From NCBI RefSeq assembly GCF_009014635.1, contig NZ_BKCF01000001.1:434001-498000 (forward strand): a DNA stretch of 64,000 nt, in the 5' to 3' direction. A model generated the notes under the pieces. That model did no database searches. It was not told the DNA's origin and saw only the letters and a list, made by a program, of their open reading frames with translations. The translations under genes and the position numbers were made by a program. Source of the stretch: Patiriisocius marinistellae (lineage in GTDB: Bacteria; Bacteroidota; Bacteroidia; Flavobacteriales; Flavobacteriaceae). Positions 1 through 64,000 of this stretch are shown in pieces. The number at the start of each line of letters is the position of its first letter. Within the stretch, counting starts at the first letter, position 1.

Positions 1-216
1 TTGTTTACCCATTGAATAATCAAAGCTAATAATATCTGTTAATGTATCATGATCTAAAAACTCGACATTCATTTTATGCAAATAGTTATCATCACAAAAA
101 ATATATCCAATGTCACCTTCATCAAACCCTTCAGACTCAATAATATCAATAATCCAATTTTTAACATTAGATTCATTTCCAATTATAAAATCTGTTTCGC
201 TATAAAAACTAATCAT
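1..216 (-). CDS. ybeY: YbeY endoribonuclease / rRNA maturation factor, N-terminal part (cut by window edge)
   Basis: The first 72 codons can be read from the ATG at 216 to the window edge. They contain the motif FCDDNYLHKMNVEFLDHDT followed by LTDIISFDY, which is diagnostic of YbeY, the zinc-dependent endoribonuclease acting in 16S rRNA 3'-end maturation and ribosome quality control. The metal-binding histidine motif would lie beyond the left edge and is not visible. The start codon overlaps the end of the upstream DUF4175 gene by 8 bases, so the two are probably co-transcribed. The identification rests on this conserved N-terminal block. Confidence 0.88.
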   Translation of the reverse strand, partial: MISFYSETDFIIGNESNVKNWIIDIIESEGFDEGDIGYIFCDDNYLHKMNVEFLDHDTLTDIISFDYSMGKQ

Positions 217-3200
217 TGTCTTTCTTAAAATAGGTTTGTACTTTTTGCTTATATTCTTGTCGAAGCGGTAGCGCTTCCCTGTTTAAAATTTCAGTAGTAT
301 TAAAATACTTTTTTATGTCCTCAGGAGACATTCTAATTGTGTTATTAAAATTCAAATTATTTGTTTGAGATTCACGCTTCGTGTCTTGACCTTGTTCAAA
401 GTCTGCTTCTTCTAATTTCAACAATTCATATTGTAAATTTAGCATCTTTTCAAGTGTGCGTTGATTAAAACCTTTATCCAATAATTGTTCTTCAATACCT
501 TCCATTTTTTTTATTAAATCGCCTCCTTTGCCATCAAATCCTTCTTTACTAAGTTTATCTTCTAACTGTTGTCGTAGTTGTTGTTGTTGCTTATAAATCT
601 CAAATAGTTCTCCATCGTTATTTTCACTTTCCCCTTTTCCCTCACCTTCTTTGCCTTGACCATCATTATTTCCATTTCCATTATTTCCATTCTCTCCACC
701 ATTACCATTCCCTTCACCTTCACCTTCACCTTCGCCTTCTCCTTGACCTTCACCTTCACCCTCTCCTTCTTTACCTTCTTTTTCACCTTTCCCCACTCCC
801 TCTTTCATTTTTTCACCTAAGCTTTTTTGTTTTTCAATAATATCTGGAAGTTGGAATCCCTGACCACCTCCTCCTTCACCAGGACTAGGCTTTCCTTTTC
901 CTCCACTACCACTGCCACTAGCATTCATTTGATTTTGCATACTTGTAAGCATATTAGCTAACATATTTGCAAGTTCGTTAGTTCCTGTAACAGTATATTG
1001 CTGGTTGCTTATACCTTGTCTTAACTGGTTTTCTGCAAGGCGTTCCATTGACTTGTCAATATTATATTGAACCTCAGTAAGTGATTCATTAATTTCTTCA
1101 CTTATCATAGGTTGTCTTAATGATAATGAGAACAAACTGTCATCTATGTGTTGAAAATTTTGCTTTAAATCATTTTGAAAATTTAACCGTTTTCCAAACA
1201 CTGGATTTCCGTAATCTGTAATTTTAAAATCTTCCATTAAGTCTTCTTGACGAAAAGAAAATACTACAAGATTATCAAGGATTTGTCGTAACATTTCAAC
1301 ATCTTCTTCCATTTGTTCTTGTTGTCCACCAGACATAGAAGATTGCATTTGCTGTCCCATTTGCTTCATTTTCTTGCCAGCATTTTTTTGACTTTTTTGA
1401 GCTCCTTCTTTATCTCCTTTTTCTAATTTATCTGATGCATTATCCTGCTCTTTGTCAATAATTTCTTCCCCAACTTTATCTTCTGGGATTTCCATGGGTG
1501 CTTTTAAATCATCATTTTCTTTCTTTAGCTTTTCAAGTTCTTCTTTATACTTTTCAAACTTTTCATTAAGTTTTTCTTGTTTTTCTTTTGTGTTTTTTTC
1601 TTTTGGTTCATCAGCTAATTTTTCTTGCTCTTCTCCCAATTTGAATAATTCTTCAGCTAGTTTTTCGGTTTTCTTTTCTACATAATAACGCTTTGTCAGC
1701 TCAAGTAACTGCTCAAGGTTTTTCTCTTGATTTTTATTTTGTTTAGAAACCTTCTCAATTTTTTCGGTAAGTTCTTCTTTAGATAGTTTTTCTTGAAGCT
1801 TTTCTAATTCTTCCAGTAGTTTTTCATTTTCTTCAAGCTTTTTTTGATTCTTTTCTAAGCGTTCTTCTAGTTGTTCTTTAAAAGGGTCTTTCTCTTCATT
1901 TTCTGGTTGAAAATTTTCAAGATTCTCTTTTAATTCTTTTGAGAATTTTTGCATCATTTGCTCTTGTTGCTTTTGACGCTTAATTACATCTTCTAATTTT
2001 TTCTTATCATTCCAATTAAGCTCCTCCTTTTCTTTCTGCAGTTTCTCAATTTCCTCAAGACGCTTGTCTTGCTTTTTCATTTCTTCAAGTGCTTTATCCA
2101 TCCCTTTAATGGCATTTTCTTGATTTTGTAATTGTTCGTTCTGCAATTCGTCTTCAGTCAATTTTCTAAAATTATAAATCGCAGATTTACTAGACTTAAA
2201 ATTATGAATCTGGTCATTATCAAACACCTCAAAAAAGTACTCATATGCAACACCTTGGGTTAAATTTAAATCACCCGGAAATGCATATGTAAACTGATCA
2301 AAATTACTTTTGTTTAAGGGCAAAGTCGCAACTTGTTTTGCCGCCTCATTTCCGTCAGGATAATATACAATTTGTAATTTTGTTAGTCCATAATCATCAC
2401 TCACCTGTCCTAAAAAATAAATCCTTTGACTTTCTAAACTATCCTGCCTAGATTGTACTTCAATTTCAGGATATTCATCTTTAATAACGCCTAGTGTAAA
2501 AGATAAGTTCTCGTAATCTTTTAAATTTTTATTGGACGTTGTAATTGCATAATCAAGCTTAGAATAAATACCCTTAATTAGGTCAAACTGCTGTTTCTCT
2601 TCGGAAAAGAGGTATGTAGTATCTCGCGTTTTTAAAGAAACCTCTGTAGTGTTTTTTGCAGCAACTCTCCAGGTAACTGAAGTTCCTTCTGGTACAGTGG
2701 CATTTCCTGTACTTTTAAGCACCTCATCTTTTCTACCTGTATAGTTCGGGTAATTCAACACCATATCAAAACCCAATAATGAGGGGACTTTTACTACATC
2801 TAAAGTGTATTCTTTAGACGTTACTTTATTTGCTTTAAGTTTAAAATCTACTGGAGTGTTAGGTTGCAAAAAAGTATATTCAAAAATTCCTGGGGCTGTT
2901 TGTTGAAGAAAATAGGTTTCAGTATTGTACACAATACTGGCATTCTCTGGGATTGCCTCACCCTCTGTCCTTACTTGGACTGTAAAGGGTTTATTCTCAA
3001 CAGCATTTAAAGAATTATTAACCACGAAAAAGCTAAATGGAGCAGGTGGCTCATAAGCAGTATCATAATTAACAACACGGTCATAACTACTACTAAAGGT
3101 GTCTTCATTTCCAAAAACACTTATTAAAGCAAAAATCAAAACCGGAATTGCTGCATACTTTAAATACTTAGCATTCTTCTTAAAATTAATTGCACTCTTA

Positions 3201-3619
3201 AATGGTACTGGTTCAATTTCGTCTGCTTTTTGGTCAATACTTGCAGCAAGCAACTCACTCTCACGTTGATTTTGATTTAATTGTATAACATTAAGTAACT
3301 TATCGCTTACCTGTGGAAAGTGGTTCCCAATTATTTTTGAAGCTTCCTCATTTGTAATTCCTTGTTGAAGTTTAAATAACTTAGCTAGCGGAAAAGCAAT
3401 AAACCTTACAAAGAGTGCTGCTTCTACAATAACAAAAGTCCAGAAGAGAATAGTTCTCCCCAAAGGACTGAGCCATAAAAAATACTCAACCAATAATGTG
3501 ATTAATAAGTATAGAAGACCAATAGCAAAAAAAAGGATTGCTCCTTTAATTAACTCATTTGTATAATATTTTTTTATAAATTGTTCCAGCTTTTGCTGGA
3601 TCAGCGTAAATGAACTCAT
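209..3619 (-). CDS. Giant DUF4175-family membrane protein with coiled coil and Gly/Glu tract
   Basis: A protein of 1136 aa. Two hydrophobic helices lie in the first 80 residues and a third near residues 155-170. An extracytoplasmic-looking region up to about residue 490 follows, then a very long Lys/Glu/Gln-rich coiled coil (about 490-720), a Met/Gln-rich stretch, and a low-complexity Gly/Glu/Asn tract around 950-1010. This is the architecture of the Bacteroidota-restricted DUF4175 family, whose function is unknown; a role in envelope organisation is only a guess from its topology. It overlaps ybeY by 8 bases at its 3' end. The next gene upstream, gltX, is divergent. Confidence 0.8.
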   Translation of the reverse strand: MSSFTLIQQKLEQFIKKYYTNELIKGAILFFAIGLLYLLITLLVEYFLWLSPLGRTILFWTFVIVEAALFVRFIAFPLAKLFKLQQGITNEEASKIIGNHFPQVSDKLLNVIQLNQNQRESELLAASIDQKADEIEPVPFKSAINFKKNAKYLKYAAIPVLIFALISVFGNEDTFSSSYDRVVNYDTAYEPPAPFSFFVVNNSLNAVENKPFTVQVRTEGEAIPENASIVYNTETYFLQQTAPGIFEYTFLQPNTPVDFKLKANKVTSKEYTLDVVKVPSLLGFDMVLNYPNYTGRKDEVLKSTGNATVPEGTSVTWRVAAKNTTEVSLKTRDTTYLFSEEKQQFDLIKGIYSKLDYAITTSNKNLKDYENLSFTLGVIKDEYPEIEVQSRQDSLESQRIYFLGQVSDDYGLTKLQIVYYPDGNEAAKQVATLPLNKSNFDQFTYAFPGDLNLTQGVAYEYFFEVFDNDQIHNFKSSKSAIYNFRKLTEDELQNEQLQNQENAIKGMDKALEEMKKQDKRLEEIEKLQKEKEELNWNDKKKLEDVIKRQKQQEQMMQKFSKELKENLENFQPENEEKDPFKEQLEERLEKNQKKLEENEKLLEELEKLQEKLSKEELTEKIEKVSKQNKNQEKNLEQLLELTKRYYVEKKTEKLAEELFKLGEEQEKLADEPKEKNTKEKQEKLNEKFEKYKEELEKLKKENDDLKAPMEIPEDKVGEEIIDKEQDNASDKLEKGDKEGAQKSQKNAGKKMKQMGQQMQSSMSGGQQEQMEEDVEMLRQILDNLVVFSFRQEDLMEDFKITDYGNPVFGKRLNFQNDLKQNFQHIDDSLFSLSLRQPMISEEINESLTEVQYNIDKSMERLAENQLRQGISNQQYTVTGTNELANMLANMLTSMQNQMNASGSGSGGKGKPSPGEGGGGQGFQLPDIIEKQKSLGEKMKEGVGKGEKEGKEGEGEGEGQGEGEGEGEGEGNGNGGENGNNGNGNNDGQGKEGEGKGESENNDGELFEIYKQQQQLRQQLEDKLSKEGFDGKGGDLIKKMEGIEEQLLDKGFNQRTLEKMLNLQYELLKLEEADFEQGQDTKRESQTNNLNFNNTIRMSPEDIKKYFNTTEILNREALPLRQEYKQKVQTYFKKDND
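711..770. repeat. Simple-sequence tract encoding the Gly-Glu repeat
   Basis: On the plus strand the word CCTTCA and close variants (CCTTCG, CCTTCT) recur with a 6-base period. Read on the minus strand this encodes alternating Gly and Glu in the DUF4175 protein. Unit changes in multiples of six would keep the reading frame. Confidence 0.8.
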
Positions 3620-3809
3620 ATCTTTTTTCTGAATTATACAGAACTTCTAAATTACAACATTATTTCAACAGCAAAAAACACTCCAAATTGCATCAAAGAA
3701 TATATTATTAGTATCGATGTTACTTATTTTCGCATTTAGCCTAATTGCTTCGAGCAAAATAACTCATTTTAGGCAAAATTAAACTTCAATAATCACTAAT
3801 GTCTTTTCA

Positions 3810-3839
3810 TTGAAAAACAAAGGGTAGATTGTATCTTTG
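3810..3839 (+). promoter_or_regulatory. Bacteroidota-type promoter of gltX
   Basis: TATCTTTG at 3832-3839 is a perfect match to the Bacteroidota -7 element TAnnTTTG. It is preceded by TTG at 3810-3812 with a 19-base spacer. The predicted transcript starts about 50 bases before the gltX ATG. Confidence 0.65.
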
Positions 3840-3861
3840 TACTCTAATTTTCCTTAACAAA

Positions 3862-3881
3862 ATTCTCGCTTACACGGGAAT
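3862..3881 (+). repeat. Start-proximal hairpin 5' of gltX (REP-like family)
   Basis: ATTCTCG-CTTACA-CGGGAAT forms a 7-pair stem with one G-U pair and a 6-base loop. It lies 16 bases before the gltX ATG and inside its predicted leader. It resembles the hairpins at 14821, 21629, 21655, 60243 and 63131. Confidence 0.55.
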
Positions 3882-3897
3882 AAAAACTTAGTTTTCA

Positions 3898-5409
3898 ATG
3901 TCACAAAAAGTAAGAGTACGTTTTGCTCCAAGTCCTACAGGACCTCTTCATATAGGTGGTGTTCGCACTGCTTTATTCAATTATTTATTCGCTAAAAAAC
4001 ACGGTGGTGATTTTATTCTTCGTATTGAAGATACAGATCAAACCCGTTATGTGGAAGGTGCTGAAAATTATATTATGGAAGCTATGAACTGGCTACACAT
4101 TCCGTTTGATGAATCTCCATCAAAAGATGGTGGATATGGGCCTTACAGACAAAGCGAACGTAAAGATCTATATTTAAAATATGCAGACGATTTAATTGCT
4201 TCTGGCAATGCATATTACGCATTTGATACTGCTGATGCACTCAACGAACATCGTGCTAATCACGAAGATCAAGGGAAAACATTTATCTATAATTGGCATA
4301 ATCGTTTAAAGTTAACAAACTCTTTAGCGCTTTCTGTAGAGGAAACTCAAGCAAAAATAAATGCTGGAGAACCTTATGTAATAAGATTTAAAAGTCCGCA
4401 GGGTGAGACTTTACACATGAAAGATATAATACGTGGCGGTATTACAATTGACACCAATGTACTTGATGATAAAGTACTTTTTAAAAGTGATGGTATGCCT
4501 ACCTATCATCTAGCAAATATTGTAGATGACCATTTAATGAAAATTACACATGTTATTCGTGGAGAAGAATGGTTACCATCTATGGCTTTACATGTTTTGT
4601 TGTATAAAGCATTTGGTTGGGATGCGCCACAATTTGCACATTTACCACTTATCTTAAAGCCTGTTGGCAATGGAAAGTTAAGCAAAAGAGATGGAGACAA
4701 GTTTGGTTTTCCAGTATTTCCATTAAATTGGAACACTGCGAATGGAGAGGTTTTTCCAGGTTATAAAGAAGATGGTTATTTACCTGAAGCAGTTGTAAAT
4801 ATGCTAGCATTTTTAGGTTGGAATCCAGGTACTGAGCAAGAGCTTTTTACGCTTGATCAATTGATAAAAGATTTTGATTTGGCACGCGTTAACAAATCTG
4901 GGGCTAAGTTTGATTTTGAGAAAACAAAATGGTTTCAACAACAGTATTTACAAGAAGTTGACGATGAAACATTAGCAATTCAATTTTCAAAATTATTGAA
5001 GGATAAGGGTATCACTACCTCTATTAATATTGTTCCTATTGTAGCTTCTTTAAAGGAAAGAGCAACATTTGTTCAAGATATTTGGGATGAAGGAAGTTTC
5101 TTTTTTGAACGCCCTACTACTTATGATGAAAAAGCAGCTGGAAAAGCGTTTAAAGAAGGCACAGCCGAAATTTTAAGCTCTGTTGCTACAATTATAAATG
5201 GTTTGAACAGTTTTGAAAGTAGTCACATTTCCGAAGCTGTTAAAGGATGGATTACTAGTCAAGAGATGAGTTTTGGAAAGGTTATGATGCCATTGCGACT
5301 TACCCTTGTTGGCGAAATGAAAGGTCCAGATGTTTTTGAAATTGCATCGCTACTTGGTAAAGAAGAAACTATCGCAAGGATTGAGCAGGCAGTAAAATTT
5401 ATAGGATAA
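3898..5409 (+). CDS. gltX: Glutamyl-tRNA synthetase
   Basis: A class I aminoacyl-tRNA synthetase of 503 aa that charges tRNA-Glu with glutamate in the cytoplasm. The ATP-binding signature PSPTGPLHIGG is at residues 11-21 (HIGH-type motif HIGG) and the KMSKS-type loop KLSKRDG is near residue 260; length and N-terminus are normal for the family. The start is fixed by the MSQKVRVRFAPSP N-terminus. Upstream are a good -7 promoter and a hairpin in the leader; downstream is a strong bidirectional terminator. Since glnS lies 5 kb away in the same window, this enzyme is probably discriminating (tRNA-Glu only). Confidence 0.97.
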   Translation: MSQKVRVRFAPSPTGPLHIGGVRTALFNYLFAKKHGGDFILRIEDTDQTRYVEGAENYIMEAMNWLHIPFDESPSKDGGYGPYRQSERKDLYLKYADDLIASGNAYYAFDTADALNEHRANHEDQGKTFIYNWHNRLKLTNSLALSVEETQAKINAGEPYVIRFKSPQGETLHMKDIIRGGITIDTNVLDDKVLFKSDGMPTYHLANIVDDHLMKITHVIRGEEWLPSMALHVLLYKAFGWDAPQFAHLPLILKPVGNGKLSKRDGDKFGFPVFPLNWNTANGEVFPGYKEDGYLPEAVVNMLAFLGWNPGTEQELFTLDQLIKDFDLARVNKSGAKFDFEKTKWFQQQYLQEVDDETLAIQFSKLLKDKGITTSINIVPIVASLKERATFVQDIWDEGSFFFERPTTYDEKAAGKAFKEGTAEILSSVATIINGLNSFESSHISEAVKGWITSQEMSFGKVMMPLRLTLVGEMKGPDVFEIASLLGKEETIARIEQAVKFIG

Positions 5410-5427
5410 TTTAATTATGTAATACTT

Positions 5428-5474
5428 AAAGAGTCCGTTTTGAAATTCATAGTGAATTTCGAAACGGACTCTTT
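5428..5474. terminator. Bidirectional terminator between gltX and the outer-membrane protein gene
   Basis: A 22-pair stem (one G-U pair) with a TAG loop, flanked by A-runs and T-runs on both sides. It starts AAAGAGTCCG and ends CGGACTCTTT. It lies between convergent genes. Confidence 0.85.
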
Positions 5475-5491
5475 AATTCAATAAAATTTTT

Positions 5492-6163
5492 TTAAAAATA
5501 AACGGTTGCAGCAATTACTATCTTCCCTATATTACCTTTAAAATCTTCATTTTTTAGATTCTTATCATTCAATTTTGCAAAAGTATTTGTAAAACCATAT
5601 TGATATCCTCCAGATAATTTAAAACTTTTAAGTCCTACACTTAAGCCGGCATACCCCAAACCATTAATAGGCGAAATGTCTTGTATATCTTCTGCTGTAA
5701 GATTTGTATAGCCATCGATATTATAATCCGCAAAACGATCATTTTTTAATTTCATATTTCCATTTAGTTGTAACATAGGACCTACTTCAATGGATAAATA
5801 TGGTTTTACAATGTTGTAACTCACTAAAAAATTTATTTGAGCACCAATAATGGTATAAATAATAAACTGCTGGTCGCCTATATTAGTTCCTGTTCCAATT
5901 GCTGAAATTCCTATTTCATTGCTTACAAAATTAATCCCATAAATAAGGTCAAAATTATTTCTGTAGGAGCCTCTTGTTGTAAATCCTCCTATAAACCCTG
6001 TGCGGGATTCAGTAATAAAGTCGTCTGTGTTTATATCAAAAATAGCTAATCCTCCTGTTATTCCTATACGGTTATAATCACCATCTCCATAGCGTCTTTG
6101 ACTGTAAACGTTTGCGCAAATGAAACATATTAATGTAACAAATAATATTTTTTGAAGACTCAT
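5492..6163 (-). CDS. Predicted outer-membrane beta-barrel protein
   Basis: A protein of 223 aa that begins with a classical signal peptide (about residues 1-21, ending VYSQ). Alternating hydrophobic/aromatic strands follow, and it ends in a short strand terminating in TVYF, typical of an outer-membrane barrel C-terminus. It fits the loosely defined PorT-like/OMP_b-brl families of Bacteroidota; the substrate or role is unknown. A short segment around residues 145-155 reads like a calcium-type Asp/Asn loop (DYNIDGYTNLTAED). It stands alone, convergent to gltX. Confidence 0.65.
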   Translation of the reverse strand: MSLQKILFVTLICFICANVYSQRRYGDGDYNRIGITGGLAIFDINTDDFITESRTGFIGGFTTRGSYRNNFDLIYGINFVSNEIGISAIGTGTNIGDQQFIIYTIIGAQINFLVSYNIVKPYLSIEVGPMLQLNGNMKLKNDRFADYNIDGYTNLTAEDIQDISPINGLGYAGLSVGLKSFKLSGGYQYGFTNTFAKLNDKNLKNEDFKGNIGKIVIAATVYF

Positions 6164-6235
6164 AATTGATACTTTAAAAGGCTAAAATAGCTTTAATTTT
6201 GTACCTTCAATCATTTAAACTTTAAATAAATTACT

Positions 6236-7237
6236 ATGAGCGGATTTGTCTTTTTAATTCCATTATTTATTCTTGGATTTTTTATTCTCCTTTCGGGGAT
6301 ATTTACTGTCAAACAACAAACTTCTGCTGTGGTGGAGCGTTTTGGAAAATTTTTAAGTAGCAGAAACTCTGGCTTACATTTTAAAATACCTGTGTTTGAT
6401 AGGATTGCTGGTCGTATCAATTTAAAGGTACAACAACTTGATGTACTTGTAGAGACTAAAACAAAAGACGACGTATTTGTACGCCTTAAAATTTCGGTAC
6501 AATTTCAAGTAATTAAAGAGAAGGTTTACGATGCTTTTTATAAGTTAGAAAGTCCTCATGATCAAATTACCTCTTATGTTTTTGATGTAGTGCGTGCTGA
6601 AGTTCCAAAAATGAAACTTGATGATGTTTTTGAGCGTAAAGATGATGTTGCAATAGCTGTAAAGCAAGAACTAAATGAAGCAATGAGCGATTATGGATAT
6701 GACATTATTAAAACCCTTGTAACAGACATAGACCCAGACTTACAGGTAAAGGAGGCTATGAATAGAATTAATGCAGCAGAACGCGAGAAAGTAGCTGCTG
6801 AGTATGAAGCTGAAGCTGAACGAATTAAAATTGTGGCAAAAGCACGCGCCGAAGCTGAAAGTAAACGATTACAAGGACAAGGTATTGCAGATCAACGAAG
6901 AGAAATTGCTCGCGGATTAGAAGAAAGTGTTGATGTATTAAATAATGTGGGGATTAACTCACAGGAGGCGTCTGCATTAATCGTGGTAACCCAGCATTAT
7001 GATACGCTACAATCTATAGGTGAAGAAACAAATACAAATTTAATTTTATTACCTAACTCGCCGCAAGCCGGTAGCAATATGTTGAACGATATGATTGCAA
7101 GTTTTGTGGCAAGTAATCAGATAGGAGAGGAAATGAAAAAGACAAATGCGGCAAAAGGAATTACTAATAAAAAACGCTCACGTCCCAAGCCGCCACCAGC
7201 ACAGTCTTCTTATGATGATGACGATGTTCAGTTTTAA
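6236..7237 (+). CDS. SPFH/band 7 (stomatin-like) membrane protein
   Basis: A protein of 333 aa. An N-terminal hydrophobic anchor (residues 4-25) is followed by the SPFH domain (TVKQQTSAVVERFGKF, then KIPVFDRIAGRINLKVQQLDV) to about residue 190. An Ala/Glu/Lys-rich coiled coil (AAEREKVAAEYEAEAERIKI) and a C-terminal tail rich in Lys, Pro and Asp complete it. This is the QmcA/stomatin layout. Family members oligomerise at the inner membrane and often associate with proteases or membrane microdomains. No NfeD partner lies next to it. It is followed by a bidirectional terminator. Confidence 0.9.
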   Translation: MSGFVFLIPLFILGFFILLSGIFTVKQQTSAVVERFGKFLSSRNSGLHFKIPVFDRIAGRINLKVQQLDVLVETKTKDDVFVRLKISVQFQVIKEKVYDAFYKLESPHDQITSYVFDVVRAEVPKMKLDDVFERKDDVAIAVKQELNEAMSDYGYDIIKTLVTDIDPDLQVKEAMNRINAAEREKVAAEYEAEAERIKIVAKARAEAESKRLQGQGIADQRREIARGLEESVDVLNNVGINSQEASALIVVTQHYDTLQSIGEETNTNLILLPNSPQAGSNMLNDMIASFVASNQIGEEMKKTNAAKGITNKKRSRPKPPPAQSSYDDDDVQF

Positions 7238-7256
7238 TGTTGAAATTTTAAACACA

Positions 7257-7293
7257 AAAAAGCCCGAAATAATATTTTTATTTCGGGCTTTTA
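7257..7293. terminator. Bidirectional terminator between the SPFH gene and the DUF6327 operon
   Basis: AAAAGCCCGAAATAA and its complement TATTTCGGGCTTTT form a long stem with a short AT loop, bordered by A-runs and T-runs. Confidence 0.85.
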
Positions 7294-7308
7294 TATTTTA
7301 TAATAAAT

Positions 7309-7551
7309 CTATTTCTCCTTTTTTTCGGTCAATTTTCCAATTGCAAATGTTGCTACTGGCATTAAAAGTTTAAAAATAAAACCACTTGAAACTAAACCTC
7401 CAAACATACCTCCTATTAAATTTGAAGGTGATGCACTTTTCTTGGTGCTATGAAAATTTAGCTTAAGTTCTTCTTTGCTTATTTCAGACTGAAGCTTTAA
7501 ACGTTTTAATTCTAGATCGATTTCTTTAAAAGAGGTATAGCTTTTTGACAT
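7309..7551 (-). CDS. Small DUF6327-like envelope protein
   Basis: An 80-aa protein with a charged N-terminal helix (TSFKEIDLELKRLKLQSEIS), then a Gly-rich hydrophobic segment (LIGGMFGGLVSSG) and a second hydrophobic segment. It is the third gene of a tight minus-strand operon with a holin-like protein and a YtxH protein, separated from the former by 2 bases. I recognise this trio from other flavobacteria, where it is assigned to DUF6327. Its role is unknown; co-transcription suggests a stress or envelope function. Confidence 0.65.
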   Translation of the reverse strand: MSKSYTSFKEIDLELKRLKLQSEISKEELKLNFHSTKKSASPSNLIGGMFGGLVSSGFIFKLLMPVATFAIGKLTEKKEK

Positions 7552-7553
7552 AT

Positions 7554-7991
7554 TTAAATTGTTTTTTCTTCAATTACTTTTTCCATCATTACTTCTTTCA
7601 TATTTTCTTTAGCAACGTCTTTTGCAGAAAAATCCTCATCATCATTGTCTTCTAATAATTCTGAAAATTTAGATAAGATTCTCCTAGTAATAAAATTTTT
7701 TCCAAAAATCGCTATTAAAATAAATCCAAGTAAATAAATACCAGCTATGATAAAAAATCCAGCTGATGCGCTATCTAGTAATGTATTAAGGTATAGTGCT
7801 AATCCTACTGATAAAAACATGAAGAGTAATATTCCTATGCTTCCTAGTAATAACATATTTATTAGAGACGTAGCAAATTTCATAGAAGATTTAAAAAGGC
7901 GAAGTTTTAAGTACTCCGCCGTATTTTCTAAATATTCTTGAGCCTTGTCACTCGTAGAATTTATATTGTCTGTTAGCTCTTTAAAAGGCAT
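7554..7991 (-). CDS. Phage-holin-superfamily (YqjE/holin-X-like) membrane protein
   Basis: A 145-aa protein. A soluble N-terminus is followed by two adjacent membrane helices (about residues 40-65 and 77-97) and an acidic C-terminal tail (LLEDNDDEDFSAKDVAKENM). This matches the putative Actinobacterial holin-X/phage holin superfamily, which in chromosomes is a resident envelope protein paired with YtxH-type proteins rather than a phage lysis gene. The spacing of 1-2 bases to both neighbours indicates one transcript. Confidence 0.72.
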   Translation of the reverse strand: MPFKELTDNINSTSDKAQEYLENTAEYLKLRLFKSSMKFATSLINMLLLGSIGILLFMFLSVGLALYLNTLLDSASAGFFIIAGIYLLGFILIAIFGKNFITRRILSKFSELLEDNDDEDFSAKDVAKENMKEVMMEKVIEEKTI

Positions 7992-7992
7992 A

Positions 7993-8370
7993 TTATGATG
8001 TCGCTTTTTTCACTTCAGTTTTTAATTGCTCAACCTTTACGTCTTTTTGTAATTTTGCATTTTGAACTCTTAAAGTTTCTAATTTGCTTTCTAAAGCAGA
8101 AAGAACATCATCAGCCTTGTAACTTGCAGAAGAAATAGCACCTTCAAGTTTTTGCTCTAATGTCAACTTTGTGTCTTTAGCTTTTGCACCAAGAACTTCA
8201 GTTGTTTTTTTAAGTTGTTTAGTTAATTCTTTCTGACGCTTAGTAGTCTCTTTCGTAATTTTATTACGTGTTTTAGATCCTTTGTCTGGGGCATATAGAA
8301 TACCTATACCAGCTCCTATTGCTGCTCCTGTTAATATTGCTAATAAGGTTTGTCCTGAGTTAGATGCCAT
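7993..8370 (-). CDS. YtxH domain-containing protein
   Basis: A 125-aa protein with one N-terminal hydrophobic helix containing the glycine pattern ILTGAAIGAGIGILYAPDKG and the following SKTRNKI, the YtxH signature, then a Lys-rich helical region. YtxH proteins are small membrane-anchored general-stress proteins in Firmicutes and Bacteroidota. It is the first gene of the three-gene operon; a -7 element is found 40 bases upstream. Confidence 0.82.
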   Translation of the reverse strand: MASNSGQTLLAILTGAAIGAGIGILYAPDKGSKTRNKITKETTKRQKELTKQLKKTTEVLGAKAKDTKLTLEQKLEGAISSASYKADDVLSALESKLETLRVQNAKLQKDVKVEQLKTEVKKATS

Positions 8371-8409
8371 TGTATGTGAATTTAGATTGTTAATTGTTTA
8401 TTTATACCA

Positions 8410-8417
8410 CAAATATA
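8410..8417 (-). promoter_or_regulatory. -7 element for the YtxH operon
   Basis: CAAATATA on the plus strand reads TATATTTG on the minus strand, a match to TAnnTTTG, 40 bases before the YtxH start. No clear -33 TTG is seen at the usual spacing. Confidence 0.45.
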
Positions 8418-8542
8418 AATCTTGATTAAACGAGTGGTTGTTAATAACCGGTTAATAGTTGATTTATAAGACTTAAAGTTATCTTAAAAAGGGTAAATTT
8501 TTATTAAAAATTCTTAAAGAAAATATTAATTAGTTAAAATTA

Positions 8543-8572
8543 AAAGAGCAAGGCATAAATGCCTTGCTCTTT
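8543..8572 (-). terminator. Terminator of glnS
   Basis: AAAGAGCAAGGCAT and its complement form a 14-base inverted repeat with almost no spacer (the tip must open), 27 bases past the glnS stop. An A-rich plus-strand flank gives the U-tract on the minus-strand transcript. Confidence 0.8.
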
Positions 8573-8598
8573 ATTTTAAAAATAGTTTAAAAATACAG

Positions 8599-10272
8599 CT
8601 ACTCTAGCTTTGCCCAAGAATCTCTTAAACCTACCGTTTTATTAAAAACCATTTTTTCTGTAGTAGTGTCTTTATCCACAGTAAAATAACCTAAACGTTG
8701 AAACTGTACTTTATCTTCTACATGTAATTCCTTAAAGCTTGGCTCAGCATATCCTGTAATAACCTCTAAAGAATCTGGATTAACAAATTCCATAAAATCT
8801 TTTTCTTTATGTGTATCTGGTGAGGCAACCGTAAATAAACGGTCATACAGTCGTACTTCTATTTCTAATGCTTCTTTAATTGCAACCCAATGTAATGTTC
8901 CTTTTACCTTGCGCATTGAAGCTTCTGTTCCACTTCCACTAAGACTGTCTTCATCGTAAGTACAATGAATCTCGGTAACATTTCCATTTGCATCTTTTAC
9001 ACAATCATTAGCTTGAATAATATATGCATTCTTCAATCTAACTTCTTTCCCTAATTTGAGACGGAAAAACTTTTTATTTGCTTCTTCTCTAAAATCCTCT
9101 TTTTCAATATATAACTCTCTTGAAAATGGTACTTTTCTAAAACCGGCACTATCATCTTCTTGATTATTTTCAGCATCTAGCCATTCTGTTTTATCTTCTG
9201 GATAATTAGTGATAATAACTTTTACTGGATCTAAAACTGCCATTACTCTATTGGCTTTTTTATTTAAATCATCACGCACACTAAATTCTAATCTAGATAC
9301 ATCAATTAAATTATCACGCTTCCCTACTCCTATTCCATTTGCAAAATTTACGATAGACTCTGGAGTGTATCCTCTACGGCGTAAGCCAGAAATAGTAGGC
9401 ATTCTTGGATCATCCCAGCCAGTAACAACACCCTCTTCAACCAGACGAGCTAATTTTCGCTTACTCACAACTGTATGACTTAAATTTCTACGAGCAAACT
9501 CACGTTGTTTTGGTCGTAATTTACTTGAATCTCTAATTTGATCTAAAAACCAGTCATATAATTCTCTATGAGGTAAAAATTCTAGTGTACAAAAAGAATG
9601 AGATACCTGTTCTATATAGTCACTTTCACCGTGGGTCCAATCATACATAGGGAATATTTTCCAATCAGTTCCCGTTCTATGATGACTCTTATGTAATGTT
9701 CTATAAATTACGGGATCACGCATTAACATGTTTGTAGATTTCATATCAATCTTAGCACGCAAAACATGAGCACCTTCTGGTGCTTCTCCATTTTTCATTT
9801 TCTCAAATAAATCAAGATTTTCTTCAACACTACGATTACGAAATGGACTATCAACACCCTGTTGAGTTGGCGTCCCTTTTTGTTCTGCAATAGCCTCAGA
9901 AGATTGAGAATCTACATACGCTTTTCCATCTTTAATAAGCATAATTGCCCAATCATACAATTGTTGAAAATAATCACTCGCATAACACTCTGTTGCCCAA
10001 TTAAAGCCTAACCAGCTTACATCTCTCTTAATTGCATCTACAAATTCCTGTTCTTCTTTTGCAGGGTTTGTATCATCAAATCTAAGATTAACTGGTGCAT
10101 TATAACGCAGCCCTAATCCAAAATTTAAACAAATAGATGACGCGTGCCCAATGTGTAAATATCCATTAGGTTCTGGTGGAAATCTAAAACACAAATCCTC
10201 TTTTTTGTGTGTAGTTTCTAAATCTTTCTCTATGATTTGCTCAATAAAATTAAGCGGTTCTTTTTCTTCCAT
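8599..10272 (-). CDS. glnS: Glutaminyl-tRNA synthetase
   Basis: A class I synthetase of 557 aa that charges tRNA-Gln directly. The HIGH motif lies in PPEPNGYLHIGHA (HIGH at residues 40-43) and the KMSKS equivalent is VVSKRKL. The C-terminal anticodon-binding beta-barrels are present to the end. I place the start at the ATG at 10272, not at a GTG/ATG further upstream, because a -7 promoter element sits at 10294-10301, inside the longer reading frame. Gln-tRNA therefore does not depend on the GatCAB amidation route. Confidence 0.96.
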   Translation of the reverse strand: MEEKEPLNFIEQIIEKDLETTHKKEDLCFRFPPEPNGYLHIGHASSICLNFGLGLRYNAPVNLRFDDTNPAKEEQEFVDAIKRDVSWLGFNWATECYASDYFQQLYDWAIMLIKDGKAYVDSQSSEAIAEQKGTPTQQGVDSPFRNRSVEENLDLFEKMKNGEAPEGAHVLRAKIDMKSTNMLMRDPVIYRTLHKSHHRTGTDWKIFPMYDWTHGESDYIEQVSHSFCTLEFLPHRELYDWFLDQIRDSSKLRPKQREFARRNLSHTVVSKRKLARLVEEGVVTGWDDPRMPTISGLRRRGYTPESIVNFANGIGVGKRDNLIDVSRLEFSVRDDLNKKANRVMAVLDPVKVIITNYPEDKTEWLDAENNQEDDSAGFRKVPFSRELYIEKEDFREEANKKFFRLKLGKEVRLKNAYIIQANDCVKDANGNVTEIHCTYDEDSLSGSGTEASMRKVKGTLHWVAIKEALEIEVRLYDRLFTVASPDTHKEKDFMEFVNPDSLEVITGYAEPSFKELHVEDKVQFQRLGYFTVDKDTTTEKMVFNKTVGLRDSWAKLE

Positions 10273-10293
10273 GTTGCATGCTTTAAAGCAACG

Positions 10294-10301
10294 CAAAGAT
10301 A
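10294..10301 (-). promoter_or_regulatory. -7 element of glnS
   Basis: CAAAGATA on the plus strand reads TATCTTTG on the minus strand, a perfect TAnnTTTG, 22 bases before the chosen ATG. It implies a very short leader and rules out translation from the upstream in-frame codon at 10305. Confidence 0.6.
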
Positions 10302-10409
10302 CCATTATTGTTAAATTCTAGCGAACTACAACACACAACTACAAACTAAATTTTATATTTACAGTAGTTCCTTTTTTTAAAAATATTTTAAATGGCTAAA
10401 AAAGGCTTT

Positions 10410-10444
10410 CTTCGGAAATGTAACTGGCATTAAAATTTCCGAAG
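10410..10444. repeat. Inverted pair of the dispersed CTTCGGAAAT motif
   Basis: CTTCGGAAAT at 10410-10419 and its complement ATTTCCGAAG at 10435-10444 face each other across 15 bases in the leader region of folB. They could form a 10-pair hairpin. The left copy continues as GTAAC, the extended form of the motif. Confidence 0.7.
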
Positions 10445-10500
10445 AGATAAAGATTCAAAAGATGCATTCTTGAACACATAAAAAAATAAACAAAAACATT

Positions 10501-10854
10501 ATGAGTACAATTGAATTAAAAAATATACGTGTATTTGCAAATCACGGCTGCCTTACTGAAGAAGAAAAAATAGGGAGTGATTATCTAGTAAATGTGCGCG
10601 TTGAAGCAGATTTAATGCACGCTGCACAAACTGATGAACTTGATGATACTATAGATTATGTTGCATTAAACAACATTGTAAAGGAAGAAATGGCAATTAG
10701 AGCAAAACTTTTAGAAAACGTAGGCTTTAGAATCATAGAACGTATTTTAAGTGATTTTTCTGAAGTTACTTTTACGACGGTAACAGTTTCAAAAGTTAAT
10801 CCTCCTATAGGTGGTGATGTTGAAGCTGTTAGTGTAACAATGACTTCAGCATAA
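10501..10854 (+). CDS. folB: Dihydroneopterin aldolase
   Basis: A protein of 117 aa, normal for the family. It shows the FolB pattern IELKNIRVFANHGCLTEEEKIGSDYLVN at the N-terminus, the substrate-binding Tyr in DTIDYVAL, and the catalytic Lys and Pro region VSKVNPPIGGDVEAVSV near the end. It converts 7,8-dihydroneopterin to 6-hydroxymethyl-dihydropterin and glycolaldehyde in folate synthesis. It is monocistronic, between glnS (divergent) and tRNA-Cys. Confidence 0.93.
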   Translation: MSTIELKNIRVFANHGCLTEEEKIGSDYLVNVRVEADLMHAAQTDELDDTIDYVALNNIVKEEMAIRAKLLENVGFRIIERILSDFSEVTFTTVTVSKVNPPIGGDVEAVSVTMTSA

Positions 10855-10871
10855 TTAAAAGATGATTATTG

Positions 10872-10904
10872 TTTGCAAACTTAGGCGGTAATCTTTTATA
10901 TTTG
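10872..10904 (+). promoter_or_regulatory. Promoter of tRNA-Cys
   Basis: TTTG at 10872-10875, a 21-base spacer, then TATATTTG at 10897-10904 match both halves of the Bacteroidota consensus. The tRNA begins about 50 bases downstream. Confidence 0.65.
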
Positions 10905-10954
10905 CGTCCTGTAATTTTAGCCAGTGAAGAGATTCCTGCCTTTACATAAAAAAC

Positions 10955-11028
10955 GGCATCTTGGCCGAGTGGCTAGGCAGAGGTCTGCAAAACCTTCTAC
11001 AGCGGTTCGAATCCGCTAGATGCCTCCA
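10955..11028 (+). tRNA. tRNA-Cys (anticodon GCA)
   Basis: The acceptor stem GGCATCT pairs with AGATGCC. The D-arm (GGCCGAGTGGCTAGGC), the anticodon loop CTGCAAA with anticodon GCA, and the T-arm GCGGTTCGAATCCGC are all present. The discriminator base is T, the hallmark of tRNA-Cys, and CCA is encoded. A promoter lies upstream and a terminator immediately downstream, so it is a single-gene unit. Confidence 0.95.
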
Positions 11029-11032
11029 AAAA

Positions 11033-11060
11033 AACCAGTCTCAAAAAGACTGGTTTTTTT
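11033..11060. terminator. Terminator of tRNA-Cys, also facing the LysE gene
   Basis: AACCAGTCT and AGACTGGTT form a 9-pair stem that extends into A/T pairs, followed by a run of seven T. It lies five bases after the tRNA CCA end, between convergent units. Confidence 0.85.
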
Positions 11061-11080
11061 ATGTTTTACAGGAAAATGAT

Positions 11081-11097
11081 TAGTCACATTTCCGAAG
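11081..11097. repeat. Extended copy of the dispersed motif (17-mer)
   Basis: TAGTCACATTTCCGAAG is identical, over all 17 bases, to a stretch inside gltX at 5220-5236. Here it lies ten bases beyond the stop of the LysE-type gene. Confidence 0.8.
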
Positions 11098-11106
11098 ACA
11101 AGAAAA

Positions 11107-11832
11107 TTACTCAACTACTGGTGGAATAGGCTTTTCTAATGGGTCAAGTGGAGTTGGTAAATTATCAATACCCTTTTGAACCTGTGCAGGAAAAATACCT
11201 TCTAATAACATAAATACACCAAAACCAACAATTAAGAGACTTACCCATTTTTTTGTCTTAACTGTAAATCTAGGTGTCATTTTACTTTTTAATTTTTTTG
11301 CAAGTGCTATTTTTAAAATATCAATAGTTATAAAAACAACAAGCACCGTAGTTATAAAAAGAATTACACCCCGTTCACTCTTTGCATTTGCGTTTGCAAG
11401 AATAATCATACCCACCCATCCAGCAAGTACTCCAAAATTTACAAAATTTAAGAAAAACCCTTTAATAAAGAGACTTCCAAGATTTTTCTTTACTTCTAGT
11501 GCATGATGTTCTCTAACTATTTTGTATAAAGATTTTGTCGTACGTATGTAAGAAATAATACCATAAGCTATTAAAATTCCTCCACCAAAAATGAGTAATG
11601 CAGGGTCATTTTTTACACGTTCTAGAAGTTTAGTTGTACTAAAATAGGCAATACAAATAAAAATAATATCTGCAAAAATTGCACCTCCATCAAAGGCTAA
11701 ACCAGCTCTAAAACCTTTAGTTATACTAGTTTCGATAAGTGTAAAAAAGACAGGACCTACGGCAAATGCCATAATAAAACCGTAGAAAGCTGCGAATAGA
11801 AGTCCGTCCATAATAGTTTCGTAAAAATACAA
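11107..11832 (-). CDS. LysE-family amino-acid exporter
   Basis: A 241-aa hydrophobic protein with about six membrane helices. The N-terminal pattern (FIMAFAVGPVFFTLIETSITKGFRAGLAFDGGAIFAD) matches the LysE/RhtB translocator family, in which the conserved Gly-Pro near the first helix and the following helix line the transport path. Members export lysine, threonine, homoserine or other small amino acids; the substrate cannot be told here. The Pro-rich C-terminal tail is not a family feature. It is 36 bases from the GIN-domain gene upstream, so co-transcription is possible. Confidence 0.82.
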   Translation of the reverse strand: MYFYETIMDGLLFAAFYGFIMAFAVGPVFFTLIETSITKGFRAGLAFDGGAIFADIIFICIAYFSTTKLLERVKNDPALLIFGGGILIAYGIISYIRTTKSLYKIVREHHALEVKKNLGSLFIKGFFLNFVNFGVLAGWVGMIILANANAKSERGVILFITTVLVVFITIDILKIALAKKLKSKMTPRFTVKTKKWVSLLIVGFGVFMLLEGIFPAQVQKGIDNLPTPLDPLEKPIPPVVE

Positions 11833-11868
11833 AACCTTTTATGCTTTCTATATATGGAAGCTATTTAG

Positions 11869-12543
11869 TTACTCTTTGATGATTATTTTACCTCCTAAGC
11901 GTTTCTTTTTATTGATTTTTTTAGGATTTCCATAGACAGTTATAGTTCCACCAGCAGTGACTTTTGCATCTACTTTTTCACTAGCATAAACATCTGCAGC
12001 TCCCCCAGCGGTGACTTTTACTTCAGTATTTTGAGATTTTAAATCTTCTCCTCTAAATCCACCACCAGAATTAACTGTTATTTCTTGAGAAACAATCATC
12101 CCAGAAGCTTGTATTGAACCTCCTGAAACAGATTTAAACTCACCGTTATTAACATCTAATGTTATACGAACTTCACCACCTTCTTGAGTTCTAATAATAA
12201 TATTTTCTTGTTTAAAAGTTTGAGCACTTGTAATCTCGCCACCCTCATTTGCATCAAGAATAGTAACACCTGTATGATATACTTTTACTTGCGTGTCATT
12301 ACCATTAAAGCGAGTATCAAGTTTCATTCTAATTTTTAAAATATCCTTGTCATCCACTTCAACTTTTACATCATCTACATTAGTTCCAGTGATTACAATT
12401 TTGTTTTCATCTGCAGTAATGAGCTCAACTTCAATAAGGTCAAATACTTTAATTTCATTGAATTGTGGTACTGTTTCTTCTCTGTTTTGGGCAATAGTAA
12501 ATGTTGTTAATAAAACTAATGCTAACGTAAATAGGTTTTTCAT
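11869..12543 (-). CDS. Secreted head GIN domain (DUF2807) protein
   Basis: A 224-aa protein with a signal peptide (residues 1-18, ending TIAQ). A repetitive right-handed beta-helix-like region follows in which GGE, GGS and GGA turns recur (EGGEVRITLDVNNGEF, SGGSIQASG, SGGGFRGEDL, AGGAADVYASEKVDAKVTAGG). It is the putative auto-transporter adhesin / head GIN domain of Bacteroidota, a periplasmic or surface-exposed protein of unknown binding partner. It ends in a basic tail. It lies between rnr upstream (53 bases) and the LysE gene downstream, all on the minus strand. Confidence 0.8.
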   Translation of the reverse strand: MKNLFTLALVLLTTFTIAQNREETVPQFNEIKVFDLIEVELITADENKIVITGTNVDDVKVEVDDKDILKIRMKLDTRFNGNDTQVKVYHTGVTILDANEGGEITSAQTFKQENIIIRTQEGGEVRITLDVNNGEFKSVSGGSIQASGMIVSQEITVNSGGGFRGEDLKSQNTEVKVTAGGAADVYASEKVDAKVTAGGTITVYGNPKKINKKKRLGGKIIIKE

Positions 12544-12596
12544 GATTTTTTTTGTTTTCTATAATGTGTTTTACAATAGTTATTCCAAAAATGAAA

Positions 12597-14813
12597 TTAT
12601 ACAAATACAAAATCTAAATGTTTTCTTACTAAATCGGCATTTTTAACCTTTACTTGTACTTCATCACCTAAGACATACTTTTTATGTTTACGTTGTCCAA
12701 CAACAGCATATTCCTCTTTGATAAACTCATAATGGTCATCTTGCATATCTTGAATCCTTATCATTCCCTCACACTTATTTTCAATAATTTCTACGTAAAT
12801 TCCCCATTCTGTTACACCACTAATAACGCCTTTAAATTCTTGATCTTTATGGTCTTGCATATATTTAACCTGCATATATTTAATGCTATCACGCTCAGCT
12901 CTTGCTGCAAGTCCTTCCATCTCACTTGAATGTGCACAACGATCTTCGTATTTTTCATTTTTAGCACTTTCTTTACCATCTAAATATCGTTGTAATAAAC
13001 GATGTACCATTACATCTGGGTAACGACGAATAGGCGAAGTAAAATGTGTATAATAATCAAAGGCAAGTCCATAGTGACCTATATTTTGTGTTGTATACAC
13101 TGCCTTGCTCATTGTACGGATAGCAAGTGTGTCAATCATGTTTTGCTCTTTACGACCATTGACATCTTTTAATAATTTATTTAAAGATTGCGCTGTAGAA
13201 TTTCTGTCTTTGGTGTTTAATTTATAACCAAATTGCTTAATAATATTCTCTAACGCTGCAATCCTTTCATCATCTGGCTCATCGTGTACACGATATACAA
13301 ACGTTTTTGATTCTCCTTGTTTATTTTTCTTTTTGCCTATAAATTCAGCAACACTTCTATTTGCTAGAAGCATAAACTCTTCAATCAATTTGTTAGCATC
13401 TCTACTTTCTTTAAAATAAACACCAGTAGGCGTTGCTTCTTCATCAAGTATAAATTTAACCTCTACTTTATCAAAGGATATAGCTCCAGCATTCATCCTT
13501 GCTTTTCTTAAAATCTTAGCAAGTCTATCCATTTCAATAATTGCAGATGCTATAGGAGCATCCACTTTGTAAGCTTTATCTGTTATTGATATGTCTGCCG
13601 AAATGTTAAGATCCAGATTATTATCACTGCTGTTTTTACCTACATTATTATCAATAATCTGTTGCGCTTCCTCATACGCAAAACGAGCGTCTGAGTATGT
13701 AACTGTCCTACCAAACCATCTATTAACAATTTCGGCTTTAGTGTTCATTTCAAATACTGCAGAAAATGTATATTTTTCTTCATGAGGTCTTAAGGAACAA
13801 GCACCGTTTGATAAAATTTCTGGTAACATAGGTACTACTCTATCAACTAAATAAACAGAGGTTGCTCTTTCGTAAGCTTCATCATCAAGCACAGATCCTG
13901 GTTGTAAATAGTGAGATACATCTGCAATATGAATTCCTATTTCGTAGTTTCCGTTTTCTAAAGTTGTAAATGAAAGAGCATCATCAAAATCCTTTGCGTC
14001 TTTAGGATCAATAGTGAAAGTTAAATCCTTGCGCATATCTCGCCGTTTAGCAATTTCCGAAGCATGAATTTTAGTATCTAATGTATTTGCATATTCCTCC
14101 ACCTCTGGGGGAAAATCATATGGCAATCCATACTGAGCTAAAATTGAATGGATCTCTGTATTATGCTCACCAGGCATTCCTAAACTTTTTATAACTGTAC
14201 CGTAAGGAGAATCTGCTTTTTCTGGCCAATCATCCATACGTACAAGTACTTTTTCACCTTGTTTTGCATCGCCTATATTTGCTTTGGGAACAAAAATATC
14301 AGTGTACATTTTATGGTCACTGGTATCAACAAATGCAAAGTTTTCTTTGATGTCTATTGTTCCTACAAATTCGGTTTTATGGCGTTCTATGATTCTTGTT
14401 ACTTCGCCCTCAGTTTTTCCGCCTCTTCGACGTTTAAAAACATAGACTTCTACAATATCATTTTGTAATGCTTTATTAAGATTTTTATTCTTTACCAGAA
14501 TATCATCTTCTAAGTCTTCCACTATGATGTAGCCTTGGCCACGTCCAGCGATATCTACTTTTCCTGTGTAATAATTTTGGTTTGGTGTAATAATATATTT
14601 GCCACGTTCAATTTCTTGAATGGTCTTTTTTACTTGTAATTCTTTTAATTTTTTTATAATTTGGTTGCGGCTATTTGCGTCATCAACGCCCATTTTTGCA
14701 GCAATTTGTTTATGATTTTTAGGGTTTGAATGGTCTTTTCGTAGGACTTCTAATATTTTTTGTTCAAGACCATCTGTATTTTTTTTTCTTTTTTGTTTTG
14801 TTCTTTTCGACAT
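12597..14813 (-). CDS. rnr: Ribonuclease R
   Basis: A processive 3'-5' exoribonuclease of 738 aa from the ATG at 14813. A basic N-terminus and winged-helix region are followed by cold-shock OB domains (about 70-230) and the RNB catalytic domain, with the Asp-rich motif TIDPKDAKDFDDALS. A C-terminal S1 domain (EFKGVISGVTEWGIYVEI) completes it. RNase R degrades structured RNA and takes part in rRNA quality control. Upstream in-frame ATGs at 14828 and 14819 give the alternative N-terminus MRIMNMSK; I prefer MSKRTKQKRKK as the conserved basic start. A small hairpin lies directly 5' of the start. Confidence 0.95.
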   Translation of the reverse strand: MSKRTKQKRKKNTDGLEQKILEVLRKDHSNPKNHKQIAAKMGVDDANSRNQIIKKLKELQVKKTIQEIERGKYIITPNQNYYTGKVDIAGRGQGYIIVEDLEDDILVKNKNLNKALQNDIVEVYVFKRRRGGKTEGEVTRIIERHKTEFVGTIDIKENFAFVDTSDHKMYTDIFVPKANIGDAKQGEKVLVRMDDWPEKADSPYGTVIKSLGMPGEHNTEIHSILAQYGLPYDFPPEVEEYANTLDTKIHASEIAKRRDMRKDLTFTIDPKDAKDFDDALSFTTLENGNYEIGIHIADVSHYLQPGSVLDDEAYERATSVYLVDRVVPMLPEILSNGACSLRPHEEKYTFSAVFEMNTKAEIVNRWFGRTVTYSDARFAYEEAQQIIDNNVGKNSSDNNLDLNISADISITDKAYKVDAPIASAIIEMDRLAKILRKARMNAGAISFDKVEVKFILDEEATPTGVYFKESRDANKLIEEFMLLANRSVAEFIGKKKNKQGESKTFVYRVHDEPDDERIAALENIIKQFGYKLNTKDRNSTAQSLNKLLKDVNGRKEQNMIDTLAIRTMSKAVYTTQNIGHYGLAFDYYTHFTSPIRRYPDVMVHRLLQRYLDGKESAKNEKYEDRCAHSSEMEGLAARAERDSIKYMQVKYMQDHKDQEFKGVISGVTEWGIYVEIIENKCEGMIRIQDMQDDHYEFIKEEYAVVGQRKHKKYVLGDEVQVKVKNADLVRKHLDFVFV

Positions 14814-14820
14814 ATTCATG

Positions 14821-14838
14821 ATCCGCAAAAGCGGGTAT
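14821..14838 (-). repeat. Start-proximal hairpin 5' of rnr
   Basis: In gene orientation it reads ATACCCGCTTTTGCGGAT. The core CCGC-TTTT-GCGG is a perfect 4-pair stem, 7 bases before the ATG at 14813. A second inverted repeat (ATTCTCACATTTTTGAGAAC) lies just upstream. Confidence 0.55.
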
Positions 14839-15028
14839 TTTTTGTTCTCAAAAATGTGAGAATCTTATTATTATTTAATGTAAAAGTAGGTTTAATAAAA
14901 TCAAACCGTCTCTTATTTGTAAAGTTTTAGCATTGTGGGTGTTACTTTTAAAGGTATCGTAACATTAAAATAACTTTATATAATTATAAATAAAAATATA
15001 TGTAATTTTAAAATGCTTATCTAAGGCT

Positions 15029-15268
15029 ATGGAAGACTATAAAACAATTGCCATTTTTACATTCCCCAGTGAATATGCTGTGCTTCAACATTTGTTTGAG
15101 CAGGCTGAATTGCATTATTTTTTTCAAAACGAAACAATGATTAGCGTGCTTCCTTTTCATAGCAACGCTTTTGGAGGCATTCGTTTAAAAGTGCACCCTA
15201 GTGATATTGATAAAGCAAGACTTATTATTAACTCGCTAGAAGATGATAGTCATTTATCTGTGGTTTAA
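15029..15268 (+). CDS. DUF2007 domain protein (putative signal-transducing protein)
   Basis: A 79-aa protein. Its fold pattern IAIFTFPSEYAVLQHLFEQAELHYFFQNE, then GGIRLKVHPSDIDKARLII, matches the short DUF2007 family, which resembles PII-like ferredoxin folds and is annotated as putative signal transducing protein. The biochemical role is unknown. It is the last gene before the long AT-rich gap, divergent from rnr. Confidence 0.75.
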   Translation: MEDYKTIAIFTFPSEYAVLQHLFEQAELHYFFQNETMISVLPFHSNAFGGIRLKVHPSDIDKARLIINSLEDDSHLSVV

Positions 15269-15945
15269 AATATTTCTTCTAAATTAAAAATACTACTCTT
15301 AAAATCTTGTCACTTTTCCGAAGTAAAAATTCCATTTTCAAAGTTATCCCTGTTATCAACAATTATATATATAATACTTTTTTCTTTTTAAAAATTTAAA
15401 ATAAAAATGATGTATATAATGGTATGTTAATATGTAGCATAACTTTATTGAAGAACCGTTGTTTTAAACTTTATAGTTTGTTCTTGATAGGTTATTAACA
15501 AGATATGAATATTATTTTCTTCTGAAATTTAATACATTACACACCTTAGTTAACAATTGTTGATAACGCTAATCCACAACTCATTTTTGATAAATAATTT
15601 TAATTTCAATGTTTGGAACTACAATTATTTGTCTGAAAACTTACCTATAAATTGGATAGTTATATTTAGGAATTCTCAGATAAAAATGGATATGAATTTT
15701 TTGAAACAATTGTGCAAATTTTTCTTTCGATTTCTTCCATGTAGATATTAACATTGTTGTTAGTTAAATGTTAATAGCTACAATTATTCTTTATCCACTA
15801 TCATGCCATTACTTTTTATTGAAATGTAAACCATTCACCCAATAACTATTTTTATCTTTACCAAGATAGAAGTATTAATTAAAACATTACACGTCTTTAG
15901 CCTGTCTTTAAAAAGCGACAAACGAGTAATAGAAATATAATAAAG
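15269..15945. other. Long AT-rich non-coding region with DnaA-box-like words (candidate oriC)
   Basis: This is the only gap over 300 bases in the window. It holds TTATCCCTG (15344), TTATCAACA (15353), TTATTAACA (15492), TTATCAACA on the minus strand (15558-15566), TAATCCACA (15570) and TTATCCACT (15791). These are one- or two-mismatch relatives of the DnaA box TTATCCACA. A very AT-rich stretch (about 15361-15430) could serve as an unwinding element, and one extended CTTCGGAAA motif is at 15309-15323. I see no credible gene; the short frames inside show no protein-like composition. No exact DnaA consensus box is present, so the origin call is tentative. Confidence 0.4.
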
Positions 15946-16377
15946 ATGAAAATAGCCATAGGAAATGACCATGCAGGACCAGATTATAAATTTGCAATTG
16001 TTGCTTATTTAAAGGAACAAGGACATGAAGTTATTAATCACGGTACAGATACTTTAGACAGTGTTGATTATCCAGATTTTGCAAATCCTGTAGCAAAAGC
16101 GGTAAATGAAGGTGATGTTCCTTTTGGTGTTCTTATTTGTGGAAGTGCAAACGGTGTTGCAATGACAGCTAATAAATATCCTAATGTAAGAGCTGGTATT
16201 TGTTGGACAAACGAAATTACTGAGTTAACGAGATTACATAATGATGCTAATATAATTTGTATTCCAGCACGTTTCACTTCAATACCTCAAGCAGTAAAAA
16301 TGGTAAAAACTTTTTTAAATACAGCTTTTGAAGGTGGTCGTCATCAAAATAGAGTTGATAAAATATCCTGTTCTTAA
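15946..16377 (+). CDS. rpiB: Ribose-5-phosphate isomerase B
   Basis: A 143-aa protein of the RpiB/LacAB family. The N-terminal phosphate-binding motif IGNDHAGPDYK, the segment DSVDYPDFANPVAKAV, and the active-site loop ICGSANGVAMTANKYP (with the family Cys) are present, followed by NIICIPARF. It interconverts ribulose-5-phosphate and ribose-5-phosphate in the pentose phosphate pathway. It is the first gene of a plus-strand run (rpiB, PH-domain protein, CDF transporter, acetyltransferase) with gaps of 3-14 bases, probably one transcript. Confidence 0.95.
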   Translation: MKIAIGNDHAGPDYKFAIVAYLKEQGHEVINHGTDTLDSVDYPDFANPVAKAVNEGDVPFGVLICGSANGVAMTANKYPNVRAGICWTNEITELTRLHNDANIICIPARFTSIPQAVKMVKTFLNTAFEGGRHQNRVDKISCS

Positions 16378-16388
16378 CAATTATTGTT

Positions 16389-16811
16389 ATGAAAGTGTTT
16401 AGGTCTAAAGTTAATTTTATATTTCTAGGATTATTCTTAGTACTATTTGTAATATTCATTTTAAAGATAGTTTTTGACCAAACAATTGATACTTTAGGAG
16501 GGTGGTTTTTAAAATTATTTATTGGATTATTACTAGCTTTTTGTATTGATCTTTTTTTGAGAACGCGTTATATAATTAAAGAAACTACTTTATATATTAA
16601 ATCTGGATTACTTAATTATCCAGCTATACCTATAAAAAGTATTAAGAGTATTGAAAAAACTAATTCAATAATTGCTGCGCCAGCTGCTTCAATGGATAGG
16701 ATTGAAATAAAATTTAATACATATGATAGTGTTATAATTTCTCCAATAAATAAAAAAGCTTTTATTACTGCATTACAAACTGTAAATCCATCAATTAAAT
16801 CGACAATTTAA
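16389..16811 (+). CDS. Membrane protein with a bacterial PH (YyaB-like) domain
   Basis: A 140-aa protein with two membrane helices (about residues 10-27 and 40-57). A small domain follows with the pattern TTLYIKSGLLNYPAIPIKSIKSIEKTNS and DRIEIKF, typical of the short bacterial PH/YyaB family (DUF1200). The function is unknown. It lies 11 bases after rpiB and 3 bases before the cation transporter. Confidence 0.7.
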   Translation: MKVFRSKVNFIFLGLFLVLFVIFILKIVFDQTIDTLGGWFLKLFIGLLLAFCIDLFLRTRYIIKETTLYIKSGLLNYPAIPIKSIKSIEKTNSIIAAPAASMDRIEIKFNTYDSVIISPINKKAFITALQTVNPSIKSTI

Positions 16812-16814
16812 ATC

Positions 16815-17726
16815 ATGAGTCATTCACATTCTCATGGACATTCTCACAACGACTTGAAAGGTCGTAATCTTCTTATATCAATTTTTCTTAATATTACTAT
16901 TACAGTAGCACAAGTAATAGGTGGACTAATTTCAGGAAGTCTTTCGTTATTGAGTGATGCACTACATAATTTTAGTGATGTTATTTCTTTAGTAGTTAGT
17001 TATATAGCAGATTTATATTCCAAGAAAGAAGCGTCACTTACTAAAACCTTTGGTTATAAACGTGCTGAAATCATCGCAGCTTTTGTCAATGCACTTTCTT
17101 TAATTCTAGTAGCAATTTATTTAATCTATGAAGCTGTAGAACGTTTTCTTGATCCACAAACAATTGAGAGTACAATAGTTATTTGGTTGGCTTTACTAGG
17201 TATTGTAGCTAATGGGTTTAGTGTTTTATTACTTAAAAAAGATAGTAAAGAGAACATGAATATGCGATCTGCTTATTTGCATTTATTGACAGATATGTCT
17301 GCATCTGTAGCTGTGTTGATTGGTGGGTTGTTAATGAAATACTATGGATGGTTTTGGGTAGATAGTGTTTTAACAGTTTTAATAGCTATTTATTTAATTG
17401 TAATGGGTTGGGACTTATTTAAGCAAAGTTTTAAAGTGCTAATGCTTTATACTCCAGATCATTTAAATATCGAAGAGATAAGTGCTAAAATTTGTAACAT
17501 TTCAGAAATAAAAAATGTGCATCATGTACATGTTTGGCAATTAAATGAAAAAGAAATTCACCTTGAAGCACATATTGTAATAGAACAAGATGTTACAATC
17601 TCTCAATTTGATGATATTAGTGAAACTGTAGAAGCTTTATTGTTTCATGACTACAAAATTAATCATGTTACTTTACAACCAGAATGGAATAAAGATGATG
17701 TAAAAGATATTATTGTACAAGATTAA
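16815..17726 (+). CDS. Cation diffusion facilitator (Zn2+/Cd2+/Co2+ efflux)
   Basis: A 303-aa protein. A His-rich cytoplasmic N-terminus (HSHSHGHSHND) precedes six membrane helices. The transport-site motifs are SDALHNFSD in helix 2 and HLLTDMSAS in helix 5, the paired HxxxD/DxxxD-type site of CDF proteins. The C-terminal cytoplasmic ferredoxin-like domain carries HHVHVWQLNEKEIHLEAH. It is a zinc-type proton antiporter of the inner membrane (CzcD/ZitB group); the exact metal is inferred from the His-rich tail. Confidence 0.93.
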   Translation: MSHSHSHGHSHNDLKGRNLLISIFLNITITVAQVIGGLISGSLSLLSDALHNFSDVISLVVSYIADLYSKKEASLTKTFGYKRAEIIAAFVNALSLILVAIYLIYEAVERFLDPQTIESTIVIWLALLGIVANGFSVLLLKKDSKENMNMRSAYLHLLTDMSASVAVLIGGLLMKYYGWFWVDSVLTVLIAIYLIVMGWDLFKQSFKVLMLYTPDHLNIEEISAKICNISEIKNVHHVHVWQLNEKEIHLEAHIVIEQDVTISQFDDISETVEALLFHDYKINHVTLQPEWNKDDVKDIIVQD

Positions 17727-17740
17727 ATTAATAACCTATT

Positions 17741-18181
17741 ATGAATATCATTATAAAAACCTTTGACAAATTAACTATTTATGAGCTACATGATATTTTG
17801 CAATTACGTAGTGAAGTTTTTGTAGTGGAGCAAGATTGTGTGTATCAAGATATTGATGGAAAAGATGCAAAGGCGTTACATATAATTGGAATGAAAAAAA
17901 ATAAGGTAGTGGCATATACTCGCTGTTTTCCTCCAGGGTATTATTTTGACCAAGCAGCAATAGGAAGAGTTGTAGTGGACTCAAACGAGCGAAAATACGG
18001 ATACGGTCACGATATTATGAAAGCATCAAAAGAGGCTATAAAAAATAGGTTTGATACTGAAAGTATTAAACTTTCAGCACAAACCTATTTGATAAAATTT
18101 TATGAGTCACATGGTTTCCATCAAATAGGCGAGGGCTATCTTGAAGATGGTATTCCTCATGTTGCTATGATTACAATTTAA
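17741..18181 (+). CDS. GNAT-family N-acetyltransferase (ElaA-like)
   Basis: A 146-aa protein with the ElaA signature LRSEVFVVEQDCVYQDIDGKDAKALHI near the N-terminus. The acetyl-CoA-binding stretch IGRVVVDSNERKYGYGHDIM and the late motif LIKFYESHGFHQIGEGYLEDGIPHVAM follow. ElaA proteins are GNAT acetyltransferases with unassigned small-molecule substrates. It is the last gene of the rpiB run; its last 11 bases overlap the end of the convergent gene at 18171. Confidence 0.87.
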   Translation: MNIIIKTFDKLTIYELHDILQLRSEVFVVEQDCVYQDIDGKDAKALHIIGMKKNKVVAYTRCFPPGYYFDQAAIGRVVVDSNERKYGYGHDIMKASKEAIKNRFDTESIKLSAQTYLIKFYESHGFHQIGEGYLEDGIPHVAMITI

Positions 18182-18542
18182 TCATGTTTTTCTCCATATT
18201 TAAATCATCTAGCATTGTATTTGTAAAACTGTAATGTCCTTTTCTTGTAAAAATCTTGAATTTAGACTTTTTCATTCTACTTAGTACTTCTAGAAAACGC
18301 CATTTTGATTTTAATAAATTTGGTTTTTCCGACTTTAAGCTTATTTCAAAATAGTGCTTAATTCCAGCACGTTCAGCAACAATATCTGGCGTTACTTTAA
18401 CGTCACCATCCTTTTTATGATACGACTTAGGAGTTTCATATCCTTCAATATCTGCTTTGATATTTTCGTAATCTCTGTTCTCTAAATATTCAACAGCTTC
18501 TTTAATTGTCTCTGTGCTTTCGCGTTTATCTATTTGTATCAT
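18171..18542 (-). CDS. Hypothetical protein, possibly a small PD-(D/E)xK-like fold
   Basis: A 123-aa protein, Lys/Glu-rich, without signal peptide or membrane helix. I do not recognise the family. A central stretch, TPDIVAERAGIKHYFEISLK, has the spacing of a PD...(D/E)xK nuclease-like core (Pro-Asp, a turn, a beta strand with an acidic residue, then Lys), but the last part reads ExxxK and not ExK, so catalysis is doubtful. A basic segment RMKKSKFKIFTRKGHY follows. It ends inside the acetyltransferase gene (tail-to-tail overlap of 11 bases). Confidence 0.55.
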   Translation of the reverse strand: MIQIDKRESTETIKEAVEYLENRDYENIKADIEGYETPKSYHKKDGDVKVTPDIVAERAGIKHYFEISLKSEKPNLLKSKWRFLEVLSRMKKSKFKIFTRKGHYSFTNTMLDDLNMEKNMIKL

Positions 18543-18601
18543 AACCCTAAGTATAAGGTTATTAAATGGGAATGTGCGTTAAAGGGCTGTTAATTGATTA
18601 T

Positions 18602-19423
18602 TTAAAGTGTTTTACTTTTCACATTTTTATTAAATGGAATTCCTAACTGAACTAGAATATTTTCATCATCTGTATGATCTGCAATGTCAACTCCATAGGT
18701 TATGTTATTAATATTTCCGTAGACAAAAGTTCCGAAGAGTCTATCCCATATTGAAAACATATTTCCATAATTACTATCTGTCCATGGTAGTTGATTATGG
18801 TGATGAAATTTATGCATGTTAGGAGTTACAATAACGTAGCTCAAGGCTTTATCTAGTTTGAGTGGAAGTTTGATATTTGCATGAGTAAAATATGTAAATG
18901 CAACGCTTAAAATGCGGTAGAACAAATAGAATGAAATAGGCATTCCCATAATAATAACCGCTACAAGTGCAAAAGTTTCACGAATAATAAAATCGAACGG
19001 ATGATGTCTGGTTCCTGTTGTTGCATCCACATGTTTATCGCTGTGGTGTACAATATGAAGTCGCCACATAGCAGGTACTTTATGCAATAAATAGTGAACG
19101 CCGTACTGCGCAATTATATCTAAAACTAGAATAGATAATAATAACTCAACCCAAATAGGAGCCTTAATTAAATAGAGTAATCCAAAGCGCTCAGCACCCA
19201 ACCAAGTGAAAACTCCTAAGGTTACAATACCAAAAACAGCATTAATTATCATTACAAAAAAGAGGAGGATAAAATTAGCTTTACCATGACGCCATTTTTT
19301 ATAGGGTTTTGTTGAAAGAGAATAATATCCTTCTAAAATCCAAAAAACAGCTAATACAAAAAACACCCATCCAGCTTTTAACCAAATAGGCATTGTTTCA
19401 AAAAAGTTTAGAAAAGTTTCCAT
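18602..19423 (-). CDS. Sterol desaturase / fatty-acid hydroxylase family membrane protein
   Basis: A 273-aa protein with several membrane helices and the di-iron histidine clusters of the FA-hydroxylase family: HYLLHKV, HIVHHSD, THANIKL and HKFHHHNQ. Family members insert oxygen into lipid tails or sterol-like substrates at the membrane; the substrate here is not evident. It is the last gene of a minus-strand run after the S41 protease and the HNH-type gene, 3 bases after the latter. Confidence 0.88.
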   Translation of the reverse strand: METFLNFFETMPIWLKAGWVFFVLAVFWILEGYYSLSTKPYKKWRHGKANFILLFFVMIINAVFGIVTLGVFTWLGAERFGLLYLIKAPIWVELLLSILVLDIIAQYGVHYLLHKVPAMWRLHIVHHSDKHVDATTGTRHHPFDFIIRETFALVAVIIMGMPISFYLFYRILSVAFTYFTHANIKLPLKLDKALSYVIVTPNMHKFHHHNQLPWTDSNYGNMFSIWDRLFGTFVYGNINNITYGVDIADHTDDENILVQLGIPFNKNVKSKTL

Positions 19424-19426
19424 TAA

Positions 19427-19975
19427 TTAATATTCTGTTACACTACTCCAATTTTCACCTGTTTTAATTCTATACAGTTGCATTGTTGATATTCCAAACT
19501 GTTTCGCAATCATTTTTAAACGTGTTTTGCGATTAGGATCGTTCAGTTTTCTTTTAATCAATTTAACCCTTGTTTCTGTAAGTTTTGAATATGTAATTTT
19601 TTTTGGTCTGTTAATATATTCAGGATTACTAAACTGGTGGATTTCTTTTTCTCTTTTAGTAGCCCATTTTAAATTATCTATATGATTTTCTTTTTTTTCG
19701 TAGTTTAAATGAATCACATAAATACCAACATTTTTCTTGAGGAAATGTTCAGCTACTAGTTTATGTACATACCTACTAGTAGACTTTCCGTTCTTTTTTT
19801 GTTTGAGAGATATTGTTTGGTAGCCATTTATAAATGATTTTTTCATCAAAAATTCATCTTCGTTCTTACAGTTTATAATTCTTCCATAATTAGATATTTT
19901 AAACCTTTCTTTATCATCAATTTTCTCATCAAAATCAATGACTTTCCATTCTTCATTCCACAAATTTCTTATCAT
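19427..19975 (-). CDS. NUMOD4/HNH-type protein with C-terminal helix-turn-helix
   Basis: A 182-aa basic protein. A NUMOD4-like N-terminal module (EEWKVIDFD..FKISNYGRIIN..NGYQTISLK..YVHKLVAEHFL) is followed by an HNH-like segment (VIHLNYEKKENHIDNLKWAT..EIHQ). A C-terminal helix-turn-helix (RLKMIAKQFGISTMQLYRIKTGENW) ends it. HNH/NUMOD4 proteins are usually homing-type endonucleases, but the residue before the first His is Ile where Asp/Asn is usual, so activity is uncertain. It is embedded between ctp-like and hydroxylase genes with gaps of 10 and 3 bases, which looks like a settled operon member and not a fresh insertion. Confidence 0.75.
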   Translation of the reverse strand: MIRNLWNEEWKVIDFDEKIDDKERFKISNYGRIINCKNEDEFLMKKSFINGYQTISLKQKKNGKSTSRYVHKLVAEHFLKKNVGIYVIHLNYEKKENHIDNLKWATKREKEIHQFSNPEYINRPKKITYSKLTETRVKLIKRKLNDPNRKTRLKMIAKQFGISTMQLYRIKTGENWSSVTEY

Positions 19976-19985
19976 CTCAAAAAAC

Positions 19986-21620
19986 TTACTTTAATATTCT
20001 TTTGTATTTTTTTTCATCATTCAATACATCAATAGCTGCAAGAATTTCAGGGTTATTTACAATTTGATAATCGTATAAACCTTCTTTATAGAAATAACGC
20101 TTTAAAATTTCGTCACTTAATAAAGATTTGATTTCAACTTTTTTCTTAATAAGCTTTTGCTCTTTTGCAGCTGCAATTTGAGTCATTAAAGCATTGTAAG
20201 CATTACTTATCTCATTTTTGATATCATCGTCCTCAGCGTTTCTTAAAGCTTCCTCAAACTTCTTTTCAGTATCGGTTTCATATTTAAAATTTTTCTGCTT
20301 TAAGAAAGCTAAAAATTTATTGAATTCGGCATCTGTAAATTCAAATGTAGCAGGATCAATACTATTGTTCTTGTAATAAAATTCGGTAGCATAATCAAAG
20401 ATGGCATTATCTTTTAATAGCGCCGTTGTTATTGGACTAAATACCGCTGTTTCAAGCTCAATGTCTGGCAAAACTCCACCACCATCATAAACTGTTCTTC
20501 CTCCCTTAGTTTTGAATGCATTGTATTCTTTACTATCTACACGTACGGGGTCACCATTTTCATCTCTATTCCAGTAATCAAGTGCTTGAATACAACGACC
20601 ACTTGGTGTATAATACCTAGATATTGTAACCTTTAACTGAGTACCATACGTCAATTTTTTAGGACGCTGTACAAGACCTTTCCCAAAACTACGCGCTCCT
20701 ACAATTACCGCTCTGTCTAGATCTTGTAACCCACCACTTACAATCTCACTAGCCGAGGCACTGCGCCCGTTTACTAATACAACTAAAGGAATTTCAGTAT
20801 CAACCGGCTCTTTAGTTGTTTTATATACTTTATTATATTTTTCAATAACGCTTTGTGTTGTAGTAACCACTTCGCCCTTAGGAACAAATAGATTAACAAT
20901 ATTAATTGCTTCATTCAAAAGCCCACCAGGATTTCCTCGTAAGTCTAAAACAATTTTTTTAGCTCCTTGTAGTTTTAAATTTTCAAGTGCGCTTTGTGTT
21001 TCTTTTGTTGTTTTTTTATTGAATTTACTTAAAACAATATACCCTATATCCTCATTAATCAATTTGTAATACGGTACAGCATTTACCTCAACTGCATCCC
21101 TTTCAATTGATACTTTTTGAGTTTTTCCTTGACGGTTGAAAGTAACTTCAACCTTTGATCCTTGATTACCTTTTAGTAAATCTAAAGGCTCATCTTCATA
21201 ACCATCAATGGCTGTATTTCCTACTTTAATAATTTCGTCACCAGCTTTTAATCCAGCCTTATCAGCAGGATATCCTTTAAAAGGCTCTACGATAATTAAT
21301 TTGTCTTTTGCATTTCTAACAGTGGCACCAATACCCGTATAAACACCACTATTTTTAATACGTGCATCCTCAACAGCTTGTTCATTCCAGTACACAGTGT
21401 AAGGATCTAAATCTGCTAGAACGCCCTTAATTGCATTATCCATTAATGTGGCTGGTGTTACTTCGTCCACATAATTCATATTCAGCTCCTTGTAAAGTGT
21501 TGTAAAAATTTCAAGTTGTTTAGCGATTTCAAAAAAGTCGCTTTTTACTGTTGTAGTAAACCCTACAGTAGTCAAAAGCACTACACCTGCGAGGAATGGA
21601 ATTATAATTTTCTTTTTCAT
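19986..21620 (-). CDS. S41-family C-terminal processing protease
   Basis: A 544-aa protein with an N-terminal signal/anchor helix (residues 4-24). A PDZ domain lies around 85-165 (GIGATVRNAKDKLIIVEPF..PADKAGLKAGDEIIKVG). The S41 catalytic core has the Ser in NGRSASASEIVSGG and the general-base Lys in GARSFGKGLVQ. It is a periplasmic Ser-Lys protease of the Ctp/Prc type that trims C-termini. The C-terminal 150 residues form an extra helical region. Two small hairpins sit directly 5' of its ATG. Confidence 0.93.
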   Translation of the reverse strand: MKKKIIIPFLAGVVLLTTVGFTTTVKSDFFEIAKQLEIFTTLYKELNMNYVDEVTPATLMDNAIKGVLADLDPYTVYWNEQAVEDARIKNSGVYTGIGATVRNAKDKLIIVEPFKGYPADKAGLKAGDEIIKVGNTAIDGYEDEPLDLLKGNQGSKVEVTFNRQGKTQKVSIERDAVEVNAVPYYKLINEDIGYIVLSKFNKKTTKETQSALENLKLQGAKKIVLDLRGNPGGLLNEAINIVNLFVPKGEVVTTTQSVIEKYNKVYKTTKEPVDTEIPLVVLVNGRSASASEIVSGGLQDLDRAVIVGARSFGKGLVQRPKKLTYGTQLKVTISRYYTPSGRCIQALDYWNRDENGDPVRVDSKEYNAFKTKGGRTVYDGGGVLPDIELETAVFSPITTALLKDNAIFDYATEFYYKNNSIDPATFEFTDAEFNKFLAFLKQKNFKYETDTEKKFEEALRNAEDDDIKNEISNAYNALMTQIAAAKEQKLIKKKVEIKSLLSDEILKRYFYKEGLYDYQIVNNPEILAAIDVLNDEKKYKRILK

Positions 21621-21628
21621 ATTATATG

Positions 21629-21642
21629 CCCGAGAAGTCGGG
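21629..21642 (-). repeat. Start-proximal hairpin 1 of the S41 protease gene
   Basis: In gene orientation CCCGA-CTTC-TCGGG is a perfect 5-pair stem that ends 8 bases before the ATG at 21620. Confidence 0.55.
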
Positions 21643-21654
21643 AAACTATTATTT

Positions 21655-21670
21655 ACTCACGTAAGCGAGT
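21655..21670 (-). repeat. Hairpin 2 upstream of the S41 protease gene
   Basis: In gene orientation ACTCGC-TTAC-GTGAGT is a 6-pair stem with one G-U pair. Its TTAC loop resembles that of the gltX leader hairpin. It lies in tandem with hairpin 1. Confidence 0.5.
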
Positions 21671-21710
21671 CTTTTATTTCTGGTTCTCAAAAAAAGGATG
21701 ATTTAAATTT

Positions 21711-21725
21711 CTTCGGAAACGTAAC
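21711..21725. repeat. Extended copy of the dispersed motif (CTTCGGAAACGTAAC)
   Basis: An intergenic copy between rnpA and the S41 gene. A degenerate second half (CTTCAGAAG) lies about 15 bases downstream, an arrangement similar to the pair at 10410-10444. Confidence 0.7.
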
Positions 21726-21871
21726 CAGAATTATAAATTTTTCTTCAGAAGTATAACGCAAATTATCATTTTATCTTATTTACGTAATTAAAGTCTCGAT
21801 TTTTAGAATGACGAATTATAAATATAATGATTACAACAATACTAAAAGACTAAAGTGTTTATCAAAACAGG

Positions 21872-22237
21872 TTAAGTACTGCTAAGGTTTAGCTTTTTTA
21901 ATACAAAAACCATAGCTTTTTGTACTTTTTTAAACTCAAATTCATCCTTACCTAGATAGATAAATAAAAGAACAAACTTCTTGCCGTTAATTTCAAGGTA
22001 TTCAGTTTTATTCAAACGATAGGCTTCTCGTAATAGGCGTTTTATACGATTTCTAGAAACGGCTTTTTTAAAATTCTTTTTTGGCACTGCGAAAGTTACT
22101 TTTGTAACATCAGCTTCATCAGCAGGCAAATAGAGCACCTTTATTGGAAATTTTGAGTACGATTTTCCTTCAGCAAACAATTGCGAAATTACCTTGCGGG
22201 ATTTTAATTTTTCTTGCTTCGGAAATTTAAAACTCAT
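21872..22237 (-). CDS. rnpA: Ribonuclease P protein component
   Basis: About 121 aa from the ATG at 22237 (MSFKFPKQEKLKSRKVI). The RnpA core signature is seen in FAVPKKNFKKAVSRNRIKRLLREAYRLNK, with the basic RNR motif that binds the RNA subunit and pre-tRNA leader. It is the protein cofactor of RNase P in tRNA 5' maturation. A longer frame starts at 22267, but the family N-terminus and a near-consensus -7 element (TATCTTTA in gene orientation, 22242-22249) favour the shorter form. No rpmH lies next to it, as is usual in Bacteroidota. Confidence 0.92.
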   Translation of the reverse strand: MSFKFPKQEKLKSRKVISQLFAEGKSYSKFPIKVLYLPADEADVTKVTFAVPKKNFKKAVSRNRIKRLLREAYRLNKTEYLEINGKKFVLLFIYLGKDEFEFKKVQKAMVFVLKKLNLSST

Positions 22238-22335
22238 GATGTAAAGATACTTAGTTTGAACTGACAAATAAATAGTAATCTATTTCATAACCGTGATTTA
22301 AAAACAGACAATGCTCTCATATTTTTTTAAAAACA

Positions 22336-22372
22336 TAAAAACCTCTTAAATCTACAAAAGAGACTCAAGAGG
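22336..22372 (-). terminator. Possible terminator after the M1 peptidase gene
   Basis: CCTCTT at 22342-22347 pairs with AAGAGG at 22367-22372, with further partial pairing inside. The A-rich plus-strand flank gives a U-tract on the minus-strand transcript. Confidence 0.5.
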
Positions 22373-22388
22373 CTTTAATTACTTAAAA

Positions 22389-22406
22389 TTTTAGCGTAAG
22401 CTAAAA
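22389..22406. repeat. Perfect small hairpin directly after the M1 peptidase stop
   Basis: TTTTAGC-GTAA-GCTAAAA is a perfect 7-pair stem ending two bases from the stop codon of the M1 gene. In gene orientation the core reads AGC-TTAC-GCT, the same loop as the start-proximal hairpins elsewhere in the window. Confidence 0.6.
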
Positions 22407-22407
22407 A

Positions 22408-24231
22408 CTATTCCTCACCCCAACTATTGTTTTCTGCGTTGATGTCTGCCATTGTTTTTGAAGCATCAATCATCATTGATTTTACCTTTTTAGTACTTGG
22501 TATATTCAACTCATACGTTGGATAAGCCCACGCCCAGTCTTTTGCCACAGTGCGTTTTTGTCCATTATAAGGATTAGCTTTTTCACCACGCATCATTTGC
22601 AATGGGATGTAAAATTGTTCTTGTGTACCATCTGTATACGTTACATCAAGGTCAATAGGCATCCCCATTAATCCAATGCGCTCTAGTGTTACAACTGTAG
22701 CATCTTTTCTAGTTTCTACACTTTTAATACCGTAATCAATAGTGTTTGTCGTTTGCATAAAATCCATCAAGTACCAGTCTAATTCTAGACCGCTTACTTT
22801 TTCTGCAACACGAATAAAATCGTTTGGAGTTGGGTGTTTAAAAGCCCAGTCTTCAAAGTATTTTTTTAATGTTTTGTCTAGATTTTCTTTTCCAATCACA
22901 TAACCTAATTGAGAAAGAAAAACAGCACCTTTTGCATAAGCTATAATACTATACGTTCGGTTTGCTGCATATCTATCCGCATGTGTAGTTGCAGGCTGCT
23001 CTTTACCACTTGTTGCTAAAAACTGATACCCGCGGTAAGAACCAGCGTGTACATTAGGGTTGTTTTCATTATTAATATAATTCATAGCTTCTGAACTTAT
23101 ATACGAAGTAAATCCTTCATCCATCCACTCATGCTTTCCTTCGTTTGTTGCTAATAAAAACTGAAACCATGTGTGTGCAAGCTCGTGTGCTGTAACACCC
23201 ATAAGACTACCAAATTTTCTATTACCAGTAATTAATGTAGCCATCGCATATTCCATACCGCCATCTCCACCTTGAATAACAGAATATTGTTTGTAAGGAT
23301 ATTGACCTACGTGCTCATTAAAATAGGCAAGCATCTCAGCGGTTTTAGGCTGAAGGTTTTTCCAATTTTCTTTTATTTCATCATTATCTTTATAATAAAA
23401 ATTTAATGTCACTCCATTATCAGCCATATACTGGTCGTGGATATAATCTTTATCTGCAGCCCAAGTAAAATCATGTACATTAGGTGCTACAAAATTCCAA
23501 GAGCGTTTTCCTTTTTTAGCTTTTTTAACCTCTTTGTATTCTTTTGAGTCTTTTACATTTTCTGCACTATAACCAGTTGCAGCTACTGTATAATCTTTGT
23601 CAATAGTAATTGTTACATCAAAATCTCCCCATGGACTGTGAAATTCACGTCCTATGTATGGGTCTGCGTGCCATCCTTGAAAATCATATTCTGCTAATTT
23701 AGGATACCATTGCGACATTGAAAATTTAACCCCTTCTGCATTGTCCCTACCACTACGACGCACTTGTAAAGGTACTTGTGCATCCCATTCCATTTTAAAA
23801 GTAGTTTTTGCACCTGGTTGTATAGGTGTGTTGAGTTTTACTTCAAGTACAGTACCTGCAAGTTCATATTGCAAAGGCTTCCCGTCTTGTGTAAGCATCG
23901 TAGGCTTTATGTAGCCTATTTCGTCTGGATTTAACTTAGAAATACGATCTCCCACTCTCCCATCTGGATCTTCAATTGATAAAGAACGTGCGTCCATTTC
24001 ACTTTCTGGTTGAAAGGCGTTAAAATAAAGGTGGTAAAATACGCGATCAAGAACATCAGGTGAATTATTGGTGTACACTAATGTTTGCTCACCTTTGTAT
24101 TGATTGGCGTCTGCATTCACATCAATATTCATGGTGTAATCTACATGTTGTTGCCAATAATTAGTATTGTTTTGAGCCATCACATTTCCGAAGAAAAGAA
24201 GGGCTACGGAAATTTTAAAAATTGATTTCAT
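22408..24231 (-). CDS. Secreted M1-family zinc aminopeptidase-like protein
   Basis: About 607 aa from the ATG at 24231 (MKSIFKISVALLFFGNVMAQ, a clear signal peptide). The zinc site is HELAHTWFQ with the distal Glu in EWMDEGFTSY, and the substrate-recognition motif appears as GGDGGMEYA in place of the classical GAMEN. It is a periplasmic or outer-membrane M1 peptidase as common in Bacteroidota; substrate preference is not deducible. A terminator separates it from the S8 peptidase gene upstream, so the two are probably separate transcripts. An in-frame ATG six codons upstream is less likely. Confidence 0.93.
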   Translation of the reverse strand: MKSIFKISVALLFFGNVMAQNNTNYWQQHVDYTMNIDVNADANQYKGEQTLVYTNNSPDVLDRVFYHLYFNAFQPESEMDARSLSIEDPDGRVGDRISKLNPDEIGYIKPTMLTQDGKPLQYELAGTVLEVKLNTPIQPGAKTTFKMEWDAQVPLQVRRSGRDNAEGVKFSMSQWYPKLAEYDFQGWHADPYIGREFHSPWGDFDVTITIDKDYTVAATGYSAENVKDSKEYKEVKKAKKGKRSWNFVAPNVHDFTWAADKDYIHDQYMADNGVTLNFYYKDNDEIKENWKNLQPKTAEMLAYFNEHVGQYPYKQYSVIQGGDGGMEYAMATLITGNRKFGSLMGVTAHELAHTWFQFLLATNEGKHEWMDEGFTSYISSEAMNYINNENNPNVHAGSYRGYQFLATSGKEQPATTHADRYAANRTYSIIAYAKGAVFLSQLGYVIGKENLDKTLKKYFEDWAFKHPTPNDFIRVAEKVSGLELDWYLMDFMQTTNTIDYGIKSVETRKDATVVTLERIGLMGMPIDLDVTYTDGTQEQFYIPLQMMRGEKANPYNGQKRTVAKDWAWAYPTYELNIPSTKKVKSMMIDASKTMADINAENNSWGEE

Positions 24232-24257
24232 AGTCGTTTGATTATACATTAAAAAAA

Positions 24258-24285
24258 GCTGCTTACTTCCGAAGAAAAAAGCAGC
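24258..24285 (-). terminator. Terminator of the S8 peptidase gene, with the dispersed motif in its loop
   Basis: GCTGCTT (24258-24264) pairs with AAGCAGC (24279-24285). The A-run at 24251-24257 gives the U-tract on the minus-strand transcript. The 14-base loop contains TTCCGAAG. Confidence 0.8.
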
Positions 24286-24311
24286 CTAAATATACTTAAT
24301 TACTTTGTTTA

Positions 24312-25976
24312 TTACATTTTTGATGCCATAATGAAGGCATTGTACATATTTACCATTTTTCCAGATGTAGAAATCTCACCAAAACTTCCTACGTTTGATG
24401 GATCTCCACCAAGAACTACTGGAGTCTTTGTTGAAAGACCACTATCCATTAAAAGTTGCTTTACTTGTTGAGCACTCAATTTAGGAAAGTAAGAACGAAT
24501 CATCGCCGCAACACCCGCAACATTAGGTGCCGCCATAGATGTTCCTTGTAAATATTCGTACGTATTTAAAGGTGTTGTTGCCCAGATTTTAACTCCAGGT
24601 CCAAAAACGTCAACGTTTGTTTTACCATAGTTAGAAAAGTTTGCAACTAGATCTCCACCATACTTATAGTTTAATGCTCCCACAGTTAAAAACGTATCAC
24701 TAATCTCTGCATCTGCACCTACTTGGTCATTAGGGTACACACGAGTTGCATCTAAATCTAAACCTTCATTACCAGCTGCATTTACGATTAATACATCTTT
24801 CTTAGCAGCATATTTAATCGCATCATTCACCCATTCTGGATGCGTTGAGTAATATTTACCAAAACTAGTATTTAATACTTTTGCTCCGTTATCGACTGCA
24901 TAACGAATAGCGTTTGCAATATCTTTATCATACTCATCTCCATCAGGTACAGCACGTACAACCATAATTTCTACATTACTAGCCACACCATTCATTCCTA
25001 TACCATTGTTGCGTTGTGCAGCAATAATTCCTGAAACATGAGTTCCATGCTTTGCGTCTGCTTTCTTAGGATCTGGACCGTCAACATCATTATTACCGTA
25101 GTAAGGGTTGCTATTATCGTCTGGATTATCTCCTATGGCAGCTCTAAAGTCTTCAGTCATACTAAAGTGAGAATTTAGTCTCCCTTCAAAATATTCAACA
25201 CCACTATTAAGTTGCTTGATAAATGCAGGAATGTTATCATCGTAGTTTAGCATTTGAGTAAGTAACGCAATTTGTTGTTGCTCAGCTTCGGTTGGGCTTT
25301 CAATAGCAGCAAGGTCTGCTTTAGAGTAATCCTCTGTCCCTAGTTTTGTACTTATGGCAGCATGTGCAGGCTTTAATTGTGCTAAAATACCACTGTATTG
25401 TTGTACGTTAGCATTTGTTTGCTGAATTTCTTTCTCAGCTTCAGCTTGTGCTTTTTGATACAATGCAAATTCTTCACGGTCTGCAGCGCTGATTGCACTT
25501 TCGGTTTTGCCTTCATATTTAGGCTTTAGCTTTCTTACAATTCTCACATACTCCATGTTTTCGGCTACTATATCTCCTAGGAAGTTCCAACCGTGGATAT
25601 CATCTATATACCCATTTTTATCGTCATCAATATTGTTGCCAGGAATCTCTCCTTTGTTTGTCCAAAGTACATTTTTTAAATCTTCATGCTCAATATCAAC
25701 ACCACTGTCAATAACACCTACGATTACTTTTTGACCAGTGCGTCCAGTCAATAGCTCTGCATATGTTCTATCTACAGCCATTCCAGGAATGGTGTCTGTA
25801 GCCAAATCTGCAGCACTCCACATTTTCAACTGTGTTTCAGTAAGTGGTGTTATTTTTAAAGGAAGTGTATCAATATTAGCTACTGGAGTAGCAATTATAG
25901 GAGCAGATGTTGATCCACAACCTGATAGGACTAATGCAGCACTAGCCGCAACCAAAGAGGATTTTAATATATTCAT
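24312..25976 (-). CDS. S8-family serine peptidase (subtilisin-like lipoprotein)
   Basis: A 554-aa protein with a lipoprotein signal (lipobox LVLSGC, Cys20). The catalytic triad is complete: Asp90 in VIGVIDSGVDIEHEDL, His near residue 311 in KHGTHVSGIIAA, and Ser near residue 479 in LQGTSMAAPNVAG. A helical insert (about 150-270) separates Asp and His. It is a cell-envelope subtilase, anchored by lipid. No T9SS domain is present. It lies 8 bases after the MBL gene, so the two may be co-transcribed. Confidence 0.94.
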   Translation of the reverse strand: MNILKSSLVAASAALVLSGCGSTSAPIIATPVANIDTLPLKITPLTETQLKMWSAADLATDTIPGMAVDRTYAELLTGRTGQKVIVGVIDSGVDIEHEDLKNVLWTNKGEIPGNNIDDDKNGYIDDIHGWNFLGDIVAENMEYVRIVRKLKPKYEGKTESAISAADREEFALYQKAQAEAEKEIQQTNANVQQYSGILAQLKPAHAAISTKLGTEDYSKADLAAIESPTEAEQQQIALLTQMLNYDDNIPAFIKQLNSGVEYFEGRLNSHFSMTEDFRAAIGDNPDDNSNPYYGNNDVDGPDPKKADAKHGTHVSGIIAAQRNNGIGMNGVASNVEIMVVRAVPDGDEYDKDIANAIRYAVDNGAKVLNTSFGKYYSTHPEWVNDAIKYAAKKDVLIVNAAGNEGLDLDATRVYPNDQVGADAEISDTFLTVGALNYKYGGDLVANFSNYGKTNVDVFGPGVKIWATTPLNTYEYLQGTSMAAPNVAGVAAMIRSYFPKLSAQQVKQLLMDSGLSTKTPVVLGGDPSNVGSFGEISTSGKMVNMYNAFIMASKM

Positions 25977-25984
25977 AGTTATTA

Positions 25985-26872
25985 TTAATTAAATAAATCG
26001 TTGCACGTTAAGACTTCATTTAATCTTACGCCTTTTTCTGTATGTTTAACTGTAATTATTTGATTGTGAGCATCGTGCTCTAAAAACAAATAATAATTGT
26101 TGTCTGCTGCTTTGTTTAAAAATTTTTCTTTTTCGGGCATTGTTAGTAATGGCCTAGTGTCATACCCCATTACAAATGGTAATGGTAAATGTCCAGCTGT
26201 GGGTAACAAATCTGCCATAAAAACGATAGTTTTATTATCGTATTCTAGCATAGGAAGCATTTGTTTTTCTGTGTGGCCATCAGCAAAAAATAGTCCAAAA
26301 TCAAGTGGGGTATTTTTTGAAAAATCTTTTTTTATATTTTCTTCGGAAATAGAACTTGAAGGACCATCCACAAATTTTAATTGACCACTTTCCTGCATAG
26401 GTAATATATTCTCTGAAAGGAAAGAGGCTTTTTCTCTGCGATTAGGTTTTGTAGCCCAATCCCAATGATTTTGATTACTCCAGTAAGTCGCATTTTTAAA
26501 AGCGGGTCTATATGCTGTTCTATTTTTATTCCATTCCACACTGCCACCACAATGGTCAAAGTGTAGGTGAGTCATAAAAACATCTGTAATATCATCACGG
26601 TGAAAACCGTATTTTTTTAATGACTTGTCAAGAGTATCATCTCCCCATTGATAGTAATACCCAAAGAATTTTTCACTTTGTTTATCGCCCATTCCTGTAT
26701 CAATTAATGTAAGTCTGTCGCCATTTTCAATTAACAAACAACGCGCTGCGATGTCAATCATATTATTAGCGTCTGCAGGATTGGTTCGAGTCCAAAGTGA
26801 TTTAGGAACAACGCCAAACATAGCGCCGCCATCCAACTTAAAATTTCCTGCCTCGATGGGGTATAATTTCAT
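25985..26872 (-). CDS. MBL-fold metallo-hydrolase
   Basis: A 295-aa protein with the metal-binding motif THLHFDHCGG (HxHxDH), an upstream DTGMGD loop, a later Asp/His (FADGHTEKQM, FLEHDAHNQI), and a size typical of the AHL-lactonase-like branch (PF00753). No signal peptide is seen, so it is likely cytoplasmic. Substrate specificity cannot be assigned from sequence alone. It is followed at 8 bases by the S8 peptidase gene. Confidence 0.88.
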   Translation of the reverse strand: MKLYPIEAGNFKLDGGAMFGVVPKSLWTRTNPADANNMIDIAARCLLIENGDRLTLIDTGMGDKQSEKFFGYYYQWGDDTLDKSLKKYGFHRDDITDVFMTHLHFDHCGGSVEWNKNRTAYRPAFKNATYWSNQNHWDWATKPNRREKASFLSENILPMQESGQLKFVDGPSSSISEENIKKDFSKNTPLDFGLFFADGHTEKQMLPMLEYDNKTIVFMADLLPTAGHLPLPFVMGYDTRPLLTMPEKEKFLNKAADNNYYLFLEHDAHNQIITVKHTEKGVRLNEVLTCNDLFN

Positions 26873-26947
26873 AGAATGTGCAATTTACAAAAAGGGCAGC
26901 GATTGTTGAAATACGTTAAGATTTTATTAAGAAATGATAGATTAAAA

Positions 26948-27517
26948 CTATTTAAGAATTTTAGTAATCTTAGTTTGCAATTCACTAACTAAGTGTTCTT
27001 CAAACCAAGGGTTTTTTGCTCTCCAAAATCTATTTACTGGTGAAGGATGGGGGAGTGGCCAATATTGAGGAAGATACTCGTTATAATTTTCTACACGCTG
27101 AGTAAGGTTTCTACCATCTTTTGGTAAATAAAAATTTGTAGCATAACTACCTATTAAGAGAATAAGTTGCACTTTATTAAGTTTATTTAAAACTGGCTCA
27201 TGCCATAGAGGTGCACATTCTTTTCTAGGAGGTAAATCTCCTGTTTTTGCTTTTCCAGGATAACAAAACCCCATGGGTAGAATAGCAAAGTTATTTGTAT
27301 TGTAAAAAGTATTTTCATCTACACCAAGCCATTGACGTAGTTTTTTACCGCTTTGATCTGCCCATGCTTTTCCCTTTTCGTGAACAACACGTCCAGGTGC
27401 TTGGCTTATTAAAATTATTTTTGAATTTGGAACCGCTTCAATAATAGGTCTTGGACCCAATGGTAAATGTGCAGTACAGACTTTACAATTTCGTATTTCT
27501 TTAAGTAGGTTTTTCAA
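26948..27517 (-). CDS. Uracil-DNA glycosylase family protein
   Basis: A 189-aa protein. An N-terminal CKVC pair and a later FCYPG...KECAPLW provide cysteines suited to an iron-sulphur cluster. The UDG-superfamily motif 1 region reads LISQAPGRVVHEKGKAWADQSGKKLRQWL, and the late motif is PLPHPSPVNRFW (HPSP, the leaving-group loop). It belongs to the family 4/5-like group of uracil-DNA glycosylases, but the catalytic Asp of classical UDG is not evident, so its base specificity is uncertain. Confidence 0.8.
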   Translation of the reverse strand: MKNLLKEIRNCKVCTAHLPLGPRPIIEAVPNSKIILISQAPGRVVHEKGKAWADQSGKKLRQWLGVDENTFYNTNNFAILPMGFCYPGKAKTGDLPPRKECAPLWHEPVLNKLNKVQLILLIGSYATNFYLPKDGRNLTQRVENYNEYLPQYWPLPHPSPVNRFWRAKNPWFEEHLVSELQTKITKILK

Positions 27518-27577
27518 AATAATTATTCTAGTTACAAGGTACAGTTTCTATTGTTTAATATTTCGGCGTATGCCAAA

Positions 27578-27613
27578 AAAGAGAGCTGCTCAACAAAGAA
27601 CAACCCTCTCTTT
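27578..27613 (-). terminator. Terminator of the LamG lipoprotein gene
   Basis: AAAGAGAG (27578-27585) pairs with CTCTCTTT (27606-27613) around a 20-base loop. The A-run on its left gives a U-tract on the minus-strand transcript. Confidence 0.7.
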
Positions 27614-27641
27614 CATAAAACGTAAACAAACTTAAAAACAC

Positions 27642-29423
27642 TTAATCTAGACAGTCGTAGCAGTCTACTTCAAGATTAAATAATGTATTTATCTCAGTTT
27701 CATTGAGTGCTCTTTTATAAACTCGAAGGTCATCAAGAAGGCCTCTATAATTTTGGCTATTTAAAATATAACCAGTATCAATAGCACCTCCAATGTTGAT
27801 ATCTATGTCACTTTCATCACGTAAAATACCATCTCTATACATTTTTGATGTAGTACCCTCATGTGTTATTACTAAATGGTGCCAGTCTGTATTATCCCAC
27901 ATTACATCAACCTCTTGATTCCAGTCACTATCGAATAAACTAAAAACATTACTGGAAAGAGCATTAAAAACAGGAGTATTAAAATCTGTAATCCCAAGTA
28001 CAAAACCATCAGATTGATATTGTCCTGTACTAAACATTACTTCGTAGTCGCCTAAAACATCATTTTGCATTTTAAACCAAATACTAATTGAAAAATCTCC
28101 ATTACCATCAATCCAATTTTCAGGTGCAGTATCAAAAGAAATAAAATCACTAGTCTCAGTAAACTCAATAGCACATAAACCGTTATCTCTATCAAGACCT
28201 AAAAACGAACCATCAATATCTAATGGTTGGTCACTAATTAGTTCTTTAAATTGACCAGAAAAAGGGATATAAACAATCAAATCTTCTGTCAAAATACCAG
28301 GATTGTTACAACCACCACAACTATTACTTTCAAAAATGAAAAGGTCTATATATAATATTTCATTTGTTGTGCTATCATTGATTGAATAGTAAAACTTTGT
28401 GTCAATTCCAAAATCAGGTTCTGGAAAAGTAAATTCGCAAGGCAATTGATTTATTTGCGCATAAACATCTTCAATTGTTTGAAACCAGTTTACGGTATAT
28501 GCACTTGTATTAGTGCAGGAGTTATCAGTAACAATATCACAAAAATTTGTTGTCACTAATCCATCTCCATCATCATCACAAATACCTAATCCCCCATATA
28601 AACAGCCGTTAAGATTTTCTCCACAATCTTGCGCGATAATCATCTCAATTTCATTTTCGGTATGTAATAACGCTAATTCATTTTCTTCACATTCTTGTAC
28701 TTGCCAAGTTCCACTTACAAAATCAAACATAAGCACTGGATTTTCTCTAAATTGAATAAACGTGTTTCCTTCTTGTTCAAATACATCATATCTTGCAGCT
28801 CCACTATATCCAAAGCCAGTCATATTATAAATACTATCATTAATAAATGTAATATGATTGTATTTAAAGTCATTTAAACCATCATATAATTTAGGATACC
28901 AAAAACATTCCTGCAGATTTGCACTTACAAGCAAAGGAGGGCAATCATTCATTGGGTCTACCATTGCATCGCATTCAACAAGAGCAGTAATTATGATATT
29001 TAAAAGCTCAGCATTGTTGTTTGCCTCGATAATAGTTCCGTCAGCTTTTTCTAAAAAAACAGGATAATTTAAACTTACAATTTGGTTAGGATTCAAAATT
29101 AGAGACGCCAAGAATACTAAAAGTTCCTGCGCATTATTAATTACTACAGTATCAATTATAACAAACTCTGTATTATAAACTGAAAACGAAATAGGATAGA
29201 CAAAATCTATACAATCAATGGCCTCAGTCGTTACTTCTACTTCATTAGTAGCCATCATTTGCATAGCATTTGATAACGTAGAATTTGCTACAATACTTTC
29301 TTCCGGAGGCGGGTTTTCCACAATCATTTCTTCATCTTGGCACGAAGTGGTCAGCGCTAGTAATGCAATAAAAAGCACAAAATATGTTGTTGCTTTCTTA
29401 TAGTGTTGTAAAATATTTTTCAT
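27642..29423 (-). CDS. Surface lipoprotein with C-terminal LamG/concanavalin-like domain
   Basis: A 593-aa protein. The lipoprotein signal ends LTTSC (Cys28) followed by QDEE, an acidic stretch like the Bacteroidota surface-export signal. The middle (30-430) is Cys- and Asp-rich with no family I recognise. The C-terminal part (about 430-585) is a LamG_3 domain: FSISIWFKMQ..WHHLVITHEGTTSKMYRDG..GLLDDLRVYKRALNETEI. LamG domains bind glycans or proteins. It is divergent from the ECF sigma/anti-sigma/TonB-receptor cassette (117-base gap) and could be regulated with it; that is inference. Confidence 0.75.
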   Translation of the reverse strand: MKNILQHYKKATTYFVLFIALLALTTSCQDEEMIVENPPPEESIVANSTLSNAMQMMATNEVEVTTEAIDCIDFVYPISFSVYNTEFVIIDTVVINNAQELLVFLASLILNPNQIVSLNYPVFLEKADGTIIEANNNAELLNIIITALVECDAMVDPMNDCPPLLVSANLQECFWYPKLYDGLNDFKYNHITFINDSIYNMTGFGYSGAARYDVFEQEGNTFIQFRENPVLMFDFVSGTWQVQECEENELALLHTENEIEMIIAQDCGENLNGCLYGGLGICDDDGDGLVTTNFCDIVTDNSCTNTSAYTVNWFQTIEDVYAQINQLPCEFTFPEPDFGIDTKFYYSINDSTTNEILYIDLFIFESNSCGGCNNPGILTEDLIVYIPFSGQFKELISDQPLDIDGSFLGLDRDNGLCAIEFTETSDFISFDTAPENWIDGNGDFSISIWFKMQNDVLGDYEVMFSTGQYQSDGFVLGITDFNTPVFNALSSNVFSLFDSDWNQEVDVMWDNTDWHHLVITHEGTTSKMYRDGILRDESDIDINIGGAIDTGYILNSQNYRGLLDDLRVYKRALNETEINTLFNLEVDCYDCLD

Positions 29424-29540
29424 AGTCTTTGGTTTTAAAATTCAGATTTTGAGCGCTCTGTATATAGAACAAGACACTTTAAAAAACTCCTACCTTGACA
29501 ATGTAAAACTTTTATAGCTTCTTTGTAGTAAGATTAAAAC

Positions 29541-30056
29541 ATGTCAAAACGACTCCATAATAATGTATGTGAAGAACACAGATTCAATGCGCTGTTTAAA
29601 AAACATGCAAAGGATTTGCACAACTTTATATTTTATAAGTACGGCGCACAATATAATCCCAAAGATAAAGTGCAAGATGCATTTTTAAAACTATGGAATA
29701 ACTGCTCAAATGTACCACCCCAAAAAGCAAAGAGTTTTCTTTTTACAGTAGCAAATAATTTTACCCTCAACGAAATTGCCCATAAAAAAGTAGTTTTAAA
29801 ATTTAATAAGGCAAAGCCGAAAAGTGACACCCATGAAACTCCTGAGTTTTTGATGGAAGAGCGAGAATATCTTGAAAAAGTTGAAAAAGCCATTGCTAGT
29901 TTAACCGAAGCAGAACGAGTCGCATTTCTCCTTAACCGAACCGAAGGAAAAAAACATAGAGAAATTGCCGAAATTCTAGACATTAGCCAGAAAGCAGTAG
30001 AAAAAAGAATTTATAGCGCACTAAAAAAAATGAAAGCCCAAATCAAAGAGCTATAA
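29541..30056 (+). CDS. ECF RNA polymerase sigma factor (FecI-like)
   Basis: A 171-aa protein. Region 2 contains the YGAQYNPKDKVQDAFLKLWNN pattern and region 4 contains TEAERVAFLLNRTEGKKHREIAEILDISQKAVEKRIYSALKKM, the sigma-70 family helix-turn-helix. It directs RNA polymerase to a small regulon. It is followed at 51 bases by a FecR-type anti-sigma and then a TonB-dependent receptor with an STN domain, the complete cell-surface signalling cassette. Confidence 0.93.
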   Translation: MSKRLHNNVCEEHRFNALFKKHAKDLHNFIFYKYGAQYNPKDKVQDAFLKLWNNCSNVPPQKAKSFLFTVANNFTLNEIAHKKVVLKFNKAKPKSDTHETPEFLMEEREYLEKVEKAIASLTEAERVAFLLNRTEGKKHREIAEILDISQKAVEKRIYSALKKMKAQIKEL

Positions 30057-30107
30057 TTAAATCAAATTTAGGGTAGGAGTTTTTTTAACCAGCCTGTTAT
30101 ATATATA

Positions 30108-31004
30108 ATGACACGAGAACAACTCATACAAAAATGGCTAGACCACGACCTCACCAAAAGTGAAGAGCAAGCCTTTATACAATTAGAAGATTATGCCGAG
30201 TTGACAAAACTCTCACGAGCAATGAAGCATATTTCATTACCTGATTTTGAAACAGAACTAGAGCTTAAAAAACTTCAAAAAAATATAAAACCAAAAACTA
30301 AACTAACGGCCCATTGGAAAAAAATACTATTACCAATTGCTGCGGTATTGATCATTTGTTTCGGGATATTTAAGTTCTCAAACAACCAAATCAAAACCGT
30401 AAAAACTATTGCAGCCCAAATAGAAAAAGTAACATTGCCAGATACCTCCATAGTACAATTAAATGCAAACTCATCCATTTCTTATTCTAAAAAAAATTGG
30501 AACAACAATCGAAATATTTCTTTAAACGGAGAGGCACACTTTAAAGTAGCTAAAGGAAAAAAATTTGTTGTACAAACCACTCAAGGAAAAGTAACCGTAC
30601 TTGGAACACAATTTAACATCAACGATCGCAATTCATTTTTTGAAGTTGTTTGTTTTGAAGGTTCAGTACAGGTAAACTTTAAAAATACAATCCATGTTTT
30701 AAAGCCTGGCGAAATTTTTTCTTCGGAAAATGGACTTTCATTTGACAGCTCGGTGATTGATAAAATCCCCACATGGATTAACGGAAAAAGCACCTTTAAA
30801 AGCAAACAATACAAATATGTACTTACCGAATTTGAAAGACAATATAATCTAAAATTTAAGGTAAGAAATATTGACACCAATCAAATATTTACAGGAAGCT
30901 TTCCACACAACAATCTAGAAAAAGCATTACAAGCAATTACTTTACCATTGCATATTAATGCCACAATTATTGATACAAAAAACATCCAACTATCGAGTGA
31001 ATAA
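30108..31004 (+). CDS. FecR-family anti-sigma factor
   Basis: A 298-aa protein. A short N-terminal cytoplasmic region is followed by one membrane helix (about residues 70-86, KKILLPIAAVLIICFGIF). Next come a periplasmic FecR domain (VTLPDTSIVQLNANSSISYSKKNW, then FKVAKGKKFVVQTTQGKVTVLGTQFNI) and a C-terminal DUF4974-type domain. It holds the sigma factor inactive until the receptor signals. Its 3' end overlaps the frame of the receptor gene. Confidence 0.92.
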   Translation: MTREQLIQKWLDHDLTKSEEQAFIQLEDYAELTKLSRAMKHISLPDFETELELKKLQKNIKPKTKLTAHWKKILLPIAAVLIICFGIFKFSNNQIKTVKTIAAQIEKVTLPDTSIVQLNANSSISYSKKNWNNNRNISLNGEAHFKVAKGKKFVVQTTQGKVTVLGTQFNINDRNSFFEVVCFEGSVQVNFKNTIHVLKPGEIFSSENGLSFDSSVIDKIPTWINGKSTFKSKQYKYVLTEFERQYNLKFKVRNIDTNQIFTGSFPHNNLEKALQAITLPLHINATIIDTKNIQLSSE

Positions 31005-33285
31005 ATACGCGGCGGTTTTACTTTTATTTCTATTCGGTTTGATGCAGCCATTAAAGGCACAAATTCAAACCGAATTAGTACCGCTTATTTCTATAATCGA
31101 ACAACTAGAAACTCGCTATAATGTATCTTTTTCTTTTTTAAACACCACATTGTTAAATATTGAATCAAGCGTTCCTCCCGAAAATGTAACACTTAAAGAA
31201 GCCTTAACTATTCTTAAAGAACAAACAGGGTTAATTTTTAAAGTGATAGATAGAAAATCTATCGTCATTCAAAAACCTGTAACTGTATTAATGCCGCAAA
31301 TAGAACAACTGCATACTGTTATTATTCAACACTACCTAACAAAAGGAATAAACTTAAATGCAGACGGAACGATTAAAATTACACCAAAAGATTTTGATAT
31401 TCTTCCAGGCCTTATTGAGCCAGATGTGATGCAAACTATAAAAGCACTCCCAGGAATTACGAGCACAGATGAGACCATTGCAAATCTAAATATAAGAGGT
31501 GGGACAAATGACCAAAATCTCATACTATGGGATGGAATAAAAATGTACCAATCAGGTCATTTTTTTGGGATGATTTCAGCATTTGATCCTTATGCGATTG
31601 CTTCAGTTTCTGTTACTAAAAATGGTACTTCGGCACGTTTTGGGGATGGTGTTTCTGGCACGGTGCAAATGGAACTTTCGGATGCAGTAAATAATAAAAA
31701 TACGGGCGGCGCAGGGTTTAATTTATTGCACGGTAATGGATACTTAAAATTTCCGCTTAGCGAAAAAATGGGACTACAAATTTCGGCAAGAAGGTCTATA
31801 ACAGATGTTTTTAATACGGTTACTTATAATCAATATTTTGACCGTGTTTTTCAAGATACAGATGTAACAAACAACAGCGCTAACTACAACAGGACTATAA
31901 CTAAAAATGAGGAATTCTACTTTTATGATGTTAGCACAAAATTAATTTATGATGTAACTAAAAAAGATAAAATTCAAGGGTCTTTTTTGACTATTGACAA
32001 TAGATTAAATTATCTAGAAGAAGCTACAATCTCAGACTTCCCCGAAGCATTAGAAAGCGGACTTTCCCAAAAAAATGTTTCGGGAAAATTAAAATATAAT
32101 CGTGTATGGAATTCCATATTTACAACATCAATTTCAGGATATGTTTCTAGTTATATGCTGCGTGCTAAAAATTTTGATGTTATAAATAACCAGCAAATTC
32201 TACAAGAAAATGAAGTCTTAGATACTGGAATTAAAATTGAGATTAATAATATAATATCACCAACAATACAATGGATAAATGGGTATCAATTTGCTGAGGT
32301 GGGAATGTCAAATTTAGAAGATGTAAACAGGCCGGATTTTAAACGTTATATAAAAGAAGTTATTCGCTCTCATGCAGGTTTTAGCGAATTTGAATATGCG
32401 AAGAGGAACACAAATATAAGAGGTGGTTTACGTGTAACTCACTACAGAAAATTTGAAGAGGCATTTATTGAGCCAAGAATTTCTGCGAGTCAAAAATTTG
32501 CAAAGAACTTTAGAATAGAACTTTTAGGAGAATTAAAACATCAAGCGAGCACACAAATAATTGACCGTCAAAACGATTTTTTAGGCATCGAAAAACGAAG
32601 ATGGGTGTTAGCAAATGATAGCACAGTTCCCATTGTTTATAGTAGGCAAGTATCGTTGGGTTTACATTATAAAAAAAACACGTGGCTTTTGAGTGCAGAG
32701 GGATATGTTAAAGATGTTGAAGGAATTTCATCCAGAAGCCAAGGGTTTCAAAACCAATTTCAATTTACAAATACAACGGGCGGTTACACTATAAATGGTC
32801 TTGACTTTTTAGCGCATAAAAAATGGGGTAATTTTAAGAGTTGGATGAGCTATTCTGTAAATAGAAATGAATATAGATTTGAATCTCTGAATAATGGATT
32901 TAAATTTCCAAATAATGTAGCGATACAGCATGCGGTCAATTTTACTACAAATTACACGTACAATAAATTAGCACTTGCTATAGGGTTTAATTGGCATTCT
33001 GGTTTACCAACAACTGCTATTGCAAATGAAGAAAATGGAACTATAAATTACACAACACCCAATGGTGATTTGCTCGATAATTACTTTAGAGCAGATATTT
33101 CGGCAACTTACAAGCTTACGATTAGTCCAAAATTAAATAGTATCATAGGGCTCTCTTTATGGAATGTATTAAACCACAATAATATACTTAATAGATATTA
33201 CACAAATGATAATGATAAAATTCAAGTTTTTGAAGAATCGTCTTTAGGATTCACGCCTAATTTGAGTGTAAGGGTTTCTTTTTAA
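30958..33285 (+). CDS. TonB-dependent receptor with N-terminal STN signalling domain
   Basis: Up to 775 aa. A signal peptide (LLLFLFGLMQPLKAQ) is followed by an STN/secretin-N domain (about 40-110, LISIIEQLETRYNVSFSFL..LKEALTILKEQTGLIFKV). The plug has the MQTIKALPGITSTDETIANLNIRGG motif, and a 22-strand-type barrel ends in LSVRVSF. The STN domain talks to FecR. The ATG at 30958 overlaps fecR by 47 bases; a GTG at 30997 (8-base overlap) also gives a complete signal peptide. No SusD partner follows. The stop directly abuts that of rsmI on the other strand. Confidence 0.9.
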   Translation: MPQLLIQKTSNYRVNKYAAVLLLFLFGLMQPLKAQIQTELVPLISIIEQLETRYNVSFSFLNTTLLNIESSVPPENVTLKEALTILKEQTGLIFKVIDRKSIVIQKPVTVLMPQIEQLHTVIIQHYLTKGINLNADGTIKITPKDFDILPGLIEPDVMQTIKALPGITSTDETIANLNIRGGTNDQNLILWDGIKMYQSGHFFGMISAFDPYAIASVSVTKNGTSARFGDGVSGTVQMELSDAVNNKNTGGAGFNLLHGNGYLKFPLSEKMGLQISARRSITDVFNTVTYNQYFDRVFQDTDVTNNSANYNRTITKNEEFYFYDVSTKLIYDVTKKDKIQGSFLTIDNRLNYLEEATISDFPEALESGLSQKNVSGKLKYNRVWNSIFTTSISGYVSSYMLRAKNFDVINNQQILQENEVLDTGIKIEINNIISPTIQWINGYQFAEVGMSNLEDVNRPDFKRYIKEVIRSHAGFSEFEYAKRNTNIRGGLRVTHYRKFEEAFIEPRISASQKFAKNFRIELLGELKHQASTQIIDRQNDFLGIEKRRWVLANDSTVPIVYSRQVSLGLHYKKNTWLLSAEGYVKDVEGISSRSQGFQNQFQFTNTTGGYTINGLDFLAHKKWGNFKSWMSYSVNRNEYRFESLNNGFKFPNNVAIQHAVNFTTNYTYNKLALAIGFNWHSGLPTTAIANEENGTINYTTPNGDLLDNYFRADISATYKLTISPKLNSIIGLSLWNVLNHNNILNRYYTNDNDKIQVFEESSLGFTPNLSVRVSF

Positions 33286-33957
33286 TTATTTACCTGCAAC
33301 AATCAACACGATTTCTCCTTTAGGTGCTTTGTTTTCAAAATGAGTTAAAACTTCGGCAGCGGTTCCACGAACGGTCTCTTCATGTAGTTTTGTAATTTCT
33401 CTAGAGACAGAAACTTGACGCTCTGGGCCAAAATATTCTACAAAGTGTCCTAATGTTTTTACTAGTTTATGCGGAGACTCATAAAAAATCATGGTTCGGG
33501 TTTCTTCGGCCAGTATTTTTAATCTTGTTTGGCGTCCCTTCTTTACGGGTAAAAACCCTTCAAAAATAAACCTATCATTGGGCAGTCCACTATTTACAAG
33601 CGCAGGTACAAAAGCGGTGGCGCCGGGCAAGCAATCGACTTCAATCCCAGCGGCAACACATGCGCGGGTTAGTAAAAAACCAGGGTCGCTAATGGCTGGT
33701 GTTCCAGCATCGCTTATCAATGCAATAGTTTCTCCACCCTGAATACGAGCAACAATATTCTCAGTTGTTTTATGCTCGTTGTGCATGTGGTGAGAATGCA
33801 TGTGTGTGTTTATCTCAAAGTGCTTTAATAGCTTTCCGCTAGTGCGGGTGTCTTCGGCAAGGATGAGGTCTGCTTCTTTTAAAACTTCAATTGCTCTAAA
33901 GGTCATGTCTTTTAGATTGCCTATTGGTGTTGGTACTAAGTATAGTTTTCCTGTCAT
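33286..33957 (-). CDS. rsmI: 16S rRNA (cytidine-1402-2'-O)-methyltransferase
   Basis: A 223-aa SAM-dependent TP-methylase. It opens with KLYLVPTPIGNLKDMTFRAIEVLKEAD and ILAEDTRTSGKLLKHF, then ALISDAGTPAISDPG and FEGFLPVKKGRQ, the RsmI motifs. It methylates the ribose of C1402 in the ribosomal P site. It heads a minus-strand group ahead of... no downstream partner, because its stop abuts the receptor gene; the DoxX and 271-aa genes lie upstream of it in the same direction with short gaps (30 and 10 bases), so it may be third in that transcript. Confidence 0.95.
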   Translation of the reverse strand: MTGKLYLVPTPIGNLKDMTFRAIEVLKEADLILAEDTRTSGKLLKHFEINTHMHSHHMHNEHKTTENIVARIQGGETIALISDAGTPAISDPGFLLTRACVAAGIEVDCLPGATAFVPALVNSGLPNDRFIFEGFLPVKKGRQTRLKILAEETRTMIFYESPHKLVKTLGHFVEYFGPERQVSVSREITKLHEETVRGTAAEVLTHFENKAPKGEIVLIVAGK

Positions 33958-33987
33958 GAATCTATGTTAACTTTTTAAACCTAAAAC

Positions 33988-34341
33988 TTAATGTCTCACC
34001 TCTTTTCCGAAGAAATAAGAAAGCAATACTAAAATCATCACTATTAATGTTTGAGTGACATCGTCTCCAGCTTGTTGATGTGCGAAAAACGCTAAAACAA
34101 CATCAAAGAAAAATCCTGCGTATGCCCATTCGGTAATCCATTTGCTACCGCGCCACAGCACCATTATAACACCTAAAACTTTTGCAATCGCAAGAGGGAT
34201 AACAATATAGGTAGGGTAATTAAAACTCTCAAAAAAGCCCTCTATCATTTCTGTATTTACAAAATACATTCCCGCTGAGAACAGGAACATCGCGCACATA
34301 AGTGCGGTTGAAACCCAATAAACTATTCTTTGTGTTTTCAT
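33988..34341 (-). CDS. DoxX-family small membrane protein
   Basis: A 117-aa protein with four predicted membrane helices and the DoxX-like layout (FSAGMYFVNTEMIEGFFESFNYPTYIVIPLAIAKVLGVIMVLWRGSKW). DoxX proteins have been linked to thiol/quinone oxidoreduction, but no such motif is visible here. It is a different branch from the two DoxX proteins at 38773 and 43330. It sits between a 271-aa hypothetical and rsmI. Confidence 0.75.
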   Translation of the reverse strand: MKTQRIVYWVSTALMCAMFLFSAGMYFVNTEMIEGFFESFNYPTYIVIPLAIAKVLGVIMVLWRGSKWITEWAYAGFFFDVVLAFFAHQQAGDDVTQTLIVMILVLLSYFFGKEVRH

Positions 34342-34351
34342 AAACAGTTAT

Positions 34352-35155
34352 TTAATTAAACCGCTTCTCCACAATCCCCAAAAATCGCTCCTCGTATTCC
34401 TCTTTGTGTGGCCAACCTTTATAGTCAGGCTTAACTTGGTTTTTTATAAAACTGGTTGCTTCTTCCTGTGATTGAAATGTATTTATTTGTGACAACACGC
34501 GCTGATAGTCATCCGCATTGCCTTCAAATAGGTGCTTGATAAATGCAATTCTATCGTTTAGCCCAATGTTTAATCCTTTATTTAAAGATTGATTTAGTGA
34601 CTTTGGAGCGCTTGGATCTTCATTTAAAACTGTAGTTTTTTTAGGAACATCAGCCTCTTTAGTAGATTCTCTTTTTTCTAAGTTTTCTGAAGCTACTGGA
34701 GTACTTTCGGCTTTTTTATCGTTAGTCTTACGTTCAAAAGTGGGCATTTCTTGGTAATTTGAGGCAAACTCTTCAAGGTCGTTCTTTATATATTTTTTCT
34801 TCGGAAGTATTTCCTCTAGTAGCTCATCAACATTTTGTGATTCTGAGGGCATTTGAGCAACAAGATCTTTAATTTTCTCCATTAAAGGCTCAACAAGATC
34901 TTCATTGTGCTCAGATTTAGGTAATTGTTCTGGTTCTTTAAACCAATTTTCCTCCCTAAAACTTTTTGAATCCATCGCACTTTGCGTCGTAATATTTGAA
35001 CCACCGCCAAGTTGGGATTCTAAATATGCAAGAACGGTAAGTTTTTCATGCAGTAGTGTTACTGCCTTTTTAACCTTTAAAGTATCAAAACTACCATTTG
35101 TTGCAAGCAACTTGTTAGCTATTTCTTTAATTTCTACAGCCAGTGTGTCTTTCAT
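34352..35155 (-). CDS. Conserved-looking hypothetical protein, flavobacterial type
   Basis: About 267 aa from the ATG at 35155 (MKDTLAVEIKEIANKLLA). I do not recognise a named family. The first 60 residues are helical. A long acidic/Ser/Thr-rich, probably disordered linker runs from about 70 to 190 (QLPKSEHNEDLVEPLMEKIK, KKAESTPVASENLEKRESTK). A conserved-looking C-terminal helical block ends it (LNDRIAFIKHLFEGNADDYQRVLSQI..DYKGWPHKEEYEERFLGIVEKRF). No signal peptide or membrane segment is seen. It is divergent from tdk. Confidence 0.65.
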   Translation of the reverse strand: MKDTLAVEIKEIANKLLATNGSFDTLKVKKAVTLLHEKLTVLAYLESQLGGGSNITTQSAMDSKSFREENWFKEPEQLPKSEHNEDLVEPLMEKIKDLVAQMPSESQNVDELLEEILPKKKYIKNDLEEFASNYQEMPTFERKTNDKKAESTPVASENLEKRESTKEADVPKKTTVLNEDPSAPKSLNQSLNKGLNIGLNDRIAFIKHLFEGNADDYQRVLSQINTFQSQEEATSFIKNQVKPDYKGWPHKEEYEERFLGIVEKRFN

Positions 35156-35279
35156 TTTTCCTATCAATTTTAAGTGTATTTCATAACTTTTTTACAATAT
35201 GCTATACGCTCCATTTTGTTTTTATAAATTTACGGAATCGTAACGAAACACGAAAAATTAATCCCTTTTACTACACCCC

Positions 35280-35933
35280 ATGTTTTTAGAAAATACTGTA
35301 AACCAAAAAGAACAATTCGGTTGGATCGAGGTTATCTGTGGTTCTATGTTTTCTGGAAAGACTGAAGAATTGTTACGCCGTTTAAAACGAGCAAAATTTG
35401 CACGTCAAAAAGTAGAAATCTTCAAACCCGCGGTTGATACACGCTATGATGAAGAGGAGGTTGTGTCTCACGATAAAAATAAAATTAGATCTACACCAGT
35501 TCCAGCGGCGGCAAACATCCCTATTTTAGCAGATGGTTGTGATGTTGTGGGTATTGATGAAGCTCAGTTTTTTGATGATGAGATTGTAAAAGTTTGCAAT
35601 GATTTAGCAAACAGGGGTATAAGAGTTATTGTTGCAGGTCTTGATATGGACTTTAAAGGAAACCCCTTTGGCCCTATGCCTGCATTAATGGCGACTGCAG
35701 AATATGTTACTAAAGTCCACGCAGTTTGTCCACGTACGGGTAATTTAGCAAACTACAGTTTTAGAAAATCCACAAGTGACGATTTAGTTCTTTTAGGTGA
35801 AACAGAAGAGTACGAACCATTGAGCAGGGCAGCATTTTATAAAGCAATGTTACGTGAAAAAGTGCGTAAAATGGATGTAAAAGATGCAACGCCAATTGAT
35901 GCAAAACCGTCAGTGAAAAATAGTGATAAGTAA
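35280..35933 (+). CDS. tdk: Thymidine kinase
   Basis: A 217-aa type II thymidine kinase. The P-loop is [14 protein letters not shown] (about residues 21-34). The Walker-B-type [15 protein letters not shown] follows, then [14 protein letters not shown] (lasso/substrate region). The zinc-finger cysteines are reduced: only one Cys is seen in [10 protein letters not shown] where CxxC is usual, so zinc binding may be lost. It phosphorylates thymidine in salvage. It lies 32 bases ahead of alr. Confidence 0.93.
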
Positions 35934-35965
35934 CAATCAAAACGATTTTACGCTCTACTTAAATC

Positions 35966-37075
35966 ATGCAAAAAACCACCGAAACTACCTTAGAAATTAA
36001 CCTTAGTGCACTTGAGCACAATTACAACTATATACGCTCAAAAGTAAAGCCAAGCACAAAAATACTGGCGGTTGTAAAAGCATTTGGCTATGGTAGCGAT
36101 GCAGTTGAGGTGGCAAAAGAACTCGTTGATTTAGGCGCAGAGTATTTTGCAGTAGCATACTCTGGAGAAGGAGAGCAATTGCGAGACAAAGGTATTGAAA
36201 TCCCAATTTTAGTACTGCACCCTCTGCCAACTAACTTTAAAGTTATCATTCACCGTTGTTTAGAGCCCAGTATTTATTCAATTAAAATGTTAAGGGAGTT
36301 TGTGGCTTTCGCCGAAACAGAACAACAACAAAACTATCCTATTCATTTAAAATTTAATACGGGTTTAAATAGGTTAGGCTTTATTGCTTCTGAAATTCCT
36401 GAAATTCTAGAAATTCTTCAGAATTCAGAAAGCATTAAGGTACGTTCAATTTTTTCACATTTGGCAGCCAGTGAAGATCAAGCAGAACGCGAGTTTACTT
36501 TAAAACAATTAAAATCATTTTCAGAAATTTCCGAAGAACTTCTTAAAAGCCTAAATTATAAACCATTGCTTCATACCTTAAATACCTCTGGAATATTGAA
36601 TTTTCCAGAATCGCAATATGATATGGTTAGATGTGGAATAGGGCTGTACGGTTATGGGAATTCTGTTTCCGAAAATAAGCACCTGCAACCCGTTGTTACT
36701 TTAAAAACGGTGATATCTCAAATACATTATTTAGCCCCTGGCGACACATTGGGCTACAACCGAGCGTTTACTGTTAAAGAACCAACAAAAACAGCAACGT
36801 TACCCATTGGTCATGCAGATGGTATTTCAAGAGCCTATGGAAACGGTGTGGGTTGGGTAACAATCAATGGTCAAAAGGCACCTATACAAGGTAATGTTTG
36901 TATGGATATGATTATGGTAGCTATAACAAATATTGACTGTAATGAAGGTGATGAGGTAGTTGTTTTTGGAAACACAACTACTGCAGAAAACCTTTCAAAT
37001 GCTATTAATTCCATTCCTTACGAGTTATTAACGGCCATCTCTCAAAGGATAAAAAGAGTTGTTTATCGAAAATAG
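35966..37075 (+). CDS. alr: Alanine racemase
   Basis: A 369-aa PLP enzyme. The cofactor Lys is K38 in ILAVVKAFGYGSDAVEV, the FNTGLNRLG motif and SHLAASED follow, and the catalytic Tyr is in PGDTLGYNRAF. It converts L-alanine to D-alanine for peptidoglycan. It is a stand-alone alr here and not the murF-alr fusion found in some Bacteroidota. It is probably co-transcribed with tdk (32-base gap). Confidence 0.95.
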   Translation: MQKTTETTLEINLSALEHNYNYIRSKVKPSTKILAVVKAFGYGSDAVEVAKELVDLGAEYFAVAYSGEGEQLRDKGIEIPILVLHPLPTNFKVIIHRCLEPSIYSIKMLREFVAFAETEQQQNYPIHLKFNTGLNRLGFIASEIPEILEILQNSESIKVRSIFSHLAASEDQAEREFTLKQLKSFSEISEELLKSLNYKPLLHTLNTSGILNFPESQYDMVRCGIGLYGYGNSVSENKHLQPVVTLKTVISQIHYLAPGDTLGYNRAFTVKEPTKTATLPIGHADGISRAYGNGVGWVTINGQKAPIQGNVCMDMIMVAITNIDCNEGDEVVVFGNTTTAENLSNAINSIPYELLTAISQRIKRVVYRK

Positions 37076-37157
37076 GAATGATATCCTTAATGTTTTGTTA
37101 AGGACTTTATATTTTATTTTATCTTGCTTCATGTATTAACCTTAAAAACAACGTACA

Positions 37158-37559
37158 ATGTTAAAAGAATTTAAAGCATTTATAATGACAGGTAATGTCA
37201 TTGATTTAGCAGTAGCAGTATTATTAGCAGGTGCCATGGGCCTTGTTGTAAGTGGATTTGTAAGTGATATTATGATGCCTATCGTGGGTCATTTTTCAGG
37301 TGGAATTGATTTTGCTGAAATGAAAGTAGTACTTGATCCAGCAGTTGTCGCTGCAGATGGAACTGTAACTACTCCAGAAAATGCAATTATGTATGGAAAG
37401 TGGATTAATGCGATAATCAATTTGGTAATAGTAGGATTTGTATTGTTTATGATTGTAAAAGCCTATAATAAAACAAAAACACCACCAGCACCAGCTGCTC
37501 CAGCAGGACCTAGTGACAATGATCTTCTTAAAGAAATAAGAGACGCATTGAAAAAATAA
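37158..37559 (+). CDS. mscL: Large-conductance mechanosensitive channel
   Basis: A 133-aa protein. The N-terminal MLKEFKAFIMTGNVIDLAVAV with the first pore helix is the MscL signature (FKxFxxxGNVxDLAVA). The second helix is at about 85-105 (INAIINLVIVGFVLFMIVKA), and the C-terminal charged helix is preceded by a Pro/Ala linker. It is an inner-membrane emergency valve opened by membrane tension in osmotic downshock. A terminator follows. Confidence 0.96.
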   Translation: MLKEFKAFIMTGNVIDLAVAVLLAGAMGLVVSGFVSDIMMPIVGHFSGGIDFAEMKVVLDPAVVAADGTVTTPENAIMYGKWINAIINLVIVGFVLFMIVKAYNKTKTPPAPAAPAGPSDNDLLKEIRDALKK

Positions 37560-37618
37560 TTTTTAAGCAATGTTTTGACAATAGCCTCAAAACGCACCGC
37601 TACACTAAAATTAATTAA

Positions 37619-37655
37619 AACCACTCTTCGTTTTCGATAGAGTGGTTCTTTTTTT
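37619..37655 (+). terminator. Terminator of mscL
   Basis: AACCACTCT (37619-37627) pairs with AGAGTGGTT (37640-37648), followed by a T-run. Confidence 0.8.
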
Positions 37656-37669
37656 AGCTTAAGAGGGAT

Positions 37670-37677
37670 TATCTTTG
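37670..37677 (+). promoter_or_regulatory. -7 element of asd
   Basis: TATCTTTG is a perfect TAnnTTTG, 40 bases before the asd ATG. No TTG is evident at -33; the mscL terminator occupies that place. Confidence 0.5.
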
Positions 37678-37717
37678 TTTTGAAAAAGTGTAGTTTTAAA
37701 TCCCCAAACCAAAAAGC

Positions 37718-38707
37718 ATGAAAATAGCCGTAGTAGGAGCCACCGGAATGGTAGGTACTGTAATATTAAAAGTATTAGAAGAGCGCAACTTTCCAGTGAC
37801 AGAAATACTTCCCGTTGCTTCAGCACGTTCTGTTGGGCGTGAATTAATTTTTAAAGGTAAACTTCATAAAGTTATAGGTTTGCAGGAGGCAGTTGAGGCT
37901 AAAGCAGATATTGCAATATTTTCGGCAGGAGGAGAAACGTCGCGAGAATGGGCACCTAAGTTTGCAGCAGCAGGAACTACTGTTATTGATAACTCTTCTG
38001 CATGGAGAATGGATCAAGATAAAAAATTAATTGTTCCAGAAATTAATGCACACCTTTTAACAAAAGAAGATAAAATTATAGCAAACCCTAATTGTTCTAC
38101 CATACAGTTAGTAATGGCACTAGCCCCATTGCATAAAAAATATAAAATGCGACGCGTACTAGTGTCAACATATCAATCCGTATCTGGGACTGGAGTGCAT
38201 GCAGTTAAACAACTAGAAAATGAAACACAGGGATTGAAAGGCGCAATGGCATATCCATACCCTATTCATCGTAATGCAATACCCCACTGTGATGTTTTTG
38301 AGTCTAATGGATACACTAAAGAAGAAATGAAACTTGCTCGTGAGCCTCAAAAAATATTAGATGATAGAACATTTTCAATTTCGGCAACTGCTGTGAGAAT
38401 ACCTACCTCTGGAGGACATAGTGAATCTGTTAATGTTGAGTTTCATAATGACTTTGACTTAAAAGATATACGTAATATTTTAAGCGATACTCAAGGTATT
38501 AAAGTTCAAGATAACCCAGCAACAAATACGTACCCAATGCCTATTTATGCACACGGGAAAGATGATGTTTTTGTAGGGCGAATACGTCGTGATGAAACAC
38601 AAGAGAACACATTGAACATGTGGATTGTGAGCGATAATTTAAGAAAAGGAGCCGCAACAAATGCTGTTCAAATTGCCGAACACCTTGTAGTCAATAGATT
38701 AGTTTAG
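37718..38707 (+). CDS. asd: Aspartate-semialdehyde dehydrogenase
   Basis: A 329-aa protein. The nucleotide-binding start is MKIAVVGATGMVGTVILKVLEERNFP, the catalytic Cys is near residue 127 in NPNCSTIQLV, and the SGGHSESVNVEF and IRRDETQENTLNMWIVSDNLRKGAA segments carry the substrate His and Arg. It reduces aspartyl phosphate to the semialdehyde on the way to lysine/diaminopimelate, threonine and methionine. It is monocistronic with its own -7 element. Confidence 0.97.
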   Translation: MKIAVVGATGMVGTVILKVLEERNFPVTEILPVASARSVGRELIFKGKLHKVIGLQEAVEAKADIAIFSAGGETSREWAPKFAAAGTTVIDNSSAWRMDQDKKLIVPEINAHLLTKEDKIIANPNCSTIQLVMALAPLHKKYKMRRVLVSTYQSVSGTGVHAVKQLENETQGLKGAMAYPYPIHRNAIPHCDVFESNGYTKEEMKLAREPQKILDDRTFSISATAVRIPTSGGHSESVNVEFHNDFDLKDIRNILSDTQGIKVQDNPATNTYPMPIYAHGKDDVFVGRIRRDETQENTLNMWIVSDNLRKGAATNAVQIAEHLVVNRLV

Positions 38708-38772
38708 AAGTTAATTTGTAAGTGTTTTGTGGTATATTCGTCTAGTATGAAATAACCTTATAAAACTAATTT

Positions 38773-39171
38773 ATGAAAATTTTCCACACAATATTATATG
38801 TAGGTCTTGGCCTTATGTTGCTTACTTTTGGACTGAATAAGTTTTTTTGGTTCATGCCAGATTTTGATTTTACGGGATATCCAGAAGCAGAATACCTTTT
38901 TAATTCCTTACGTTTTTCAAATCATGAGCCTAGTGGAAAAGGATATTTGATGAATATGGTGGGAGGTACTGAGGTTTTCATTGGGCTTCTTTTAATTTTA
39001 AGAAAATGGGTGCCACTTGCACTCGTTATACTAGTTCCTATTTCTATCAATATTGTGGCTTTTCATTTGTTTGTTAACTTACCTAATATAGGTCCAGCAC
39101 TTTTAGTTGCAGTTGTAAATGGATATTTAATATATAAAAACTGGAATTCTTATAAAGGAATGTTTGCCTAA
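38773..39171 (+). CDS. DoxX-like small membrane protein (first of two related copies)
   Basis: A 132-aa protein with four hydrophobic segments. It aligns by eye to the protein at 43330: both share a GLxLLxFGxNKxxxFxPxFD start, a middle ExxIGxxLxxxKxxPLALxxLxPIxxNI segment, and an IYKxWxxYxxxF end. It has a loop with FNSLRFSNHEPSGKGY that the second copy lacks. It opens the cytochrome/VCBS cluster; a possible role in redox balance is unproven. Confidence 0.78.
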   Translation: MKIFHTILYVGLGLMLLTFGLNKFFWFMPDFDFTGYPEAEYLFNSLRFSNHEPSGKGYLMNMVGGTEVFIGLLLILRKWVPLALVILVPISINIVAFHLFVNLPNIGPALLVAVVNGYLIYKNWNSYKGMFA

Positions 39172-39224
39172 AAAAGCTTTATTTTACAACATATCAATAG
39201 TTTAACATGTTGTATGCTTTTTTT
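39170..39224 (+). terminator. Possible terminator after the first DoxX-like gene
   Basis: AAAAAAGC and GCTTTTTTTT flank an inner ACAACAT/ATGTTGT stem, followed by a T-run. It lies directly after the stop codon. Confidence 0.45.
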
Positions 39225-39263
39225 TCTTTGTAAATTAGCAATCCCCATCTTTGGGTTGTTATT

Positions 39264-40382
39264 ATGAAAAAAGCTACGACATTTGTTTTATTGAGCTTTC
39301 TCATCATTATTGTTTTTTTCAGCTGTGGAGAAGATGATGAGTATATTTCTATTGTTGACCCATTACCAGTTTCAGAAGTACATGTAGATTTACAAAATGT
39401 TCCATACCCTAAACTTTCTGATTATAACTTTTTTGAGGGGAGTATTTCAGAACTCAATGCTCGTTTTGATGTAATCCCATATCAACCCATAAGTAGTTTA
39501 TTTTCTGACTACGCTCATAAAAAAAGATTTTTATGGATGCCTCATGGGGTTAAGGCTAGTTACGTTTCCGACGGAAAAGCCCTTAATTTTCCTACCAACG
39601 CAGTGTTGATTAAAAGCTTTTATTACAATAATGTGCAGCCTAGTGGGGATACTAAAATTATGGAGACTCGCTTAATGATAAAAAAAGATGAAGGCTGGGT
39701 TTTTGCTGAGTACATATGGAATGATGAACAAACAGATGCTTTTTTAGATGTTAACGGAGATGGAGATAATATTCCTATTGAATGGATTGAAGGAGGGGTT
39801 TCGCGGAGTTTGTTTTACCATATTCCAGCACAGAGCGAATGTTTTACTTGCCATAAAGATGAAAACGCCACATTTGCTATTTCACCCATTGGTTTAAAAC
39901 CGCAAAGTTTAAATTCAGATTTTATTTATGAAAATGGTACTGTTAACCAACTTCAAAAATTGATTGATGTAGGGTATCTTGAAGATAACTTACCTTCAAT
40001 TGTTTCTTCGGTTATTGATTATAATGACACATCAAAACCTTTAGATCTTAGGGCTCGTTCTTATTTTGATATTAATTGCGCGAGTTGTCATAGTGATGGA
40101 GGGCACTGTAACTATAGAAGATTTCGGTTTGCTTTTAATTTGACAGAAAATGATGATGGCAACCTAGGGATTTGTGTAGTTCCAGATGATTTAAATGTTC
40201 CTAATTATCAAAATTCAAAATTAGTTGACCCGGGAAATCCAGAAAATTCTATGCTTTTATTTAGAATTTCAACAAATCAAGAACAATATAGAATGCCGCT
40301 GTTAGGACGTCGTATTGTTCATGAAGAAGGAGTTTTACTAATTGATGAATGGATAACATCGTTAAATCAAATATGTAATTAA
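39264..40382 (+). CDS. SO2930-family di-haem c-type cytochrome lipoprotein (copy 1)
   Basis: A 372-aa protein with a lipoprotein signal (Cys21, followed by GEDDE, a surface-export-like acidic run). A beta-rich N-terminal region is followed by two haem c sites: CFTCH near residue 192 and CASCH near residue 272. A late Met ligand candidate is EQYRMPLLGRR. Order and motifs fit the SO2930/HNE_0200 family (TIGR03806-like), envelope cytochromes of unknown electron partner. It is a tandem paralogue of the next gene. Confidence 0.82.
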   Translation: MKKATTFVLLSFLIIIVFFSCGEDDEYISIVDPLPVSEVHVDLQNVPYPKLSDYNFFEGSISELNARFDVIPYQPISSLFSDYAHKKRFLWMPHGVKASYVSDGKALNFPTNAVLIKSFYYNNVQPSGDTKIMETRLMIKKDEGWVFAEYIWNDEQTDAFLDVNGDGDNIPIEWIEGGVSRSLFYHIPAQSECFTCHKDENATFAISPIGLKPQSLNSDFIYENGTVNQLQKLIDVGYLEDNLPSIVSSVIDYNDTSKPLDLRARSYFDINCASCHSDGGHCNYRRFRFAFNLTENDDGNLGICVVPDDLNVPNYQNSKLVDPGNPENSMLLFRISTNQEQYRMPLLGRRIVHEEGVLLIDEWITSLNQICN

Positions 40383-40485
40383 TAACTCAATTATTTAACA
40401 CAAAAGAGACAAATTTCATAATAATCTTATCTTGTTATTAAAATATAAGTTAATGATTGTAATTTGAACACGCTTAATACTATAT

Positions 40486-41598
40486 ATGAAAAACACATTA
40501 CTTTTTTTAAAAATTGCATTTAGTCTAGCAATCTTTAGCTTTGTCTCTTGTGGAGATGATGAGGGTGAAATGACAGCTGTTATTGAAGATCCACCTCCAG
40601 TTTCTACTGTTGTGCTTGACCCTAATCAACCTCCATCTCAAAAACTCTCAGATTATAAATTTTTCAAAGGTGAGTTAAAAAATCAAGAACCGGCATACAG
40701 CGTAATTCCTTATGAGCCTATAAGTGCATTATTTTCAGACTATGCATTAAAAAAAAGATTTGTATGGATGCCTAATGGTCAAAAAGCTACCTATATAAAC
40801 GCTTCGGAAATTTTAAATTTCCCCATAGGTACAGCGTTGATTAAAAACTTTTACTATAATAACGTACAACCTAATAATACTACCTTTATTCTAGAAACAA
40901 GAGTGATGATTAAGAAGGAAGAAGGTTGGATTTTTGCAGAATATATTTGGAATGATGAACAAACCGAAGCTTTTTTAAATCAAACTGGCGATGGTGTATT
41001 TAAGGAAATTACATGGATTCAAAATGGAACCCCAATAACATTAAATTATAATATGCCTGCGGAGAGTCAATGTTTTACGTGTCATAAACTTGATAACAAC
41101 AAAGTGCTTTTAGGATTAGAGCCTAAAAGTTTAAATTTTGACTATACATATGAAGATGGAACACAAAACCAATTACAAAAATTAATTGATTTTGGTTATT
41201 TAGAAGACAACCTGCCAGGAACAATTGAAACAATGGTTGATTGGGAAGATACATCTCAACCATTAGAAATACGAGTACGGTCTTATATAGACATGAATTG
41301 CGCAAGCTGCCATATTGAAGGAGGCCAAGCAGGTTATAGAGGTATTCGTTTAGCATATGGAGACACTACAAATCCAGAAAATTTTGGTATTTGTGAAGAT
41401 CCAGACACGCCAATTCCTGTTTTATTTGACAAAAAAATTATTGAGCCAGGAAACGCAGAAGAATCGATCTTATATTATAGAATGTCTGTTTCACAAGAGC
41501 AATATAGAATGCCCCAACAAGGGCGTCAAATTGCTCATGAACAAGCTTTAAGAATGATTGCTGAATGGATAAACTCCCTCCCAGGAACATGTGATTAA
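40486..41598 (+). CDS. SO2930-family di-haem c-type cytochrome lipoprotein (copy 2)
   Basis: A 370-aa protein, closely similar to copy 1 over its whole length (for example PYEPISALFSDYALKKRFVWMPNG against PYQPISSLFSDYAHKKRFLWMPHG). The lipid-anchor Cys is at 22. Haem sites are CFTCH near residue 196 and CASCH near 272, and the late Met is in EQYRMPQQGRQ. Divergence between copies is large enough to argue for an old duplication. It lies 26 bases before the VCBS/T9SS gene, so these are probably co-transcribed. Confidence 0.82.
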   Translation: MKNTLLFLKIAFSLAIFSFVSCGDDEGEMTAVIEDPPPVSTVVLDPNQPPSQKLSDYKFFKGELKNQEPAYSVIPYEPISALFSDYALKKRFVWMPNGQKATYINASEILNFPIGTALIKNFYYNNVQPNNTTFILETRVMIKKEEGWIFAEYIWNDEQTEAFLNQTGDGVFKEITWIQNGTPITLNYNMPAESQCFTCHKLDNNKVLLGLEPKSLNFDYTYEDGTQNQLQKLIDFGYLEDNLPGTIETMVDWEDTSQPLEIRVRSYIDMNCASCHIEGGQAGYRGIRLAYGDTTNPENFGICEDPDTPIPVLFDKKIIEPGNAEESILYYRMSVSQEQYRMPQQGRQIAHEQALRMIAEWINSLPGTCD

Positions 41599-41623
41599 TT
41601 ACAACTAATTTAAAACTAACCCT

Positions 41624-43231
41624 ATGAAAACAAAACTATTACTAATAGCCTTAACATTGAGTTGTAACCTATCAATGGGGCAACAAGTGTCTTTTACAAT
41701 TCAAACAATCAATACACAAAACGATGGAGATGATCGAGGATTAGTTGATATGAATGGGGATTTTCTAGATGATATAGTTTCTATTGGAAGACAGAACATA
41801 CAGATTTTTTATCAGCAGACAGATGGAGCCTTAAGCGAGATAAATATTCCTACAACATTTGCAGATTATCCTGCTTCTTGGAGTATGGCAGCAGGAGATT
41901 TTGACGGTAATGGTTACAATGACCTTCTTTATGGAGGAGGTAGTGGTGTAACATTTATGAAAGCAAATAATACAGGTACAGGTTATACTGAAATAAGTGG
42001 ATCTGAATTTGTTTTTTCTCAACGCTCAAATTTTATTGATATTAATAATGATGGTAACCTAGATGCATTTGTATGTCATGATGTTGAGCCTAATGTGTTT
42101 TATATTAATGACGGTAGTGGCAACTTACTTTACAATCAAGGGAGCTTAGGAGATTATCCAACAGGAGGAAATTATGGTTCAGTTTGGGTTGATTTTGATA
42201 ATGATCGGGATATGGATTTATTTATTGCAAAATGTGGAGGTGAAGCACCGAGAAGAGATAATGAAATGCACATTAATAATGGAGATGGTACTTTTACAGA
42301 AGTTGCAGCAGTAATGAATCTAGAAGATGATATGCAAACGTGGTCATCTGCTTGGGCAGATTATGATAATGATGGAGATTTAGATATCTGGATTGGGGCA
42401 AGCACAACAGCAGATGGTTTTCATAGATTGATGCGAAATAATGGCGACGGTACATTCACAGATGTTATTGAAGATTCTGGTCTTACATTATTTACAGACA
42501 CAGATATTGAAAATGCAACTCATGATTTTAATAATGACGGCTTCGCAGATATTATTACAGCGGGAAAAATATTATATGGTAATGGAGACCTTACATTTAA
42601 TATAATACCCGGAGCACCGTTTGGTTCAGCATTTGGAGATGTTAATAATGACGGATTTATTGATGCGTTTGGGGCTGGAACACTTCTAATTAATAATGCA
42701 AATAGCAATAACTGGTTAAAAATTAATACTATTGGAACTCAAAGCAATTTAAACGGAATAGGTGCACGCATCGAAATTTCCTCTGCCTTGGGAAATCAAA
42801 TGAGAGATATAAGAAGCGGGGAAGGTTTCAGATATATGAGTTCATTAAACGCACATTTCGGTCTTGCTCAAGACACCACGATTGATACTGTTACTGTTTA
42901 CTGGCCTTCTGGAGTTATTGATGTATTAAATGATGTTGATGTAAATCAAACGCTTACAATTATAGAAGGGGCTACTTTAGGACTAGATGATAATACTGTT
43001 AAAAACCTCATTCTATACCCTAACCCAGCAGTAGATGTGCTAAACCTTAGTGATATAAGTCAATTTGAAAGTCCATTTTATTCAATTTTTGATATGTCTG
43101 GAAAACGAGTAATGAATGGAAGCTTAGACAATCAAAGATTAAATATTTCGCAATTAGCAGAAGGAGTATACATCCTTAGAGTTGCAGATAGACATACTAG
43201 AAAAGCTCAAAAATTTTCTAAGAAAAGATAA
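41624..43231 (+). CDS. VCBS/FG-GAP repeat protein with ASPIC/UnbV domain and T9SS sorting signal
   Basis: A 535-aa protein with a signal peptide (residues 1-20, ending MGQQ). Repeats of the form DxDxDGxxDxx follow (for example DFDNDRDMDLFIAKCGG and DYDNDGDLDIWIG), which are calcium-binding propeller blades. An ASPIC/UnbV domain (SSLNAHFGLAQDTTIDTVTVYWPSG) comes next and a T9SS type A C-terminal domain (LYPNPAVDVLNLS..GVYILRVADRHTRKAQKF) ends it. It is a CRTAC1-like secreted or cell-surface protein. Its place behind two di-haem cytochromes is noted separately. Confidence 0.9.
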   Translation: MKTKLLLIALTLSCNLSMGQQVSFTIQTINTQNDGDDRGLVDMNGDFLDDIVSIGRQNIQIFYQQTDGALSEINIPTTFADYPASWSMAAGDFDGNGYNDLLYGGGSGVTFMKANNTGTGYTEISGSEFVFSQRSNFIDINNDGNLDAFVCHDVEPNVFYINDGSGNLLYNQGSLGDYPTGGNYGSVWVDFDNDRDMDLFIAKCGGEAPRRDNEMHINNGDGTFTEVAAVMNLEDDMQTWSSAWADYDNDGDLDIWIGASTTADGFHRLMRNNGDGTFTDVIEDSGLTLFTDTDIENATHDFNNDGFADIITAGKILYGNGDLTFNIIPGAPFGSAFGDVNNDGFIDAFGAGTLLINNANSNNWLKINTIGTQSNLNGIGARIEISSALGNQMRDIRSGEGFRYMSSLNAHFGLAQDTTIDTVTVYWPSGVIDVLNDVDVNQTLTIIEGATLGLDDNTVKNLILYPNPAVDVLNLSDISQFESPFYSIFDMSGKRVMNGSLDNQRLNISQLAEGVYILRVADRHTRKAQKFSKKR

Positions 43232-43249
43232 TTCTTTTCAAATTAGTTT

Positions 43250-43290
43250 AAAGCATCATATTCATAATGAGTATGATGCTTTATTTTTTT
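43250..43290 (+). terminator. Terminator of the VCBS/T9SS gene
   Basis: AAAGCATCATA pairs with TATGATGCTTT, 11 pairs with an 11-base loop, followed by a T-run. Confidence 0.85.
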
Positions 43291-43329
43291 GCTATCTTTA
43301 GTTGATAATAATACTAAACCTAATCAACT

Positions 43330-43704
43330 ATGAATTCAACTTTTACTACAATTCTAAGAACAATCTTAGGTCTTGCTCTCCTCGTCTTTGGGGCAAACAA
43401 ACTGTATCCATTCATTCCTATTTTTGACATGGCACCAGCAGCAGCAAATTTTATGGATTCATTACAAAGTACAGGTTATGTGCTTTATGTGGTTGCATTA
43501 CTTGAAATAATAATTGGGTTTATGCTAGTCTTTAAAAAGTTTGTACCGTTTGCATTAATATTGTTAGCACCAATAGCTTTAAATATTTTATTGTTTCATA
43601 TTTTCCTTGATGTTTCGGGTATATTAGTTGCAGTAATTATTGTTGCAATAAATGGCATTTTAATTTATAAATATTGGAAGACATACAGACCTTTGTTTCA
43701 GTAA
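43330..43704 (+). CDS. DoxX-like small membrane protein (second related copy)
   Basis: A 124-aa protein with four hydrophobic segments, clearly homologous to the protein at 38773 (GLALLVFGANKLYPFIPIFDM; LLEIIIGFMLVFKKFVPFAL; YKYWKTYRPLF). It closes the cytochrome/VCBS cluster. A strong terminator separates it from the VCBS gene upstream, so it is a separate transcript, and another terminator lies downstream. Confidence 0.78.
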   Translation: MNSTFTTILRTILGLALLVFGANKLYPFIPIFDMAPAAANFMDSLQSTGYVLYVVALLEIIIGFMLVFKKFVPFALILLAPIALNILLFHIFLDVSGILVAVIIVAINGILIYKYWKTYRPLFQ

Positions 43705-43725
43705 CATTTCAGAAGAAAATTTTAA

Positions 43726-43780
43726 AGTCCTTTTACGCGTTATTCCTTATTTGTGAGAGCGTTGTAAAAGGACTATTTTT
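43726..43780 (+). terminator. Terminator of the second DoxX-like gene
   Basis: AGTCCTTTTAC pairs with GTAAAAGGACT, 11 pairs with a large partly paired loop, followed by a T-rich stretch. A degenerate dispersed motif (CTTCTGAAATGTTAC in reverse) lies at 43701-43715, just before it. Confidence 0.75.
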
Positions 43781-43802
43781 ATGTCCTTAAACAACCATAA
43801 TT

Positions 43803-45968
43803 ATGAAAAAATTAGCTATAGTTTTCATTGCAATTATTGCTTTTACAGCATGCAAGGAGGAACCCGTAAAAAATAGAACAATCAAAGTGAAATACCCTAC
43901 TACAAAAAAAGTTGATACGGTTACAAATTATTTTGGAACAGAAATAAAAGACCCATACCGTTGGCTCGAGGATGACATGAGCGAAGAAACTAAAGAATGG
44001 GTAAAGGCAGAAAACAAATCAACTTATGGTTATTTAGACAACATTCCTTTTAGAGAGGAATTAAAAGAACGATTAACAAAATTATGGAATTATGAAAAAG
44101 TAGGCTCACCCTTTGAAGAAGGAGACTACACATATTTCTATAAAAATAATGGCCTTCAAAATCAGTATGTAATCTATCGTTATAAAAATGACGAAGATGT
44201 AAGCAAAGCCGAAATTTTCCTTGATCCCAATACATTTAAAGAAGATGGAACCATTTCGTTAGGGGGACTAAGTTTTAGCGATAACGGAAAAATGGCAGCA
44301 TATAGCATTAGCGAAGGTGGGAGCGATTGGCGAAAAGTATTAATAATGAATGCCGAAACAAAAGAAATTGTTGAGGATACATTAATTGATATAAAATTTA
44401 GTGGCATTTCTTGGAAAGGTAATGAAGGATTCTTTTATTCAAGTTATGATAAACCAAAGGGAAGCGAGCTTTCAGCAAAGACAGACCAACATAAATTATT
44501 TTACCATACACTAGGAACCGCTCAAAAAAATGACGACTTAATCTATGGCGGAACTCCAGAACAAAAGCATAGATATGTAGGGGGTAGAACTACAGAAGAC
44601 AACCGTTTTTTAGTAGTAACCGCTAGTGTTTCTACTTCAGGAAATAAGCTTTTTATTAAAGATTTGACAAAGCCAAACAGCAAATTTGTAACTATTCTAG
44701 ACCACACAGATAGTGATAGCTATATTATGGACAGTAAAGGCTCACAATTGTTTTTAGTGACAAACCTTAATGCACCTAATAAAAAAGTGGTAACTGTTGA
44801 TGCATCAAACCCAACACCAAATAATTGGAAAGATATAATCCCAGAAACTGAAAACGTTTTAAACGCTGGAAGTGGAGGAGGTGCAATTTTTGCTAATTAT
44901 ATGGTAGATGCTGTGAGCAAAGTGATGCAATATGATTTTGACGGATCATTAGTTAGAGAAATAACGTTACCAGGCGTAGGTTCTGCGGGTGGTTTTGGAG
45001 CTAAAAAAGATGATAAAGAATTATACTATTCTTTTACAAATTATGTAACACCAGGGAGCATTTATCAATATAATATTGCAAGTGGTAAAAGCACACTGTA
45101 TGTAAAACCAGATATTGATTTCAACCCAGAAGCATACGAAAGTCAACAAGTTTTTTATACCTCAAAAGATGGGACAAAAGTGCCTATGATTATAACCCAT
45201 AAAAAGGGATTAAAATTAGATGGTAAGAACCCAACAATCCTTTATGGATATGGAGGATTTAATGTAAGCCTTACACCTAGCTTTAGTATAACAAATGCAG
45301 TATGGATGGAACAAGGAGGTATTTACGCCGTAGCAAATTTACGTGGCGGTGGTGAATATGGTAAAAAATGGCATGATGCAGGAACTAAGCAAAAAAAGCA
45401 AAATGTATTTGATGATTTTATTGCAGCTGCCGAATTTTTAATCGCAGAAAAATACACATCAAGCGATTATCTTGCAATACGGGGAGGTTCAAATGGAGGA
45501 CTTCTTGTAGGAGCAACCATGACGCAACGACCAGATTTAATGAAAGTAGCTTTACCAGCGGTAGGCGTACTTGATATGCTAAGATACCATACTTTTACAG
45601 CAGGTGCAGGGTGGGCTTATGATTATGGCACAGCAGATGATAATAAAGAAATGTTTGAATATTTAAAAGGATATTCCCCAGTTCACAACGTTAAAGCAGG
45701 AACAAAATACCCAGCAACATTAGTAACCACAGGAGATCACGATGATCGAGTAGTGCCAGCACATAGTTTTAAATTTGCTGCTGAGTTACAAGAAAAACAA
45801 GCCGGTGAAAATCCTGTGTTAATTAGAATTGAAACAGATGCAGGGCATGGTGCAGGAACTCCAGTGAGCAAAACTATAGAACAATATGCAGACATCTATG
45901 GGTTCACTTTCTATAATATGGGCTACGATGTATTGCCAAAAAAGATAAGCGACGGAGTTAAAGAGTAG
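43803..45968 (+). CDS. S9-family prolyl oligopeptidase (lipoprotein)
   Basis: A 721-aa protein with a lipoprotein signal (AFTAC, Cys17). An N-terminal beta-propeller ([22 protein letters not shown] at the start) is followed by the alpha/beta hydrolase domain. The catalytic Ser near residue 563 is in [11 protein letters not shown], the Asp in [17 protein letters not shown], and the His in DAGHGAGTP. It cuts short peptides after proline; it is envelope-anchored. It stands alone between terminators. Confidence 0.96.
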
Positions 45969-45989
45969 AACTTAAAAATTAAATACAAT

Positions 45990-46024
45990 AAAATGTCCTC
46001 TCAATTTGTAGAGGACATTTTTTA
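45990..46024 (+). terminator. Terminator of the prolyl oligopeptidase gene
   Basis: AAAATGTCCTCT pairs with AGAGGACATTTT, 12 pairs around an 8-base loop, followed by a T-run. Confidence 0.85.
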
Positions 46025-46033
46025 TAAATAAAT

Positions 46034-46984
46034 ATGCTAAAAGTCAATATTGATTCTTTCAAATATCAAGCTACTCCTAACAAAGTAATTTTAGAAGACA
46101 TTTCGTTTTCAATAAATAAAGGCGAACATCTTGTGCTTCTTGGTGAAAGTGGCTGTGGTAAATCAACACTACTGCACCTTATTTATGGATTAGAGTCTTT
46201 AAAGAATTCAGAAATTTCATGGAGTGGAAAAACATTATTGGGACCCTCATTTTCTTTAATTCCTGGCGAGCCATTTATGAAACTAGTCTCACAGCAATTT
46301 GATTTGATGCCGTTTATTTCTGTGGCCGAAAATATTGCATCTCACCTTAATAGAAGAGACAAAGAAAGCGATAACAAACGCGTTGATGAATTGCTTAACG
46401 TTGTTGATTTAAGTGACTTTAAAGCTACAAAAGCTAAACACCTAAGTGGAGGTCAAAAACAGCGTGTAGCTATTGCAAAGGCACTCGCAAAAGCACCGGA
46501 GGTATTGTTATTAGATGAGCCATTTAGCAATATTGATAATTTTCTTAAAAATAAATTACGCCGTAATCTATTCGCATATTTAAAAGAAAAAAACATTACG
46601 TGTATTACTGCTACACACGATAGTGAAGAAGCGCTTTCATTTGCAGACACCGTTCTTGTTTTAAAAGACGGAAAGAAAGAGTGCTTCGGAAATCCAACAG
46701 AAATTTATAATTCGTTATCAAACAAATATGTTGCTGGGTTCTTTGGAGATGTTTCGGAAATTGAAGGAACATTTTTTAAAAATACCACATCTAAAACCGA
46801 AGTATTATTACCACATCAACTTAAAATTTCAGAAGAGAAAACAGCAATTGAAGTTGAAATAATAAACACTGAATTTAAAGGAAGTTATTATTTAATAATT
46901 TCAAAATTTAATAAAAAGGTCATTTATTTCCAACATTTTAAATCGCTTAAAACGGGTATTAAAGTTTATTTAAAAAAGGTGTAA
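46034..46984 (+). CDS. ABC transporter ATP-binding protein without neighbouring permease
   Basis: A 316-aa protein. Walker A is GESGCGKST (about residues 35-43), the signature is LSGGQKQR, Walker B is EVLLLDEPFSN, and the switch His is in TATHDSEEAL. A C-terminal region (about 225-316) resembles a TOBE-type regulatory domain, as in the iron/sulphate/polyamine importer ATPases. No permease or binding-protein gene lies nearby; the next gene, overlapping by one base, is a four-helix membrane protein of unknown family. The substrate is unknown. Confidence 0.88.
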   Translation: MLKVNIDSFKYQATPNKVILEDISFSINKGEHLVLLGESGCGKSTLLHLIYGLESLKNSEISWSGKTLLGPSFSLIPGEPFMKLVSQQFDLMPFISVAENIASHLNRRDKESDNKRVDELLNVVDLSDFKATKAKHLSGGQKQRVAIAKALAKAPEVLLLDEPFSNIDNFLKNKLRRNLFAYLKEKNITCITATHDSEEALSFADTVLVLKDGKKECFGNPTEIYNSLSNKYVAGFFGDVSEIEGTFFKNTTSKTEVLLPHQLKISEEKTAIEVEIINTEFKGSYYLIISKFNKKVIYFQHFKSLKTGIKVYLKKV

Positions 46985-47403
46985 TGGAACTCTCCCTAGT
47001 CAGAATTTTATTTGATTTTGGATTAGTTGTGCTTATTTGGATAGTACAATTAATTATCTATCCCAGCTTATTGTATTTTTCAAAGAAAGAGCTTATTCAA
47101 TGGCATAAAAAATATACGCAAGGCATATTTATAATTGTATCCCCTATGATGATTGGGCAATTAGCAATTGCTGCAGTGCAATTATTTCAAGAAATTACAT
47201 TGTTTTCAGTAATGTATGCTAGTATTGTTTTTGCCCTTTGGGTAATCACTTTTGTTTGTTTCGTAAAACTTCACGGTAAAATTACAGACGGTGTTTTTGA
47301 GAAAAATATATTACATCAATTAACAAACCGTAATTGGTTTCGTACAATTTTATGGACAGCTCTTTTTATATTTTCATTGGTAAATTTCACAATACTCCGT
47401 TAA
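46984..47403 (+). CDS. Four-helix membrane protein of unknown function
   Basis: A 139-aa protein, almost entirely hydrophobic, with four predicted helices (about 7-27, 45-67, 76-97, 118-137) and short basic loops. I do not recognise a family with certainty. Its start overlaps the stop of the ABC ATPase by one base (TAATG), which implies translational coupling. It is too short to look like a classical ABC permease, but a dedicated small partner cannot be excluded. Confidence 0.7.
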   Translation: MELSLVRILFDFGLVVLIWIVQLIIYPSLLYFSKKELIQWHKKYTQGIFIIVSPMMIGQLAIAAVQLFQEITLFSVMYASIVFALWVITFVCFVKLHGKITDGVFEKNILHQLTNRNWFRTILWTALFIFSLVNFTILR

Positions 47404-47460
47404 ACGGTTTTTTCAAATATTTAATATTTCTTAATTTAGGGTTGAACAAAATTTAAAATT

Positions 47461-47991
47461 ATGAATTGGGATTATTTTACAAAAGACTTTGATTTACCAA
47501 CCATCTATTCTCTGCTAATTGGTACTACATTAATTTACGTTGCATTAATTATTTATACACGCATTTTTGGACTTAAAAGTTTTAGCAAAATGACGGGGTT
47601 CGACTTTATAAACACAATTGCTATAGGTAACATATTTGCCATGAGTATTGGGACTGGAAATCCTAAATTATTAATGGGGGTACTTATAATTGGGCTACTA
47701 TATTTGATGAATCACTTAATTTCTATAATTCAATTTAAAAGCAATAAAGCTCAAAATTTACTTGATAATTCGCCTATTCTTTTAATGAAAGAAGGAAAAA
47801 TAATTACTGAAAATCTAGAAAAAACAAAAGTTACTAAAGATGAATTACGAGGTAAATTAAGAGAAGCAAATGTTTTAAAATTAAGCCAAGTGAGAGCTGT
47901 TATTTTAGAAACAACGGGAGATGTAAGTGTTCTGCATAGTGAAGACGATACTCAAATTGAAACTTTTTTAATGGAAGATGTTGTTACTTAA
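47461..47991 (+). CDS. DUF421/YetF-family membrane protein
   Basis: A 176-aa protein with three N-terminal membrane helices (about 20-40, 58-75, 78-95). A small cytoplasmic domain follows (LLDNSPILLMKEGKIITENLEKTKVTKDELRGKLREANVLKLSQVRAVILETTGDVSVL), the DUF421/YetF pattern, including GFDFINTIAIGNIFAM. The function is unknown; family members often occur with spore or stress genes in Firmicutes. Its last 8 bases overlap the convergent GreA-like gene. Confidence 0.83.
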   Translation: MNWDYFTKDFDLPTIYSLLIGTTLIYVALIIYTRIFGLKSFSKMTGFDFINTIAIGNIFAMSIGTGNPKLLMGVLIIGLLYLMNHLISIIQFKSNKAQNLLDNSPILLMKEGKIITENLEKTKVTKDELRGKLREANVLKLSQVRAVILETTGDVSVLHSEDDTQIETFLMEDVVT

Positions 47992-48442
47992 TACTTGTAA
48001 CATGATAATCTTTGCCATTAAATGAAAAAGTATCCCCTTTTTTCTTTCCTGAAATAAGTTGCCCTATAGGTGCTTGAAGTGCCACACAAAAGTATTGTGT
48101 TTTACTAACTGTAACAGCACCAATTGAAATACTCATAAAAAAAGTAGCGTGGTTAGTATAAACAAGACTCCCCAAACGTGCATAGTCTGAAGTTTTTAAA
48201 ATATCAATACGAGGCAAAAGTGCTTGTAAATTTTCAATTTCTTTTAATTGTTTACCAGCATTTTCTCTATCAATGTGCAACATTGCCCTCCCAGTTTCAT
48301 GCTTATCGCCAGCACTACTTTTTGATTCGTCCTCAAGAGACTCAACAATGTCTGCAATTGTTTGTTGTACTTTTTCATACCGTGTTGCCACAACATCTTT
48401 GCAAGCAGAAAAAAGAGATTCTTTAAGTTCCTTAACAATCAT
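47984..48442 (-). CDS. GreA/GreB-like protein
   Basis: A 152-aa protein. An N-terminal helical half (KESLFSACKDVVATRYEKVQQ; then SSAGDKHETGRAMLHIDRENAGKQLKEI) forms the coiled-coil hairpin, and a C-terminal FKBP-like half (GAVTVSKTQYFCVALQAPIGQLISGKKKGDTFSFNGKDYHVTSI) completes the Gre fold. It is shorter than GreA, and the acidic tip residues of true transcript-cleavage factors (Asp-Glu pair) are not obvious, so it may modulate RNA polymerase without cleavage. It lies 30 bases after the FAD oxidoreductase gene, probably in one transcript. Confidence 0.72.
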   Translation of the reverse strand: MIVKELKESLFSACKDVVATRYEKVQQTIADIVESLEDESKSSAGDKHETGRAMLHIDRENAGKQLKEIENLQALLPRIDILKTSDYARLGSLVYTNHATFFMSISIGAVTVSKTQYFCVALQAPIGQLISGKKKGDTFSFNGKDYHVTSIK

Positions 48443-48472
48443 CTATAGAGGTTTAATGAAGTCAAAATTACA

Positions 48473-49606
48473 TCAAATAGTATCATCTTGTATGGCTAAT
48501 GCAGCTAATTTTTTCCCAATAGAACTTCCTATTGTAACACCCATCCCTCCTAAACGTACACCACAAAAAACATGTGGAGCCACTTTTTTTAAAACAGGCT
48601 GTTTATGATCACCCACACCCATAATACCACTCCATCGATGGTCAATTTCAACCATTTTATTGGGCAATATAGTTTCCCTTAAAATAGTCTCAAGTTTATT
48701 TTGTATTAAAGGGGTTAGACCCATATAAGTGGTTTCTTCGGTTTTAAAATCTAGGTTACGTCCACCGCCAAAAAGAATACGATCGTCAATATTTCTAAAA
48801 TAAAAGTAACCCTCTTCAAAGTGAAAAGTGCCTTTAATTTTTAAATCCTTGATGGGCTTTGTAATCAACACTTGCGCTCGTGCAGGTTGTACATCTTCTT
48901 TTAAAAACTGTTTTGCAAACCCATTTGTAGCAATGCATACATGCTGAGGTTTTATTTCTTCGGAAATATTAAGGGTGAGCACTATTTTTTCGTTTTCACT
49001 TTTGAGTGAGGTAATTTCTGCATTATTTAAAATTAAAATCCCAGCTTCAGAAACCTTTTTTAGTAACCCTTGCATCATTTTCCCCGTATCTATTTGACCT
49101 TCAAATTGATTAAAAATAACTTTTGAGTTTATTTTTTTAAAACCAAAAGGGTTATCTTTAAGAGAAAACACATCGCCTTTAAATATGGGAAATAGTAATT
49201 TATTTATATATGCCATCTTTGAAATACATTTTTCAAATAGTGACATTTCGGTTTCCGAAAAAAGTTCATATCCGCCCAGTTGTTGATAATCTAGTGTTGC
49301 ATCTCCTAAGGTTTCTCTTAATTGTTTGAGCCCATCAACACGTTGTTTTATAAGTTGAATAACTTGAGCTTCAGAATGCGTGTTAAGGTCTGCAAGAATT
49401 TCAGAAAGACTTCCAAAACATGCAAAGCCAGCATTTTTTGTGCTAGCGCCACTTGGTAACATTCCCTTTTCAAAAATTACTATTTTAGCGTTTGGTTTTA
49501 ATTTGCGAAGTTCTAATGCACAATTTAAACCTACGATTCCACTACCAATAACAGCATAGTCAATGTTGTCTAACCATATTTTTCTTTCCCAGTAACTAAG
49601 TTCCAT
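48473..49606 (-). CDS. FAD-dependent oxidoreductase, DAO (glycine/D-amino-acid oxidase) family
   Basis: A 377-aa protein. The N-terminal FAD-binding motif is YAVIGSGIVGLNCALELRKL with the Glu-ending strand IVIFEKG, followed by GASTKNAGFACFGS. C-terminal parts (FGGGRNLDFKTEETTYMG; HRWSGIMGVGDHKQP; GVRLGGMGVTIGSSIGKKLA) match the DAO family. It is cytosolic; the amine or amino-acid substrate is not known. The start at 49606 follows a motif-rich 240-base gap that contains a possible broken small gene. Confidence 0.88.
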   Translation of the reverse strand: MELSYWERKIWLDNIDYAVIGSGIVGLNCALELRKLKPNAKIVIFEKGMLPSGASTKNAGFACFGSLSEILADLNTHSEAQVIQLIKQRVDGLKQLRETLGDATLDYQQLGGYELFSETEMSLFEKCISKMAYINKLLFPIFKGDVFSLKDNPFGFKKINSKVIFNQFEGQIDTGKMMQGLLKKVSEAGILILNNAEITSLKSENEKIVLTLNISEEIKPQHVCIATNGFAKQFLKEDVQPARAQVLITKPIKDLKIKGTFHFEEGYFYFRNIDDRILFGGGRNLDFKTEETTYMGLTPLIQNKLETILRETILPNKMVEIDHRWSGIMGVGDHKQPVLKKVAPHVFCGVRLGGMGVTIGSSIGKKLAALAIQDDTI

Positions 49607-49617
49607 GTTTTTAAAAT

Positions 49618-49625
49618 TTCCGAAG
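49618..49625. repeat. Intergenic copy of the dispersed motif (TTCCGAAG)
   Basis: It lies 12 bases upstream of the FAD oxidoreductase start, in the context AAAATTTCCGAAG. Confidence 0.7.
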
Positions 49626-49628
49626 TAC

Positions 49629-49781
49629 TTATTTAGGTTTTTCGTTTTTAATCTTTAAAATAAATAGCACCATTATTATAGGAATACTTAAGGCGAAGTA
49701 AATTCCAAAAAGTTTTAAAAATATTACAGTTATTTATGCTGTTAAAATAAACAACAGTAATGGTTTAGTATAACCGCTCAT
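49629..49781 (-). pseudogene. Possible small membrane-protein gene interrupted by a stop at codon 16
   Basis: From the ATG at 49781 the frame reads MSGYTKPLLLFILTA, then TAA (49734-49736). It continues in the same frame as ITVIFLKLFGIYFALSIPI and onward to NEKPK and a TAA at 49629-49631. Without the internal stop this would be a 49-50 aa two-helix membrane protein, as is common for tiny flavobacterial membrane proteins. The composition of both halves fits one gene. It is either a nonsense-mutated pseudogene, a sequencing error, or chance; I do not know the family. Confidence 0.4.
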
Positions 49782-49783
49782 AT

Positions 49784-49791
49784 TTCCGAAG
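49784..49791. repeat. Intergenic copy of the dispersed motif (TTCCGAAG)
   Basis: It lies directly upstream of the interrupted small reading frame and 6 bases from the accC terminator, itself a near-inverted pair of the same word. Confidence 0.7.
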
Positions 49792-49796
49792 ATAAA

Positions 49797-49830
49797 AAAA
49801 ATCCGAAGTTTTAAAAAGCTTCGGATTTTT
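49797..49830 (-). terminator. Terminator of accC built from an inverted pair of the dispersed motif core
   Basis: AAAAATCCGAAG pairs with CTTCGGATTTTT, 12 pairs around a 10-base loop. The stem contains TCCGAAG and CTTCGGA, seven of the eight bases of the dispersed motif on each side. It ends 19 bases from the accC stop. Confidence 0.88.
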
Positions 49831-49848
49831 GATAATTTATCTTTTAAA

Positions 49849-51204
49849 CTACTCTTCGTCTACTGGCTCATTCATTTGCCAAGTATCCATAAATGCGGTT
49901 GTATAATTACCTGCAATATAGTCTGGGTGGTCCATTAATTGTCTATGAAAAGGAATGGTAGTTTTTATACCTTCTATCACAAACTCATCAAGAGCGCGTT
50001 TCATTTTACTAATTGCTTCTTCACGTGTTTGCGCCGTTGTAATTAACTTTGCAATCATTGAATCATAATTAGGCGGTATTGAATAACCAGCATATACGTG
50101 AGTGTCTAAACGTATGCCGTGACCTCCTGGTGCGTGCAGTACTGTGATTTTTCCTGGAGATGGTCTAAAACCATTATATGGGTCTTCAGCATTAATGCGA
50201 CACTCGATAGAGTGAAGATTGGGTAAATAGTTTTTTCCAGATATAGGGATTCCTGCTGCTACCATAATTTGCTCACGAATTAAATCAAAATCAATTACTT
50301 GCTCAGTAATTGGATGTTCAACTTGAATACGCGTATTCATCTCCATAAAATAGAAGTTGCGATTTTTGTCTACAAGAAACTCTACAGTTCCAGCACCTTC
50401 ATATTTTATATACTCTGCTGCTTTTACTGCTGCTGTTCCCATCGCTTCACGCAATTCGTCAGTCATGAATGGACTAGGAGTTTCTTCAGTCAATTTCTGG
50501 TGACGGCGCTGTACTGAACAGTCACGCTCACTAAGGTGGCATGCTCTTCCTGTACTGTCTCCTACGATTTGGATTTCAATATGGCGTGGCTCTTCAATGA
50601 GTTTTTCCATATACATGTCGTCATTTCCAAATGCTGCTTTACTTTCATGTCTAGCAGAATCCCAAGCATCTTCTAGGTCTTCTTCTTTCCATACTGCACG
50701 CATCCCTTTTCCACCACCACCAGCGCTAGCTTTAAGCATTACTGGGTAGCCAGTTTCTTTAGCTACTTTTACGCAGGTTTTGAAATCTGGAATTACCCCT
50801 TCACTTCCTGGTACACAAGGTACACCAGCTTCAATCATGGTCGTTTTTGCCATGGCTTTGTCACCCATTCTATCAATCATCTCAGGCGACGCCCCGATGA
50901 ATTTAATGTTATGTTCTTGGCAGATTTTTGAAAATTTTGCATTTTCACTTAAAAAGCCATATCCTGGGTGGATAGCGTCTGCATTTGTAATTTCGGCTGC
51001 AGCGATGATATTTGACATTTTCAAGTAACTCTCACTACTTGGAGCTGGTCCTATACAAACAGCTTCATCAGCAAATTTTACATGTAAACTTTCTTCGTCA
51101 GCCTTAGAGTAAACAGCTACACTTTTAATGCCCATTTCTCTACAGGTTCTAATTACACGTAATGCAATTTCACCTCTATTGGCAATCAATATTTTTTTAA
51201 ACAT
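49849..51204 (-). CDS. accC: Acetyl-CoA carboxylase biotin carboxylase subunit
   Basis: A 451-aa ATP-grasp enzyme. The start is [25 protein letters not shown], the ATP-binding Gly loop is [12 protein letters not shown], the metal/bicarbonate region is [19 protein letters not shown], and the C-terminal biotin carboxylase domain follows. It carboxylates the biotin on AccB in the first step of fatty-acid synthesis. It lies 80 bases after accB in the order fabH-accB-accC. Confidence 0.97.
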
Positions 51205-51284
51205 ATTTTTCTTTTAATTAAAAAATTCAAATCCCAAATCACACGGAGCGCAATTGAGGTTTTAGAAAATTATGGTTCATTAAT

Positions 51285-51761
51285 TTATGATGGGTCAACC
51301 AAAAATAATGGTTGGTCAAATTCAACAGGAGAAGCGTCATCAACTAAGATTTTTACAATCTTACCAGTAACTTCACTTTCAATTTCGTTGAATAATTTCA
51401 TTGCTTCAATAACACAAAGAACATCTCCTTGGCCTATAGAAGTGCCTACCTCAACAAACATAGGTTTGTCAGGAGAAGGCTTACGGTAAAATGTTCCAAT
51501 TATTGGAGATTTAATAGTGATGTATTTTGAGTCTTCACTAGCACTTTCGGCTGGTGCAGCCGCTACTGGAGCTGCTGCGGGAGGAGCGGCTTGCTGTGGC
51601 ATTGCTGCTGCCATTGCAGGCATTTGCTGGATGTAAGTAGTCTCTCCTTTTTCATCTCCAGTCTTAATGGTAATCTTGATATCTTCCATTTCAAGCTTTA
51701 CTTCGCTAGCACCTGACTTAGCGACAAACTTTATCAAATTTTGAATGTCCTTTAATTCCAT
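51285..51761 (-). CDS. accB: Acetyl-CoA carboxylase biotin carboxyl carrier protein
   Basis: A 158-aa protein. The N-terminal [24 protein letters not shown] region is followed by an Ala/Pro/Gln linker (about 50-75). The biotinyl domain carries the biotin Lys near residue 122 in [14 protein letters not shown]. It shuttles carboxyl groups between AccC and the carboxyltransferase (whose genes are not in this window). It lies 32 bases after fabH. Confidence 0.96.
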
Positions 51762-51793
51762 ATTTTTGGTTTTATATTATCTAATATTGGTCT

Positions 51794-52798
51794 TTATTTT
51801 TTATTAGCATCGTATGCCCATTTCACATAAACCGCACCCCATGTAAAGCCTCCGCCAAAAGATGCAAATACAAGATTGTCACCTTTTTTTAATTGATTTT
51901 CATAATCGTGTAAACACAAGGGTAGAGTTGCAGATGTTGTATTACCATACTTATGTATGTTAATCATTACTTTTTCCTCATCTAGGTTCATGCGTCTAGA
52001 TGTAGCATCAATAATTCTTTTATTTGCTTGGTGTGGTACTAACCATTGAATATCATCTGCAGTAAGATTGTTACGCTCCATTATTTTTGCTGAAACGTCT
52101 GCCATATTTGACACCGCGAATTTGAATACCGTTTTCCCATCTTGAAATACAAAATGTTTTTTTTCTGAAACTGTAACAGCAGAAGGGGGGAGTATTGAAC
52201 CACCAGCATCTATTTTTAAACTTTGACGCCCAATTCCATCTGATTTTAAAATTTCATCCTGAACCCCATAGCCATCTAAGTTGGGTTCAAATAGTACAGC
52301 TCCTGCCCCATCACCAAAAATTATACATGTGGTGCGGTCTGTATAGTCAATTATAGATGACATTTTATCTGCACCTATTAAGAGGACTTTTTTATACTTG
52401 CCAGACTCTATATAGCGAGCTGCAGTTGACATACCAAAAAGAAAACTAGAACAAGCAGCAACTAAGTCATATGAAAAAGCGTTTACTGCGCCAATTTGTG
52501 TAGCGACGTAAACGCCTGTTGCCGCGACCGGCATATCTGGTGTGGCTGTTGCCATAATCACCATATCAATATCTTCTGGGTTTGTATTACTTTTTTCTAA
52601 AAGATTTTTAGCTGCTTCAATAGCCATAAAGGAGGTACCTTTATCTTTATCTTTTAGAATGTGACGTTCTTTAATACCTGTACGAGAGGTAATCCATTCA
52701 TCGTTAGTGTCCACCATGGTTTCCAAAATTTTGTTTGTCAAAACATAATCAGGAACATAGCCTCCTACAGCTGTGATTGCAGCAGTGATTGTACTCAT
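51794..52798 (-). CDS. fabH: 3-oxoacyl-ACP synthase III (FabH)
   Basis: A 334-aa thiolase-fold enzyme with the Cys-His-Asn triad: Cys near residue 115 in DLVAACSSFLFG, His in WLVPHQANKRIIDA, and Asn in HKYGNTTSATLPL. It also has the substrate-gate motif SRTGIKERH. It condenses acetyl-CoA (or branched starter CoA) with malonyl-ACP to begin fatty-acid synthesis. A strong palindromic terminator separates it from rpmF upstream, so it may have its own promoter. Confidence 0.96.
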   Translation of the reverse strand: MSTITAAITAVGGYVPDYVLTNKILETMVDTNDEWITSRTGIKERHILKDKDKGTSFMAIEAAKNLLEKSNTNPEDIDMVIMATATPDMPVAATGVYVATQIGAVNAFSYDLVAACSSFLFGMSTAARYIESGKYKKVLLIGADKMSSIIDYTDRTTCIIFGDGAGAVLFEPNLDGYGVQDEILKSDGIGRQSLKIDAGGSILPPSAVTVSEKKHFVFQDGKTVFKFAVSNMADVSAKIMERNNLTADDIQWLVPHQANKRIIDATSRRMNLDEEKVMINIHKYGNTTSATLPLCLHDYENQLKKGDNLVFASFGGGFTWGAVYVKWAYDANKK

Positions 52799-52928
52799 AG
52801 AATTTATTTAAATTCAGAAATAAAGAAGCAAAACGCCTCTAAAATCTTGGAAAAGTACTCAATTTTAATGAAAAAAAGTTAACATTTAACCTTTTTTGAG
52901 ATTTGTAAGAAAATTTGAGAAACAAAAA

Positions 52929-52952
52929 AACTCTCACAATATTGTGAGAGTT
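52929..52952 (-). terminator. Perfect 24-base palindromic terminator after rpmF
   Basis: AACTCTCACAAT followed immediately by its exact complement. The A-run on the left gives the U-tract on the minus-strand transcript. It lies between rpmF and fabH. Confidence 0.8.
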
Positions 52953-52974
52953 ATCTATACATGAAAAATGTATA

Positions 52975-53172
52975 TTATGCTTCTACTTCTTCAACAGCAT
53001 CAATAACAATCTGTCCACGGTAGTATAATTTACCTTCATGCCAGTGTGCTCTATGATATAAGTGAGACTCTCCTGTTGTAGGATCTGTCGCTACTTGAGG
53101 TGCTGTAGCTTTGTAATGTGTTCTTCTTTTATCTCTTCTAGTTTTGGAGATTTTTCTTTTAGGATGTGCCAT
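52975..53172 (-). CDS. rpmF: 50S ribosomal protein L32
   Basis: A 65-aa protein, [21 protein letters not shown] at the start as in all L32 proteins, with the extended acidic C-terminus typical of Bacteroidota. The zinc-ribbon cysteines of some L32 forms are absent (the C- form). It lies 9 bases after DUF177 in the standard DUF177-rpmF pair. Confidence 0.97.
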
Positions 53173-53181
53173 TACGGATCT

Positions 53182-53724
53182 TTATTTATCGTTTAATAAT
53201 TTTTTTAATGAATCCCATCGAGGATCTGTTCCTTCTTGAGATTCTATATCTTCATTTTGAGCTTTTACACTCAATTCTTCTAGTTTATCAAGTATGTCGC
53301 TTTTTAACGTGCCATTTTCTATTCCGGGATGAACTCTTCTTGTAGGAAGACTAAGAATAATTGACTCATATATAAACTGTTGAATGTTAACTTCGTAACT
53401 CCCATGTGGGATTATCAATAAGTCTTCATTTTCATCGTCAAATTCCTCGCCAAATTTCACTATAAAGTGATAATTTCCTTCGACAGGTTGTTGAAAAGGC
53501 TCATTAGTAACATCGCAATGAACACCAACATCCCCTTTGAAATCTAACGTAAATTCTAACAGTGTTGTTTTTTTATTCAATAATACATCTAATTTAATAT
53601 CTGTATTAATAAACTCGTCATACTCAAAATGCTCAAAGAACTTATTTGTAACTATAAAATCAAAGTGGTGTTCTCCAAGCTTCAACCCTATAAAAGGGAT
53701 TGTATATTCTTTCAAATCTCTCAT
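53182..53724 (-). CDS. DUF177 / YceD-family protein
   Basis: About 180 aa from the ATG at 53724 (MRDLKEYTIPFIGLKLGEHH). The family pattern DVGVHCDVTNEPFQQPVEGNYHFIVKFG is present, with Cys as in YceD. The acidic region DDENEDLLIIPHG and the C-terminal GTDPRWDSLKKLL (the conserved DPRW) follow. YceD is linked to 23S rRNA synthesis or processing and ribosome assembly; it is co-transcribed with rpmF. An ATG at 53730 is also possible. Confidence 0.9.
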   Translation of the reverse strand: MRDLKEYTIPFIGLKLGEHHFDFIVTNKFFEHFEYDEFINTDIKLDVLLNKKTTLLEFTLDFKGDVGVHCDVTNEPFQQPVEGNYHFIVKFGEEFDDENEDLLIIPHGSYEVNIQQFIYESIILSLPTRRVHPGIENGTLKSDILDKLEELSVKAQNEDIESQEGTDPRWDSLKKLLNDK

Positions 53725-53768
53725 TGTCACACCTTGTTGTACTTTTCACCTTACATGTAAAGCGGGTG

Positions 53769-53776
53769 CAAAGATA
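53769..53776 (-). promoter_or_regulatory. -7 element of the DUF177-rpmF operon
   Basis: CAAAGATA on the plus strand is TATCTTTG in gene orientation, a perfect TAnnTTTG. A short GCGGG word follows it in the leader. Confidence 0.55.
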
Positions 53777-53805
53777 AAAAAATAATTGATATGCAAATTA
53801 TTTTA

Positions 53806-54867
53806 TCAATTCTTTTTTACATACCCTCTTTTCTTAGTTATTTTCATGGGGTTTTGTGATATTTTTTTATACTCTTTACGCTTTTTAAAAATCTCTATTC
53901 CATTAAAAATGGCAGCTCTAAAAGAGCTAAAGTCTGCGGTGTTTTTACCAGCAATATCAAAAGCGGTTCCATGATCTGGCGATGTACGCACTTTGTCAAG
54001 TCCAGCTGTATAATTAACGCCTGAACCAAAGGCAAGTGTTTTAAATGGAATTAAGCCTTGGTCATGATACGATGCGATAATTACATCAAAATTTTTGTAA
54101 TTTCCAGAACCAAAAAAGCTATCAGCGGCATAAGGACCAAAAATTGTTTTACCGTTATTACGCAAGTTGTCTAATGTTGGCCTAAGTACTGTATCATCTT
54201 CATTACCAATTACACCATTGTCTCCTGTATGTGGATTAATACCTAAAACCGCAATTCTAGGTTTCTCGGTTCCAAAATCTTGAATAAGTGATTTGTGAAT
54301 TGTATTTATTTTCTTTTCAATAAGTTCTCTAGTAATGGCTGCCGAAACATCTTTGACAGCAACATGATCTGTCAATAACCCTACTCTTAATGTTTCAGAA
54401 ATCATCAACATTAAACTGTCGCCCTCTAATTCTTGGTTCAAATAATCTGTATGTCCTGGAAACCTAAACGTTTCGCTTTGTATGCAGGATTTATTTATTG
54501 GTGCCGTGACTAAGATATCAATCTGGTGTGTTTTTAAAGCATTAACAGCGTTAGTCAATGATTTTATAGCATATTCTCCAGCTTTAAAGTCTTCTTTTCC
54601 GAAGTTAATATCAACTTGTTCTTTCCATACATTGAGTACATTTATTTTCTTCGGAATTATTTTATCAAGATTATCGATGCCGTGGAAATTAATATTCATT
54701 CCAAAGTGTTTTTTGTAAAATGACATTAACTTAACTGAAGCAAAAATTACAGGTGTGCAAAACTCGAGCATGCGAACATCGTCAAATGTTTTTAGGATGA
54801 TTTCACTACCAATACCATTTAAATCTCCAATTGAAATTCCTACAATTATTTTATCCTGTTTGCTCAT
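53806..54867 (-). CDS. pdxA: 4-hydroxythreonine-4-phosphate dehydrogenase
   Basis: About 353 aa from the ATG at 54867 (MSKQDKIIVGISIGDLNGIGSEIILKTF, the conserved PdxA N-terminus). Metal- and substrate-binding parts are seen in FPGHTDYL (metal His), INPHTGDNGVIGNEDDTV and SYHDQGLIPFK. It oxidises 4-phosphohydroxy-threonine in the DXP-dependent route to pyridoxal phosphate. A 13-codon upstream extension is rejected because the -7 element at 54904 lies close to it. It is divergent from ribE. Confidence 0.95.
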   Translation of the reverse strand: MSKQDKIIVGISIGDLNGIGSEIILKTFDDVRMLEFCTPVIFASVKLMSFYKKHFGMNINFHGIDNLDKIIPKKINVLNVWKEQVDINFGKEDFKAGEYAIKSLTNAVNALKTHQIDILVTAPINKSCIQSETFRFPGHTDYLNQELEGDSLMLMISETLRVGLLTDHVAVKDVSAAITRELIEKKINTIHKSLIQDFGTEKPRIAVLGINPHTGDNGVIGNEDDTVLRPTLDNLRNNGKTIFGPYAADSFFGSGNYKNFDVIIASYHDQGLIPFKTLAFGSGVNYTAGLDKVRTSPDHGTAFDIAGKNTADFSSFRAAIFNGIEIFKKRKEYKKISQNPMKITKKRGYVKKN

Positions 54868-54890
54868 AATGCTCCTAGCCCTTTTATCGT

Positions 54891-54898
54891 TATTTTTG
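54891..54898 (+). promoter_or_regulatory. -7 element of ribE
   Basis: TATTTTTG matches TAnnTTTG, 28 bases before the ribE ATG. It is only five bases away from the opposing pdxA element. Confidence 0.5.
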
Positions 54899-54903
54899 TA
54901 AGA

Positions 54904-54911
54904 CAAATGTA
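54904..54911 (-). promoter_or_regulatory. -7 element of pdxA
   Basis: CAAATGTA reads TACATTTG in gene orientation, a match to TAnnTTTG, 36 bases before the pdxA ATG. The two divergent promoters are nearly superimposed. Confidence 0.5.
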
Positions 54912-54925
54912 ACCAAAATCAACGC

Positions 54926-55516
54926 ATGTTTACAGGAATAATTGAATCCATAGGAAAAATTAAATCTTTGAAAAAGGAAGGTGAAAACTTACATATTGAA
55001 GTAAGTAGTGAACTTACACCCGAGCTTAAAATTGATCAAAGTGTAGCGCATAATGGAGTTTGTTTAACAGTGGTTGAAATTCACGAAGAGAGTTATGTAA
55101 TTACCGCAATTAAAGAAACGCTTGAAAAGTCTAATATTGGTTTTTTGAAAATTGGGGAACCTGTTAATCTTGAGCGTGCGATGAAAATTGGGGATAGGCT
55201 GGATGGCCATATTGTTCAAGGTCATGTTGATCAAACAGGGGTTTGTACTTCAATTGAAAATCAAAAAGGGAGTTGGGTATTTACTTTTGAATACGATGCA
55301 TCTCTTAATAATGTAACTATTGAAAAAGGCTCAGCTACGATTAATGGAGTTAGTTTGACGGTAGTAAATTCAAAAAAGAATGAGTTCAGCGTTGCAATTA
55401 TTCCTTATACTTATCAACACACTAATTTTAATGCTTTTAAAATAGGTACAGTCATCAATTTAGAATTTGATGTAATTGGCAAATATGTAAAAAGGATTAC
55501 TGAGGGATATTTGTAG
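54926..55516 (+). CDS. ribE: Riboflavin synthase, alpha subunit
   Basis: A 196-aa protein made of two homologous lumazine-binding beta-barrels, each with its MFTGIIE-type start or GHIVQGHVD repeat (GVCLTVVE in barrel 1, GVSLTVVN in barrel 2). It dismutates two 6,7-dimethyl-8-ribityllumazine molecules to riboflavin. The leader is too short for an FMN riboswitch. Its 3' end overlaps the convergent 76-aa gene by 20 bases. Confidence 0.95.
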   Translation: MFTGIIESIGKIKSLKKEGENLHIEVSSELTPELKIDQSVAHNGVCLTVVEIHEESYVITAIKETLEKSNIGFLKIGEPVNLERAMKIGDRLDGHIVQGHVDQTGVCTSIENQKGSWVFTFEYDASLNNVTIEKGSATINGVSLTVVNSKKNEFSVAIIPYTYQHTNFNAFKIGTVINLEFDVIGKYVKRITEGYL

Positions 55517-55727
55517 TGCGATATTTTTTATACGCTACGTAAGCACCGTAAATAAGACCTGCAATAAATAGTATAACTATATTAGTATCTAAAGGTAGTT
55601 CGGGGAGTGTTGGGCCACGACCAGGAGCTGGTGGGCCTGAACTAGCCGAAGGGCCTTGAGCAAGCATAGGTACGGCTGCTAAGAAACAGAGTACAAAGGT
55701 TAATATTGAAACGATTTGGGGTCGCAT
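55497..55727 (-). CDS. Small secreted/membrane protein with LPLDTN C-terminal anchor
   Basis: A 76-aa protein. A signal peptide (residues 1-23, ending MLAQ) is followed by a Gly/Pro/Ser-rich mini-linker and then PELPLDTNIVILFIAGLIYG, a hydrophobic helix, with a basic tail AYKKYRTTN. The mature part is little more than Pro-rich stretch plus anchor. This resembles the PID-CTERM-like small proteins of Bacteroidota (motif P-(I/L)-D before a helix), but the assignment is tentative. It overlaps ribE by 20 bases tail-to-tail. Confidence 0.6.
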   Translation of the reverse strand: MRPQIVSILTFVLCFLAAVPMLAQGPSASSGPPAPGRGPTLPELPLDTNIVILFIAGLIYGAYVAYKKYRTTNIPQ

Positions 55728-55941
55728 ATCAGGGGGCTAAAGTACTATTTTTTTTAAAGTTAAAAATGAGAACATATAAATTTTCATTTATTTATCAACA
55801 ATTTTTTGTGCTAAATATCGGCAAGATACAATAAAATTCGACAAAACACTTAAATCTTTTGTTTTTTGCACTCATATTATTATAACGTTAAATCATAATC
55901 ATAAGTATAATGATGTATGAAGAAAATAATATCAAATAAAA

Positions 55942-55971
55942 AAAGACTTTAGTGGTTAAACTAAAGTCTTT
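55942..55971 (-). terminator. Terminator of the CAU tRNA gene
   Basis: AAAGACTTTAG pairs with CTAAAGTCTTT, 11 pairs with an 8-base loop, and an A-run on the left. It starts 8 bases past the tRNA 3' end. Confidence 0.8.
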
Positions 55972-55978
55972 AAATCTG

Positions 55979-56052
55979 TGGTCCCACATGGGCTCGAACC
56001 ATGGACCCCCTGATTATGAGTCAGGTGCTCTAACCAGCTGAGCTATAGGACC
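55979..56052 (-). tRNA. tRNA with anticodon CAU (elongator tRNA-Met more likely than tRNA-Ile2)
   Basis: The acceptor stem GGTCCTA pairs with TGGGACC (one G-U pair). The D-arm is AGCTCAGCTGGTTAGAGCA, the anticodon stem CCTGA/TCAGG carries loop CTCATAA with anticodon CAT, and the T-arm is CATGGTTCGAGCCCATG. The first base pair is G-C, so it is not initiator tRNA (which has a mismatch there). Elongator Met and lysidine-modified Ile2 share the anticodon, and sequence alone leaves this open. CCA is not encoded. Confidence 0.9.
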
Positions 56053-56086
56053 GGCATTCTGGGTGCAAATGTAATCGGTTTTAAAA

Positions 56087-56509
56087 TTATTGCAAACTTT
56101 TTTCAACGTTATTTATTTCTTGGCACAGTTCTACAAGCACACCATTTGAAGACTTAGGATGTAAAAACGCGACTAACTTATTGTCTGCCCCTTTTTTAGG
56201 AGTTTCGTTTAAGACAATAAAACCTTCATTTTTTAATCTTTTTATTTCTGAAATTATATCATCAACAGCAAAAGCAATGTGATGAACACCTTCTCCTTTT
56301 TTTGTAATAAACTTTGCAATGGGACTATTTTTGTCAGTAGCTTCAAGAAGTTCAATTTTACTTTCGCCACATTTAAAAAATGAAGTCATAACACCTTCGG
56401 TCGGGACACCTTCTGTTTTATAGTACTCGTACCCTAGTAGTTTTGTATAAATTTCGTTAGCTGCTTTTAGGTCTTTTACGGCAATACCAATGTGTTCTAT
56501 TTTGTTCAT
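56087..56509 (-). CDS. mce: Methylmalonyl-CoA epimerase
   Basis: A 140-aa vicinal-oxygen-chelate protein. The start MNKIEHIGIAVKDLKAANEIYTKLLG, the metal ligands in GEGVHHIAFAVDDI, and the end HPKSSNGVLVELCQE (His, Glu) are diagnostic. It interconverts (R)- and (S)-methylmalonyl-CoA. A mutase gene is not in the window. A copy of TTCCGAAG lies 12 bases before the start codon. Confidence 0.93.
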   Translation of the reverse strand: MNKIEHIGIAVKDLKAANEIYTKLLGYEYYKTEGVPTEGVMTSFFKCGESKIELLEATDKNSPIAKFITKKGEGVHHIAFAVDDIISEIKRLKNEGFIVLNETPKKGADNKLVAFLHPKSSNGVLVELCQEINNVEKSLQ

Positions 56510-56520
56510 GAGTCTAAAAT

Positions 56521-56528
56521 TTCCGAAG
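56521..56528. repeat. Intergenic copy of the dispersed motif upstream of mce
   Basis: TTCCGAAG in the context AAAATTTCCGAAGC, in the leader region of the epimerase gene. Confidence 0.7.
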
Positions 56529-56623
56529 CATTTATAAAAACAAAAACGTTAAGAAGCTCCTTAAAAACGTAAAAATATAAAATCGCTAACACTCTGTTAG
56601 TACACTAATACCTTTTATTGTAG

Positions 56624-56631
56624 TACTTTTG
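56624..56631 (+). promoter_or_regulatory. -7 element of rbfA
   Basis: TACTTTTG matches TAnnTTTG and ends only four bases before the rbfA ATG. Transcription would begin at or just before the start codon, suggesting a leaderless message. Confidence 0.45.
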
Positions 56632-56635
56632 CTGT

Positions 56636-57031
56636 ATGATTGAAAGTAATAGACAGAAAAAAATTGCCGGAGTACTCCAAGAGGACTTGGCAAACGTATT
56701 GCAAAATAGACTGAGAGAAGCGGGACAGAGCGGTATTTTAATATCAGTTAGCAAGGTAAGTGTGACGACAGATTTGTCAATTGCAAAGGTGTATGTAAGT
56801 ATTTTTCCTTCTAAAAATGCTTCGGAAATTACTGCAGAATTAAACAAAATTAAACCACAGATAAAACACGAAGTTGCTCAATTAACAAAACATCAATTGC
56901 GCCGCATGCCCGAACTTACATTTTACAATGATGACTCTTTAGATTATATTGAGAAGATTGAAGATGCCGTTAAGGGTGAAGAAAACCCTATTTCTAATCC
57001 AGATTTATTACCTAAAAGAAGGAAGTCATAA
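56636..57031 (+). CDS. rbfA: Ribosome-binding factor A
   Basis: A 131-aa protein with the KH-type RbfA pattern: IESNRQKKIAGVLQEDLANVLQNR at the start, VSKVSVTTDLSIAKVYVSIF in the core, and the late HQLRRMPELTFYNDDSLDYIEKIE. It binds the 30S precursor in 16S rRNA maturation and cold adaptation. It lies one base upstream of the permease gene, as usual in flavobacteria (rbfA-lolE-like). Confidence 0.95.
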   Translation: MIESNRQKKIAGVLQEDLANVLQNRLREAGQSGILISVSKVSVTTDLSIAKVYVSIFPSKNASEITAELNKIKPQIKHEVAQLTKHQLRRMPELTFYNDDSLDYIEKIEDAVKGEENPISNPDLLPKRRKS

Positions 57032-57032
57032 T

Positions 57033-58238
57033 TTGAATTTTTCGCTGTACATCGCTAAGCGGTATCTCTTTTCATTAAGCAGCAACAATGCCATTAACAT
57101 TATAACTATTATCGCTGCAACTGGAGTTGTGGTAGGTTCTTTAGCACTATTTATTGTGCTATCTGGATTTTCTGGGTTAAAAGATTTTAGTCTTCAATAC
57201 ACAAATATTTTTGATAGTGATCTAAAATTATATCCTGCCAAAGGCAAAACAATTTCTTTTACTCAAGCACAAAGACAACAATTAAATAAAGTCACAGAGG
57301 TTGAGGCTTTTTCTGAAATTATCGAAGAAAGAATTTTTATTCAATTTAAAGGAAAAAATGATATAGCTTATATTAAAGGGATTGACACAAATTATGTGAA
57401 AGTTAATCCAGTAGATAGTATTATAATTTCTGAAAGATGGCTTACCCCAGACCGTAATGAAGTGGTTGTGGGTTATGGAACTTCTGTAAAACTTTCAATG
57501 GGAGCTGGAGATATATACAATCCATTAGAAATTTTTGTTCCCAAACCAGGAACTGGACAGATTAATACATTAGACCCCTCTCAAGATTTTACTACAGAAC
57601 AGGTGGTTGTTTCGGGTATTTATTTTGTTAACGAAGACCTTAATAGTAAATACGTTTTTAGTGATGTTAATTTTGCAAGACGCTTGCTTAGTCTTGATAG
57701 CACTAAAATATCTTCACTAGAAATAAAGTTTGTTGAAAACGCAAATGAAAACTCAGTTCGTGAACAATTAACTGCAATTTTTGGCGACAAGGTTGTTTTA
57801 AAAAATCGCATTCAGCAAAATGATGCACTTTATAAAATGCTGAATACAGAGAATGTTGCTGTATATCTTATTTGTACACTTGTAATGATTATTGCCCTGT
57901 TTAATGTTATAGGATCTGTCATAATGATGATACTTGACAAACGTAAAAACATTAAAACACTGTTTAATATGGGTGTAACTTTAAAAAACATTCGTAAAAT
58001 ATTCTTTCTACAAGGAGCATTAATGACCGTTTTAGGTGGGCTTTTAGGTATTGTTTTAGGAATTTTAATTGTGTGGTTGCAACTCCAATTTGAATTTATA
58101 CACATTACCCCAACACTACCGTACCCGGTAAAATTAAAAGCAATCAATATTTTGATTGTCTTTGCAACGATTTCTATTTTAGGATTGCTTGCTGCTAGAA
58201 TTGCAGCGAGTAGAGTGAGAGAAAAACTATTAAATTAA
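57033..58238 (+). CDS. LolC/LolE-FtsX-type ABC transporter permease
   Basis: About 401 aa if translation starts at the TTG at 57033, one base after the rbfA stop, giving the conserved N-terminus NFSLYIAKRYLFSLSSNNAINIITIIAATGVVVG. One N-terminal helix, a large periplasmic domain (about 50-260) and three C-terminal helices make the FtsX/MacB-type layout of lipoprotein-release permeases. The longer frame from 56949 lies inside rbfA and lacks family-like residues. The cognate ATPase is not adjacent. Confidence 0.9.
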   Translation: MNFSLYIAKRYLFSLSSNNAINIITIIAATGVVVGSLALFIVLSGFSGLKDFSLQYTNIFDSDLKLYPAKGKTISFTQAQRQQLNKVTEVEAFSEIIEERIFIQFKGKNDIAYIKGIDTNYVKVNPVDSIIISERWLTPDRNEVVVGYGTSVKLSMGAGDIYNPLEIFVPKPGTGQINTLDPSQDFTTEQVVVSGIYFVNEDLNSKYVFSDVNFARRLLSLDSTKISSLEIKFVENANENSVREQLTAIFGDKVVLKNRIQQNDALYKMLNTENVAVYLICTLVMIIALFNVIGSVIMMILDKRKNIKTLFNMGVTLKNIRKIFFLQGALMTVLGGLLGIVLGILIVWLQLQFEFIHITPTLPYPVKLKAINILIVFATISILGLLAARIAASRVREKLLN

Positions 58239-58242
58239 TATT

Positions 58243-59244
58243 ATGAAAAAATTATCTTATTATCTAATCGCATTATTTGTTGTAATAGGTTGTCAAAAAG
58301 ACGATACACAACCTGTTGAAGAACAGGAAGGACAAAATGAAGATGTAAATATAACAACGAGCCTGTTAACAAATATCACCCAAATTAAAGCGACTACTGG
58401 AGGAATAATTACTGGAGTTGAAATTTCAGAAATTGATAGTCAAGGGATTGTTTTAAGTTTAACAAATAATCCGACGACTGACGACACTGTTGTTATCAAT
58501 GAAACTATAGCATTAAATTATTCAGTTGAAATTTTAAACCTTGAAGTTGACACACAGTATTTTGTCAAGTCGTTTATAACTGTTGACAACGAAACTTTTT
58601 ATGGAGATGAACTTGTACTTAACACATTAGAACATAAGGAATTTAATGCAATAGTGACATTAACATCACAAAGTAATATTGATGCTTTTTTCAGCGAGGG
58701 TTGGAGCAAAATAAGCGGTTTTATAATTGAAGAAGAGGTTGATGGTGACATCACAGATTTAAGTGCCATGTCGTCACTTTTAGAAATTGGTGAAGCAGGT
58801 GCGACAGTAACGGTTGTTGACATTAAGAACAACTCTAGTCTACAAGGTTTAGAGGGCCTTCATAATGTTACAACTATTGGCGGAGGCATCGTTTTATCAA
58901 ATAATGCGTTGATAGATATAAGTGCTTTAGGAAATCTAACAATTATTGACCGATTAGGCATAGGCAGTGAACCACTCACAAATCTAAATGGGTTGAATAA
59001 TGTAACAACTATTACAGATGCTTTATCTATCGGAGGAAATAATCAACTAACTAGTCTTGAGGATTTAGGGAGTTTAACGAGCATAGGAAATATGGTTTTA
59101 ATAAATAGTAATGATAGTCTACAAAATTATTGCTCTTTAACAACAGCGTTGGCCAGCGTAGATAATAGTTATGATTATAATGCTTTTGGAAATGCATTTA
59201 ACCCCACACTAGAAGATTTACAAAACGGTAATTGCAGTCTTTAA
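58243..59244 (+). CDS. Surface lipoprotein with receptor-L/leucine-rich-like repeats
   Basis: A 333-aa protein. The lipoprotein signal ends VVIGC (Cys17) followed by QKDD, a Bacteroidota surface-export signal. An N-terminal fibronectin-like region (TSLLTNITQIKATTGGIITGVEISEIDSQG.., about 35-130) is followed by irregular L-domain repeats from about 180 (SLQGLEGLHNVTTIGGGI, LIDISALGNLTIIDRLGI, PLTNLNGLNNVTTITDAL, QLTSLEDLGSLTSIGNMV). It probably binds a protein or polymer outside the cell. It ends 4 bases inside the convergent dusB gene. Confidence 0.75.
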   Translation: MKKLSYYLIALFVVIGCQKDDTQPVEEQEGQNEDVNITTSLLTNITQIKATTGGIITGVEISEIDSQGIVLSLTNNPTTDDTVVINETIALNYSVEILNLEVDTQYFVKSFITVDNETFYGDELVLNTLEHKEFNAIVTLTSQSNIDAFFSEGWSKISGFIIEEEVDGDITDLSAMSSLLEIGEAGATVTVVDIKNNSSLQGLEGLHNVTTIGGGIVLSNNALIDISALGNLTIIDRLGIGSEPLTNLNGLNNVTTITDALSIGGNNQLTSLEDLGSLTSIGNMVLINSNDSLQNYCSLTTALASVDNSYDYNAFGNAFNPTLEDLQNGNCSL

Positions 59245-60236
59245 CGACTAAATTCAAAATCCCCAAATTTCTCCAAGACCTCATCAAAGGCTGCAAATAC
59301 ATCTTTACTATCATCGCTAGTAACCATCTTCATTCGGTATTCTTTAAAATGAGGAATGCCTTTAAAATAGTTAGTATAATGACGGCGTGTTTCAAAAACA
59401 CCAAGAATTTCACCTTTCCAATCGATTGCCATTTCTAAGTGGCGTTTTGCAGCGTTCACACGTTCTTGCATGGTGGGAGGAGCACAGTGAGTTCCTGTTT
59501 CAAAAAAGTGTTTTACTTCTTTAAAAAACCACGGATAGCCTATACTTGCACGGCCTATCATTGCGCCGTCTAAACCAAACTTATCCCGCATCAACATCGC
59601 CTTTTCTGGCGTATCAACATCACCATTGCCAAAAACAGGAATGTGCATGCGTTGATTGTTTTTAACATCAGCAATTGGGTGCCAATTTGCTTCTCCCTTA
59701 TACATCTGGGCACGAGTTCTTCCATGGATGGAAATAGCTTTACAACCTACGTCTTGTAGTCGCTCAGCAACTTCAACTATTTTTATAGAATCATCATCCC
59801 AGCCTAAACGTGTTTTAACGGTAACTGGTAGTTTTGTGTGTTTTACCATAGCTTCGGTCAAAGAAACCATGAGATCAATATCTTTTAAAATTCCTGCACC
59901 AGCACCTTTACTTACCACTTTTTTAACAGGACAACCAAAATTGATATCAATAATATCTGGCCCACTGGCTTCAACAATTTCTACACTCTTTAACATTGAC
60001 TCAAGAACAGCACCAAAAATTTGAATACCTACAGGACGTTCTTTTTCATAAATATCTAATTTCATGACGCTCTTTGCGGCATCTCTAATTAATCCTTCGC
60101 TAGAAATAAACTCTGTATATACCACATCTGCCCCTTGTTCCTTGCATAATGCACGAAACGGTGGGTCGCTCACATCCTCCATGGGTGCAAGCAATAAAGG
60201 GAACTCCCCAACGTCTATGTCTCCTATTTTTGCCAT
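59241..60236 (-). CDS. dusB: tRNA-dihydrouridine synthase
   Basis: About 331 aa from the ATG at 60236 (MAKIGDIDVGEFPLLLAPMEDVSD). FMN-barrel motifs are seen: IDINFGCPVKKVVSKGAGAGILKD with the catalytic Cys, TVKTRLGWDD, ISIHGRTRAQMYKG, and PVFGNGDVDTPEKA. It reduces uridines in the tRNA D-loop. An overlapping GTG at 60239 is the only alternative start. A hairpin lies six bases upstream. Confidence 0.94.
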   Translation of the reverse strand: MAKIGDIDVGEFPLLLAPMEDVSDPPFRALCKEQGADVVYTEFISSEGLIRDAAKSVMKLDIYEKERPVGIQIFGAVLESMLKSVEIVEASGPDIIDINFGCPVKKVVSKGAGAGILKDIDLMVSLTEAMVKHTKLPVTVKTRLGWDDDSIKIVEVAERLQDVGCKAISIHGRTRAQMYKGEANWHPIADVKNNQRMHIPVFGNGDVDTPEKAMLMRDKFGLDGAMIGRASIGYPWFFKEVKHFFETGTHCAPPTMQERVNAAKRHLEMAIDWKGEILGVFETRRHYTNYFKGIPHFKEYRMKMVTSDDSKDVFAAFDEVLEKFGDFEFSR

Positions 60237-60242
60237 CACATT

Positions 60243-60259
60243 GCCCGCGTAGGCGGAAA
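60243..60259 (-). repeat. Start-proximal hairpin 5' of dusB
   Basis: In gene orientation CCGC-CTAC-GCGG is a perfect 4-pair stem within TTTCCGCCTACGCGGGC, beginning 6 bases upstream of the ATG. Confidence 0.55.
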
Positions 60260-60441
60260 TCTCATTAATTAAAAAAAATTAGTTGAAGAGTACTATTTCA
60301 TCTTTGCGAAAAGGGTTTAGATTGTACTCAACGACACACAAAAGATAATATATTTTTCTTCTGAAATTTTAAAACAATAGTACATTCTACCATTGCTTAA
60401 AATTTCAGCAAAAATAAACAAATTAGTACGTAGCTAGTAAT

Positions 60442-62868
60442 TTAATTGAGGCGGTCCCCCTCATTAGTTGTTTTCCTTTTGTCATTGTCACGAAGGCGTG
60501 CATTACCAAAGTTATATTTGAAACCCACTCTAAACAATCGAGATTCATCCTGAGCAAAATAACTATTATCTTGATTGTAGTACCTAGAGCTTAATGGTAC
60601 ATTTTTGGTTTTAAAAATATCATCAACGCCTACAGTTATGCTTGCTCGTTTGCTCCAAAGGCTTTTTCTTAATGAAGCCGAAAGGCTAAATTGATTTTTA
60701 TAATCATAAGATCCGTAAATAAAATTTGAAATGTAGAATGCAGTGATATCACTTGTAATCCCTGCAACTTCAGATATTGTTAACCCGCTGTACATCTCAC
60801 CATAAAATCCGAAAGTATCATTTGAGTAAGTTTCCTGACTACTTTGTTCTGCAAAAAATTCGTTTTCTAAATAAAAACTAGATGTGACAAGTTGTAAATA
60901 CCACCAGGAAAGTATGGGTTTTGCATAAACGATATCAAAACTATATTGAAAATCTTTAATTAAGTTAACATCTTGGTTTTGAAGCACTCGTGTTTGGTTG
61001 TTTTGAAATATTAATTCACCTAAAGGGTTTTTTGTTTCCCAATAATAAGCTTCAAAAAACCAAGTATTTTTATATGTATAACTCATTGTGTACTTTGAAT
61101 CAATGGCGGGAACAAGATTAGGGTTTCCATCACTAAAGTTATTTTCATTGATAAAGTATCTAAAAGGATTTAAGCTTTCATATCGTGGTCTAGAAATACT
61201 GCGCGCATAACTTATACCATATGTAGCGTCTTTATCTGGAGAATGTTCTATGGAAAGACTTGGAAAAAGCTCAAAATAATTTTGTGTATTCACATCACCT
61301 AATTTTCTTGAAATTCCTGTAACATCTGTTTGTTCACCTCTTAAACCAATATTTAAAGCCCATTTGTCCCAGTCTTTAGCAAAGCTAAAATATGCCGCAT
61401 AAATAGACTCCTCATATAAAAAACCATCTGAAAGTAATGGGTTTATTTGAGAGGCATCACCATTAGTATCAAAAAAATCAAGACTGCTATCTGTGTTAAT
61501 ATTACTATACTTAACACCAGTTTCTATAGTGCCAGAAAGTACTGGAATATTAAAATCTAGTTGCAACGTGGCAATATCACTAGATTGAGTAGCATCTGTG
61601 TAAAAATTATTATCTTTAATAAAGCTCCCGTCTGCTAGAAAGAAATTTGTTTCTACATGCTGTAATTTGTCAATATCATATAATATATAATTTGCATTCA
61701 TCATTACATTTGCGCCAGCTTCACTTAATTTCCATGTATGGTTTAAATTAAATGACAGGTTTGAGGTATCATGATTTGAATTACTTGCAGTAGTATAAAT
61801 TGAGTCTAATTGTCTTAATGTATTAAAGTCTTTTGAAATAGCATTATTTTGATATTCTATATCTGGTGAAATAAATAGTCCAATATTGATCCCCACATCA
61901 TGTTTATCATTCACTTTTGCATCTGCAACAATATTTGCTTGATGAGCTTGGGAGCGAGTAGTACGATTAAAATCTGATTGCCTTGTTGAATGCGTTGTAA
62001 TTGCTGAGGGAGAATTAAAAAAACGAATATTATTAACATCTTCTTTAAATTCTTTGCGAGGACTAAAAGTATAACTGCCAAATAGATTTAACCAGTTGTT
62101 TTTGTAAAAATGAGATGTCCCTAATCGATATTTTGCAAAAACGCCTTGTTCGTATGTACCGTTAACAGCACCTTTATAGCCTATTGAAACTGCACGCGAA
62201 GTTTTAATGTCAACGACAATGCCAGCCTCAGCATCATACTTTGCTCCAGGACTAGTAATAACTTCTACGGCTTTAATAGCAGAAGCATCTGTGCTCTGGA
62301 GTAAAGAATTTATTTCGCTCGTTGAAAGATACACACGCTTGCCATTTATATAAATAACAGGTGTTTTTCCTTTCACCGAAATTCCAGTTTCGCTCACAAG
62401 AACGCCAGGCGTTTTTTGCAAAATATCAAGCGTGCTTCCAGTTGCGATAGATGTATTTTCAACATTGAAAATTAATTTTCCGGGCTCTTTTTTAATCGTT
62501 GGTCTTTTAGCAACGACCACTGTTTCATCAAGTGTTTCAATGCTTTCTTTTAATCTTATACTACCAAGGTCTTCATTTGCAGAAAGTTCAATTATTTGAG
62601 AAGTTGTGGTGTATCCTAAAAAGCTTATTTGAACAGTGTATCTCTTCGGAAATAAACCTTCGATTATAAAGTTTCCAGAGTCATCAGTAATTGTATTTGC
62701 TACAAGTACGGTTTCAAGATCTTCGGAGTCTTCCGCATTGTTTTCTAATATAGATATTGTGGCAAATGAGATAGCATTATTTGCCTCGTCGGTAATGTTT
62801 CCGTTAATTGAAAATTCTTGTGCGTAACTAAAAGCAGTAAAGAAGAAAAAAAAAATTAATTTATTCAT
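60442..62868 (-). CDS. TonB-dependent outer-membrane receptor (OMP_b-brl_3 type)
   Basis: About 808 aa from the ATG at 62868 (MNKLIFFFFFTAFSYAQ, a signal peptide). A carboxypeptidase-regulatory-like domain (about 20-100) is followed by a plug with GSTLDILQKTPGVLVSETGISVKGKTPVIYINGK, and the barrel ends in FRVGFKYNFG plus a short basic tail. It belongs to the outer-membrane beta-barrel family of Bacteroidota, not the SusC group. No SusD or regulator lies nearby; the ligand is unknown. It is divergent from lepA. Confidence 0.88.
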   Translation of the reverse strand: MNKLIFFFFFTAFSYAQEFSINGNITDEANNAISFATISILENNAEDSEDLETVLVANTITDDSGNFIIEGLFPKRYTVQISFLGYTTTSQIIELSANEDLGSIRLKESIETLDETVVVAKRPTIKKEPGKLIFNVENTSIATGSTLDILQKTPGVLVSETGISVKGKTPVIYINGKRVYLSTSEINSLLQSTDASAIKAVEVITSPGAKYDAEAGIVVDIKTSRAVSIGYKGAVNGTYEQGVFAKYRLGTSHFYKNNWLNLFGSYTFSPRKEFKEDVNNIRFFNSPSAITTHSTRQSDFNRTTRSQAHQANIVADAKVNDKHDVGINIGLFISPDIEYQNNAISKDFNTLRQLDSIYTTASNSNHDTSNLSFNLNHTWKLSEAGANVMMNANYILYDIDKLQHVETNFFLADGSFIKDNNFYTDATQSSDIATLQLDFNIPVLSGTIETGVKYSNINTDSSLDFFDTNGDASQINPLLSDGFLYEESIYAAYFSFAKDWDKWALNIGLRGEQTDVTGISRKLGDVNTQNYFELFPSLSIEHSPDKDATYGISYARSISRPRYESLNPFRYFINENNFSDGNPNLVPAIDSKYTMSYTYKNTWFFEAYYWETKNPLGELIFQNNQTRVLQNQDVNLIKDFQYSFDIVYAKPILSWWYLQLVTSSFYLENEFFAEQSSQETYSNDTFGFYGEMYSGLTISEVAGITSDITAFYISNFIYGSYDYKNQFSLSASLRKSLWSKRASITVGVDDIFKTKNVPLSSRYYNQDNSYFAQDESRLFRVGFKYNFGNARLRDNDKRKTTNEGDRLN

Positions 62869-63060
62869 GCGTAATAATAATTGACACAAGGGGTCAATGG
62901 TTAGGTTTTGTTCTCAATTTTAAAACGATAGGGGAAAGAACGTGAGGTTCATATCATTACAACTGTGAAACAAATATGTAATTTTTTAATTAAATATTTG
63001 TTAGCGAGATTAAAAATTCGATGAACGGACTTTAATATGCATAAACAGTGGTTTTTAGCG

Positions 63061-63068
63061 TATATTTG
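63061..63068 (+). promoter_or_regulatory. -7 element of lepA
   Basis: TATATTTG matches TAnnTTTG, about 80 bases before the lepA start. No TTG is evident at the usual -33 spacing. Confidence 0.45.
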
Positions 63069-63130
63069 TAGCCAATATAGCAGCTTTTTGTAGTTGCTTG
63101 AATATCAAGACTTAGATTAATTAATAGATA

Positions 63131-63144
63131 CCCACCATTGTGGG
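63131..63144 (+). repeat. Start-proximal hairpin 5' of lepA
   Basis: CCCAC-CATT-GTGGG is a perfect 5-pair stem. It is followed directly by AATGAGGATG, so the first possible ATG (63146) is one base after the hairpin. Confidence 0.55.
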
Positions 63145-63151
63145 AATGAGG

Positions 63152-64000
63152 ATGAAGCATATACGTAACTTTTGCATAATTGCACACATTGATCACGGTA
63201 AGAGTACACTAGCAGACCGCTTATTAGGAGCAACGGGGGCAGTTACAGAGCGTGAATCAAAAGCGCAATTATTAGATAGTATGGACCTAGAGCGTGAGCG
63301 CGGAATTACCATAAAAAGCCATGCAATTCAAATGTCATACACTTACAAAGGGGAGGAGTATATTTTAAATTTGATTGATACACCGGGTCACGTTGATTTT
63401 TCTTACGAGGTATCACGTTCTATTGCAGCCTGCGAAGGTGCATTGCTTGTTGTGGATGCCGCACAAAGTATTCAAGCACAAACAATTTCAAACCTGTATT
63501 TAGCTTTAGAAAATGATTTAGAAATTATTCCTGTTTTAAATAAGGTTGATTTGCCTTCAGCAAACCCAGAAGAAGTAACAGATGATATTGTAGATCTTTT
63601 AGGGTGTGATGCTGACGAAGTTATTCCTGCAAGTGCAAAAACAGGTTTAGGAATTACTGAAATTCTAGATGCTATTATTGAGCGTGTTCCTGCACCTAAA
63701 GGAGTTGCAGATGAATCTTTGCAGGCGTTGATTTTTGATTCGGTTTACAACCCATTTAGAGGTGTTGAAACGTATTTTAGAGTGCTAAATGGAGAGATAC
63801 GTAAAGGTCAACATATAAAATTTATGGCTACGGGTAAAACCTATTATGCTGACGAAGTAGGAACATTAAACCTTACTCAAACCCCTAAACAAGTCATTAA
63901 AACAGGTGACGTAGGGTATTTAATTACTGGAATTAAAGAGGCAAAAGAAGTAAAGGTAGGAGATACAATTACTGATGCAAAAAGCCCAACAACAAATATG
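63152..64000 (+). CDS. lepA: Elongation factor 4 (LepA), N-terminal part (cut by window edge)
   Basis: 283 codons are visible from the ATG at 63152 ([19 protein letters not shown]). GTPase motifs are complete: G1 AHIDHGKST, the switch region RGITIKS, G3 DTPGH and G4 NKVD, followed by SAKTGLGI and the domain 2 start. LepA back-translocates or remodels stalled ribosomes. The upstream ATG at 63146 would add MR. The C-terminus lies beyond the right edge. Confidence 0.95.

Follow-up and report, generated by a model that had tools for sequence, protein, structure and literature searches.

The window, the whole 64-kb stretch analysed here, carries gltX, glnS, an RNase R gene and accC among its genes, together with 27 copies of the word CTTCGGAA, all of them at exactly the starts given in the first-pass annotation. 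CTTCGGAA is the top 8-mer of the window, with an order-2 Markov expectation of 0.96, and none of 100 shuffles of the window reached 27 copies (mean 1.18). Most copies had been described as extending further, and 17 of the 27 do continue to CTTCGGAAAT. The bit values given below are PWM scores.

Simple gene calls place 10 of the 27 copies between genes, with 12.7% of the window non-coding; the earlier figures were nine copies and about a tenth of the DNA. An inverted pair occupies the region between the divergent genes glnS and 10501, its left arm at 10410..10417 (+, 21.8 bits) and its right arm at 10437..10444 (−, 21.3 bits). Three further intergenic copies are found at 11090..11097 (−, 21.6 bits), 15316..15323 (−, 18.9 bits) and 21711..21718 (+, 20.0 bits), and the one at 24267..24274 (−, 14.2 bits) sits in the loop of a terminator-like hairpin; both this loop and the inverted pair, noted previously, are present in the sequence. 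The copy at 49618..49625 (−, 21.0 bits) is upstream of ORF 48473-49606(−), and that at 49784..49791 (−, 19.8 bits) lies just past the terminator-like hairpin 3' of accC. The span of this hairpin (49797..49830, −), taken from the first-pass annotation, agrees with the sequence, and its stem, ATCCGAAG/CTTCGGAT, contains the 7-base core CTTCGGA as had been claimed. The copy at 56521..56528 (−, 19.7 bits) is upstream of ORF 56087-56509(−), and 56820..56827 (+, 15.3 bits) is intergenic by the gene calls or falls in a small ORF, 56636-57031(+).

The genic copies occur on either strand of their genes: 2599..2606 (+, 12.3 bits) in ORF 209-3619(−), 5229..5236 (−, 18.9 bits) in gltX (3898-5409, +), 14055..14062 (−, 15.9 bits) in the RNase R gene, 18730..18737 (−, 8.9 bits) in ORF 18602-19423(−), 22217..22224 (+, 21.6 bits) at the 5' end of ORF 21872-22237(−), and 24186..24193 (−, 21.5 bits) near the start of ORF 22408-24249(−). 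They continue with 26341..26348 (+, 19.2 bits) in ORF 25985-26872(−), 30721..30728 (+, 17.5 bits) in ORF 30108-31004(+), 34005..34012 (−, 14.0 bits) in ORF 33988-34341(−), 34799..34806 (+, 16.4 bits) in ORF 34352-35155(−), 36529..36536 (−, 18.5 bits) in ORF 35966-37075(+), 40802..40809 (+, 18.6 bits) in ORF 40486-41598(+), 46684..46691 (+, 15.5 bits) in ORF 46034-46984(+) and 48958..48965 (+, 22.2 bits) in ORF 48473-49606(−). ORF 53806-54867(−) holds a copy at 54597..54604 (−, 12.1 bits) and its inverted partner at 54649..54656 (+, 14.2 bits), and the last copy, 62644..62651 (+, 15.8 bits), is in ORF 60442-62868(−).

Excess, placement and turnover

The 3.34-Mb genome contains 1010 copies of CTTCGGAA (518 and 492 per strand) versus 118 of the reversed-word control (58 and 60). 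This genome-wide count, which had been proposed as a check, confirms that the over-representation is real. The remark that genic copies create Ser-Glu codons fits the main reading frames of the coding copies. Codon bias alone, put forward at the same time as a simple explanation, is insufficient: with proteins and codon usage given, 7.3 coding copies are expected in 464 kb and 106 are present, a 14.5-fold excess. Between genes, 106 copies were counted in 778 kb versus 1.3 expected (83-fold in non-coding DNA). The surrounding halo of variants with one mismatch is partial: they number 308 against 194-229 expected, the surplus is concentrated at core positions 3, 5 and 7, and some other positions fall below expectation.

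Across the same 778 kb, 163 of the 269 copies lie within genes, and the word is enriched between genes. A strand-bias check found none (141/128, p 0.46) in this segment, which includes a negative-GC-skew stretch and in which origin and terminus were not located; copies are equally sense and antisense to genes (45/45 in 400 kb), and coding copies fall in several frames. The distribution is even and without polarity, with a spacing CV of 0.91. A segregation site of the KOPS/matS type was rejected on these grounds. Eighteen pairs of copies are at most 60 bp apart versus 5.5 expected, and 15 of the 18 are inverted, as in CTTCGGAAATTTTAA-4 nt-TTAAAATTTCCGAAG. No preference for divergent or convergent intergenic regions was seen in the 778 kb. 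The suggested placement in terminators is borne out for individual hairpins and is weak as a general association, convergent regions holding 12 of the 106 intergenic copies versus 18.5 expected by length.

Positions of the motif turn over fast and are mostly unconserved in congeners. Aligned by blastn, which covered little outside the window, orthologous sites retained the word in 2/12 cases in G007, 1/12 in G006, 0/12 in G008 and 0/11 in G010; the copy at 24186 is retained in both G007 and G006, and that at 26341 in G007.

Motif anatomy, related genomes and competence genes

The graded motif T..TT.YTTCNGAAATnTnA has CTTCGGAA as its core and is followed by an A/T tract from +22 to +27. EM started from three seeds converged each time, yielding 426 sites (16.5 bits) within 464 kb. 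In the genome under study (G000) the flanks are T-rich from −9 to −2 and carry A22-T27 downstream; A22, A24 and T27 survive removal of sites with an inverted partner (174 of 269 sites retained). In G000, the genome for which this was examined, the A/T tracts stand at helical-turn spacing from the core. Beyond about −19 to +27 the logos are nearly flat. It is noted that the TTCNGAA core is graded and partly palindromic.

Genomes were counted as enriched when the ratio reached 2 and copies numbered 100 or more; by this measure 44 of 397 genomes of the family (apparently Flavobacteriaceae) are enriched and 353 are without excess. Among 11 motif-rich genomes of other genera, sampled for 20-40 kb each, CTTCGGAA is in the top seven words of eight, and a TTCAGAA form is among the top words of eight; in motif-rich G078, whose 40-kb sample contained just 3 copies, neither was among the top words. 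The densest genome, G304, has a more palindromic form, CTTCNGAAG, with different flanks, no preference for intergenic DNA (27 of 288 copies lie there, versus 10% of the DNA) and no excess of CNGAAATNTNA (29/33.2). EM on G006 gave a broad 11-bit form; runs on G007, low congeners and a 43-locus pool were left out, having drifted to low-complexity repeats.

In G000, comEC is present, and a 916-aa gene whose CarbopepD_reg_2 match is sub-cut-off precedes a DUF5689 gene of 472 aa. This arrangement is that of a gene pair indispensable for transformation of R. anatipestifer, according to PMC8459023. Searched against PDB sequences, the DUF5689 protein returned weak matches only (best E 0.0026). Within another, related genus (g50), the five of seven species with a stop-free comEC have motif ratios of 4.7, 2.4, 1.8, 1.6 and 1.5, versus 0.88 in G420, where comEC is broken, and 0.44 in G063, where it is absent, a contrast that is post hoc, having been seen after G063 and G420 were chosen as low relatives of G282, and that rests on two species, with a 1/21 chance for the two lowest of seven. 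A strong DUF5689 gene is absent in exactly G420 and G063 among the seven. G420 clusters with comEC-bearing G474, and G063 is a separate long branch. The ratios of three comEC-bearing species of g50 are only modest (1.5-1.8). In an underpowered 20-kb comparison (6 copies in G282, 2 in G420, 12 in 40 kb of G472), sites were mostly unshared between G472 and G282.

Over the whole family, 0 of 35 genomes without comEC are enriched versus 44 of 362 with it (Fisher p 0.013), a count confounded by the fact that most comEC-lacking genomes are small, partly incomplete assemblies. Each of the 20 low-motif, comEC-bearing genomes tested has both ComEC and DUF5689; the competence machinery is therefore not sufficient for motif excess. 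Motif-high G323 has comEC and no PF18942 (DUF5689) match.

A proposed uptake sequence and the alternatives

Established uptake sequences occur in Neisseriaceae and Pasteurellaceae; their pairs commonly, but not universally, act as terminators. We propose, with a probability of roughly 0.7, that the motif is a DNA uptake sequence by which a naturally competent flavobacterium tags self-DNA, in the manner of DUS/USS. Genome-wide over-representation, the lack of strand bias and the excess of close inverted pairs are features of such sequences, as are variants around a shared inner core in related species, A/T tracts spaced by helical turns and the presence of competence machinery, here ComEC and the CarbopepD_reg-like/DUF5689 pair. 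The excess is also missing in both g50 species that appear to have lost competence, a small and post hoc sample. The common service of pairs as terminators finds no counterpart in the 778 kb, where convergent regions hold fewer intergenic copies than expected by length.

The organism is not known to be competent; its competence, binding of the motif during uptake and a receptor role for the DUF5689 protein are inferred. The graded YTTCNGAAAT would be bound by a receptor that the competence machinery displays at the surface, and the T-tract before it and the A/T tract about two helical turns past its start would belong to the receptor-bound motif. Tagged DNA would then pass an outer-membrane protein, enter through ComEC as a single strand and be recombined into the chromosome. 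Since alleles carrying it would be imported and recombined at a higher rate, the tag could build up by molecular drive with no local function; intergenic DNA would gain it most easily, both strands would carry it and turnover would be quick, and it would decay upon loss of competence.

The first-pass annotation had likened the distribution either to uptake sequences or to Chi-like sites. The former half is favoured by the A/T tract, strand symmetry, inverted pairs, turnover and the g50 absences. The latter, a recombination hotspot read by an AddAB-type helicase-nuclease, shares with Chi sites of AddAB/RecBCD a frequent short word in genome-wide excess, and G000 has a 907-aa PF12705 protein that is probably AddB, as judged by length and family; yet the absence of strand bias throughout the 778 kb, the flanking tract at +22 and the inverted pairs are unlike Chi, and PF12705 was matched in 17 of 17 genomes, including the excess-free G420 and G063, which makes this reading improbable. 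Unlikely, too, is a site for some global DNA-binding or chromosome-organising protein with no part in uptake. The graded, partly palindromic core and the intergenic enrichment in G000 would suit such a protein, but 163 of 269 copies are genic, divergent and convergent regions alike attract no preference, positions are mostly unconserved in congeners and 353 of 397 family genomes have no excess; nor would it predict absence of the motif together with loss of comEC and DUF5689.

Inverted pairs could also be the unit of a mobile short repeat or hairpin element of the REP/MITE kind. We consider this very unlikely, given that only 18 close pairs occur among 269 copies, the nearly flat logos leave no longer shared flanks and genic copies are in several frames. 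Hardly credible is a by-product of Ser-Glu dipeptide and codon use or of UUCG hairpins and similar RNA signals: the core does encode TCN-GAA and CTTCGG could form a UUCG loop, but the 14.5-fold coding excess already accounts for proteins and codons, the 83-fold excess is in non-coding DNA, sense and antisense copies are equal, and position −1, which would have to pair, is T in only about 40%. The specific hairpin TTTC-TTCG-GAAA was rejected, this base being unconserved.

The proposed uptake sequence resembles the Pasteurellaceae USS in its short core, its hundreds to thousands of copies and its downstream AT-rich regions, Hin-USS being AAGTGCGGT plus AT-rich regions about two helical turns downstream (PMC12616744), and in closely spaced complementary copies (PMC1852404). 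It differs in core sequence and phylum, in the T-tract that also precedes the core and in copies not concentrated in convergent (terminator) regions. Like the Neisseriaceae DUS dialects (GCCGTCTGAA family, ComP receptor), it has family-wide variants around a small core, strong excess and some dyad-symmetric pairs (PMC3630211); unlike them, its core is TTCNGAA, its flanks are discontinuous and most relatives lack the excess.

Riemerella transformation involves ComEC, DprA, ComF, RecA, RS04915/RS04920 and others, of which G000 has ComEC and the CarbopepD_reg-like/DUF5689 pair. PMC7965970 reports that R. columbina prefers self-DNA; unlike in G000, a raw Riemerella k-mer count there gave words almost wholly of A and T, with no uptake sequence identified. 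This was the nearest paper in a literature search in which no such sequence turned up for Bacteroidota. PMC8459023 describes pilus homologues as absent in R. anatipestifer and R. columbina, and F. johnsoniae as having the homologues, yet untransformed under Riemerella conditions. A separate, independently evolved Bacteroidota system, with its own dialects, USS-like flanks and a pilus-independent DUF5689 receptor plus outer-membrane barrel, is tentatively suggested, at slightly less than even odds. If so, a separate origin with machinery lacking a known pilus would mean that self-DNA tagging evolves repeatedly; the motif would offer a substrate for finding how flavobacteria bind DNA and would predict which of them exchange genes by transformation.

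Forty-three named genomes were drawn from 80 accC loci, and two are enriched, Chryseobacterium sp. Marseille-Q5410 (268/79) and Algoriella xinjiangensis (156/55), and 41 are not. Nine low-motif genomes, at 40 kb each, gave no clear alternative dialect. In low-motif G101, TCCGCCA occurs 14 times in 40 kb versus 0.9 expected.

Excess and arrangement of the word in the genome

The combined evidence fits best with the over-represented word being part of a candidate DNA uptake sequence. Among the 8-mers of the window the word ranks first, and all 27 copies reported there by the first-pass annotation are exact. The excess extends to the whole genome (G000; 3.34 Mb assembly in 30 contigs), with 518 + 492 copies of the word vs 58 + 60 for the same word read backwards, which serves as the control. 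Codon usage, named in that annotation as a possible simple explanation, does not account for the excess: given the proteins and their codon usage, the word is still 14.5-fold over-represented in genes in 464 kb, compared to 1.3-fold for the reversed word by the same expectation. The nearest named records to the accC gene of the window are from Flavobacteriaceae, e.g. Aquimarina and Olleya (89-90% identity). A subtilisin-like protease, with a mycosin-type match under the curated cut-off, is encoded at 24312-25976 of the window (minus strand).

The arrangement of copies was analyzed on 778 kb of one contig. The intergenic enrichment noticed in the window is borne out there, with 106 of 269 copies lying between genes (1.3 expected; intergenic DNA is 11.7%), and these copies show no preference for convergent regions. 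A strand bias, listed as a check in the first-pass annotation, was not found in the same 778 kb (141 forward vs 128 reverse, p 0.46). The copies are spaced a little more regularly than random ones (CV 0.91; 6% of random draws are as low), and 18 pairs lie ≤60 bp apart vs 5.5 expected, 15 of the 18 being inverted. The positions of the word are seldom conserved: of the aligned sites, 2/12 retain it in the congener G007, 1/12 in G006, and 0/12 and 0/11 in two congeners low in the word.

The longer motif and its occurrence in other genomes

The word lies within a longer, graded motif. An EM model started from three seeds converged on 426 sites and 16.5 bits in 464 kb, with T at -6, -3 and -2, followed by CTTCGGAAAT, T11, A13 and A22; within CTTCGGAAAT, tolerance is chiefly at the first and fifth bases. 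The flank frame is common to the variants TTTCTGAAAT and, in G007, TAGCCGAAAT, and A/T positions 22-27 persist once sites with an inverted partner are dropped. The motif is similar to the USS in flank architecture (PMC12616744) and to the DUS in having dialects (PMC3630211). Observed vs expected counts of the wider form CNGAAATNTNA are 214/29.5 in G000, 199/36.0 in G007 and 39/4.2 in G006. In the small congeners G008 and G010 (L131-L140), with few exact words, it reaches 42/7.7 (5.5-fold), which is possibly a dialect shift inside the genus. For 43 pooled accC loci, most of them from Flavobacteriaceae, the counts are 76/61.1.

Genomes were counted as motif-rich when they had 100 or more copies of the word and a word/control ratio of 2 or higher; by this measure, 44 of 397 family genomes drawn are rich and 353 are not. 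The family appears to be Flavobacteriaceae, as the word counts of some of these genomes match those of named members exactly. In the window's genus, the rich genomes are G000, G005, G006, G007 and G009, and six small ones are poor. Across the 44, both orientations are about equally frequent, the greatest imbalance being 220 forward vs 173 reverse (G236). At the top of the family range is G304 (word/control 2678/245), which favours CTTCNGAAG; its copies are not enriched between genes, and CNGAAATNTNA shows no excess in it (29 observed vs 33.2 expected). Rich genomes from other genera were sampled at 20-40 kb each: in 11 of them, the top seven words include CTTCGGAA in eight cases and a TTCAGAA form in eight, and neither in G078. 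Two of 43 named genomes are rich by the same measure, Chryseobacterium sp. Marseille-Q5410 (L050, 268/79 genome-wide) and Algoriella xinjiangensis (L078, 156/55), so the motif may reach past the window's family.

Other words were also noted. G392 has 174 copies of CTTCGGAA, but the reversed control is nearly absent (5 copies). G101 (L228-L229), poor in CTTCGGAA, has 14 copies of TCCGCCA/TGGCGGA vs 0.9 expected in 40 kb, possibly another dialect or a coding repeat. TGCCGA-containing words are in excess in Tenacibaculum finnmarkense (L019) and Capnocytophaga sputigena (L032) in 17-21 kb (ATCGGCA/TGCCGAT 13/1.24; CTGCCGA 11/0.82).

Association with putative competence genes

PMC8459023 reports that transformation of Riemerella anatipestifer requires ComEC, DprA, ComF, RecA, an HhH protein and a DUF1343 protein, as well as the predicted outer-membrane protein RS04915 and the DUF5689 protein RS04920, and that no pilus homologues were found. 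G000 has ComEC and, away from comEC, a gene of 916 aa that matches CarbopepD_reg_2 under the Pfam cut-off and has a DUF5689 gene immediately after it. We infer that the former encodes a barrel and the latter a lipoprotein, and hypothesize that the DUF5689 protein is the receptor.

Stop-free ComEC is present in all 37 motif-rich members of a hand-picked set of 80 genomes. In the 80 genomes searched for DUF5689, it was found (E < 1e-20) in 57 of 58 with a stop-free comEC match (partial in G010) vs 6 of 22 without; this links comEC to DUF5689, although many of these 22 are small or incomplete. Exceptions to a link with the motif are G323, motif-rich yet with no DUF5689 match, and the motif-poor genomes with comEC, which keep DUF5689 in 20/20 cases.

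Seven species of another genus, g50 (completeness 99-100%), provide a contrast, drawn post hoc: G063 and G420 were first picked as low relatives of G282, and four other species were added later. Word/control counts are 897/192 (G472), 516/219 (G282), 474/268 (G474), 349/213 (G473) and 238/161 (G471), and lowest in G420 (227/257) and G063 (91/209). A strong DUF5689 gene is present in the first five, 0.86 Mb from comEC in G282, and missing from G420 and G063, G420 having only a distant 1367-aa paralogue. No comEC match was found in G063. In G420, comEC consists of diverged pieces with one stop, 26-65% identical to G282, whereas identity is 75-92% for 9 of the 10 remaining aligned neighbours; the one exception, a gene for a POT transporter, is likewise diverged (34-45%). 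The comEC open frame is 565 aa in G473, shorter than the 668-677 aa of the others. The RNase R tree places G420 with G474 (support 85/96) and G063 alone on a long branch, which makes two separate losses likely. The AddB-like family PF12705 is matched in 17/17 genomes examined, and in 16 of them the open frame measures 907-951 aa. It should be mentioned that beside the broken comEC of G420, two adjoining genes (L164:5005-8057) resemble a POT-family transporter gene that is single in G282, though each differs strongly from it.
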